Of a DNA stretch of 64,000 nucleotides, positions 1-64,000 are shown one piece after another (within the stretch, counting starts at the first letter, position 1; every line of letters begins with the position of its first letter). The notes beneath the pieces were generated by a model that saw nothing but the letters and a program-made list of their open reading frames with translations, was not told the DNA's origin and made no database searches. The stretch is taken from the NCBI GenBank assembly GCA_002189035.1, contig CM007989.1, positions 868,001-932,000 of the forward strand, read 5' to 3'. The position numbers and the translations under genes are program-made. This DNA comes from Utricularia gibba. Taxonomy: Eukaryota; Streptophyta; Magnoliopsida; Lamiales; Lentibulariaceae.

Positions 1-98
1 CACTCCTGGGAAGGTGTGCACTTTGACACAATGCTGAATCATATTCTCGTTCTTCTACTGAGTTTGTGATAAGTTTTGTGCTTTTCATTCGCTCGCAG

Positions 99-839
99 GT
101 GCATAAAGCTGTTGATGCTTGCAAGAATGTTCTTCGAGGTCTACACAGTAACCGAATTGCCCCTAGGGAATTGGACAGGGTGAGCTGTTCAGATTCTTTT
201 GCACCACTACCAACATAACAACTGCATGTTTCATGGATTCAACACCAAGGATAAACACATTTTAAAGCCAGATGCATATGCTCTCTTTGGCTCATATAAT
301 TACTGCTATTTGTGCGTTTGTTCCAGGCTAGGCGTACGCTCCTAATGCGACATGAGGCTGAAATCAAGTCAAACACATATTGGCTAGGCTTGATGTCTCA
401 CTTGCAGGCAGCATCCGTCCCAAAAAAGGTAGTGTCCGGTCCAGTTATAGCTAAACATGCAGCCGCCCGCATTTCATTTCCACAAATATAACATGTCCTT
501 GTACTCGCACCAGGATATTTCATGCATCAAAGATTTAACCTCTTTATACGAGGAAGCCACCATTGAAGACGTATACATTGCGTATGAGCATTTGAAGATA
601 GATGAAAATTCCTTGTTCTCCTGCATTGGAGTTGCAGGGACCCAACAGTGGATGTCAGCACAGGTGAACCCAAAATATAAGTTTTAACGTGACTGCATTA
701 TCCTTTGAGTAGTAACCCTGAAAAACGTTTTGGCATTTGTTCTGTAGCTTCTGTGATAGATGATGAAGTTGTTGACAGCCTCCAGAACACGGTTCCTTCT
801 GGTCGGGGCTCATCCACCATGACTCGGCCAACGACATGA
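99..839 (+). CDS. SPP: Stromal processing peptidase, C-terminal part (gene enters from left)
   Basis: These are the last four exons of the chloroplast stromal processing peptidase, a zinc metallopeptidase that removes transit peptides from imported preproteins in the stroma. Exons are 99-179, 327-428, 514-663 and 748-839, all with GT-AG borders. The first encodes VHKAVDACKNVLRGLHSNR, and the end reads VPSGRGSSTMTRPTT followed by a stop, the usual SPP C-terminus. The catalytic HXXEH domain lies outside the window. Oddity: exon 3 reads through CIGVAGTQ and then needs a frame change near 641-649 to give VDVSTASVIDDE and join exon 4 in phase. That is one base missing relative to the family. It is either an assembly error or a real frameshift that would alter only the last ~40 residues. 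The family call is firm. Confidence 0.88.
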
Positions 840-1435
840 ATTACATAGGTCAATACAGAGCATGCTCATTTACTTATGCATATTCTTACGGATTTTCCCT
901 GCATCAAGAAATGGTAAAGTGCCCAATGCAGCAGCATGATGAGCAGCTCCTTGGAAGGTAGATTCTATAGGTCGATGCTTCATATCAGCAGCCATTGTCT
1001 TGATGATATGAGGTTGCCTTCACTTGATTTTTTGTTCTCATTAAGGCATCGCAGTATACATTTAGTACTTCGTATACAATATGGTTTCTTGTTCATGCTG
1101 GTTACCCTTAGGAAACTTTTTAGACCTTGTAATATGAAAATCTTGCAAGTAAACTAACTGCTCCCTTGTTGATGTTTGCTTTAAAGTATTTGGTTTCCTA
1201 TTTGATGGTTAGAGCATTATCCCCTTGGATCTAGAGGTAATCGCTTGTCCTCCAGAACAACACACCGACATTTATTCTCCAAGGAGCTGTTGAATTGTTA
1301 CGTGATGATAAATTTTAACAAAAGCTGCAGCAGGACACACGGTGTGCAAAGCCAGATATTCTTCTAAGTGTTTGCGCTTGTTTGAACCATGTTTAAGTGG
1401 CAAGTGAAACTTATAGTCATCTCCTAGCTGCTGAT
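840..1435. other. SPP 3' flank, no gene seen
   Basis: This is the SPP 3' UTR and spacer up to the mannosidase relic. Small open frames here have no recognisable protein, and I see nothing else. Confidence 0.6.
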
Positions 1436-1439
1436 GTTC

Positions 1440-2060
1440 CGCGCAAGATCGTAAGTCAATGATGAAAGTTAGCAAATCCACAGGAGCAAGCTGAAGCAAC
1501 AGCGTTTTCAGGTCGATTTGCTGCCTGTCGAACCGGATTTGGAGTTGGATCCCTCTGCGTTTCATGACACCTTGTACTTCTCAACTTCAGCTCTTTCTTG
1601 GTCTGCAGATAGACTCATTTCCTTGATGCATTTTATCTGGTGAAGTGGGAGTTGCACGGGTTACATTCATTGAAATAGTCTATAAAGTAGCAGAGCATCC
1701 AAGGAAAAGTTTGTAGTGTTCCATGCTGTTGATCACCTGTCGAATTGGGAATACTTGCTTCAACTCCACGGTTGCCATGGTACACAAGCCCTTATCTTCT
1801 CCAACCTCACAGATGAGCCAAGCGCAAGAGAACACTTCTCTTACAGAGCTCCTGAGGCTGAGTTGAATACAATGAGAAAATGAAAAAACAGAAGCAATCC
1901 TTTTGACTCCCATGAAATCATCAACTTACCTGGAGAGTAATCAATGCGACGTTTTCTGGCAAGCCGTATGAAGAACCCATACCGCAAACTATTCTCAACT
2001 CCTGCTTCAAGAACCGAAGCCCTAAAGTTGTCCGTGTATCATGTCTGTGTAATCCGATGT
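1440..2060 (-). pseudogene. Alpha-mannosidase (GH38) C-terminal relic
   Basis: Read on the minus strand, three blocks match the C-terminal domain of plant class II (vacuolar/lysosomal-type) alpha-mannosidase in the right order. Block 1, about 1930-2000, ends GLPENVALITLQ and is followed by a good GTAAGT donor. Block 2, about 1725-1870, reads SVLLRLAHLCEVGEDK...MATVELKQVFP. Block 3, about 1440-1640, reads IKEMSLSADQERAEVEKYKV and later LLLQLAPVDLLTFI. An in-frame TGA interrupts block 3 after EKYKVS, and its two halves sit in different frames. The catalytic GH38 domain is absent. The original exon structure is kept, so this is decay of a genomic copy and not a retrocopy. I infer a non-functional fragment. 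Confidence 0.75.
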
Positions 2061-2117
2061 TGCTCCATCTTGCATCAGTATTGCCGCCTTTCTGTAAAAT
2101 CATAGAATAATAGAATG

Positions 2118-2287
2118 TTTAATGATTTTCGAAAATATTGACATGATTTTCTAAAAATTACTTTTATTTTTACGGAAATAATTTATTTAAATAAATTTTA
2201 TGCTACGAAAATCATTTTTAATAAATTCCATTTCCTCATGAAAACTCAATAAATTAAATCACATCATCATTTTCGAAAATCATTAAA
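2118..2287. mobile_element. MITE-like element with terminal inverted repeats
   Basis: The segment begins TTTAATGATTTTCGAAAAT (2118-2136) and ends with the exact reverse complement (2269-2287). The similarity continues inward imperfectly for about 13 more bases. The interior is AT-rich and non-coding. The size (~170 bp) and structure fit a miniature inverted-repeat transposable element. No convincing target-site duplication was found. Confidence 0.6.
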
Positions 2288-2682
2288 TATACTCTAACAA
2301 CAAGATCGTGCATCATGACTCGAGTTGCCAGGAGTATCCCGCCATCCGAGCGGTGCACATAGGCCTTGTTCTTCGACATCGACACGGATCCACAATGAAT
2401 CCAGGCCCAGATATGAAAATATCTATGCAATTGGGCTTTTATTTATGCAAATACAAGCGTTAAAGAAAAGCCTCCAAAAAACAATTGAATTAGGGATCCG
2501 TTTTTACTTTCTTATATTGAGATATTTTCTGGTTACGGTTGGCTGTCTCTCTCCTCGTTCTTCCACGCGCAAGATTTCACGGAGCTGTGGGGCCCATGTA
2601 ATGCACCGAACACGTCTCCGTTCCCTCAACAGCTCGACGCTAGATTGATCATCCGGTTCCCCTTTCGCAGCTCGCGCCACCA

Positions 2683-6503
<3,821 letters not shown>

Positions 6504-7388
6504 TCTTCATTTCTGCAAGTGTAGATATACATCAACAGAAATGAAGTGGGTAATGTCTTGTGGCGTCTGTTTTTTTTTTTTTTTTCTTCTTTTTCAAATT
6601 GCTTTGTTCATTGAACAAAGACTATCGCTATTGCTGTGTTCCCATTGGTTCTCTCTATTTCCTGGACCTGTTCCTTTGGGAGAACTGCTACTCCGACTCG
6701 GTCCCGATACGTTGGTTTCTTTATTTTATTTTAAAACTATATTATACCCTTTTAGATATTTCAGGAATTTGTTTGAGTTACTTTGGTAAAGTATTTTGAT
6801 TATTATAATTAAAACTATTTTTTTCCAAAAGTATGCATGTGTGTTTTTCAGTATACGTATGTTTGAATATGCAAACAAATTGATTTTAGATAATATTTTT
6901 CATAACTAAAACGTGGGAAATATGTACGTGGAAGAAGGAAAAACGTACGTGGCTATTGGTGTATCCAGGTTTTGAAGCGTTGAAAATCAAACGTGAATTG
7001 AGTGCAAGATGTGACTTAATGCATGAGCGGTCATCGGTCAATATTGCGTGTGTTGAATCAAACGCTCGAGTTTTGAATAATGATTTCGAAATATCAATAA
7101 ATTTCATTAAAAAAAGTCACTGTTGTACACCTATTATAATGATGATTCTTTGGATGCCTAGAAATAAAATCGGCATGATACCTGATTTGTGTTCTGAAAG
7201 AATTGGTTCTGTGGACTGGGCGTTGACTTCTCCTCGGCGGAAAGTGATCAAATTTAAAGTGCATTAACTCTAGGGTTAGGTCAGCCGTCGAGAGTCGAAT
7301 CTAATTCTCAGGCCACTCACACCGCCGCTTCACCTTCACCGCGTGTGTGTAAATATGCCCGGATTCTAAAGCTGTGAGGTTCAGAGAA
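6504..7388. other. Spacer between BON and LURP-one-related gene
   Basis: AT-rich spacer with a T14 run near 6571-6584. It contains the copine 3' end and the promoter of the next gene. No gene, repeat or RNA recognised. Confidence 0.6.
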
Positions 7389-8100
7389 ATGGAGAAAACT
7401 ACCGCTATAGTGGAAGAAACCTACGTCTACGACCGTGAAATCCTCCTCACGGTTCACAAAACCTCCGTTTTCTTCCCTGGCGACGGCTTCATCGCCTACG
7501 ATTCCGCCGGGAAAGTAGTCTTCCGTGTCGAGTCCTACACTCCTGATGGCGGCGACGCAGGCGAAATCGTACTCATGGACGGTGCCGGGAGATGCATCCT
7601 CACGGTTCATCGCAAGGTAAGGAGATCTGGAGTTCGATGTCACCGTAACCTACGCTTCCTGATTTCGAATCATGATCCAGAGACCTAGCCTGCACCACCG
7701 GTGGAATGGATTCATAGGCGAGGGTGCGGAGGGGAAGAATCCGATCTTCAGCGTGCACCGATCCTCCATAATCGGGCGGTCGACGATCACGGTGGAGGTG
7801 TACACGGATCCGAGCGAGGAGTACCAGATTGAGGGGTCATTTGCATGCCGGAAATGCTCGCTTCTTAACAGGGACAAGGAGGCGGTGGCGGAAATCCGAC
7901 GCAAAGTGGATCCGACGACGAACGTGGTCCTCGGGAAGGATGTATTCGTGTTGCTTTTACACCCTGGATTCAACGGCGCTTTCGCCATGGGTGTGATTCT
8001 GGCGCTGGATCAGATTCACGGCGCCCCCGACGAATTGGCGCCCGCGGAGGAGCTCCTCGATACGAGTACCCTTGATCACAATCACAACCGCTGCTGCTGA
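7389..8100 (+). CDS. LURP-one-related (LOR) family protein
   Basis: A tubby-fold (DUF567/LURP-one) protein. Family members are small plant proteins, and LURP1 is needed for defence against oomycetes; the biochemical role is unknown. Two exons, 7389-7616 and 7681-8100, are separated by a 64-nt GT-AG intron and give 215 aa. Family landmarks are the N-terminal YVYDREILLTVHKTS strand region, FIAYDSAGKVVFRVESY, then ILTVHRK|RPSLHHRWNGF across the splice and FVLLLHPGFNGAFAMGVILALDQI near the end. The start is the ATG that places 8 residues before YVYDRE; an upstream in-frame codon is GTG, not ATG. GC content is higher than in the flanks. The sub-type is not assigned. Confidence 0.87.
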
Positions 8101-8469
8101 TTTCTCTCTTTTCCCTATAATTAAAGAAAAGTAGTATTATACTTGAAACAAGCATAGATAGAATACTTACCATAATAATAAATTATTACTTAATTCTAGA
8201 CGCATATCATAAAAATAATAGTAGTCAATATTTTAAATAGTCAAACAAGACAAATCGTTTACATAGCCATCATTAGTTTTTCTTAAAACAAATTGATATT
8301 TTATTCATAAATAAATGTAGTTGAACGATTCGAATTTAAATTTATTATAATTAGTACGATTTTTTAAACATTGATATTGATATTAATATTAATATTTGCC
8401 TTTCCCTTTGTACAGAAAAGGAAATTCATGCAAATCTCGACCGTTACACAGTCAAGAAACAACAAGGGA
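8101..8469. other. Convergent 3' spacer
   Basis: AT-rich DNA between two convergent genes; nothing recognised. Confidence 0.6.
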
Positions 8470-9680
8470 TTAGGCATCGTGAGCAGAAACCAGTTCCATT
8501 CTCCCTCCACAAAACTTTGGAAGCTGATCTTCGTCTACCTCTTCACGCAGCGTCGCCTCGACGCTCTTCTCCTCGACAAAAAAAATCTGCAACGAAGAGC
8601 ATGTTGCTCTCTTCACTGTGTTTCACCACCAAAAGTACTAACTAACACACCATATTTCGGAAACCAGGAGTAAATGATCTTGCCTTGCGCGCGGTGTTTT
8701 GGTCTATAAACGGGGAAACGAGTTTCCATATGACCATGAAGATGTAGGGCGCATGGATGATGAAGCATTTCCTCAGACTCTCTGGATAGTAGTTCTGCAA
8801 GACAGGATCCAAACGGCTTATCTAGTTGTCTGTTAAGTGGAGGTGGGCAGCAACTTGGGAGGGAAACTGCTTGCCTGTAGGATTGAGAGGCAGGAAATGT
8901 ATCCTCTCGCATCGCCATTCCTGTAGGCAAACCCTTGGAGATCGACAATTACTGTGAACTTCTCCTGGCCCTCCAGAATCCTTCTGAAAAAGTTGTCAAC
9001 TCGCACTTCTATTCAAGGGTGAAAATGGCGTTTTAAGCAGGCTTACCTGGAGGACGCTTTGTCGAGAACGTAGACCACCAACTCTGAGAAAATTGATCAA
9101 ACGTTTGGTGAGCAGAAACATCTTCATTCCCATGAAAAAAAGAAAGAAAAACACTTGAACCAGACTTTTGAATTCCACAAAGGCGTCTCCTTTGCAGGGA
9201 AAATGCTTGGCCCCGAGGATCACTGCAATAGGGCAACCTAATTTGTCTCTTCCCTGAATGAATACCTTCCCCTGGGCGATCTGGTTCATGATCTCTGCTT
9301 CTGAAATGAAGCCACTGGGAACGAATTCCCGTCTCCATTTCAAGTAATCGACGAACATGGCCGCAGCCTTCGGCACATCCATATCTCGCGCTCTAAGAAA
9401 TCTTCCAAGAGTAGCGTCGTCCACCCCTGCCGCGTGCTCAGAAACAGTAGCGATGAGGACCAGGACAATCATAAACTGAAACGATACACTCAACAAGCGT
9501 TCCACTTACCTCGGAGTCGGGGTCTTTGTCGCGAACGATGCCTCGCATCAGCACAAGCTTTCTGGTCACTTCCTCTAGAAACGCAGAAGAAGAAGCAAAC
9601 ACACATTTCTCCTGCTCCGCATTTTGGGAGTGTGATGCCAGACCAAACATGGTGTTTCGATATCCTCTTGATTTAAGCAT
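8470..9680 (-). CDS. Small SEC14-like (CRAL-TRIO) lipid transfer protein
   Basis: A predicted cytosolic phosphatidylinositol/lipid transfer protein of 271 aa. Exons, transcribed right to left: 9510-9680, 9166-9436, 9047-9083, 8875-8983, 8684-8794 and 8470-8586. The CRAL-TRIO-N part reads DDATLGRFLRARDMDVPKAA. The SEC14 lipid-binding part runs from GRDKLGCPIAVILGAKH through KFTVIVDLQGFAYRNGD and NYYPESLRKCFIIHAPYIF to VDEDQLPKFCGG. Exons join in phase with no stops. Introns 4 and 5 start with GC instead of GT (CAG|GCAAGC and AAG|GCAAGA), both fitting the AG|GCAAG consensus of GC-AG introns. No GOLD or nodulin domain is present, so it belongs to the short SEC14 class. Confidence 0.85.
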
Positions 9681-10145
9681 GTGACAAAAGGCGTAGGCTT
9701 AGTAACTCGTGGTGGACGTTGCGGCACAACATCCAACAGTTAATGCAGCGGTCGTTTGGTATCCAAGGCCAGTCGTACTCACTGGTTGAGCTTCAATTAA
9801 TACCACATGCTTCCTCATATATAAAAGAAACATCTCAGTCAAATATTATCATAATCCGATGTGGGATAAACCAAACAGCTATCATCATGCGATGTGGGAT
9901 AAAACCATTGAACCCACTTTTACCTCCATGCTCCAAACTCTTCATTTCTTCTAGTTTTCACTGAGATACCAAAAAGAATCCCACCCATGTTTCGTAACGC
10001 ACGTATTCAAATGATAATGTTCAACAATACTGTGCTAACTTTCTAGAGTTACCAAAAGGCCCAACTCCAGTCCCATAAAGGAGATGGGCCAATTTCCCTG
10101 TAAAGGCGTACGGAACTCAGATTGGGGACATTTTGAGTGAGAGTT
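9681..10145. promoter_or_regulatory. Upstream region of SEC14-like gene
   Basis: Presumed promoter. It contains an imperfect direct repeat around the core GATGTGGGATAAA (about 9858-9870 and 9889-9901). No gene seen. Confidence 0.35.
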
Positions 10146-10801
10146 AATTGGGGAACTAGCCCTCTGCAAAAAACAAGTTTGCTGAATGATCCTATCTGTA
10201 AATTCTTGATTATTTAGCCCTACTTTTTGTAGGTATTAGCTAAATAGTCCAACTTTTAGTATAAATAAAACTATTTAATTATTGATTACAAAAAATAATA
10301 ATAGAAAATCAAATATACATTTTATATATATTTATTTATTCATTAAGTTGTATATAACTAATATATAGCTAAAAATATATATATTTAATTATATAATTTT
10401 AAAAATATAACATAATTAATTATTTAGGGAGATATTAATATATGTAATTAATTCATTATTTAAAGAAATATAAATATGTACAAATAATATAGGTGTAATT
10501 GATTAATTTTTTACATAAATATATCAATGTTATGAATATATTTGTAAATGTAGTATAATTGTAATTAATGTATTATTTAAAGAAATATATAACATATATA
10601 AATAATATAAGAGCAATTAATTTATTATTTAATAAAATATATAAACATAATGAAGATTTTATAAATAATGAACTATGCTATATAATACATAATTATATTT
10701 ACAGGTATGTATTATTAAATAATTAATTATGTTATATTTTTAAATTTATGTTTTTAACTATATATTAATTATATACAATTTAATGAATAAATAAATAAAT
10801 A

Positions 10802-10843
<42 letters not shown>

Positions 10844-11010
10844 TTGATTTTCTATTATTATTTTTCGTAATCAATAATTAATTATTTTTATTTATACTAG
10901 AAGTTGGACTATTTAACTAATAACTACAAAAAATATGACTAAATAACCAAGAATTTCTAGATAGGGTCATTCAGCAAACTTTTTTTTTGCAGAGGTCTAG
11001 TTCCCCAATT
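10146..11010. mobile_element. Long palindromic (foldback/MITE-like) element
   Basis: About 865 bp with arms of roughly 280 bp in inverted orientation. The left arm starts AATTGGGGAACTAG (10146) and the right arm ends with its reverse complement (11010). Matching continues through the CTCTGCAAAAAA, GTTTGCTGAATGA and TAGTCCAACTT blocks and deep into the AT-rich interior. The middle holds diverged tandem copies of a TTATTTAAAGAAATATA unit (about 10452-10640) and a TA-repeat run (10804-10837). There is no coding capacity. It is probably a non-autonomous transposon, class unassigned. Confidence 0.75.
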
Positions 11011-11634
11011 GACCCCGACTTTTGACACATTCATTCACTCATGTCTGCCTTCTCTCTTAACTCTGGATTTGGTCGGTTTTTCTTCTTCTCAATGTTGTTG
11101 TCTAATGCAAGTAGGCCATCTTAACAAACCTTGTTGGAATTTGGGCCTTTAGTCTTTACATTTTCTCTTTTTAGATTAACAAAATTAATCCAATTAAATA
11201 AAAAGAAAATATTTATTTTTTCTCCTTGAAAATCGTGAATACCCTTCAAATAATCTTATAAAAAGCAAATTAAATCTAAATAATATTATATCTTCATGTG
11301 TGTATATATCTTTATCTTCAAGATCATGTAATGGATGTTGGACTCAGCTATCACGTCATTAAGACTTTTTTAAAATAAATCAAATTAATGTAAAATATAT
11401 AAAAAGTAATGAGAAATTAAATTATTAAAATAACTGGGACAGGGTAGAAGGAGACGTGTCCTTTCTGTGTGTAGACGTGTCCGGAACTAAGGGCCTGCGT
11501 ATATGTAACTAATGCGGCAGTAATTTATAATATTTTATTTATAAAAATAATCGTATAAATAATTAGGTAATTTTTTTCAAAAGCCATATTTATTACCAAA
11601 AAAGAGGAAGAAATTCCGGGTACGCACCAGAATG
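11011..11634. other. Distal promoter of the carrier gene
   Basis: AT-rich DNA between the palindromic element and the TATA box; nothing else recognised. Confidence 0.5.
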
Positions 11635-11643
11635 TATAAATAA
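11635..11643 (+). promoter_or_regulatory. TATA box of carrier gene
   Basis: TATAAATAA sits 96 bp before the ATG at 11731, a normal plant spacing for a short leader. Confidence 0.5.
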
Positions 11644-11730
11644 TCCCGATTCCCGTGATTGTCGTGTGAGTCCAAGTTTGATTTTTTTCCCCCCTCTGTG
11701 TTTTATGTGATTTTGTTTCATGATCGCTTG

Positions 11731-13769
11731 ATGTCTACTGGAGTCGAGGCGCGTGGGAATTTCTCGGCGCCGGCGGCCGTGGCAAGGGCAGCGGAGGGGG
11801 ATGTGCAGGCTGCGGGGCCCACCGGGGGTTATGCTCCGGCGAAGAAAGCGGGGGTGCCGTATCGCTGGAACACGTCCTCTGCGCCTTGCGAGAGACGAAG
11901 GAGGTTAGGGAAACGAGGATTCGGGGTTTATTCAGTTTTTTCGATTCCAACAACGGGGGGTATTTAGATTCAGTTCAGATCGAGGAGGGGCTTTCGGCGA
12001 TGGAGATTCCGGCGGATTATAAGTTTGCGAAGGAGTTGTTGAGAGTGTGCGATGCGAATCGAGATGGGAAGGTTGATTATCAGGAGTTTAGGAAGTACAT
12101 GGATGATAAGGAGCTTGAACTGTATAGAATTTTTCAGGCTATTGATGTGGAGCACAATGGGTGCATTTTGCCTGAAGAGTTGATGGCTGCGCTTGTCAAA
12201 GCTGGTATTGTTCTTTATTTATGGATTTAATGCCCTGTTCCTTTATTGGATTCAATGGTATCAGCAATTTGGCGATCATAATAGCTCTGAGGATTTTAAG
12301 TGGAGGACTTTGATGTTTATTTGTGCTTGTTTTTAACTGCAAGAGATAAATATGCTTTCTTTATCTTATAAGTCATGCAGTTCACTTCTCCAGGGATTGA
12401 AATTGATGATACGGAGCTCGCCAGCTTTGTTGAGTATGTTGATAAGGACAAGAACGGGATCATTACTTTCGAGGACTGGAGAGATTTTCTACTGTTCTAT
12501 CCACACGAGGTCACAATAGAAAACATATATCGATATTGGGAGAGGGTGTATCTTGTAGATATTGGTGAGCAGGCCGTCATTCCTGATGGTGTCAGCAAGC
12601 ATGTTCATGCATCAAGATATCTAATTGCAGGTGGAGTTGCCGGAGCTGCATCTCGTACTGCTACTGCACCCCTTGATCGTTTGAAGGTGATCTTACAAGT
12701 TCAGACCTCTCGAGCTCACATTGGTGGAGCAGTAAAACGCATTTGGATGGAAGGTGGTGCTTTAGGTTTCTTTAGAGGTAATGGGATAAATGTGCTCAAG
12801 GTTGCACCTGAAAGTGCCATTAAGTTTTATACATATGAAAAGTTGAAAGGTATCATCGGAGATGATAAAGGAGACATTGGAACATCAGGGAGACTTGTGG
12901 CAGGTGGACTTGCCGGAGCAGTTGCACAGGCTTCCATTTATCCTATGGATCTTGTGAAAACGCGGTTGCAAACATTTGGGTGTGAACAAGGGAATGTTCC
13001 TCCAAGTATTTTTAAATTGTCCAAAGACATAATGCTTCAGGAGGGGCCTCGGGCCTTTTACCGAGGGCTAGTGCCCTCACTTCTAGGCATTATACCATAT
13101 GCAGGGATCGACTTAGCTGCATATGAGACATTGAAGGATATGACGAAGAAGTACCTTATTCATGATGGTGGTATGATTCTCGACAATTGCATATACAGTT
13201 GTCAATGAATTTTGGAACATGCTATATGTGATGTGTATACGTTATGCAGAACCTGGCCCTCTTGTGCAACTGAGCTGTGGTACAGTCTCTGGAGCCCTCG
13301 GAGCAACATGTGTTTACCCTCTTCAGTTGGTTAGAACAAGGTAACTAATTCCTGGTCTTTGAGAAAAGGAATGCTGCTCACAGGATTTGTGCATGATATT
13401 TCTCTCTTGTCTGATGTTATTATTGGAAATCAAGTCATCGCCTCTGCGATACCCTGATGTCTCTACTAGTTTTTTTTTTTTTTTAAGTAACCTAAGTGTT
13501 CTGGACTTTATTTCTAACTTTCAAAAAGAAAAATAAGCTACTAGAAGCCCGGAATACCTACTAATGGAACAACGTTTTTCAGAATGCAAGCTGAGAGTGG
13601 TGCTGCATCTTACAGTAGCATGTCTGATGTATTTCTGAGAACTTACAAAGTTGAAGGCCTACGTGGATTCTACAAGGGACTCTTCCCAAATCTTCTTAAA
13701 GTAGTCCCGGCCGCGAGTATCACATATCTAGTTTATGAGACGATGAAAAAGAGTCTGGATCTCAGTTAG
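11731..13769 (+). CDS. APC: Ca2+-regulated mitochondrial ATP-Mg/Pi carrier (SCaMC/APC type)
   Basis: An inner mitochondrial membrane carrier that exchanges ATP-Mg/ADP for phosphate under calcium control. Exons are 11731-12204, 12394-13167, 13250-13340 and 13583-13769 (~508 aa). The N-terminal half has EF-hand loops: [14 protein letters not shown] (canonical), [14 protein letters not shown] and [14 protein letters not shown], plus a degenerate first hand at [11 protein letters not shown]. The C-terminal half has three mitochondrial-carrier repeats with signatures [18 protein letters not shown] and YPLQLVRTR. Oddity: reading from the only sensible ATG, the frame must change near 11857-11860 to enter [15 protein letters not shown]. 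The family has CCG GTA where this sequence has CCGTA, so one base is missing. Without it the ATG frame terminates early. Confidence 0.93.
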
Positions 13770-14288
13770 ACCCTGATCACAATGCAAGCCATTCACATGA
13801 AGCGGGTGATGATGATATTTCTATTTTTCCTAGTAATTATTTATCTGGTTTTCTCATCACTTGTGTGATGATGCATCAGATTTTGATCATCTCTGTGCAG
13901 GAGATGAACTGACCTATTGGTTTTAGTACACTTGATTGAAATAGTGACGAATACTTAAGTTTTGGAGTCTGTAGAGAGAGCATTTTTGAACTTAGCCGGA
14001 CTGTTAATATGTTTCAGTTCCAGCATTTCTGGATACTTGAGAATCATAGTAAACTAGAACCATTCTCGAAATTTTTTCAACATTTTTGAAAAGAGAAGTT
14101 ACAGAGAAAGAGTGTACACATTGTGTTCCATATAAGTGACATTTGATATTTCATAGGGCATTCAAAGAATTTGGAGAGCATTGAACTATGTATTGGATTT
14201 GATATTTCATAGGGTATTCAAAGAAATACAGTCGAAATCGTGTACTAAAGAAACCACTTGTTCAGGAAAAAAATCAAGGTAATGGATT
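13770..14288. other. Convergent 3' region between carrier and CER3
   Basis: It holds the 3' UTRs of two convergent genes. A ~27-nt direct repeat around GATATTTCATAGGG occurs at about 14143 and 14200. No gene seen. Confidence 0.5.
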
Positions 14289-17144
14289 TCATCCTACAGG
14301 TCTAAGGCCATGGCTGAGTGCAGCCTCCCACACAACATCAATTTGGTCAACATCAATGGCTCCAACTTCATGGTGTTTCCACCCTTCAAGGGAATGCACC
14401 AGTCCCCCGGCATGGCAAGCATGGACGATTCCCCGCCCCAGCATATACTGATCAAATTCAACATACAGGTTAAACAGTTTCCACTTGGTGTGTGCTGTAT
14501 CTGTCTTTTGCATAAAGAAGAGAAAGGGTAGTGCAGGAGTGCATACCTCACAAGAGCCAAGCCCTTCAACATCATCCGGCAACCTCATCGCAGCCAGGTT
14601 TCCATACGTGCAGTCACGTCTGAACGCAAGCACAGGTGGAACAACGAACTGGTGGAAGTGTGTTCCTGAAGGAGCAGAGTACTGCTCTTGTGGTGTCGCC
14701 CATTTTCCAAGGATCCATGTCTGGAAAACACGTTCCAGCAGTCTCAGGTAGTGTTTTGTGATGCATGGAGCCTGGAAACTAAACATAAACATGGTGTTAC
14801 CTTGCAGTGCTTGGCTGCTTGATACTTGGTGACTTGTACCAGATACATTTGGAACTCGGGTGGAGCTTCCTTTTGGATCTTGGTGAATCTCTCAGCTGAC
14901 AGGGTTAGCATCTGCAACCAAAGAACTCGTTAAAACACAGGTTTCCCAGGATGGTAACAGGCTTGCCTGAAGAATGTCGAATTGGCCGGATTGGAAATCC
15001 CACAGTTGCTTCTGTTCATACCATAACTTTAACCTTTCTACGAGCAAGATAGAGAGCAATCGCCCTTCCCAGCTTAGAAGTGGCCCCGGTTAAGAACACT
15101 TCGTCCACTTCCTTGGGGATGTCGTTCAAGATAACAGCAGCTGTGAGTGTGTTTCCATGGCAGATTCTCACTTTAAGCTCTGGGTGCTTGTTTGTGAAGA
15201 GCACCCCACCTCCATTCAGAGCTTCATTCTGCAATAGACAAGGATTCTACCATTCGAACAAGCAGATTTCAGGACAACTACAGCATGAGAAACAAGGCTT
15301 CACCTTATTTAGTGCAGCAAGACTGATGACCTTCACTCCAAGTCTATCTGCTCTAAGAATGGCATCCTCTATCTGCTTGTTTATCCCTTCTTTAGCAAAA
15401 GGAAGGAAGTACTGGAGACAGGACACAATATTGTTAACTGATTCTGATTTGTTTTGCAGAGGCACCACAGGGTCAAAGCCTTTACCTGGAAACCGTATCT
15501 AGGAACAACCCATGTGTGGCACAACTTCCCACGGAGATGGTAGAAGGAGAACAGAAATGTCTTCGACTTTGCCCACATCAAAAGCATTGTAACATAAGAA
15601 CCAGGCCAGAGGGTGAGCAGGTATGGTTTAACACTAAAGGGTGTCGAGTTGAAGGACCGGAACACAAACGAAGCATGTATGGATGACATAACATCGACGA
15701 CATGGGCGAGAAACACGAAATCTGGGACTCTGGAAGCTGCAATTTTTGGATTTGGGGATCATTAGATTTATCAAGATAAGCTATGGAGGCTGTGCTTGCT
15801 AGTGATTCACCTTCAAGGTTGCCTTATAAAGTGTATTCTGTACACATTCCACATAGACAGAAAAAAGGAGGGGAAAAAAACTCACTTTTTCTTGAACTAA
15901 CTGCTCTCTGAAGCTCCCATGACTTGGGATTCTGTGTCTTCCACAGCTTGTCAAATAATGGCATGAACAGGCAAAAGTTGGTGTTCATCTCCGAGTGGTG
16001 AAGGCTGTGGTATCTGCAAAATGAAACAAGCCATCAAGCATCTGTGTGTGCAGACAAGTTTCAGAAAAAATGAGATTTGTGGATCCTTACGTTGGCGTGC
16101 GGATAAGATGCTTCAGGACAGGAAGGGCATCAAATATCTGATATGGGAAAATCTCAACGTTCGAGTAACCCAAACACTGGAGGAAGTCGAAGACCAGAAG
16201 ATATCCATACATCAGTCTTCTTGATCCATAACCAATCGCAGTAGTTCCCAGCAATGGAATACCAACAACGACGCAAAGCAATAGGTGTTCAAAGAAGGTT
16301 AGATGCTCAGCTGCAATCACAAGCACACAGGAAAGCACCAATAAACAACCCTTTTGTTCCAGAACCGAAATGGTGAAAAAAAATGACAACTCTTTAATCT
16401 TTACCTGTGAAGGGATGAAGAACTTTGGAGCTATGGTGAAGCCAGTGATATTTATGAAACAAATCAGAAGTATGCAGCAATCTGTGGAGCCAGTAATAGA
16501 GAGGCTCTGAGATTACTGTGTGGAGGATGAAGCAGCAAAGAAACCCCCTGAAATCCCATATGGGGATCTTTTCCAAGGAAGGGAAACTGAAGACAAGGAA
16601 TGAAGCAATTGCAGTTTGAAGGATGAAGAAATTATCCCTGTTCAATTGAGAAAACAATCATTGAGTATGTAACACAGAAATGAGTATCAAACTTTTTCTA
16701 AAAAGGGGAAAAAGTTGATCATGAGTCCAAGCAATATACCAATGCCATTCTGAGTCAATTTGGTTGTATTCAATTCCACTCTGGTTGACTCTTCGTGTTC
16801 GATTTAGGAAATACATACAAGAATATGAACTCCATAGCTGATGGACAAAAGCTCTGAGACAAAGCAAGTTGAGGACATGGAAACACCAGTCTTCATCATT
16901 GGCTTCTCCTTTGTAATACCCATACCCAACTTTCGCAACCAAAGGTGCATACAGCAGATACTGCTTCAACGAAACACAATGAAATTAAACGGATAAAACA
17001 AAAAAAGAGAGCAAATATATAACCAGAAGAAAGGAGCAGAAAATGGGGTTTCCCTCCCTCTCTTGCCTTGAAGTTACCCAAATTCTCCCATGGCCAAGAA
17101 AACAAAGGAGCTTCTTTTGTCCCACAAATTTCCCTTTTCTCCAT
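14289..17144 (-). CDS. CER3: CER3/WAX2 very-long-chain alkane synthesis protein
   Basis: An ER membrane protein that works with CER1 to turn very-long-chain acyl-CoA into cuticular alkanes. Eleven exons, right to left: 17067-17144, 16740-16960, 16405-16637, 16091-16310, 15886-16013, 15486-15736, 15304-15411, 15022-15228, 14801-14911, 14547-14720 and 14289-14447. All are in phase and give 629 aa, close to the Arabidopsis CER3 length. Landmarks are [11 protein letters not shown] near the N-terminus, histidine clusters HRLLH, HWLHH and HSLHH of the fatty-acid-hydroxylase fold, [11 protein letters not shown], and the WAX2 C-terminal domain ([38 protein letters not shown]). Intron 1 has a GC donor (AAG|GCAAGA). 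Residues such as [13 protein letters not shown] favour CER3 over CER1. Confidence 0.95.
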
Positions 17145-20100
17145 ATCCCCTCTCTGATCTCTAGGTAACGAGTACAGTAACAGCAACAGAAACAACCTGA
17201 AGACGAAGAACCAAGAAAACAAAAGGGGAAAGCCAACTAATCCTCAGAATAAAGAATGAAGATTCACAGAAGATCAAAATGCCTCCTTTTTGGACTTCGG
17301 AACAAGTTTTCCTAAGGTGGGTGGGAAGCGAGCAGCGAGCATTTAAAGACGAGAAAGCGACATGAAACAAGCAGATTCGGCCGAGTAACAGCGCGACGTT
17401 GCAAACCCAAACCTCCCAATCCCTGTTACTTACTGGGAGTAATAATGATTGTGGCAGAAATTCGTGCAGTTTTCAGTTGAGCATGTGGATATTATTTTAA
17501 AATCCGTGTTGGAATTCCCAGATTTCTTCTGGGTCTCCATGTCCAACCTTCACCAGCCCTGCCCCGTCCCGGGACAGCTACTATCAGTTCAAGTGTATAT
17601 TTTTTTAATCACTCCCACAAAGAAAGAAAACCTCGTACTATTTTACTCTCAAGCTTGTACAAGATCCAGCGGCCAGAACCAAGCGCAAGTCAGGGGTCAC
17701 AGAGGGAGATCTTGAAAACCTTATCATCATCATCATCACAACTCCAATTCGTTTCAGTTGCCCAGATGTCATCTGCATTTAAACCATACGCGTGGCAGTT
17801 GGGAGTTGTTAAAACTACCTTTCCCCAACATACGGCCACGTGTAGATTACAAACTAGACCATGCTGCACAATATTATGAATCAAAACTACCACAAAAATT
17901 ATACTTCCATTTGCTTTCTCCCCTACATTAGTAATTACAAGAAAATAATGTCTGGAAATTATTTGTTTATTTTGTTTAAGGATGACGTGGGATGCGATTA
18001 TTGTCTTGCCGACCACAGTACCTGTATTCTCATTCATAGTACCTACCAACTACCTGATTTCCTTTTTTTTTTTGTAAAATAAAATGCATTTTAACACTAG
18101 TTATAAGTATTAATTGGGATATTTGGAAGATAGATAGACAAATGAAACCACGTTTTCGAATCAAATTCTTATATTTCAATTGAATCCATGTGCAGTTTGT
18201 AAAACATGAAATATATATTATCATTAGATATCCAATCTTCATAATTTTACATTTTCATTCTTTCGAAGTAAATATCTCATACAAAATTATACGAATTCTT
18301 ATATTTAATCACATACCATCATCTACCCATAATCAATATAGAATAGAATCATCAAACGTTACCCTTACATTCTTATTTATTTAGATACTCAACATATTCA
18401 TTGAAGATTGAATACACAAAATGTATAAGGGGAATAAAACGTATTGAGTGTCCAATATGAGAGGGTACGTATTCATAAATCAAATTCATGTTTTTCCTTG
18501 GATCCTTAAATTCATCTTCTTTAGGAGATGGTAGTCAAATGAAGTGAATAAAAGTAATTGCGATTTATTGCCCATTGATGTAAATTAGATACTGTAATAA
18601 ATTTTTAACCCCTCGTGTGTTTAATCTTGTGATGACTTCAGCACCATCAGTTTAATTCATCCCAACCCATTTTCTTGAGCGATTAATTACCCCCAAAGTG
18701 CGCTTACACGCATCATTTGCAACATCACACTTTTACACTGTAATTTAATTTAAATAATTAATCAATTATAATTTATTTATTTAAAAAACTCAGAGCCAAA
18801 TACACATTAGCTACTGACAGGTTTTCGATAAAATGTTTTAAAAGCATTTCAATTTCAATTTTTTTTAACTTGATTTTTAATGGAGAGAAGGCGTTGGATT
18901 AATGCTAGTGGATGAGGTCTAAAGAAAACGTGTGACGTCGGATGCCAAAATCAAAAGCTAAGGCTCGGGGCTTAATTAAGCTAATGCTTAGGGTATAATT
19001 CCATTGCCACCACTCGCCACTGGGGCAACAACAAACCGGTTTAACTGAACCCGATATCCGATTCTGTTCGAGTAGTATGAACCGGTCAAACCGATTTAAT
19101 TAGACTTAGGGTACATAATCTTGCAAACTGTACTTTTTTTTTTTATATTGAAGAAACAATCACATGAGTGGTAGTAAAATTCACCAACTTCACTTTGTCG
19201 GATTAGTCGATTTTTATGTAAGTGATTTCAGAATTGAAACCGAAACCGAAACCGAAACCGAAACCGAAATCGAAATCAACAACTTAGTCCATTGAATTTG
19301 CGGATGTTGTTCTTGTTGGATTGGTTTCAGGGAGGACAGCAACGCCTCATGTGGCTTGTCCATGCACATACGCCTTTTGTGAAGGCGACGGTTATCGAAC
19401 CCGTGCGTGTTGTTACCATCCAACACCACCCTTTTCCCATTCCCTTCTTCACACCCGTCATTACTCCGTACGGTCCTCCGATTCTTTTTTTTTTTTATTA
19501 GTTATATGATTGAAAATAAAACATAATTTATGAATTTAAGTTTAAAATACTTTCGATCAACATATTTGAATAAATTAATTTTTTTCATTTATTTTCAATA
19601 AACAAGTGTAGTAAGTTTAAATCTGTATAAAATAAATTTTGAATTGAAATATTGATTTAATTTGAAATTTTTTTATCAAATAAAAATAATTATATTACAT
19701 AAAATAGTACTAAAACCAATTTAATATTATCTATCACAACTGTTTCCCCACTTGACTGCATTGACGTGAAAGGAGACGACTTGACAACAGACGTAGTATG
19801 CCACATCATCCTCCATGCTAAATAAATTAATAAAAGTCTACCCAATAATAATAATAATAATAATAAAACAAAGTCGCGGATCTCAGTATCATATTTTTTC
19901 AAAAGTGAATATTTATTGTTTTTATATATTAAATTAAAAAAGTAATACATAACATTGACTACTTTTCTAATTAAGCCTATGATATATACTTATAATATGC
20001 ATGACAAAATATCGATCATTTTTTTACTTTAATGTGTGAAATAAAAAGTATGAATGATCAGATTTGTAAATAATATCCGTTGTCGTAATGACTCGATCAC

Positions 20101-20670
20101 AAATTATCCCGATTTTATTGCAATTCACGTAAATTATTGTGTTTCTAGGGAGGAAATAGAAATGAATGGTTTTGGGAATTTTTGAAAAGAACGGGACGAG
20201 GTGTATGTTTGTGTGCATATCACAAGTTGGCCGACACAATCATCATGCATCGATGGTACTTGACATTTGTCCCTTGTCCTTATAGTATAATGTTTTGTAC
20301 AAGTGGGCCCATTAGGCCCTAATGGGCTTTTGTCACGGCCCAGTAGTCATTCAATAAGCTGAAAGAAATTTTTATTTTAGAAAAAAAAAAGATGAATGAT
20401 ATTGTCTTTAGAATTTTAGAATTAATTAAATTTACATAAGAAAATAAGAATATGTTTAATTATGATTCAAGTTTTACTAAAAAAATCATCCAAATATCTA
20501 GTTCTTCTAAATGTCAATTATAATGATTAAATATGTATTATTTAATATAAAATAATATTTCATTCATCTTAAAGAATTTGGATTTGTGATCTTTAAAAGT
20601 TTTTTTTTCATTGTCAAATTTTCTGAACTTTAAAAGGTAGAAAAGTCACTAATTATCCACTTAGAATTTG
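17145..20670. other. Large AT-rich intergenic region, CER3 promoter side
   Basis: About 3.5 kb with no recognisable gene. The first few hundred b.p. should hold the CER3 leader and promoter. It also holds the hexamer repeat at 19234-19274 and an (AAT)n microsatellite near 19845-19865. Several open frames of 60-120 codons were rejected as chance. Confidence 0.6.
19234..19274. repeat. (CCGAAA)n hexamer microsatellite
   Basis: Five to six tandem copies of CCGAAA with two terminal CGAAAT variants. It is a simple repeat and does not match the plant telomere unit. Confidence 0.8.
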
Positions 20671-20679
20671 ACACGTGTG
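20671..20679. promoter_or_regulatory. ABRE/G-box-like element upstream of ASG1-like gene
   Basis: ACACGTGTG, with a palindromic CACGTG core, lies 109 bp before the ATG. A CACGCGTGG element follows at about 20695-20703. Such sites bind bZIP/ABF and bHLH factors; function here is inferred. Confidence 0.45.
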
Positions 20680-20779
20680 ACATCCGGTTTGCGGCACGCG
20701 TGGCAGTCGCCACATACGAGAGTTGGGCGACGACGACTCCATTACTGGCCCTAGTTTGGGAATTTTATTTGCGGAATAG

Positions 20780-22793
20780 ATGGATATCGGAAGAATCGGA
20801 GGCGGGTTGCGAAGCGAGGAGGCGCCGGCGGTGAAGCTGGAGATGGAGGATACTCTTCAAGAGGAGTACGCTCCGCTGAGTAAGCGGCCCAGAGTACGTC
20901 CTTTCCGTGTTCTTATTATTCACATTGCTGTTTTGGAGATTAAGTGTTTTGTTCGGTGGGAATCGCGCGATTTGGCGTGAGGATGGGCCGAAGTTGATTG
21001 CATTATACGAATAGAGTGGCTTTGATTCTTAAATTAGGTTGTTCCTGCTTATTTGCAGCAAAGTGTGGGAATGGGTGGATTCTCCATTCCTCCGGGTGAA
21101 TACAACCCTCTTGATGAGCCAAGCCCGTTGGGTTTACGTCTTAAGAAAAGTCCGTCGCTTTTGGAGCTAATTCAAATGAAGCTTTCCAAGGAAACCCGTA
21201 GGGATGAAGCAAATGAGATCCATGATAAACAGGAACTGAAAGCTGGTGGAGACAAGTTGAAGGCCTCTAACTTCCCTGCTTCAGTTCTCAGAATTGGAAG
21301 CTGGGAGGTTAATCATTCCCAATGTTATTTCCTATTTCATGTTGAGAAGTTTTTCTGATCAAACTGATGATTTTTGCAGTATAAATCAAGATACGAAGGT
21401 GACTTGGTGGCCAAGTGTTATTTTGCAAAGCATAAACTGGTTTGGGAAGTTCTTGATGGCGGCCTGAAGAATAAGATAGAAATTCAGTGGTCTGATATCA
21501 TGGCTTTGAAGACTAGCTACCCTGTTGACGGCCCAGGGACTCTAGATGTGGTGGTAATATGTCATCACAGGATGCCTCTTAAACTCATTTCCAAGTTATA
21601 GCGTATTCGTCTTTTCAAGTCCATTCATTTCTTCGGCAGTTGTTACGACAGCCCCTTTTCTTTAGAGAGACGAATCCGCAACCTAGGAAGCACACCCTTT
21701 GGCAGCCAACGCCTGACTTTACCGGTGGACAAGCTAGTATGCATAGGTCATAGTTCTTCTTCATGCATTTTAAAGTTTCCTGGAGCATTGGTTTTCATGA
21801 TCCTTTTGTCACAGGCGTCACTATTTAGAGTGCCCACAAGGTTTGTTGGGGAAACATTTCGAGAAACTTGTGCAGTCTGATCCCCACATGAAATTTCTCA
21901 GCCAGCAAGGGGAGATAACGCTGGATTCTCCATACTTTCAGCCCAAAACGCAAGTCCTTGATGAACAAAATGTTTCCAATGATGAGATTGATTCCAGTAG
22001 GGAATGTAGTCCATCCCTGTTTAGTTTACCAGACTGTGCTGCACCTAAGCAAGCTCAGTCCTCTTTGAAGAACGATGTCAGAACCGTAGTCTGCAGTGCT
22101 GAATCTTTAGTTCATGAAATATCTTCACCGATCAGAGGTAGTGATTCGAATGAGTTCCACCCCATATGCTGCTTAATCTGATCATTTTTGAATGCGTTCA
22201 TGGCACCAAGTTGTCTTACAGGTGAGCAAGCGCCAACTCTAAGAGACACGAATGGAGAAGATGGGTTTGGCCAGCTGAAGGAGATGGATGCCTGGGACCA
22301 GCTCTTGGCCCCTGGTCTCCGTTCTTCCATGTCAATAACCGATTTGGTGAGCCATCTCGAAAATCGGGTTTCCGAGCAGGGAGCTTCCTTGAACCCAAAC
22401 CTCTCCAGTGAGGAGTGCGACAGCCTGAAAATCTTGGATGACATCAAACGCTGTCTGTTCGCTGATTTCCATAACATGCAAGACTTGGACAGCAAGTCCC
22501 TCATGTCGAGGGTGAATTCTCTATGCTGCCTCCTGCAGAAAGATACAGCTCCAGGCTCCCCAAATCCTTCAGCAAGCAGGGAAGATGAGCTGAACAATAT
22601 TGACGTGCCTGCTGATGACAAGAAGATCCCTGTTTTCGAGTTTACATCCGACATTGGTTTTGATCCGCCGCCACCATCGGCTCCGATGTCACGGCTGGAT
22701 TCCGATGGAGAGTTGCTGCTCAACCTGCCCGGAGTAGGTTCTTTACCCCAATTCTTTTTCAACATTTCAGAAGACTTCGAAAGCCAGGCATGA
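20780..22793 (+). CDS. ASG1: ASG1-like plant-specific protein
   Basis: Matches the plant family that includes ALTERED SEED GERMINATION 1, a stress- and ABA-associated protein of unsettled biochemistry. Exons are 20780-20893, 21059-21307, 21380-21553, 21640-21746, 21815-22137 and 22222-22793, giving 512 aa in phase. The conserved core runs from GEYNPLDEPSPLGLRLKKSP through IGSWEYKSRYEGDLVAKCYFAKHKLVWEVL, IEIQWSDIMALK and FFRETNPQPRKHTLWQPTPDFTGGQASMHRRHYLECPQGLLGKHFEKL. The C-terminal half is acidic and variable and ends ISEDFESQA. The start places a short acidic N-terminus with a basic SKRPR stretch before the core. I see no helicase motifs, although the name is sometimes annotated that way. 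Confidence 0.85.
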
Positions 22794-23083
22794 TGAGCTG
22801 GGTTGTTTTTATTTATTGATTTATTTATTTATCGGGTTCAGAAGTTCACGATGATTATGAATCCTGTATTTCCCAAGAGAATAAAGAGCTGCTTCTGAAG
22901 AGAGTTTATGCAAAATTCAAAAAAAAAAAAAAAAAGGATGAATGGAAAAGCTGTAGATAAGGCAGACCAAGTGTAATCTCCATTCTGTTAGGGTTGTTCA
23001 TCATGAAATACTATCATACGGAGAAGATGATGACAGAATCCTGCTTGTGGTGTGAAGGATTTTAAACGTGAGTGCTTGCAATT
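22794..23083. other. ASG1/CNOT11 convergent spacer
   Basis: 3' UTR sequence with a run of about 16 A at 22919-22934. No gene. Confidence 0.5.
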
Positions 23084-26082
<2,999 letters not shown>

Positions 26083-26672
26083 CTCTAAACTTCACTGCCT
26101 GGTAAAAAAGTCAAGCGCTCTCTTTTTAATTCTTTTTTACATTTAAATAATAATCTTTTCCCCCTTGATAATCAATGGGCCGAACCAATATTCAGCCCAA
26201 CACGCAATGGAAACATTTAAATAATATCGGATATATTTGATAACGCGTAATTTGCGGGCAGTTACAACAATCCAGATGTAATTAATTAAATATACGTATA
26301 TTTTTTTATTAAAAAAATATATGCATCTTTTTTAAATATAATTTTAAAAATATATTTATTTTCTGAAAAATATTATAATATACATATAATTCAATAACTG
26401 GAATTTTTTTAAATTATTTTAATATTAATTTTAAAAATTTATATCGCGAAGTCTTAATTTTTTGGATGGATATTTAAAGGATTTTTATTTCATATAATCT
26501 TGGATTAAATTTAATAATTTTTATAAAATTTTAAATTAAAAGTAACACGATAAATTATTCGTGATCAAAAGTGGAGTGCGCCTCTCTATTTATTTTCAAT
26601 TAGATCATTAATAAATGCGTGTAAATTATGAAAATGTTTTTAAAAATGAATATTTTTTTATTTTTAAACAAG
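26083..26672. promoter_or_regulatory. Divergent promoter region CNOT11 / ENODL17-like
   Basis: An AT-rich 670-bp gap between two divergent start codons. GGGCC-type motifs occur on both sides (26175-26180 and 26689-26692). No gene. Confidence 0.4.
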
Positions 26673-26680
26673 TATATAAG
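26673..26680 (+). promoter_or_regulatory. TATA box of ENODL17-like gene
   Basis: TATATAAG lies 80 bp before the ATG at 26753. Confidence 0.45.
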
Positions 26681-26752
26681 GAAAATTGGGCCCAAAAACC
26701 CATGTGAAGCCTCAGAAATTCACGATCTCTCTCTCACCAATCACCGCCACCA

Positions 26753-27322
26753 ATGTCTCCCACCGCCATCGCCAGCGCGCTCCTCCTCCTATTCCTTTAC
26801 TCCGCTGCCGCAACGGACCACATCGTCGGCGCCAACCGAGGCTGGAACCCTGGGATTAACTACACTCTCTGGGCCAACAACCACACATTCTACGTCAACG
26901 ACCTCATATGTAAGTAATTCTCTAAAACCAGATTCACTGCACTATAAATCTAGCTTGGGCTCTTCTTTCTTATAAATGATTTTGGTTCTGAATCTTGCGC
27001 AGCATTTAGGTACCAGAAAACGCAGTACAATGTATTCCAGGTGAACGAAACCGGGTACGACAACTGTACGACGGAGGGAGCGATTGGGAACTGGAGTAGC
27101 GGAAAGGATTTCATTCTTCTGGACAAAGCTAAGAAATATTACTTCATTTGTGGAAACGGCGGCTGTTTCTCTGGGATGAAAGTTTCTGTTCTGGTTCACC
27201 CACTTCCCTCGCCGCCTGCTTCCAAATCCGCGGTACTAAATTCTGGCTCACCCCTGGTTCGCTGCCGGAGTGCTGTGGGTGCAATCCTGGGTTTTGCCCT
27301 GCTCGGATCTATGTGGATCTAG
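26753..27322 (+). CDS. ENODL17: Early nodulin-like (phytocyanin-fold) protein
   Basis: A secreted, probably GPI-anchored plastocyanin-like protein of the cell surface. Exons are 26753-26909 and 27003-27322, giving 158 aa. The signal peptide covers about residues 1-20 (MSPTAIASALLLLFLYSAAA). The domain follows: HIVGANRGWNPGINYTLWANN, SFRYQKTQYNVFQVN, YDNCTTEGAIGNW and YYFICGNGGCFSGMKVSV. A hydrophobic C-terminal tail (AVGAILGFALLGSMW) fits a GPI signal. The two cysteines of the fold disulphide are present, but the copper histidines are replaced (Gln/Tyr at YQKTQYN, Asn at CGNGG), so it should not bind copper. This matches the ENODL17-type 'lamin-like' subgroup. Confidence 0.88.
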
Positions 27323-27781
27323 TTCTTTCTGCTGGTCCCCTGTTCCACTTCAACCGTTGCGTTTCTGCACTAAATTGGAATTGTGTGGTTTTGTCTCTTA
27401 ATTGTCATTAAACCTCATTTTCGTGTTGGTGTCAAATTATTGTTCTATTATTAACAGGTATTCATTCTCAACTGTGACAGGGGATTTGTGGGATGATTAA
27501 TGTTAACCATCATACTAAACTGTTTATCAAGAAAAAGAAAGATTCATTCTTTGTGGAACAAAAATGTTACAGACTAAAAGGGCAAATGAGTTTCACAAGA
27601 AGAAGATAACCATCACATCGCCAGGAGTAAAAACACCTCCTCGTGGATGGTGTTATTTCCTTGGACTTCCAAATTGCACTAGAAAAAACAGCCCCAGGAT
27701 AAAGACTTCATCTTTCCAAGTCCCTGTCATTCTTCTCTTGTTTATTTCATTTTTTCCAAATGGATTCACGGTTCCCCTCCT
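27323..27781. other. Convergent 3' spacer
   Basis: 3' flanks of two convergent genes; no other feature seen. Confidence 0.5.
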
Positions 27782-30700
27782 CTAAACCGTGTAGTTTTGC
27801 TGAATCGTGTCGATGTCCAGCCCCTTGAGCTTCACCACAGACTCCACATGCCCTTTCAGAGTATGAAGCTCTCTCAACCTGGGATAAAGAGAAGAAGTGC
27901 ATAAGCTTTTTGTTGAAAATGACTTTTGGCACAAGGGGAGTCTCAGTTGAAATTAAACCTTGCAACTTCGGCACGCTTCATTGCTTGTTCCGCGATCACA
28001 GATAATTCCCTGTAGTTGTTCTTGTCATTCATGAGTTGGGAGGCATCTGGTGTTTGAAGCCCGTGTAGGGTTCGTTGAGCCATGGCCCATTGCGCCTCCC
28101 TTTCGCCTCGACCGTAGTCCTTCTTTGAAGTGAAAGCAGTCTAGCAACACAGAGCGATGGTGGAGTTACGAACTGGATGCTGCCAATGAAATAACAGGGA
28201 AATTCTTACCTTGTTTTCAATCATGTGTTTCCAAGCCCTGCCACTTAGTGCATATCTGATGATGAACTTGAAAATGTCCAAAGGAATGTAGAATATGATA
28301 TTGTAGAGCCATATCACCCCGCACCAGCCCCAACCTATTGCCTGGATTCGTGCAAATCCCCAGTTCGCATAGGCAGCTATAATAGTTGCAATCTGCGTAT
28401 GAGAGAAAATGTAGCATTATACCTACGATCAGAGATTGAAAATCTCTGTTCTTGTAGGTAGGTATCCCTTACCAGTTGTGCTACCAAAAAGGCGGCTATG
28501 AGCAGAAGACCGGGCCTTTCCACGTAAGACCAGCTCCTAGATCGAGTCACAAAGATGAGAGCCTGGCTTATGATGCTAACTTGTAGATACACAGCTGAGT
28601 TGAGCTCTTTAGGGTGGTCGTTGATGGGTCTTACCCCAAAATGTTTCTGAATGTAAGAAGTAGCTTCTGTCATATTGATTCCTCGAAGAAGTTGAAAAAG
28701 AAGAGTCTTTTGGTCTGTACTTACAGTGAAGAAGTTGGATTCCTGAGCTGCCCAAAAGAAAACCACGGTCATCACAGCAAGGTAAGCCCCCAGAACGATC
28801 CCCGTGGCGAAGATCTCCTTGAGCTTCCATGAATCGGGCATCGGGGACGGCTTTACCTTGTCTTTGGAGATCGTCATGATGGTTCCATCGTTGAGGATGG
28901 CGATGATCAGCACCATGAAAGGCGAGAAGTCGAACTTCCAAATGAGGGCAAGAAGCATGAAGCCCAGCACGATACGAATGGTGATGGAAACCGCATAGAT
29001 TGTGTAGTTCTTCATCCTTTGGAAGATGGCTCTGCTGGTCAGCACAGCACTGATTATGACACTCAGACCAGGCTCAGTTAGTACTATGTCCGAGGCACCT
29101 CGTGCCGCATCAGTTGCATCCGCTACTGCAATCCCAATGTCTGCTTTCTTGAGAGCTGGTGCATCGTTCACTCCATCTCCAGTCATTCCGCAAATATGCT
29201 TCATTTCTTGAAGCTTCTTGACAATCTCATACTTGTGTTCTGTGATACGAGGATTCTTGTAAGTTATGGCGGGCGGGAAGAAGATGAAAAGGAGTAGGGT
29301 GATTGTCTACCAGGGAAGACGCCAGCAAAACCATCTGCCTTTTCAATCAACTCTTCAATAGGGATATGGGCAATGCTTTCATCCTTGTGTTGTCCAAGGA
29401 GTGAAGAAGAGGGGTACATGTTCGTCCCATGCCGAGCCGACGAGCTGTTTCCTTTCCAATTGCGAGTTGATCTCCTGTGATCATCTTCACATTGACACCA
29501 AGGTTGAGAGCACGTTTGATCGTCTCCCCGCTATCATGCCTTGGAGGATCAAACAGCGGCAATAACCCAACGAAACTCCATGGACCTCCGGCACTCTCCT
29601 TCGTCTTCTCAGGTACAACCTTTCACATGACAGCAACATGGAACTTAAAGCTTGATTAGTTCATGAAATTTGAAGTCCACACTGGAAACTTTTTTACCTG
29701 CTGAGCAACAGCAAGGGACCGGAGGCCTCGATCGGCAAACTTGTCGATGATCGCATGAACTCTCCTCTTGACGTCCTCCTTTAGTTCGCAGAGTTCAATG
29801 ATCTGGAAGAATAAACAAAAAGATTAGCAACCGAAAGTTAAGGATTTTGAGTTAAAAAGAGACCTGAATACCCCACCTGTTCTGGTGCACCTTTACTGAT
29901 TCTATGCCAGTCCCCATTGTTGTCGATATAAGTAATAGCTGTTCGCTTTCCAACCGGGTTGAAAGGAAGGAAATGAACCTCTGTGATTCCTGCTCTGGCC
30001 TCCTTTGGATCAGCCAACATCCCAACAATGCAAGCATCAATGGCATCCTGATTTTCGACTCTCGAAGCTCGAGCCCCAAGAAGTATCAGTAGTTCCTTGT
30101 CTATATCCTTTGCAAAAACCTGAAAAACAGCTTTTTGATCATATCAGAAAATTCATTGTTGTAATAAATCTCATTCGAATAAGCACCACATTTGTTTACC
30201 TCAATCAAATTTTTATCCACTGTGAGCTTATTGAGAGTAAGTGTGCCAGTTTTGTCACTGCACAGCACATCCATTCCAGCCATTTCTTCAATGGCTGTCA
30301 TTCTTTTCGTGATGGCACCCTGTTGAGATAAACGGTGCGAGCCGATCGCCATGGTCACCGATAAAACGGTAGGCATAGCAATAGGAATCCCTCCAATAAG
30401 CAAAACCAGGAGATTATCAATTCCATCTCTGTAGCTTCTATGTTGAATCGGGTACATGACTATCAACTCAATGACAATCCCAATAGCAATGGAGCATATG
30501 CAGAAGTTACCAATAGCAGTGAGCACCTAAAGTCCATTCTCATGTTAAAATGATTATACAGAACATCAAGATGGCCACCAAGAGATAAGTCTACCTGTTG
30601 GAAATGACCAACATTCTGAGTACTGTCGACAAGATGAGCTGCTTTGCCAAAGAAAGTGTTGATACCAGTGGCTATGACAACCGCCTCGATTTCTCCTTGT

Positions 30701-31650
30701 TTGCAGGTCGATCCCGAAAAAACTTCGCTACCTGGATGCTTGGTCACAGGCAAGGACTCGCCTGTGAGAGCAGATTGATCAATCTTGAGAGGATCGCCTT
30801 CGAGTAGACGAGCATCAGCCGGGATAATGTCACCAAGTTTGATGCTGACAATATCTCCGGGGACCAAAATTGCCGCCTCTTGCTCGCTCCATCTCCCATC
30901 TCTCAGAACCTTTCAACAAAAACACGAGCGTGATCACTCAACAGAATAAGAGAAATCACCTTTACTTCTGTTAGGTTGTCTCAATACTACCTTAGTTTTG
31001 GGAGCAAGTCCAGCCATCAAAGCAGCTGCAGCATTACCAGCACTGTTCTCTTCCATGAAACTTATCGTCGAATTGAGAAACAGCAAAGCCACGATTCCAA
31101 CGAAATCTTGCCAATCTGGAGGCCTCCCCTGAAGTTGCATGCTCTCAAATGATTCACATAGTCTCACCAGAAAAACCTCAAAACATCTAATTCAACAAAA
31201 ACCTGTCCATTTGCCAGAACAATGGCGATAATCGCTGCCGCCTCCATCACCCAAGACAGTGGATTCCACATGAAACCCAGGAATTTCAGAAACTTGCTCT
31301 CCTGCCATTAACCAAAAGCAAAATATCACGCTAGTCGCTTCTGATACCCAATAAGTAAAATAAATGCAACCCGATTTATGTTTCTTGCCTCATTCTCCTC
31401 AAGCTTGTTGGGTCCAAAAACCTGAAGCCTCTTCTCAGCTTCAGAGTTAGTCAGCCCTTCCCTCGAACACTGAAGTTGCGTGAAAACTTCCTCCAATGGT
31501 ATACGCTCCTGACCGATTTCCCAAAAAAAGAATAAAAACTTTCATCCAAACAAAAAAAAAAAAAAGGAAATCGTAAATCGATTTCCATACCAGATCAACA
31601 TTCTCCTTTCTAATCTCCTCCAGACTGATACTACTTGTTCCCTCCGCCAT
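27782..31650 (-). CDS. AHA: Plasma-membrane H+-ATPase (P3A type)
   Basis: The proton pump that energises the plasma membrane. About 14 exons give roughly 950 aa, the usual AHA size. Motifs are TGES (actuator), the CSDKTGTLT phosphorylation loop with catalytic Asp, KGAPEQ (nucleotide site), [13 protein letters not shown] and [19 protein letters not shown] (P domain), then [21 protein letters not shown] and the C-terminal QQNYTV, whose penultimate Thr is the phosphorylation site that binds 14-3-3. The start [20 protein letters not shown] fits; an ATG three codons upstream is possible. Oddities: one base is missing near 29425 (GGACGAAC for family GGAACGAAC), intron 2 has a GC donor (GAG|GCAAGA), and a 78-nt intron (28647-28724) is in frame and stop-free. 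The isoform is not assigned. Confidence 0.95.
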
Positions 31651-32396
31651 CACACTCACCCAAAAGGAAATAAATCAAACACTCAAAAAATCCGAGAATC
31701 AGAATACCGATCGCAACAAAGGAACAGACAGTAGTTTAGAGTGAAGAGATGTAAACACAGTATGAGATGTAACAGCGTCGTTGGAGTGGTTTTTATACGG
31801 TGAGAAGCGAAACGAACTGTACATGAAGAGCTTCAATAATAGTAAACTGCAAAAATGGGGATCCCCAATCTTCAATGGAAGCCCAATCGCCACGTACAGC
31901 TTTCAGTAGCAGAAGCGGAGAAGAGAGAAAACAGAGTGATGCATGAATGGAAAGACCGTTACTCTTGAACGCCTTGCCCCGGGTCAATGGCTTACACGTG
32001 CTAACCCCTCATTGGCTAGCGTTTCTTTTCTCATTTCTCATTTTTATTATTTCATAATTAGCTTTTAATAATTCAAATTTGGTAATAAAATTAAAAAAAA
32101 ACTGTTCTAAATAATTTTGATAGTTAAAAATAAAATTTTAATTAAATAATTTATTTTAATGCATAATAAAAAATGAATTTAAAATATTTTTGACGCAATT
32201 TTTGCGTCATTAATACATCAAAACATTTTTACTACGAATAAAAATAATATGTTAATATTGTTTTCTCTTATAAAATTAGGGGAAATTTATTTATTGTGAC
32301 TTCGGGAAGACCCACTTGTGTCAGTCGTACCGGTAGCCATTTTTCTTTTACCTTTATTTTTTTTCTTTTAAAGAAATATATATTTTTCATATAGGG
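31651..32396. promoter_or_regulatory. Divergent promoter region H+-ATPase / leucine-zipper-like gene
   Basis: About 870 bp separate the two start codons. On the minus strand TATAAAAA (31790-31797) lies ~140 bp before the H+-ATPase ATG. The centre is AT-rich without a gene. Confidence 0.5.
31790..31797 (-). promoter_or_regulatory. TATA box of H+-ATPase gene
   Basis: TATAAAAA on the minus strand, ~140 bp upstream of the start codon, leaving a ~110-nt leader. Confidence 0.5.
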
Positions 32397-32404
32397 TATA
32401 TATA
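32397..32404 (+). promoter_or_regulatory. TATA box with pyrimidine-rich leader
   Basis: TATATATA lies 127 bp before the ATG at 32524. It is followed by a CT-rich stretch (about 32454-32487) typical of plant leaders. Confidence 0.5.
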
Positions 32405-32523
32405 GAAAGCTCCACTCTCAGATTTTCTCTGTCACCATATTCCATTTTCAACCCCCTGCTATCTCTCTTTTCTCTCTCTATCTCTAGCTCGGAAAATAGG
32501 CGAAAACAACGTGTCCGCCGTCT

Positions 32524-34815
32524 ATGACCATCGCCGACGATTGGGTGGCGGCCGCCATGGGCGACGATACGCTCGTGGTTGAGCTACTCGTGCGGCTCCA
32601 AGGCGCTACTCTTCCGGCGCCGAGGAAGGGCACAGCGGCGCTGCCTTTGCCGCTGGAGTGGAGCGTACGTCAGCGGCGATCCAGGTCTTTGAAGAAGGCG
32701 CAGAGGGCTAGCCCTTCCACGCCGTTGACGTGGAGCGGCGCGACGTCGTTTAGCGGATCTGGCGGTGGCGGTTATGACGAAGAGTCCTGCGATGTGCCAC
32801 CGGAAAAACTCCTCTCCGCCGCGAGATCTAAGGTTTGTGAAACACGAAAATATATTTCTCTGATTTTCATTTATCGGTCGCCGCCGCTAGATCGGAGACG
32901 GAACGTATTTTCGTCGATTTCACGGCGGTGTGCGTCCCTATGAACTGTTCGCATTCAGAGGCGCTCGTGTCAGCTGTTAACTTTGGGGTCACCTAACGTG
33001 TCAATGACTCTTGTACCCCCAGGAAATGTGGATATTTACTTCCGCGCGCGTGTGTTGGAAGCCAGATTCCAGCCATTCACATAACTCCTTGTGTTGCGTT
33101 GTGTCCCCCCCTCCTCCTCCACCGGCTGCCGGTGTGTCTGTCAACGAATGACACTTTTAGCCCTACACGCGAAACCCGTGGCTCGTCCTTTGGTGAAATT
33201 ACACCATTACCCTGGTCCTCTGACAGGTAGTCTGGTGATTAATGGCCTTTGGGGATCATAATCCGCACCAGAAGGGGTGTCGTGGTTTATGGTGAAAAGG
33301 GTGATTACCAGGGAAAATCGACTCAATTGTTGGCGTGTCCTTAGTGGCAATTAGGTCTGCTGTTTACGTTTGGGGGGTTATCTGGTACGGTGTGGATCAC
33401 CATTATTAACGTATGACGTCGTGTATCCGTTTTGGACTGGATGGGCATATTTGACCCATGTCCCTGAAACGCGACGTCGTTTGGAGTCTGATGCGCCGCA
33501 AGGCTCTCTCCCACGTCGTTCTCCTCTGCGATGGCCCCTTTCCTGGGTGATCACGAAGGTGAAGTGTGTGTGATCCGTGAAGCTTCTGGGTTTTGCTGAC
33601 AAAACTCCAAAAGCTTCCGTTTGACACCAAAACAGGTCATGTTTGGTAGAGCTTTTAGAGATGTGTACGAGGGAGCGTCGGTTACGTTGCCATGTATAAG
33701 GTTCTTCCTGATAAGCGGGGCAGTTCAATGCAGTCCTACCTCCAACTAGTTGGTTATTTGGTTTGCTTCTGAATTCCATTTTTTATTACTTGAAGACGGC
33801 TGCATTTAATGGCTCATAAATGAAGGGCAGATGATTTGGGTGCCCCCCCCCCCCCCCAAAAAAACCCTTCCTTTGGATTGTTCTCTGTGTTTTTGTTTGA
33901 GTGGTCAAGCCTGTGTGCGTGACTTTTATTTATGAGACCAAACTTATCTTGGTGTGGTATTTATGACTACATTCAAGTATTGATTGTGTGCATGTATCAA
34001 GGGTTCTTGCACTGTAGTGGCTGGTCTCTGTTGTGCATTTATTCGTATGATTCCGCTGCGATTATCCATGCTTATGAGTGGTTTATGTGATAGATCAATG
34101 GGGAGTGTGAAAAAAGGAGCTCTAAGAGGCTAAAAAGGAAGAAGGTAAATGAATACCTCTCATATTTTGCTCTTGCTCTGTGTTCTAATTGGTGAAAACT
34201 GTTGGCTAACTTGTCTTTGTGTTTCTTTTCTAATGATTCGTAGACATTATCAGAACTAAGGGTAGAAGAGAGCTCACTGCTCAAGGAAAGAATAGAGCTG
34301 AAAAAGGTAACCCACTTGTTTTCCTTCTCCCACTCGTGATGCAAAATTCAGACACTATATAATCTGTTTGTTAATTTAGGAAATAACCAAGTTGCGGTTG
34401 CATCTGGAAGAACAAACAGCAAAGAATGACAAGTTCAAGAGGATGAAGGTAAATGCCACAACTTTCTTCACTTATGCAGTTCCTTCCTTTTTTGCAGACA
34501 AACACACGACTCACTCACAAGTAGAATTGGAATACTATCTGCATACACAAACCTCGGCTACTTACTCTTGCTTTGTGAATGTTGCCTTGCTGTGTGCTCA
34601 TGTTCCTTGCCTTTGAACAGACAGAGTTGCAGCCTGTCATGGCTCAAGAATCTTCATCAACAGCATTACCATGCGCCAACTCCAACAAGCTACAACAAAA
34701 GATACCCTCCGCACCTGATGAACCGTCACCACTTTCAAAATTCATGCTTCCAGATCTAAACATCCCATTTGAAGAAGAATCACATTGCCCCGAACTCGTT
34801 CCTGCAATCAGCTGA
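32524..34815 (+). CDS. Uncharacterised plant protein with basic/coiled-coil segment and DLNIP motif
   Basis: I do not recognise a named family. Five exons (32524-32832, 34094-34144, 34244-34306, 34380-34448 and 34621-34815) are all in phase and give 228 aa. Residues 1-103 are GC-rich and contain LPLEWSVRQRRSRSLKK and TPLTWSGATSFSGSGGGG. Exons 2-4 encode a basic stretch (KRSSKRLKRKK) followed by a leucine-spaced helix (LSELRVEESSLLKERIELKKEITKLRLHLEEQ), resembling a short bZIP-like region. The C-terminus carries LPDLNIPFEEE, a DLNxP motif like EAR-type repression motifs. Nuclear localisation and a transcriptional role are inference only. Intron 1 is long (1.26 kb) and holds a C15/A7 homopolymer run. 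Confidence 0.65.
33844..33865. repeat. Poly-C/poly-A homopolymer run in intron
   Basis: About 15 C followed by about 7 A inside intron 1. Length accuracy here is doubtful in any sequencing technology. Confidence 0.8.
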
Positions 34816-35797
34816 CAGCTGCAGCAGAGGAAGCTAACAGGTGACCGACAAACATAACACACTAGAAAAATCACTAACACCGGTTCAAATCTGGAACTGT
34901 CTCATAGAAATCATTTGACAGCTCTGTTAACCAAGCAGCAGAAATTGTGGTTTCTTCACTGCCCTTGCACGTTGTTATACAGGAACTCTTTCATTCTTAT
35001 TATACACGAGTGTGGATCATTTAGCTTTGGATCTCGTTCATCATCCATGCGTTGATAAATTCAGATTTTACACATTTTTTGGGCTAAAAAATGTCGAGTA
35101 GGCAAGACAAATGTATTTTGTTGTATGATCCATCGTAAGCTAACCCGTCCAATGCATGATCAATGGGCTTTATTCATGAAGAGCCCGGCTTAATATAAGA
35201 ATTCTGGCCCAAGTTGTTTTGGAGGATGTAAGAGAATATTTTCAAGTTACCAATATAAGATTCAGGATTTTGTGATGATATCTTATATTGATTACGAATA
35301 AAATAAGATATGTAATTAAATAAAGTAAATCTTCTAATATTGTATAATGTATTTTCTTCAAAATGAAAGAATGTAAAATCATGAATGTTGAATATAAAAA
35401 ATAAACAATATAGTGTAATAAAAAAGTAAGTAATTACATTTGATATATATTATATTTTTTATTTAATTAATATATATTATTTTTATTAAATATTATTTTA
35501 TAAATATATATTTAAAGAAAATTAAATAAACTAAAATTTATTTCATCAAGAAAACTAATATAGTTTTCAAAAGTATTATTAAATTAATCTAAAGATATTT
35601 CCTAAATCACATATATATTAAAAACCAAATAAATTATGTTTGATATTTTGGGTTTGTAGGTAAGATGGAAGTGATAAGGTGCATTTATTACATTCATAGT
35701 CTCCCAAAGAAGAATAATTACTTGTGTGTTATAAGAAAATAGATTTAAGAGTGATGAGGAACACACACTAGAGAGTGGGGAGGGGACAAGCACACAC
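34816..35797. other. AT-rich spacer
   Basis: 3' flank and AT-rich DNA (especially 35280-35640); no gene or clear repeat seen. Confidence 0.6.
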
Positions 35798-36438
35798 TCA
35801 GGTAGGCTTCAAGTCCTGAAACAGAGAGTCCCACTTGACCTGTTCAAAGCCACCACTCCAGCGCTCCCTTTCTGGGGACTGAACCAACTTGCTGCTTGAG
35901 ATGCTGCTATCTGGATGGCTGGTTGGCGCTTCTCCTGCCTCGATCACCTCCGATTCCGGTAACGTCGACCCGTGACTCGAACCCGAACCCGAATCACCAT
36001 CCTTGTGCGCTGGTTTCGCCATGATGAGCATTCTTGGAGCAGAGCAAACCATAGCGCTCTCGTTTCTGCACCAGCTCCTCTGTTTCCTCTGCATCATCGT
36101 CAGCCTCCATCTCAAGCTGTGGTTCCTCATTGGCACCGCCACCGGCAACGCCGAGCCGCCGCGCCGCCCGAGAATCCCCGAACTCGACTCATCAGGAAGC
36201 TCTTGGTTCGCGCCGCCGCAGTGAGCATCCACAGGAAGCTCTTGCTCCTCTGCCTTCTCGCCAATTTGAGGATCTCCAGCCGGTGCTTGGCCTTCGTAAT
36301 CCCCATGCTCTGGAGGAAATCGTGGCTGAAGTAGGCGATATCCTCCTGGTCCAGCTCGTTGTCCACGAAGACGTAGGCGTATTCCGGGACGAGGGAAGGA
36401 TCAAGATCGGTTTTTGAGAGCCAGGACAGCCAGTCCAT
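35798..36438 (-). CDS. SAM-domain protein, copy 1 (frameshifted)
   Basis: A small protein with an N-terminal sterile-alpha-motif domain, a protein/RNA interaction fold. The start at 36438 gives MDWLSWLSKTDLDPSLVPEY...FLQSMGITKAKHRLEILKLARR. The C-terminus (KWDSLFQDLKPT) matches that of copy 2 (RWDSMFQNLKPT), but it lies in another frame. The frames overlap between about 36127 and 36232, and the shift corresponds to one missing base in a GC-rich stretch there. As written, the first frame ends at 36127. The gene is single-exon in this view; I cannot rule out a small intron in place of the frameshift. Copy 2 lies 1.5 kb downstream on the same strand, so this is a tandem duplicate pair. Confidence 0.7.
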
Positions 36439-37910
36439 AGGTTGCAGGATGAGGAAAAAATGGCCGCAGACACCACACCACAGCACACCACACACAGGTT
36501 TCTTTCAGTCTCTGGAGGCTTAATGGCACCTCGCTGACAGTAAGATGGTAGTTGAACATGAAAGTGACCAAGGTTTACTCCTTGTCTTTTTTTAACCAGA
36601 AATTATTGTATCATAATTTTATATCATAAAAAAACAAAAAAAAATAATGTGAAAATATCAACGCAATTTATTAATAAATTAATACTCTAATAACGAAAAA
36701 CCATGATTACATCACACAAACAATGCCATCTCAACTTACATTATTAAAATACTAATTTAAAATTTAAAAAACAATAACCCCAAAGTGGAAAAAACCATGA
36801 TCGTTCATTTATTGGATATTTTATATAAATGATGCAAAAATAATCATTATTGGATATTTATTGGATATTTTTCAAAATGACCCTCCATCCATTTGTCTAA
36901 AATTCTCAAAAGATGAATCTTCCAGAAGGTTTTGGTACACTGAGGAGGAGCGCAAGGATGTTGTTCATTTTTTACTGCGGTTTTGTTAGAATTTTCTTGT
37001 GTCCGATGGGGCAAAATGGTCCTGGAACGAGGTGGGCACGTGGGTTGGTTCCCCCGCCCCGCAGAACATCACGTGAACGTCAAGAGCTTGTACTCCAAGG
37101 AATCCATCCATCCCTTCAGACTCCCTAATCACAGGAATTAATTAGGCTAATAATTTATTATAATTAATTCATAATAGTGGAGAAATTAATTATCACTGCT
37201 TATGTAAATATTTTTATCATACATAATTTTTACTGTTTGAAATAATTGTCTAGTTAATAGTGGATGATTAAAAAATATTTAAAATATAATATTTTGAGAA
37301 CTAACTATATTCTTTACCTCAAAATTTGAAAATTAATTGATATATAAAATTTCATGGTTTAATTATGCTCGATAAACAAAAATTTAGGAATTGATTTTAC
37401 CAAAACGTTAAATATTGAGATTTTTTTAGAGGATTTACTTATTTTATTTATTGAATTATCATATATATATTTTTTAATTAAAATGTGCACTTTTATAATT
37501 GACGTCCCATTCTCATTTATGATAAGAAAATGGTGAACCCGGCTCTAGAATCATTATTTGCATTTTGCAGGGACCATCCCTCCATTCTTATTTCTTACAC
37601 TCATAACGACCCCCTAATTTCTTTATTTATTACAATTCAGTTTCTTTTTTCCCAAATAACTAACTCACTATTTTTGGAAAGGATGATATGTAATTTTAGA
37701 AACCTAGTTAAAAGTAACAAAGTGAATAATAATTAGTAATTTTATTATTGATATATATTATAAAAGAAATTAAAATCATAAAAAGTTGCAGAGATCCAAC
37801 CGGGGAATCACGTAGGGTTTGTGGTGGAGGGACAAGAGTGTTCGACATCACACCATGATGAAGAAGTAGCACGCAGGCAGAAGGAAGGAAGGAGACACAG
37901 CGTTTTTTAT
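36439..37910. other. Spacer between SAM-domain paralogues
   Basis: AT-rich DNA with short local repeats (TTATTGGATATTT units near 36810-36870). No gene seen. Confidence 0.55.
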
Positions 37911-38450
37911 TCAAGTTGGCTTCAGGTTCTGAAACATCGAATCCCATCGGACCCCCTCGTCGCACGCGCCGCCGCTGGGTATAAGATCATCGTCATCGTC
38001 GTAGTAGTAGTAGTAGCGGGGAGCGGGAGCCCGCTTCAACCGGGAGCTCGCGGAGAATTGCATAGAGTTGCAGCCATTGGTGATCAACAAGGGGGTGGCA
38101 TTGTTTACCATCCGGGCGCTCATGCTTCTCCCCACCTTGCTCCTCTTCAGGCGCCGGATCGGGGTGTAGCTCTGCACGGAGTCGCTGGAGCAGCTGATCA
38201 GTCGTCGGAGATAGCATCTGATGGCGATGGAGAGCTTGGAGCTCTGGGCGTGACTGCATTTCTTCCTCCTGACGAGCTTCAGGATTTCGAGGCGGTGCTT
38301 GGCGATGCCAATCCCCATGCTCTGCAGGAACTCGTGGTCCAAGTACGGCAGGTCCTCCTCTTCCAGCTGGTTCTGTGAGAATACAAGGGCGTACTCATAG
38401 GCCAGAGAAGGATCAAGACTGGTTTTAGAGAGCCAGGAGCACCAGTCCAT
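37911..38450 (-). CDS. SAM-domain protein, copy 2
   Basis: Intact single-exon paralogue of copy 1, 179 aa from MDWCSWL (38450). An ATG at 38489 would add 13 residues, but copy 1 starts at the MDW position. The SAM domain spans about residues 2-65 (WCSWLSKTSLDPSLAYEYALVF, EEEDLPYLDHEFLQSMGIGIAKHRLEILKL). The middle is basic (IRRLKRSKVGRSMSAR). A trinucleotide repeat then encodes five Tyr and five Asp (about 37984-38017), and the end is VRWDSMFQNLKPT. Plant genes of this class are poorly characterised; the role is unknown. Confidence 0.82.
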   Translation of the reverse strand: MDWCSWLSKTSLDPSLAYEYALVFSQNQLEEEDLPYLDHEFLQSMGIGIAKHRLEILKLVRRKKCSHAQSSKLSIAIRCYLRRLISCSSDSVQSYTPIRRLKRSKVGRSMSARMVNNATPLLITNGCNSMQFSASSRLKRAPAPRYYYYYDDDDDLIPSGGACDEGVRWDSMFQNLKPT

Positions 38451-40408
38451 CTCTGTGAAGTCAGGAAGTTTGCCTTGTAGCCGGAGATGCATACTTATCT
38501 TCTTATAGCACCACATACGCCTGCACTCTTTTATTATTACTTTGTTTCTTTTCTCTCTGTATCATAATGGGATCCATGAAAGGGACTGGAAGAGGAAATC
38601 AATACGTATCTGCAACAACCATTCGACATGAGCTGCCTGCTTGCTGCACATCAGGGCTTCTGAGCACCGGGGAACATTCTTTTCAAACCCCAAAACCGGG
38701 GAACATTCTTCGTTTTTCTGATCACTAATTCCACAGTGTCTTAACCCTTTGTTTTTTGTTACCAGAAGCCCTGATCTTCATAAACAGGATGGGGGAACTG
38801 GGGCATTGACTAGTCAAATTCTAGATCACAATAATTTAGAGCATTTCCACCGAAAAGGAGAAGTGGGGTAGGGAAGGGCTCACAGATGGTGGCATTTCTT
38901 CATCTCAGTCTTAAATATGTGACGCTGACAAGCCATCATATTAACTTATGTGTAAAGTGCTTTCAGCCACCACTCTCTTCCCGGTCCGGGCCGCCGTGGA
39001 TCCAGAATTGGTTCAAAATTGATTTTTCAGGATCCCGACAGACAACCACTGCAGCCACAAGATCTTCAATCCAGACATTTGTGACCATCAGCAGAGAGAC
39101 ATCCAGGTCTCCAGTCAGCAACAGAGAAAGAGCAGAGGTATCAGAAGGAATGCCGGTGGTTATGTTAGTGAAGAAGGGATAATTGTGCAAAGATTGTTTC
39201 AGTCAAACACCAACAAGTACGATGATTTTGTGCAAGAAATGGGGTGTGCTTGCACACAAAACAATCATGCGCGAGAAGAAAGAAGAAACTGTGCAACATA
39301 TAGAAAATAAGTTGTATGGGTAATTTTAAGGTTAATCATATGATCACCATTGTTGAAAACCAGATGTTAGTTCACAGAAATGCAATAAAAAGAACAAACA
39401 CAAAGACGTTTTAACTTGGTAAAACACAAATTGAGAAACATTCAGCATCTCAATTACCCTCGAGAATACATGAAAAATCCACTAGAATAATTCTTAATTA
39501 TACATACGGTGAAATCAAGTTATATATTGTAAGATATGAACAAATCAGACTTCACGTTTATTTCCACGTGATCTTACTATATGTTCATCTCAACTCCCGC
39601 AGCTTGATCATGCTCTACCCCAATCATCTATCAAGCATATGGAGATCAGCATGTTTGTAAGTAGTGGGTGAATCAGGTAATAAATAATTTTTTTAAACAA
39701 CATTGTCGACAAAACATACTCATGTTATTCAAATCACTCATTTTTGTGTTAATTAATCTTACTTATTTTTAATCTCAAACAAATTAAAACATTTCATTAA
39801 ATGAGCTCTAACTCGCTAATGATTCATTAAACAGAGAGGGACAGGAGAATAGGGATTTCAAATTCTGGCTCAATAATGGATCCTGTTGGTGCAGCGGCTC
39901 AAGGGTACAACAAAAAGGCTTACTCTGCTCAATTACTTCAGTTCGTGCTCGCGACATTTAAACTCCCAGTAAATAATTCCACAGTACTAAACTCAATTTC
40001 GCACGGAGAATATTACTACCTTCTTACAAAGCTGTGTGCCACGGACACAATAATTGTATTCATGGGACATGATTGTAACAACTGAGAATGTCTCCCATCG
40101 AACAAAACTGTTTTATTGGTGATCCATTTGAGCGGTAAGAGGGGCACTTGGATGAGTTTTTTCCATGGATTCGAGAATGGTAGGAATAGCATTATGGGTT
40201 GGGTGGATGGAGCATTGCCGGTTGCTAGAAATGGCACGACATGGGAGCTCTCGTTACGTAGCCGACACCAGCTCCATGCCGAATTCCTTTTAGCAACTTC
40301 AACAGTTTCATAAATGCGACTTTAAAACCCTCCCGTATGTGTAATAACGAAGCCCCGCCTTCATATACCATGCTTCCGGTTCGCAGTGGCCAACTCGCCA
40401 CCAGCTAC
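38451..40408. other. Intergenic region upstream of SHN/WIN1
   Basis: About 2 kb with no gene I can support. A GC-richer stretch at 38965-39180 has open frames on both strands but no recognisable domain. The segment 39350-39560 looks like a decayed repeat. Confidence 0.5.
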
Positions 40409-41034
40409 ATGGTTCCTCAGAGGCGAAAGTTCCGAGGGGTGAGGCAGCGCTACTGGGGCTCCTGGGTGTCTGAAATCCGCCACCCCTTGTTGTGAGTATC
40501 TCTAGTTTCGTGTGTTTGTGAGGAAACAGAGAACCAGGATGGGTGGATCATTTTGGGTGTTTTTGTTTGGATATCGTGAGCAGGAAGCGGAGGGTGTGGT
40601 TGGGGACGTTCGACACGGCGGAGAAGGCGGCGCGAGCTTACGACGAGGCGGCGGTGATCATGAGAGGGCGAAATGCGAAGACCAATTTCCCCATTCCGGC
40701 GGAGGTCTTTCCGTCTTCCGCTTACACGTCCCTGGCGGCCATCCTAAACGCGAAGCTTCAGAAATGCGGCAAGTCACCGCCCTCTCCTTCTCTGACGTGT
40801 CTGAGGCTGGACACGGAGAACTCCCACATCGGCGTTTGGCAGAAACGGGCCGGCCCAAGATCCGGGTCCAGGTGGGTTATGACCGTGGAGCTCGGAAACA
40901 AGGGCCGGATTGCCGCCGAGGCGGAGCTCCCGGCGGCGGAGGTAGAGGGTGAGGCTGCACACGTGGCAGGGGACGTTGCGAGCGACGAGGAGGAAAGGAT
41001 TGCGCTACAGATGATTGAGGAACTTTTGACTTGA
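40409..41034 (+). CDS. SHN1: SHINE/WIN1-type AP2/ERF transcription factor
   Basis: A nuclear activator of cuticular wax and cutin genes (SHN clade of ERF group V). Exons are 40409-40491 and 40584-41034, giving 177 aa. The single AP2 domain (residues ~7-63) reads [46 protein letters not shown], with the intron inside the domain where SHN genes have it. The SHN 'mm' and 'cm' motifs are present ([31 protein letters not shown]), as is the end [12 protein letters not shown]. An in-frame ATG at 40370 could add 13 residues, but WIN1 starts at MVxxxKFRGVRQ. Two of the three known SHN genes share this architecture; the exact orthologue is not settled. Confidence 0.92.
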
Positions 41035-41479
41035 GCTCAAATAACCATAAAAAAAACAAAAAAATTCAAATGCTTTCATTTTCGTGTGGCTCTTTACATT
41101 TTATTTTCCGTTTTTAAAAATAAAAATAGTTACTTAATGTTCCATCAGGTAGGCTACAAATATTCACAATGGGCATGATGGGGACACGAATATTTTTGGA
41201 CCATGTGTCGTGTAAGAACATACATGATACAAAAACGTTATGTCCATACCATATATACCATGACATCGCATTATAAACAGAAGTGCAATAACAAGGGAAG
41301 ATGAAGTTAACGCTACACTTCATTTATTCAAAAAAAAAAAAAAAACAGGACAAACTTCACACATGGTTAATTCCGATCATGCCCCGGTGTCACTTTTATC
41401 TTTTTCGAACTTTGAGATCTGTGTTCTATGCTTTTCGTGATGACCAAACCTAAACCTAATTAACAAATCGAAGCGGCGG
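41035..41479. other. Convergent 3' spacer
   Basis: 3' flanks, including an A17 run at 41329-41345. No gene. Confidence 0.5.
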
Positions 41480-41860
41480 TCACATCACGCGCTTACCGGA
41501 TTTCGGCGGCCGGCGGCCATCGCCTTTCCCGAACGCACTGCAGAATCCGCAAACGGATACCTTCGGCGACGGCGGTTCAATCGCTGCAGGGACAGCACCC
41601 GTCCGGAATCCCCTTCCTCCTCCGCCAGATCTGCTTCTTTTGATCTCGATTTGCAACCCTGGCGCCGCCGCGTTGGAAGAGCTCTTCTCCGCGACGGCAC
41701 AAGTTTTCTCCACTGCCGGAGTCTCTTCGCGTGAGGACGTGGCCGCTTTCTCCTCCTGTTGGCGATTTATCTCCGCAGCGAGGAACTTGTCGTCCCAAAC
41801 GAATCCCGAAGAGCCTTGTCTCCTGAAGGAAATCGACGATCTCTGTAGACCGGACGTCAT
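41480..41860 (-). CDS. MASS-like MAPK-substrate family protein
   Basis: Single exon, 126 aa. The start MTSGLQRSSISFRRQGSSGFVWDDKFL matches the conserved N-terminus of a small plant family described as MAPK substrates of the stomatal lineage (MASS) and annotated as 'MAPK kinase substrate'. The second conserved block, IEPPSPKVSVCGFCSAFGK, contains a Ser-Pro site. The middle is low-complexity and disordered. A longer open frame from 41945 overlaps on the same strand in another frame and has no family match. The gene is convergent with SHN/WIN1; the two families are also near neighbours in Arabidopsis, as far as I recall. Confidence 0.8.
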   Translation of the reverse strand: MTSGLQRSSISFRRQGSSGFVWDDKFLAAEINRQQEEKAATSSREETPAVEKTCAVAEKSSSNAAAPGLQIEIKRSRSGGGGRGFRTGAVPAAIEPPSPKVSVCGFCSAFGKGDGRRPPKSGKRVM

Positions 41861-42730
41861 CGGACCTCGATGCGATTACGCTGCGGCGGCGATCGGATTT
41901 GGTACAAGGCTGTTTTTGATCGGGAATTGACTCCGAGGAGTTCAAACGTGGAAGGTGGAACTAGTCATCTCCACCAATAGATCACTCCCTAAGGTTCGAT
42001 TTCACAAATGTCGAAAATTTTATCTCTAACCCCCCACAATTTATATCCCTCTAGGCGCTAAATTATTATCTATTTATAAATTAGCCCCACATCTCCTTAA
42101 TATTATATCTAAGAAGCAAATATTAAATTATTTGATGCAATTGGCATCCCAGCCCTTAATTTGATTGGTGTATAAGCAAAAAACAATTATTTTAATATTC
42201 TTAATTGGCAAGTTGGTAAATGTAATTTACAAGTTTACCTTTTCGGGGGTTCGGAACCTTTTGTTTTTTTCAATTAGGACAAAACGACCAGCCAATTGCA
42301 TTGTTTTGACTTGTTACAATAATTAGTTATCATTACAATTTATTATATTCTTGAAATTACTTTATGGTCACTTGCTATGCAGCTACATCAAGTATTAAAG
42401 TTGTTTGGAGATACGATCAGGCACATTGATTTTCAGGGAACGTCGAATCCCCCCACAGTATTTGCAACCAGGCCTATTCAATTAAGCAATATTTTTATTA
42501 TTAGAAAAACATATTAACGGGAAAATTATCGGTTTGCTAGGTGGCGGTTTCCGCGGGATGTGGTCCCCCCGATCTGTCTCGGCGGCGACATTGGAAACGA
42601 CGCTGTGATCGTGCCATCATACCGAATGCGACATTCGATTCGCGTGACACGCCATGGAAGAGAGCAATGAAGATGAAAACTATCGGCGTTTAAATGACGG
42701 CCTTGAACCGTACTCATTCACCGATCGCGG
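41861..42730. other. AT-rich spacer
   Basis: Promoter of the MASS-like gene and 3' flank of the next; no gene recognised. Confidence 0.55.
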
Positions 42731-43078
42731 CTAGGCGGACACGTCCGACGCCAGCCTCGCGGCGATCGCTGAGTGATTCCACCTGTCGTGAAAATTCGAG
42801 GTCTCAATCGTCTTCTTACGCAGCGCCTTGGCCTTCTCCTGCGTGAAGCATCCCATGAATAATTTCTTCTCTGGCCGGACGACGTTTGAAGCCGGATCCG
42901 ATTCCTCAACCGCCGAATCGTGCTTAGATCCTCCGCCGATTAGGTAATCCGGCTTCGAGCCCCATCCGACGATCGGAGTCCACCAATTGCTGTTTCTAAG
43001 GCCGGATTCCGAAGATGCGGTGGAGGAAGCAACTGGGACCCGAGATGCGGAGAAGAAGAGAGTTGCCGATGACACCAT
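42731..43078 (-). CDS. Small plant-specific protein, function unknown
   Basis: Single exon, 115 aa from MVSSATLFFSA; the frame is open further upstream to 43261, but that part looks like leader. The conserved-looking C-terminal half reads FMGCFTQEKAKALRKKTIETSNFHDRWNHSAIAARLAS. The central part has SGLRNSNWWTPIVGWGSKPDYL. I recall similar uncharacterised proteins in other angiosperms but no function. The N-terminus is Ser/Ala-rich and may be an organelle-targeting sequence (inference). Confidence 0.6.
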   Translation of the reverse strand: MVSSATLFFSASRVPVASSTASSESGLRNSNWWTPIVGWGSKPDYLIGGGSKHDSAVEESDPASNVVRPEKKLFMGCFTQEKAKALRKKTIETSNFHDRWNHSAIAARLASDVSA

Positions 43079-44292
43079 AGAAGCCCTTTCTTTTTGCAGT
43101 ATGGGGAGAGATGGAAGATGGAGAAGATACTTGTGCACTTTTGCGTTTATGCGGGAGGAAAAGAATTTCAATTTAACGGAAAAACGGAGGTGAAATGGAT
43201 AAGATTTGTTTGTACTTGTGGAGACACGCAGGCAAAACAACGGACACGCGCGTCCTCCCAATCCATTTAATTAAATTGGATAAGAATGGGAAATGAAATC
43301 TTGATTTTTAAAATATAATTGTTAAATAGATTCTTCATAAAACAATAAATAGAAATTTGTTTTTTCCTTGCGCAAATGAAGTACTATAAAATGTTACAAT
43401 CATCCATTGGGCCCGTGCTAGATATTAAAGGAAAGAAAATAGGGTGTGATTAGGCCCAATACAAGGCCCAATATTGAAAGATAAAATGGCGTGATGACCG
43501 CCTCACCGGTCCCATACTCTGTGACTGCGCATTCAACCCTACCCTTCGAGTCCGCGGAGTCCTTTCGTGTTTGAATTTGAAGGTAAATCTCTAGTTTCCA
43601 TGACGTCGATATTTTTGAAATCTGCGCATTTTGTGTTTCGATCTCTGTTCGGCTTTCTAGATTTTAAGTTTCTGTGTGGGTAATTTTTCAGATCTGTTGC
43701 AGTTGGTTCGAGTTATAGTGCTTGTTGTTAAAATTCAATTCAGTGTTGAGACCTTGTTCTTGATAAGGAGTTTTTCACCTTTATGGGTTTTCGGTGTCGC
43801 TTCTCTAACGGAGAATTGTCGTGTTTTGTAGTCGATAAAAAAGCACTGACCTTTAGTGTTCAATAACGCATTCTATTCATGTTGCGCTGTTGTCAAGTCT
43901 AACCCGGAGTTTCCTGTTGCCTTTTTCTTCCGTTTTTCTTGTGTGCGTAGCCGAATCGCACGTCAATTCAAAAGAATTTCCGTGTTAAAGATTTGCCTCA
44001 AAAACTTTTATATATGGTTTTCTATGAAGCTCTAGTTTAGGTTAGCTTTGGGTTGATGCAATTTTTTGAACAAAGTAATGTAGTTAATGCCAAAAAGGAG
44101 ATTTGTTAACGAGTTTGAAAATGGTTTTTATTCCAGTTCTGAATTTTGTAAATGCCACTGTTTTTAATAAGCCTTGGGAAGTGTTTGTTTTGTCTCGTTG
44201 CGTTGTCTTTGCATTGTACTTCTTGTTTTGATTGATGCAAGCTGTCCTTTGTCTCAGGTCATTGCATTATTAGGTGATACTTGTCTGCCAAA
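43079..44292 (+). other. SCL33-like promoter, 5' UTR and leader intron
   Basis: A probable 5' UTR intron runs from 43583 (AAG|GTAAAT) to 44258 (CTCAG). The leader exons flank it, and no other gene is seen. Confidence 0.5.
43453..43472. promoter_or_regulatory. Paired GGCCCAAT (site II-like) elements
   Basis: Two GGCCCAAT boxes 12 bp apart lie ~100 bp before the presumed SCL leader. Such site II elements are typical TCP-bound promoters of growth and ribosome/splicing genes. Confidence 0.45.
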
Positions 44293-46117
44293 ATGCGAGG
44301 AAGGAGCTACACCCCCTCACCTCCAAGAGGTTATGGTAGAAGAGGTAGGAGCCCTGAGCCAAGGGGAAGATACGGTAGAGGTGATGCCCCAACCAGCCTT
44401 TTAGTTCGCAATCTCCGACGTGACTGCAGGTAAATCTTTATAAAGTTTTGCACTTTTTATTACTGACGCACGACGGCTAATAAAATTTTGTAATGAGAAA
44501 TACAATAATGTTTTTTGTGTGTAGGCCTGAAGACTTGAGGAGGCCCTTTGGGCAATTTGGCCCTCTGAAGGACATCTATCTCCCACGGGATTACTACACT
44601 GGGTGAGTACGTCAGTTGCAGTGTTGTTGGTATTTCTGGTTTTTTTTGTGCAGTATATCCATGCTCTCTCCAAGTGTGTGGTTTACCCGTAACAGTTGCT
44701 GCCAGCATTCACAAATCATTTACGCTTGATACTTGATTGGTGACTATGTGTCTTTTAGATTTAGCAGTGAAGTAAGAGTTTTCAAGGCTTCAATGAAGTA
44801 GTAAAGGTTCAGTTGACACATATTAGTTGTAAAGAGGTCGCTTGTCGACAAGTAGTAAAGAATTGAAGATGGTTTAAATCGTAATGAAGATTTCAAGGGA
44901 GTCTATTTTGACTACTAGTGAAGATTTCAAGATGTCAAGTTTTCAAGAATATGATGTCACTTTAATACAATATGAAGATTCCAAGTCATGAAGAATATTG
45001 TTAAATTCTCGAGAAGGTCAGCTACAAAATGCCTTGGCATGTATTTATTCACCCGTGTGTTATGTGAAATCTTGGTGGAATTAAATGCTGCCTTGCACTA
45101 GTTTAATCGTGTTTCTTAGCTTTTGTTATTTTGGGGAGATGGGTCAGGTGGTTGGGTACTGAGTACTCTGTTTTTGATGGTTGATGAATTTCAGAAGCAA
45201 TAGCAGTCAATCGTGGACACATCTGGAAATGAAGTGACATTCAGGACAATTCTCAATGCTTTTTTTCAGTGATTCTTAACCTTTTTTTTTCATTCTCAGC
45301 GAGCCTAGAGGGTTTGGTTTTGTCCAGTATGTGGACCCGGCCGATGCTGCTGAAGCGAAATATCAAATGGATGGACAGATTCTTCAGGGTCGGGAGGTCA
45401 CTGTTGTTTTTGCTGAGGAAAACAGGAAGAAACCATCGGAGATGAGACAACGAGAGCGTGGTGGTGGTGGTGGTGGAAGGTAAGCCAGCTTTCATCTTCC
45501 TTTGGAACGCGTTAATAACAGATTTGGCAAGCCATATACACTCGTGTTATTCATATACATTTTCTTTGTTTCTTGGTTTGTTCAGGAGCCGCGGTTATGA
45601 ACCAAGACGCTCTCCTCCGCGTTATTCTCGCTCCCCGAATTATTCCCGCTCCCCTCCACCCCGTGGCAGGTCTCATAGTCGTGAATACTATTCTCGTAAG
45701 AGAAGATACTCAAGGTGCCATCTTTACTCTCCGTTTATTCTGATAATTTTTTTTTAAAGTTTGCCTATTTTGTTCACGGATTTAGAAGCATATCCCCAAA
45801 AGAAAGAATGGGATCTTTCAGCCCTATGTAGGTGATTGAGAACTCTAGTAGCAATGCAACCTCGTCACTGAAAAACTTTACCCATTTGCAGGTCTGTTTC
45901 TCCACATGAGAGAAGGTACAGCAGAGAAAGGTCATTCACACCGCCGCCTCATCCCAAAGAGCAGTCCCCAGCATACAATGGCCAAAGGCACCGCAGCCCC
46001 AACGGCCCAAGAGAACGCTCTCCTTACGGCTCCAGAAGCCGTAGCCAGAGTCCCGGTGGTGCCCTGCAGCGCTCCCCTGCCGGAGCTCGCAGCAGCCGCA
46101 GCCCTTATCCACCCTAA
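44293..46117 (+). CDS. SCL33: SR splicing factor, SCL30A/SCL33 type
   Basis: A nuclear SC35-like pre-mRNA splicing factor. Coding exons are 44293-44429, 44525-44602, 45300-45479, 45586-45714, 45786-45827 and 45892-46117, giving 263 aa. The N-terminal charged extension (MRGRSYTPSPPRGYGRRGRSPEPR) marks the plant SCL subfamily. An RRM follows at about residues 33-112 (SLLVRNLRRDC; RNP1 RGFGFVQYV; REVTVVFAEENRKKP). An RS region follows with many RS/SP dipeptides (RRSPPRYSRSPNYSRSPPPRG, SRSRSQSPGG). The intron 44603-45299 is long and rich in GAAG motifs, a setting linked to autoregulated alternative splicing in SCL33. SCL30A versus SCL33 is not resolved. Confidence 0.93.
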
Positions 46118-46588
46118 TTCTGATTCGAATCCGCCTCTCGGCATTCTCATTCAGACCTGTTGAAGTTTGTGTTTCACCTTGGCTTGAAGAGTTGGGAACT
46201 CCCTTTAGTTGTCCTGTTGTGTTTTTAGTAACTCCTACTGTCTTGGTTAGTTCGAGGCCATGGGCCCGTCGCACTACTGTGTCTAGGAAGCGCACTGTGT
46301 ATCGAACGCGTTAAATTGTTTTGTGCCAAGGCTCTGTTTTCCCAATTTTTTATTCATGAAATGAGAGAGGATGGGGTACGGGTTAACAGACATGAGGTAA
46401 ATCGACGAATGGCTGGATTTCCCTGCTCCTTCGAGCTTCAAGCTACAGCAGCCATGGCTACCGACGCAAGCACCCCCAACCAGAAAGCTCTCTTCTTTTC
46501 TCCTCCATCGTTCGTGGGATGGGTTTCGATGACTGGTTTTGGGACGGGCACCGGTCCCCCTGCAGGAGCTGGAAGAAAAATGAGGGTG
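46118..46588. other. Convergent 3' spacer SCL33-like / LTP
   Basis: 3' flanks. Open frames here have no recognisable protein. Confidence 0.5.
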
Positions 46589-47144
46589 TCATTTGAATGA
46601 ATTCAAGTAAGACTTGGTTCGGGTTTCTTCATTTGTTTTCTCACCGCTGGGCGATGGAGAAGCCGCCGTGAATTGGTTCGATTTACCCCCCAACTGCTCA
46701 AACATCTGCGCTTCTGGCGAACCCGGAGCTAGGTGGAGGAGATCTACGGAACCCAATGTAAGTGATTACAAACTGTTCGATGAATTGCGTCTTAGAAGGT
46801 AAGCAGAACTTACGTATGCAATCGTATGCCGTTATTGCTGTGGTGGACTTGCAGCGTTGGGGGAGCGACAAAGCAAGTGTGACGTTGATATGCAGATCGA
46901 GGCTGGGGTCATCCCTGTCCTTGATGAGTATACAGACGCAGTCAGGGCTCTCCTGCGCCGCCTTGTTGAACCCTGTGCAGCAGTCCATTGTTGGAGTCTT
47001 AGATCCACCGCTGACGAACGGCAGACAAGTAGCAACGGCCAGAAGCGGAGTAGTGCACTTGGCCTTGTCTGCCTCAATATCACACCTACCCAAATCACCC
47101 AACAGCAAGAAACAGAGAGCAGGGAGCATGAAAGTGATCTTCAT
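46589..47144 (-). CDS. Non-specific lipid-transfer protein, YLS3/LTPG-like
   Basis: A secreted small lipid-binding protein of the eight-cysteine (AAI/LTSS) fold. Exons are 46814-47144 and 46589-46743, in phase, giving 161 aa. The signal peptide covers about residues 1-21 (MKITFMLPALCFLLLGDLGRC). The cysteine pattern is AKCTTPLLAVATCLPFV, MDCCTGF, DCVCILI, QRCKST and DC. After the intron come LLHLAPGSPEAQMFEQLGG and a Ser/Pro-rich tail ending TKSYLNSFK. YLS3-type relatives usually end in a hydrophobic GPI signal; none is seen here, so it may be soluble. Wax or cutin monomer export is a family possibility, not shown. Confidence 0.85.
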
Positions 47145-49935
47145 GATGCTGCGCTAAAATGGGCGACTCTCAGCTTATCTCCTACACTATGATGATTGGT
47201 ATTGATTGCCCTTTGAGTATTTTATGATAAAGGGTGAGCTGTGGCTTGGCTGCTGATGAGCAGGCACGTTGTAGACAATGACCTTGTATGCTCTACAACT
47301 ACCCCAGGGGAACCATCCCTTACAGAAACTTGGCAAGCTGCTTATTTGCTTTGAACACCCAATGATTGGATTCCGGGGGGATGAAGTTAGTCTGAATGAT
47401 TTATGGTTTGGCTTTAAGAATGTAATGTACGTGAGGTCGAGACGATGATCTGGAGCTGGATAATGAAAGGCGGTTAGCCCTTCTTTTTCAGTAGGTGGCG
47501 AGCAGGGTGATGTGGTCTGTACGGTGACCACATAGCATCAGATCTATAGATAGGGACCGGAAAACCAACCGGTTTAAGGGAAACCGGACTAAACCGGTGG
47601 ATAATGTAATTTTATTTAAGAATTTTATATAATATCACTTACCTTTGGGCCCCATGTGGTGGAGAGTTTGGTGATATAAATTATTTAGGTATATTTAAAC
47701 CCATATTCATGGATTTTATGTAGAAACTTATTTAGTTAGTGTGTTAAAATTATTTGAATTTATCATTACATGCGTTTGGTATATTAGTTTAGAAAAAGGT
47801 ATTGTATAATTAACATAGATATACTTAATCCACCCCCTATGTGGGTTTATATAAATCCATATCTATAGGTTATTGACAGATTTATTTAAATCTGTGAGGT
47901 AAATTTAAATCCAACAATAAACTATATACCAAATATTATAAAATATTAAATCTATGTATAAATCTAGTTAAATCCACAAACCAAACGAGGTCTTAATGTT
48001 TTATAAAATCATTTAATTATAAAAAATTTTGAAAGAATTGATAACTAATTTTTTGGATAAATTAAAATACCTTTTCGTGATGTGTCAGATGAATATAATT
48101 ATTTATAATTTTTCAAAATTGCCTGGGAAAATGCATTTATTCAGATATTAAAAGCCTTATCGTTTTGGGTTGCTGTCTCAGATTTCTGAGACATTAAGAA
48201 GAGTGGCAACTTTTCTAAATCACCCCTACTTTTCGTGGGGTACAATAGACGCCCGCGCAGAATCCTATGGTCATAAATAGACATTATTCCCCAATTTAAT
48301 GAACCTTCAATTATATATTTTTATTGAAAACATTATTATAAAACCCTTCCGCTTTATTAAATATTATTGACTAATTATATTCGGTGTTCAAAAAATAAGT
48401 TTAAAATTATGATCCACAAATATGGGTTCATGGTTTTGGGGATATGCGTACCTTGAGTATGGGGTTTATGAAACTTAGAAATATCTATATTCAAAATAAC
48501 AAACTATTTAGTAAAAACTAATTTTTTTAAAAAAATTAAATTACATAATAAAAATTAATGAATGTAATATAAAATTTAATGATCAATAATAAAATGAATA
48601 ATAAATATTAAATATTTAAACATAAAATAAAAAATGAATAATAAATATCTTTTGCTTATTGACATTAGCAAAAGAGAAAATTGCATGAATAATAAGTTTT
48701 GGATATTATAAATAATTTGATTATCAAGTTTTAAAATTAAAAAAAAAAACCTAAGATTGTCAAAATAGTGTAACGAAAATTTAAAAATGATTCACATTTA
48801 TTAGTTTCAAAACTAACAAAATTTCATTTTCATCTGAATTTTGGATGAACCGTTGATATCCCTGGTTTGTTTGTTATAACCTAGGTGGGAGTTATGGCAA
48901 ATATGGATGGTGCATCAGCATGTAAAGAGGCAACAAAAAAGAATGTAGAGAGCCTATGGGTAATCCCTTCATCCATCCAATTGTTGGCACACAAGGGATC
49001 GATCGAAACCGAACATGACATGTAACTCTTGGTGGAGATGTCTCAAGCTCTTGAGGGAATCTTGGGAGTGATTGCAGGAGAGACCTACTTGAGTGGATGG
49101 GAGTTGGATGCGATTGAGCAAGCATGCGCGTACAAAGCGACGGTGAGCGATGTGCTAGATGTTGGGTGAAGTGTGGTCACAGGCCCAATGATGTTGGGTC
49201 CAGTGTGTCAATGGAGAAGGATCGAGGCACCGAGAAGCGCAGGAAGAAGGATCTCTCATGTGTTAGCCCCATCAGACATGGGCCCAAAAAGAAGAAATGG
49301 GCTTAGAAGCCCAGAAGTCATAGAAAGTATATAGAAGTAAGGTATGGTGGCTGTGGCAGGTTGAGAGTTGGCAAATCACAAAAGTAGTGCCACCATGCCA
49401 AGATATAAAAGTCATATATCATGGTTTGGGTGAAGTACAAGAAGTCAAATGAAGGTGAGGAGAAATGTAGGAGAAACTTGTGAGAGGAAATGTGAAAGGG
49501 TTGAAGTAGTCCCAAAGTACGACATCTCCTATGACAATTCAATATGAGTTTGAGATGAGATCTCGCCAGTGGGAAGTATGCTCAAATGATCAATGTATCA
49601 ATACGATGCACAAATTTACATTTTTATGATGTTATATTATAATATTATATTTATGATTGATAGTGTATTTTTATCGAATAATTAAAATTGTATAAAATAA
49701 AAATATATGTTCATTATATTAAATTAAAATATAAAATTTTAAAATTAACTATTTAATATGTAATTAAATAAATAATTATTTAATTAATTTGGACTCTCAA
49801 CTCAATGAACCCTAAAAGCTTCAAAAAGACCGATAAAATTTGGAGCAATGTATCTACAAGTCCAAGACCTATATTTTTAGGGCGGGGGTGGGGTCGGGAT
49901 TGGGCTTAGATTTTCATGCGTTACTGAATGGGGAG
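47145..49935. other. AT-rich intergenic region with repeat relics
   Basis: No gene. It includes a segment (47380-47535) related to another at 50757-50930, a MITE-like stretch (47772-47990) and a GC-richer non-coding patch (48890-49560). Confidence 0.5.
47772..47990. mobile_element. Possible short MITE
   Basis: It starts GCGTTTGGT and ends ACCAAACGAGG, an imperfect ~9-bp terminal inverted repeat. The ~220-bp interior is AT-rich with repeated AAATCC/GGATTT motifs. No clear target duplication. Confidence 0.35.
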
Positions 49936-50440
49936 GAAGATCTCCCCATTAGCCGTGAAAGTCATAAAGGCAACCGGCGTGGTGAGTTTTTACAACCGGA
50001 AATAATGGATTTTGAATAGATGAGACCGTGTGTGTTGTTTTGTGGCAGAATGTGGTCTTGGGAGGATTCGACACGACATCGGTGTTCATCGTGTGGATGC
50101 TGACTCTTCCGGCGAGAAACAGACAGGTTCTACGGAAGGCACGAGAAGAGATCGACGGGGCGATCGGGAATCAGACGGTCAACGACGGGAAGTTGCCGTA
50201 TCTTCAGGCCATCCTTAAAGAAGTCCGTCGCTATCCGCCGCTGCCGTTGGAGTGGCGGGAATCACCATGCCCAGGGCGAATCCTTGGGGATGGAGCTCCC
50301 GAACTGTACGCCTAGCTTGGGACCAGATGCGTCGGAACTTTCGATGTTGGCAATCGCCTTCAAGTACCATACCATACTTACTTTGACTGTGCCCATCAAT
50401 AAATGCATAGCCAAGTTGCTGCAGATTTGATAGAAGCATT
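49936..50440 (+). pseudogene. Truncated CYP82-like P450 copy
   Basis: A tandem partial copy of the P450 at 51549-53285. It begins in the exon before the second intron (ISPLAVKVIKATGV|GTGAGT at ~49981) and resumes at 50049 with NVVLGGFDTTSVFIVWML, continuing to GKLPYLQAILKEV and RYPPLPL. It then jumps to ITMPRANPL near the C-terminus. Roughly 330 nt, including the heme-binding loop, are missing. The 3' UTR (to ~50440) is still alignable with that of the full copy. It lacks the first ~300 codons and the heme cysteine, so it cannot be an active enzyme. Confidence 0.85.
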
Positions 50441-51548
50441 AACTGTGGTAGATGATATCGATATCTTATATATGCATGAGTTAATGGCCACACTCAAGTA
50501 AGGGTGTAAGTCAAATACCATATACATTATGGATGAAACATAGAAATAAATTATATAAACAGATTCTATGTAATCTTACATGAGTTTTTTTTTTAAAACA
50601 AAAAAAATTTAAAATTATAAGAATTGAATATTCGAAGAAAACAATATTATGTAAGAATTATATATGTGTGTATGTAAAATGATGATATTGCTATTGAACC
50701 AAATATATGATAAATGTTCTACCACGCGTCAGGGGAACCACCATCCCCTTGACTATGCTGCCAATGAATGGAATCTGAATAATCCTATGTGTTTTTTCAA
50801 CGATTTGGAGTTTAGGGTCTAGGGATGTGATATGGTTGATAATGAGAGCAAGATATTGAAAGATGATCAGCAATTCCTTTTCATTAGGTGGTAACGTGGT
50901 CTCTACTGCCATCAAATATGATCAGAAATTAATTATTTTTTGTCAACTGATTTATGTAAGCATTAGAAATTAATGATTAGAATTTCAATTTTTGAAATAA
51001 TAATGATTTTTCTGATTTTTAAATAATAATATTTTAGAAAAACAGATATGTACTTTAGATAAACATGGGTATTTACGTCATTTGAATAGTGTAATAAATA
51101 TATGTAAATAATCGATTCTTGGATCGGTGATTTTGGGTGCGAATGTAGGAGGTGGTCTCCTTTTTTAAAAATTTTAATATTTTTATTTATTAATTTAAAT
51201 AATAAATATTTATTAATTAAAAATTAATTAATCAAAATTCTAATTCTTCCTTTTAATTTTTCTATATTTTCGTCTATTTCCATCATCTACCCATGTTGTC
51301 ACATTTCATCATTCATCAATTAAAATTTTAATTTTCATGAATATTTTACTTTGTATTAAAAATTATTTTATTTTAGTATTTTAATTACCACAAATACCAA
51401 TTATTTTTTCCCGACATGGGAATTGCAGGTGGGCTGGGCTAGCTGACTGTTAGTTGTATTGGAGGTAGTTGTGAAGCGACCTCCTGGACGAGGGAGTGTA
51501 TTTAGTAGACCTCTTTCCAACGGATGGGAGCATTGAATTTTTGATGAT
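50441..51548. other. Spacer before CYP82-like gene
   Basis: AT-rich DNA. It includes 50757-50930, related to 47380-47535. No gene seen. Confidence 0.5.
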
Positions 51549-53285
51549 ATGACGGTGTCGGAATACCTTGGGCTCTTTGGCTGCTTAGTCTTCCTGTTTC
51601 TTTTCCGGAGGCTGTCCAGTAAAAGGGGAGGCGAGTTGCCGCCGGAGCCGCCGGGGCGTGGCCGATAGTCGGCCATCTTCCCCTGATTGGCAACAAGAAA
51701 CACATTGCTCATTCGATGACGGAACTCGCCGCGAAATACGGCGACCTTTTCGGCCTGCGGATGGGGATGATGCGCGTGGTGGTGGTGGGCAGCCGTGAGA
51801 TTGCGGAGGAGTTTTACACCGCCGTGGATAAGGTGCTTGTGGACCGGCCGCAGACGAGCAGCGGGAAACACCTCGCTTACGACTTCGCGGCCTTCGGGTT
51901 CGCAAACGGGCCGTACTGGAGAGAGATGAGGAAAATCGTCACTGTGGAGGTCCTCTCCTCCCGCTCCTTGGACTCCATGCGGAACCTCCGGGTCTCCGAG
52001 ATAACGCAGAGCATCCACGAACTGTACCGGGAAGCAACCAAGCGCCTAGAAGCTACAAAGATAGCCATCAGCTCCTGGGTGGAACAAGTCACCCTCAACA
52101 TAATCGTCAGAACGCTAGCCGGAAAACGCTATGCCCAAGGCTCGCCTCCCTCCCTCGGATCTCAATTTTCCGATCACTCGTATTGTAAAACGAACCAGGA
52201 ATGAGTTGCCTCTTTCTTTTTCTTTTCTTGTTGCGGGGAACAGGTAGTGATGAAGTGAAGACTTTCAGAAAGCAGATGAGTGAGTTCACGTTGCTGGCCG
52301 GCGAGTTCGTGCTGTATGATGTGATCCCACTTCCGCTATTGCGATGGATTGATCCTCAGAAGCATCTCAAGAGGATGAAGACCGTCTCGAAGGAGCTGGA
52401 CGCCATCGTGGAGACGTGGATACAGGAACACATTCTTGCGAAAGCCAGGAAGGAAGAAGGCGGAGGTGATCACGACTTCATAGATGCGATGCTCTCCGTC
52501 ATGGAACGCAACGGTAAATTAAACCTCACCGGAGCAGGGATCTCCCCATCGGCGATGAAAGTCATCAAGGCGACAGTCGTGGTGAGTTTTCGGACGACCG
52601 AAAATAACGGGTGTTGAATGGGATAAGATTGTGGAGACTGTGTGTACGTGCTTTTGTTGCAGAACGTGATCTTGGGAGGATTCGACACCACATCGCTGTT
52701 CATCGTGTGGACGCTCTCTCTCCTGGCGAAAAACAGACACGTGCTAAAGAAGGCACAAGAGGAGATCGACGGCGAGATCGGGAAGGAAGCATGGGTGCAG
52801 GAATCAGACATCTCAGAGGGGAAATTGCCGTACCTTCAGGCCATCCTTAAAGAAGTCCTCCGCCTCTATCCCCGCTGCCGTTATCACTCCCCCGGGTGGC
52901 GACGGAGGACTGCCGTCTCGCAGGATACCGGATTCTGAAGGGGACACAACTGTTCGTGAATTTGAGGAAGATCCAGCGAGACCCGGAGCTCTGGGAAGAC
53001 CCGCACCGGTTCATGCCGGAGAGGTTTCTGGGAAAGAAGGCACATGTTGAGTTCATGAGTAGGGATTTCGAGTACGCCCCCTTCGGAGCGGGGAGGCGAT
53101 CGTGCCCTGGAACCTCCTTCGCTATGCACGTAACCGGCTTGTTGATCGGACGGCTGGTGCAGGGGTTCGATTTCGACGGCGGAGACGGCGTGGACATGGA
53201 AGAAGGGCTGGGGATCACCATGCCCAGGGCGAATCCTTTGGAGATGTTTCTCACTCCCCGTCTAGCTCCACAACTATACGCCTAG
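51549..53285 (+). CDS. Cytochrome P450, CYP82-like (two apparent frameshifts)
   Basis: An ER-anchored heme mono-oxygenase; substrate unknown (CYP82 enzymes act on terpenoids, flavonoids and alkaloids). Start 51549: a membrane anchor (EYLGLFGCLVFLFLFRRL), the Pro-rich hinge LPPEPPG, then AKYGDLFGLRMG, GPYWREMRKI, GGFDTT (I-helix), KEVLRLYP (ExxR), PHRFMPERF and FGAGRRSCPG with the heme Cys, ending LAPQLYA (stop 53283). Exons are ~51549-52138, ~52244-52563 region to GTGAGT, and 52663-53285. Two one-base deletions break the frame: in G-run 51653-51656 and in C-run 52870-52873. The truncated sister copy keeps the longer form at the second site. The first intron has no clean GT donor at the expected place. 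It may be functional if these are sequence errors. Confidence 0.82.
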
Positions 53286-53412
53286 CCGGGGACCATAGAA
53301 CTGTTGTTGGAGTGGTCCTTTTTCTTTTTGCTGTGGCCATGAATAAATGCATAACCAAGTTGGTTGCAGATCTGATAGATAGAAGCAAAGTATTGTCGTT
53401 GACAGCAACATC

Positions 53413-56400
53413 TCATAGTTGTTTAGCTTTCGCCGCTTTCGCCGCTTTCTCCTGCTTCAACCTTTTCCATTCTTTGAGAGCAGCTAGAAGGACGTGCAGC
53501 GAAACCGGCAGGAAGAAGGGCTGCGCAAACAGGATGGGAGGAACCCAAGTTCAAAAGCATGCATCTTTCTTGGAATGTAAGTTCATGTGCAGGAAGAAGG
53601 GCACCCACCGAGTAGACAGCGAAGCAGTGTTCGAATGAGAAGTAGCTCACAGACATCATGGAGGGATGGTAGAAAGCATCCTCCGCGAAGGATCTTGCAT
53701 ATCTCGAGGACACTGGGATGAGGGGCAGGGAATCGAAATGAACATACATTTTACTGAGGTGAAGAGAGGATTGAATCACGAAAGCATACCCGCAGCAGAA
53801 TCATGAACTCCTGCGGATGCGTTGCTCAGGGCCATTCTAGCGGCTTCAAGGAATACTTCACCTGTGTGTCAGTGTACTGCATGTTAGGACGTCTTCATAG
53901 CGACAACCATGACTACCCTACCTGTCTCAGTATTGACAACTAGATTGTCAGCAAAGAGACACAGGCATCAATAAATATGGGCCCATTTGACAAAGAATAT
54001 AGAAATGGGGATTACCTGTTTACCTATTTCATCCTTGATGATCATCCTTGGGAGGGATTGAACCTGCTTGAAACGTCTTCATTAAAGAGTTGAAAATCGA
54101 CTTGCAGGATTAATATCATTAGCTGGGAAACCTCAACTAGCATCCTTTGATTTGATTTAAGATGCAGGGAACTAATATTGAATTTTTTAGCCAAAGGAAA
54201 ACATTTCAACCATGTTGAGGTAAAAAATAACTTGAAACTGATAATGTACCAGACGAGAAATAAATCCACATTGGATTTTTTTAGCTAAAGGAAAACATTG
54301 CAACGTTTGGACTAAAAAAGAACTTGAAACTGATAACGTACCAGACGAGAAATAGATCCGAGCGTTGTCATGCACTGATGAATGTTGAAATACGTATGCT
54401 GCCGTGACAAGACATCGAGTTCCCTTTCACAAACATAACCACATAAGGCTTGAAGTACTAATAAGTGCTGTTCAGAAAGACTATAAACGCATTATGTCAG
54501 CGCTAAAGCGAAGAAAGATGCATCGCATCCATCAATCATTTATCCAAAAAAATGTTTTCTGATTTGTCAGAATTCTGACAGATCCTAAGCCCTTGTTCAC
54601 AAACCATTCAACCTATAATCTTACCATTGTGCAAACCCTCTTTCAACTGCCAGTATCTGTAACGAGTCTGATGGATTACCAAAATGAAGAGGAGAGTTCA
54701 GCCCAAAGAGCTTCCGAATCTGAGCAAGGAAAACTTCAAAAATTTTCCTTGTGGCCTGTTCAGAATTTGGAAGTTAAGAAAAGCTGGCAGTTGTACACAA
54801 AAGATAAGTCTTGACCCATAAAACAAGACATTCTGGAATAGCTTCACCATGTAAAATTTTGTTACCAAACCAAGAACACTCTCCGTGCATGTGTATCAAT
54901 TTTATTTGCCAATATTCACACATTTAGTCAGTTTGTTCTAGTTGCAGCTTACGTCAGGAGAAATCTTCTGCCTGGAACGAGACCTTGGTTGCAGGCAATC
55001 TGGAGGGTTCCAGACAACTACCCCTCCCCACATCTGAAAGTTTGTGGACAAAGATGCATTAGATTTGACAAAAAACTCAAAGTGTACGGTATGGGAAAAT
55101 AAAACTCACTGGTGAAATGAACCCATTTGCAGAAGAAATTTCTCCATTTGGGAGCTGAAACTGGAGTGGACACTCCATGGCTGATGGCACATATCTATAC
55201 ACGAGGAGGAAATGCAAGGTCAAAGGAAAAAAATCTGCTCAAGTGTAAGACACGGAGCAACAAGAATGTGATTGGCTAGACATTTTAAGTAGTAATGTAA
55301 TAGCCAGATAAAGATTATACACCACAAAATGTAGGATCTTTGATTGTCCTCCAGCGTCAACTGATGTATCCAAATGCCACTCATTGGAGTTCACCTATAA
55401 GACTTCAGCAGATGAGAAATTTCAGGGGAAAAGGCCAGATATGACAGGTAATCATTAGTTAACCCTTCCACGGTTAAAACTCAGAATATGAAGGGAAAAA
55501 AATCATTAATTTACTTGGAAAAAGGAATGTTGATAAAAGTTAGCACGTGAAACAAAGAACGGACATAATCTTACAAAGAAAGGAAGATCTTCCTTAGTGT
55601 ATATGTAGCTGCCGAGCTTGTCATCCCAACGCGGAAATGAAGACCTTGGAGTATGATATAGCACCTGTGCACACCAGGAAACATCCCATGTGAATTCTAA
55701 AAAAACAGAACCTCAACACCTGGTCAGTTGGATGCAGAAACAGACTGTTGGTAAGAAAATTGACCAAATGAAAAACAAGAGGCGCAACCTGGCTCTCAAT
55801 TTTAATATCTGCCACAGGCTGCAAACCCTTGGTTACTGGCATCAAGATATTCTCATCGATATCTTGGAAATCCCTGCAGGTAGTGAATAAATTCAAAGAC
55901 ACAAAACATTTACTACAAAATAGGTGCTAGATATTACCAAAAAAAAAGACTTTTTTTCAGCCCTGCTGATTTCAGTCACTAGGATCCAAAGATTATAAAA
56001 AGGAAAAATCAAAAGATGTGGGAGAGCATTCAATCACTAAAAATAATACTTATAAGGAAACGCATACCAGCCGTATGTCCAATCACTCGGATTTGCATTC
56101 AGCAAACTGAAGGAAAATACAGTCCTTCCGTCCGCCCCTACAGGCATGAACTCTCCACTGATTGATGATTCTTCCCTCCAACCATTCACAAACACCTTCA
56201 CGAAAGTGTCAGCCACCTTCTTCACCGCTCCATTCACTGAAAAATTACCCACTGTCCATGCATGCCTATACTTGCCAATCACTGTCTTGATCTTCACTAA
56301 GTTCTCCCTCCGAGCAACAATCACAGTATAGACATTTTCCAAAGTTCCCTGACTGTTAACACTATCGAATAAAACATGTAACTTCTCATCAAAAGTGTCA

Positions 56401-57016
56401 ACATCGAGTTTTCCCAACTCTTTAAGCCTAATCAGCTCAATCAACGATTCGCACTCCCATTCCGGACGATGGCCACTATGAGAGCAATCAGAACCAGAAT
56501 ACAGGGTAACATATACCGCAGAGTCATAGCTACAAGAGCCGCCGGGAAGTGCACCGTTCCCCGCTAGGCTCCGCATTTGAGACCGAGTCAAAACCGACAA
56601 CTCCTCGGGTGTTGAATTCAACCCCTCGAAGCCAACAAAAACTGCTCGGAACTTGCAAGGGAAATGCAACGGAGAAGAAAAGAATGTGGCCGACAATTCC
56701 TCGATTTCTCTGAAGGGCAGCGGTGATCTGTAAATCTCCACAGATTTAAACAGAAATGGAAGACCTGGGTAACGATATACACCATCAACAAGGGCAATAA
56801 AGTTCGATTTAAGGATTTTCAGAAGTTGAAATAGTGAGAACAGTGACCTAAGAGAAAAGACAGAAGAACAGAGAAGGTGAGAGTGAAGCGCTTGAGTCCT
56901 GGTTTCTTTTTACGTATAGTTTCCTTGTCGAGTTCCGGCTCTGCATCTCGTCCCTCGGAAGATGAAGGCGGCGCTGAATCATCGATTTCCGTCATCGCTG
57001 AATCGTCGATTGCCAT
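53413..57016 (-). CDS. PIGS: GPI transamidase subunit PIG-S
   Basis: An ER membrane subunit of the complex that attaches GPI anchors to proteins. About 13 exons, including 56848-57016, 56068-56764, 55789-55873, 55575-55664, 55321-55394, 55110-55194, 54953-55033 and 54625-54755, then four short ones and a last exon ending at 53413. Landmarks are the N-terminal TM segment (FTLTFSVLLSFLL), VEIYRSPLPFREIEEL, FPCKFRAVFVGF, VGKYRHAWTVG, GEFMPVGADGRTVFSFSLLNA, MWGGVVVWNPP, ELDVLSRQHTYFNIH, SVSYFSFEHCFAVYS and the C-terminal TM FFLPVSLHVLLAALKEWKR. One base is missing near 53848-53852 (family VKxSLEAARMAL). An intron carries a tandem duplication reaching into exon 9. Confidence 0.92.
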
Positions 57017-57159
57017 CTACAGTCCGCCGGTTCACTTGTATTTATACCGGAGTTGGAGCAATTAGGTGGCATTAGCTACTTAAAAAAAAGAGCTTTTAAT
57101 ATTCCTTCTGGGGTTTTCGTTTCCCCCAAATTGGAAGATCGAAGCCCTAATTCGCAACA
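57017..57159. promoter_or_regulatory. Compact bidirectional promoter PIG-S / FHA2
   Basis: Only 143 bp separate the two divergent start codons. TATTTATA at 57039-57046 reads as TATAAATA toward PIG-S but is only ~23 bp from its first ATG. The real PIG-S start could therefore be the second Met (MTEIDDS). Confidence 0.5.
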
Positions 57160-58421
57160 ATGGGGAGCGATGTGGAAGCAGGCTTCGCCAAGCTACAAGG
57201 TGAAGACTTCGAATACTACATGCAGACATACTCCATCGTGCTCGGCCGCAACTCTAAGAAGTCCTCCGTAGACGTGGATCTCTCCTCCCTCGGCGGGGGA
57301 TGAACATCAGCCGCCATCACGCCCGCATTTTCTACGATTTTCAGCGTCGTCGTTTTGCCCTGGAGGTTCTGGGGAAGAATGGCTGTCTCGTTGAGGGTGT
57401 TCTTCATCTCCCTGGCAATCCTCCGGTGAAGCTCGATTCGCAGGACCTATTGCAAATTGGGGACAAGGAATTTTACTTTTTGTTGCCCGTGAGGAGTATT
57501 CTCGGCGGCCCTGTCGGGTCCAGGCACCAGCCAAGCAATTACGCCATGGGGTCTACGCCGCATCACTATCATTCTCCTGCTCAGGGTCTAATGAATCACA
57601 TGGTGCTGCCTCCTGGTTCTGGAGGCGGAGTTTCTGGCTATGGGAAAAAGGGAAGAGGGAGGGGAGAGTACTATGAGGATGAGCGTAATGAGGCGGATGG
57701 TCTAGCTGGTGGGGATGATGGGTCTTCTGGAAGCAAGAGAATCAGGCGGGGCGATATAGTTGATGGTTCTGGTAATTCCGGCTATGGTTTTGGTTCCGGT
57801 GGTAAATCTGGGAGTTCTGGGCAGTTGGGTAAGTTCCAAAATCTTCATTTTTTTGGGAAATTTAAGCTTAAAATTTCAATTTTTTCTCGATCTTAATCCA
57901 TTTTGTTGATACCTGATATGTGAAGACTTCCCCCATCTGGCGCTCTGAAACGTGAGTTCTTCTGCAGATAAAAAGGTGGATGGACGGTCTCATGTCATTA
58001 GGGAAGCCGACGAGGAGCAACTCCTTCAATTAGAAGAGAAAGATGTTGTGTCATCGGTGGCAACAGTGCTTTCTGATTTATGTGGCCCTGGAGAATGGAT
58101 GCCCATGGAGAAACTCCACTTTGAGGTACTCTTTTCATGCTTCAAGTGAAATGGACATCTTACAACAAGCAGCAACATGTTCATTGAGACTGAGGTGAAT
58201 GAATGAATCATGTTGTGCAGTTGGTGGAGAAATTCAGCCATGTGTGGCACCATGCTCGTGTGCGGAGATACTTGAGATGGGATGATGACTCGAGCCCAGA
58301 AGCAAAGGGAAAGCCCTGGTATGGTCTGCTCAAGTTACTGAGAAAGTATCCGGAGCATTTTGTCATAAACACCAGATCAACTGGTTCACAGTTCGTCTCC
58401 CTCGTCTCACTATTGTCATGA
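57160..58421 (+). CDS. FHA2: Forkhead-associated domain protein FHA2
   Basis: A nuclear phosphothreonine-binding FHA protein; the Arabidopsis FHA2 group acts in transcription and stamen development. Exons are 57160-57828, 57968-58125 and 58221-58421. The FHA domain occupies about residues 10-110 (DFEYYMQTYSIVLGRNSKK, MNISRHHARIFYDF, LEVLGKNGCLVEG, LLQIGDKEFYFLLPVRSILGG). A Gly/acidic linker follows, then a conserved C-terminal region (VATVLSDLCGPGEWMPMEKL, AKGKPWYGLLKLLRKYPEHFVINTRS) ending FVSLVSLLS. Oddity: the SLGGG-MNISR junction lacks one G in the run 57295-57299. As written a TGA follows immediately and the protein would stop at residue ~47. This fits a homopolymer error. Confidence 0.93.
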
Positions 58422-58806
58422 CACATTCATGCTCATCTACTCTCTTGTATCCTTGTAACATTAATGCTTATCCTCACCTTTCGCATATGTTTTATGTATC
58501 AAACATTGTGAAAAGGGCTTTTCTCCAACTCGCATCAGGTGTTCGGATGGGGATAAGGATAACTATGAGAAAAATGTCCAGTTTGTGGGTTGTTTTGGCT
58601 GTATCCAAGCTCGCCCAGAACTGATCAAAGTTCAAGTGGAAACATTTACCTCGCGTGTAAGACCTTAACCTTTGAGTAAAATCAAAAACCGAAATGTTAA
58701 GCAAGTACTTGCTCATTCTGAAAAATACAATAGCAACATCACAGCAGCCAGTTTTGAGTGCATGGCATGAGATCTATCTTGTTGTACATAAGAAGTTGTA
58801 AAGGCA
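58422..58806 (+). other. FHA2 3' region with an unassigned open segment
   Basis: Convergent 3' spacer. Frame 58540-58668 is preceded by a possible acceptor (CATCAG) and encodes DKDNYEKNVQFVGC...IQARPELIKVQVETFTS before a TAA. It looks like a real exon but belongs to no recognised neighbour. Confidence 0.35.
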
Positions 58807-59890
58807 TCAGGATTTGCCTTTGTGCAGGGTATGGCCTTGCTGTTCCCTTGCTTGCTTTGCAGCAAGAGCTTCCTCGTCAAGAACTTGGATGGGAGACCAT
58901 TCGGGCATTCTCAACCAACTATCCTTTTTCTCCATGAACTCCTTCAAAGTTGGCATCAGCTTCAAAGCTGCATAATCAAAGGTTGTTCCAGCGACAGCGA
59001 ACGCAACGGAATAACGAGCAGCTCCGACAGGGCCTCCTATTGTACAAACATAACAAAAATCGCAGGCTCCTTTAATATGTTTCATAGAAACAAACGGGAG
59101 AACCATTGGAGAATATGAAAATGGTCTGCATTCAGTGTCAGGATAAGATGACTAGAAGATAATGCAGGAAGGGATGGAATCCCAGCGAACCTTGAAGACG
59201 TCCGAGGACAGCACCACTGCAAAAGCCTCCTACAGCAGAATTCAGCAGGTCATCAGGTTTTCCGGCTCTACTCACCCGGATTAACTCACGTGCACCTGCC
59301 ATTCTAAAGCGTTCAATAGTTGCAGCTTAAAAGCAATAAGTATGTGAGAAGAGATGGACCGCAATGAGCCTAGATCAAATCCATCACGATTCCAGAAATA
59401 AACAAATCATCCAGTAGTTATCTCTTGGTTCAACCAATTCACATCCAAAATAGGCTGCTAGAGTTCAGTATGTGTGCAGGTAATGTGCACTAGAAAGACT
59501 GGACATCTCAAGACAAATATCTAACCCAGAAAACGCAGAACCGAGGAAACATACATACCGCAATAACAGCCCGTAACTATAGCAAAATTGGAAGCATATG
59601 TTGATGACATTTTAGCAAGCCCGTGAATCTTTTTGTGCTTGGAAACGAACCCAAAGGCTCCACCAGCCATCCCTATTCGAAATGAAAAGTTGAAGGTTCG
59701 AGAGCAATATCAATAAAAGAAATTTCCATAAAACCTGGCAAACAAAAGTGAAGAAAAGATGGAGACTAAAAGGAATACCTCCAATGAGTGTAGGGATCAG
59801 TATGCGATCTTTCAGCGTGCCCCATGTAGATGGAATTGGTGAAAGGGGAGGATCATCAGGATGAGATGGCTTCTTGTCATCTGAGGCCAT
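58807..59890 (-). CDS. Tim17/Tim22/Tim23-family (PRAT) membrane protein
   Basis: Probably a mitochondrial or plastid inner/outer-membrane protein of the PRAT family (pre-protein and amino-acid transporters). Exons are 59779-59890, 59559-59672, 59191-59295 and 58807-59036, giving 186 aa in phase from MASDDKKPSHPDDPP; an ATG at 59902 adds four residues. Glycine-rich TM segments are ILIPTLIGGMAGGAFGFV, YASNFAIVTGCYCGARELI, LNSAVGGFCSGAVLGRL and GGPVGAARYSVAFAVAGTTFDYAAL, the usual four of the fold. The C-terminus is hydrophilic (WSPIQVLDEEALAAKQAREQQ). I cannot say which branch (TIM, OEP16-like or complex I B14.7-like) it belongs to. Confidence 0.8.
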
Positions 59891-60837
59891 CTCAAAGGAC
59901 AACCACCCTAATAAAAAAGAATCCGCAAGGAGGAAAGGAAACGAAAAAAGTCACTTCACTGCACGTATTCCACTCCCACGGAACCGAAAATCTGAGTGAC
60001 GCAGTCAATCCTTCAATTACTATCGTTAAACCCTAAATCCAGAAGCCAAAACCACATGGTGCTTCAGATACCCAAAAAAAAAAAAAATTTTTTTTCTATA
60101 ACCCATGAACCTATCACCGGAAAACAAGCACCCAGATCAATACATCCACTGCGTCCACAACGCACCGGAGAGAACGAAAAAAAAAAGACAAAGAAGAAGC
60201 TCCTTTCAAAACGAACGACTCGTATTGAAAACACTGATCGAGAGGCTTACTGTTAAGGATTCAATATTTCATCAACGAAGCAAATGAATCCCCGAACTGG
60301 AAAATTCTCTTTGGGATCGTTGGGAAGACGAACCTCCCGCCGAAGGCGACAAGGCATTTTAACCTGTCTTTAATAATATTGAAAAAAAGTGAAATCTAAT
60401 TCATCAATACTAAAACGTGAGCTTTTTGTTTCTTTTCCCGTACAAACACAGACAATTGCTGCAATTTAGCCGTAAATCACATGCTTCCCTCGTAAAGAAA
60501 CAAAAATCTTGTATCTGGAGAAAGTTAATAAAACAGGGCAAAGCAACCGAAATACTGTTCAAATGTTACAACTCGATTACAATGAAGAAACAGTACAGGC
60601 CTTGCCCAAGTCAGCAAGCATCAAGAGTTTCGTGAAGCTCAGGATGCTATTGAACTACTATCTCTATACCTGCTTCGAGTTCTCCCGAACTACCTAAGCA
60701 TATAGGTATCTGTATCACTGGAAACATACCAAAATATTCGTATGTGTAGCCAACAGGGGTGGTATCCAGAAACCAGAAGCATCGACGCAAGGTATAACAT
60801 ATTCCAGGGTGAAAAGATCATCAGTATAGAGAGGTGA
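59891..60837. other. Spacer between PRAT gene and SFH gene
   Basis: 5' leader and promoter of the PRAT gene (with A/T homopolymers near 60074-60097) and 3' flank of the SFH gene. No gene recognised. Confidence 0.5.
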
Positions 60838-63800
60838 TCAGAGGAGGAAGAAGAATATGAAAGAGTTTGGTTCATTGATGGTTATGCCTGGCTTGGGGTT
60901 ATTGCTGGGCTGGTTTTTTGGATCCAGACGTGCTGCGTCTTTGCCAACAACTAATGGCGGAGCCCTGTCATTGCCCAGAAGGGAAATGGTCATTTCAAGA
61001 GAACAATTTTTGGGCAGTTTGGATGAAGCCCTCACCTTTACGTTGTTCTCCTTAAGGTTCTCCAGAGTCTGCGAAAGCTCCACTTGTCTTGATGCTGTTG
61101 TGAGCAGGGTCTGGAAGAATAAATTCATCTATCAACTGCTAGATCAGGAAAACATTCCAAGAATGAACTGAACAGTGAAATCAAAGCATGCTAACCTTTT
61201 TTGTCTTCTGTAAGTCAAACTCGATGGTCTTTATACGATCAAGAGATTCTTGTATGATGTCTTCTTTATCTGCTGGAATTTTTGGTGGTTTTTGAGAAAG
61301 CTCATTTACCACATTCTCTAAATGCTGCAGTTTCTGGTAGAAAGGTTGCAGAAGTTCATTTGTGGTGAGCTGTGCGTTCGGTTCTACAAAATTGGAATTA
61401 TTTCCAACACCTGGGGTTTGAAACTTGAAAATGTTTCGAACCAGCCATGTTAACAAAAAGCGCACAAATGCAAATAGTTTGAGCCTTGCATTTGCCACTG
61501 CTTCAGGTATAGATCCTGTCAGCCTCCTCGGATGTGGAATGGAACCACGCATACCTGTGGGTGCAACTTGTCGATGTTAACAAAATGAAACTAACAACTT
61601 TGGGATCCACACGCAAAGAAGTGCGCCATCTATGACTCAAGACTAAAACAATAGTGGATAGCTATGCCAAGTCATACGAGTAAAAGACAGCGTGTCACTT
61701 ACTTGATAGTGGTTCCAGTCTCTGCAATACTTCCGAAGTCTGAAATTATATTTGTAAACACAGGTTAGCAGGCTTGAACGAACAGTGGAAATGATATGTA
61801 CCAAGGTTTCTTACACTACTGGAAGGCGGAATCCGGCCCCTCGTGTCATGGGGACTTGAGACAGACGGCTGGACTATTTCACTCGCTGGTACCTACAGAA
61901 AGAAGTGTAACCATGATATCAATAAAACCTCGAAGTCATATATCTACATTTGAAGCACTTCCTCACCACTACATCAACTTTCTTGATCTCAAAATCATCA
62001 GCTTCTGGGAGTCCTACTGGAACTCTTTCACCAATCACGTCATCCTAAAAACACGAGATTACTCAAGATGTTACCACTCATAAAACACAGACAATGACAT
62101 CTAATATTCTACCTCCGTATTGATCAACTTGATCTGCAATTGTTCATCACCTGAACAGTCGGTAAATGTTTTCTGCTGTATTGTACCGCCATTTTGAATA
62201 GCATGAACAAGCTGCATGAAAAAAATACGACAAAATTAAATGCAGCAACCAGAAACACAAGGAAGCATATAAGAGTAAGGGGGTGGTACAAAAAAAACTC
62301 ATGGATGTAATACAGGATGCTAAAGTAGTGGAAATAGGCATCATATTCAGGCGATTCACCTTCATGAGTTGCGAATCCTTCCAAGGACCCTTGTTAGATT
62401 TTAGACAACCACCTTCATTTGCACATGAGCAGGTTCCACCCAAAAAATCTGGCAACTGACTGTAGGAGTTAGAAACATAATGTCATTCAGTCAAAGTTGG
62501 AGAAATGTCACCAGAAACTGAAGTAGCTTATGCGTTCCAAAAAGACCCACCTGGCATCTATACATTCCAGTAGCTTATTCTGAAATTTATTATCTAAAAC
62601 CTGAAGAGCAGTAACTGTTAAATCACGTGTGCATTTGCTCTCAGAAAGATAATGCAGCTGGAAAATAAAGTTTACTTTACATGTATTTTCGAGGTTGTCC
62701 TGGGATCAAGCAACCCTTTCCCCCAATTCCACAAATGTTTAAATCCATTACCAGCATTTACAATAAACATTTGATGCAATGTCTGAAACGATGAATAGAA
62801 ATAACAATGAGCCTTCTGGTTACATTTTGAAGTATAAACTTGTATTCATGAAAAAGGCAGGAATACCTCAGGATAGTTATTGCCATCAATTCTCTGAATG
62901 CGCATCACAAGATCGTGGGCAACCTTTCCAAAGCTCATCCAGTTCTTTATAAGGATTACAAAGAGGATTTTAGAGCAGGTTTTAGTCCTGAAACAATGTT
63001 ATTTGTAATCTAAACTCCAACATACCAGTCCCTGTACATCAAGAATCGTCACTGATGAATTGATATGGCGCTTGGCTATTATTGAGCATGCTGGGAACTT
63101 TTCGGAGAAGAGTTTTTCAAAACCTTGGATGTGATATCTCAAGAACCGATCAACGGTGGTAACGCTCATAAGTTTACTGGGATCAACTTGGCCTATTCTT
63201 TCAATATACACAGGCCGGTTTCCTTTATCTACACCATGAAAGCCATGTGGGTAGTATCTCTGCACTCTCTCATATTCATCATAATGGAAATCCTGAGGCA
63301 TATAGCATCATGACATCAGCATTATCTACCATGCCGAAAAATCACGCATAATTATTCATACACCACCAGAAAAGGAAAGTCACAAAATACTCCAGCAAAA
63401 ATGCACATACCTGAAGGATAGTGTCCACTTGATTTTCTTTCCTCCATTTTAACATATCTACCCACATCTGCAACGTCTTATCAGGATCAAGCTTCCTTGC
63501 CTTCAAATACCTGCAGTCGCTTAAATTTCATTATTGAATTCCTAATGTACGGAAGTAATGACTTGAAAGAATACACTGAATTTCAGATGTGCATGAAGAA
63601 GATGAGAAGATAAAAGACATCTTTTTCGAAAAGACCTCAACAAGTCATGGTAATCATCGTGACTGGGAGGAAGCAAGTCCCTTTCAATCAAAGCCTCACG
63701 GAAGAAATGCACCGCATTCTCTTCCTTCTCATCTATGTGTTCTTCGGTCGAAATCGAGGCAAATCGGCAATGAAGAACCCCCTTTATGTGCTTCTCAGAA

Positions 63801-63933
63801 GAACGACAAGATCTTGATGCATTTGATGTCCTTCTCCTCAAGGATCTCACACGGCGTTTCCTCTTACTATCCCCCAAAATGATCTCAGGGTCAGAAGTTT
63901 TCTCTTTTTCATCATCACACATCACAGTTCTCT
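60838..63933 (-). CDS. SFH phosphatidylinositol/phosphatidylcholine transfer protein (5' end off window)
   Basis: A SEC14-nodulin protein of the SFH class, which transfers PI/PC and supports polarised membrane growth. Visible exons from the right: 63933 down to ~63643 (basic region [17 protein letters not shown], then [22 protein letters not shown]), [54 protein letters not shown]...[10 protein letters not shown], then [55 protein letters not shown] and several short exons. The nodulin-like C-terminal region (about 61200-61552, [23 protein letters not shown]-type) has a coiled coil. The end (SFIFFFLL, stop at 60838) differs from the Cys/Trp-ending tail common in the family. The first coding exon lies beyond 64000. 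Confidence 0.88.
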
Positions 63934-64000
63934 CTGATAATTGAAAAAGGGAAGGAAAAGAAAGCATATAAGACGAATCATGAAAAGATCACCCGATTAG

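Follow-up and report, generated by a model that had tools for sequence, protein, structure and literature searches.

Frame breaks within otherwise conserved genes resemble several described systems. Homopolymer indel errors in long-read assemblies take the form of one-base deletions that break otherwise intact genes, and such deletions are commonest at runs of four to five bases (PMC12007338, PMC8812927); a nanopore example has more errors in A/T runs (PMC12007338). Pseudogenes and fractionation after whole-genome duplication likewise leave frame-breaking indels in duplicated plant genes, and programmed frameshifting or transcriptional slippage likewise shifts the frame within a homopolymer while the protein stays conserved on either side. 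The published assembly of Utricularia gibba was built with HGAP at 88-fold coverage and comprises 581 contigs with an N50 of 3.4 Mb (PMC5793159).

The window, a stretch of 64,000 nucleotides (C1:868001-932000 of the 100.09-Mb plant genome, in 516 contigs), contains nine flagged sites in eight genes. Like the long-read errors, they are one-base deletions in otherwise intact genes but, unlike the nanopore example, all mapped breaks fit G/C runs. Real decay leaves insertions as well as deletions, of many sizes; the flagged genes carry nothing but one-base deletions and, unlike pseudogenes, show purifying selection wherever a comparable homoeolog exists. In contrast to programmed frameshifting, the sites share no common slippery signal, they lie in unrelated housekeeping genes, and paralogs that lack the run keep their frame. 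Judged from sequence comparison, the nine breaks are very probably consensus errors, in which G/C runs were counted one base short at many places.

Methods

At each of the nine flagged sites, the reading frames of both strands were inspected for a conserved-family protein that resumes in a different frame too closely for an intron to intervene. In the genome-wide scan, adjacent GRAS and EXO70 matches in differing frames were sought and their breakpoints were then read. KCS and HSP70 genes formed a replicate set, for which one-base deletions in G/C runs were predicted, the prediction being recorded alongside the searches. The seeming breaks at L069, L073, L076 and L107 were introns or divergent stretches and were not counted, and the apparent breaks at L079, L082 and L083 were left out of the count. 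The identity of a missing base was deduced where a wobble position was hit, and placement in runs of two to three bases is a matter of interpretation.

Results

Nine frame breaks in the window

The nine sites are collected in Table 1. The earlier note had described them as lacking exactly one base each, with no insertions; this holds by homology at eight of the nine, where chance is excluded and no intron could be accommodated, and the net change is -1 at all nine. Its estimate that at least four lie in C or G runs proved conservative, as six of the nine fall in G/C runs of three to five bases and the APC and SPP sites can be placed likewise. The positions it gave needed small corrections; that of the APC carrier (11857-11860) was a few bases off and now lies within 11845-11854. 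In the flagged genes examined, the flanking coding sequence is otherwise intact, as had been noted: the remainder of the P450 gene is whole, with its FGAGRRSCPG heme motif and a normal stop, and the first exon of FHA2 has the one-base break only.

Table 1. Sites of the nine frame breaks, with the evidence at each (positions are those of the window).
Gene and site	Position	Strand	Evidence
SPP-like (stromal processing peptidase-like), last-but-one exon	637..643	+	Splice phase to last exon needs one more base near GGG/CCC
BONZAI/copine gene (BON), CCCC, frame change	5351..5354	+	BONZAI 1 structure match and Pfam Copine
Mitochondrial carrier with EF hands (APC-type), one base short within AAAGCGGGGG	11845..11854	+	Paralogs in frame
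Plasma-membrane H+-ATPase, CCC, frame change	29426..29428	-	Homoeolog has CCCC; third-position bias on either side
SAM-domain protein copy 1, CCCC, frame change after SRVRG	36176..36179	-	Comparison with the C317 homoeolog
Cytochrome P450 site 1, GGGG, ELPPEPPG to AWPIVGHLP	51653..51656	+	p450 profile downstream of break
Cytochrome P450 site 2, CCCC, LKEVLRLYP to PLPLSLPRVATEDC	52870..52873	+	PF00067, 149 bits, read across
PIG-S (GPI transamidase subunit), VKYSL to EAARMALSNASAG	53844..53853	-	PF10510, 77.6 bits, across break
FHA2-type FHA-domain gene, GGGGG, LSSLGGG to MNISRHHARIF	57295..57299	+	FHA domain, 9.6e-12, across break

Pfam profiles bridge the breaks of FHA2 (FHA), BON (Copine) and PIG-S (PF10510) and that at the second P450 site. 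When BON is read through its break, the product aligns without gaps to BONZAI 1 (PDB 6kxk) over 83 of 83 residues (E = 4e-47). In SAM copy 1, a SAM_2 match (4e-10) lies upstream of the break. For the APC carrier, neither L040 nor the C317 homoeolog, both of them paralogs, changes frame across the interval, and the gap could sit either in AAA at 11845-11847 or in GGGGG at 11850-11854. PIG-S gives a weak match to human PIG-S (7wld); the short run there has only one or two bases, and the exact missing base is ambiguous. The SPP site, with GGG at 637-639 and CCC at 641-643, is the weakest of the nine: a profile search returned only a weak DUF1263 match, and the splice phase, which alone argues for a missing base, is consistent with a one-base deletion.

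Just upstream of the P450 gene (51.5-53.3 kb), related P450 fragments occur at 49939-50434, apparently as a relic of tandem duplication.

Comparison with a homoeologous block

The region C317:488-548 kb (C317:488001-548000, L034-L039), read in reverse, is the whole-genome-duplication copy of the window from 11.8 to 58.4 kb. The exon of the H+-ATPase differs from its homoeolog mainly at third codon positions (30 of 34 differences), on both flanks of the break. A single frame runs intact through the SAM homoeolog, and its comparison with copy 1 places the break in the window at the CCCC run. Nothing in the C317 block matches the SPP, BON, P450 or PIG-S sites, and those copies appear to have been lost.

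The FHA2 homoeolog (L005) is 81% identical overall and has an identical five-G run with an identical break. Upstream of the break, 13 of 46 codons differ between the pair, all at third positions (dN = 0, dS = 0.59), and downstream the differences at the three codon positions number 2, 1 and 21 (dN = 0.015, dS = 0.49). Since the differences on both flanks are almost solely at third positions (34 of 37), both copies have been selected in the very frame that is interrupted in the assembly. A third paralog (L006), which has mixed glycine codons without the run, is in frame.

The C317 copy of the carrier (L038) and, in its 3' part, that of FHA2 give a contrasting picture, with a mixture of insertions and deletions of several sizes. 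This suggests real decay of both, although the first exon of FHA2 is under purifying selection.

Within the same block, a small conserved gene at 42827 of the window has a C317 copy (L049, near C317:495.4-495.9 kb) with one base fewer (GG to G), an error of the same kind.

Breaks across the genome

Reading of GRAS, EXO70, KCS and HSP70 genes across the genome gave 24 further breaks; each is the loss of a single base that can be placed in a G/C run, and no insertion occurs among them. Fifteen interpretable breaks come from the GRAS and EXO70 scan (L064, two in L065, L066, L067, L068, L070, L071, L072, L074, L075, L077, L078, L080 and L081). In the KCS and HSP70 replicate set, nine of nine readable breaks are as predicted (L104, L105, L106, L108, L110, L111, L112, L113 and L114). 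The breaks are spread over many contigs, and the four families have unrelated functions.

Sixteen of the 24 breaks fall in observed G/C runs of at least four bases and none in A/T runs of at least four, and the two classes of run cover similar shares of coding bases (2.95% and 3.15%, respectively; P ~1e-5 for G/C versus A/T). On these sequences the error affects G/C runs specifically and does not extend to homopolymers generally, which refines the earlier reading. Five GRAS genes (L065, L066, L067, L068 and L070) are broken in a common motif stretch, where the G/C run has four to six bases; in 20 intact GRAS genes, the G/C run at that motif never exceeds four. Observed runs of just two to three G/C bases also break, again with the sign -1, in HSP70 and KCS genes (L106, L111 and L112).

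The fault is partial, as some G/C runs of six are correct (near 11955 in the APC gene and in the GRAS gene L087). Wholesale truncation of G/C runs was considered and rejected, the run-length distribution falling smoothly.

The assembly holds redundant contigs, small ones that duplicate stretches of large ones, and two such pairs were compared. C376:19501-24000 and C413:5403357-5407856 are identical over 4.5 kb and so exposed no random errors, and C241:17721-17860 agrees with C304:2236201-2236340 at 139 of 140 bases, with an HSP70 break common to both. This identity fits a reproducible error, and it fits shared reads or true sequence as well.

Non-coding sequence of the window holds, at about 33832-33846, some 14 consecutive C followed by seven A, a stretch absent from the homoeolog; its presence indicates that long C runs can survive in the assembly.

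Discussion

Source of the missing bases

The earlier note had taken systematic indel errors of an under-polished long-read assembly as the simplest reading of the breaks, and this reading is backed by the 24 of 24 breaks elsewhere in the genome and by selection on FHA2 in the conserved frame. We infer the technology to be PacBio continuous long reads, probably assembled with HGAP without effective short-read polishing. Under such a scheme, longer runs, of five to seven real bases, would fail most often, and the fault would follow local sequence, so that paralogs with a common run, such as those of FHA2, can share the error. We further infer that reads at these sites carry the extra base. In the plant itself, these genes are most probably whole. 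Against assembly error it can be said that PIG-S and SPP do not lie in a long run, that some G/C runs of six are correct and that the distribution of run lengths is not truncated.

Real decay would mean that a one-base deletion had made a pseudogene of each of the eight genes in this lineage, perhaps following whole-genome duplication. Genuine cases do lie nearby, in two C317 copies (that of the carrier, and that of FHA2 in its 3' part), but their varied indels look different from the uniform one-base deletions of the flagged genes. The window genes otherwise retain their frames and motifs, such as the heme motif of P450; FHA2 and the H+-ATPase show strong purifying selection on both flanks of the break, where the third-position bias has not been lost; and the same pattern recurs genome-wide in conserved GRAS genes, including DELLA-like ones, and in HSP70 genes. 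Independent decay of eight genes, which had already been called unlikely, is thus contradicted by the single sign of the indels, by purifying selection and by recurrence across the genome, and we regard it as highly improbable. A mixture, in which most of the nine are assembly errors and one or two (for instance APC, SAM copy 1, PIG-S or SPP) are real deletions or altered splice sites, is unlikely, yet it deserves more weight: PIG-S has no run of at least three bases at its break, where an alternative splice donor could provide a bypass, the SPP case depends on splice phase and the missing APC base is not exactly placeable. However, the short G/C runs that break with the same sign in HSP70 and KCS genes argue against the need for such exceptions.

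It is also conceivable that the shortened G/C runs are real and that the frame is restored by ribosomal frameshifting or transcriptional slippage at them. The FHA2 homoeologs, which share a break under purifying selection, behave as a conserved recoding site would, but the third paralog needs no shift, so that only two of the three copies have the break. The H+-ATPase and SAM homoeologs carry in-frame sequence, in contrast to what a conserved site would show, and dozens of unrelated genes, with differing contexts and runs down to two to three bases, would need the same device. We know of no frameshifting or slippage mechanism of this kind in plant nuclear genes, and recoding can hardly be credited as an explanation.

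Assembly error is therefore preferred to these readings. The nine breaks are almost certainly an assembly artefact, of practical and not biological interest. Among the breaks that were read, about 13 interrupt GRAS genes that are otherwise conserved, several of these breaks falling at a single motif, and genes for heat-shock proteins and wax synthesis are likewise interrupted. Claims of gene loss, pseudogenes or gene counts made from this assembly for a plant with a small genome need to be checked against reads first.

Other observations

Between the BON and APC sites, an element at 10136-11020 has 185-base inverted arms that are 90% complementary, and many copies of it occur in the genome at 70-93% identity. 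It is probably a MITE-like or foldback transposon.
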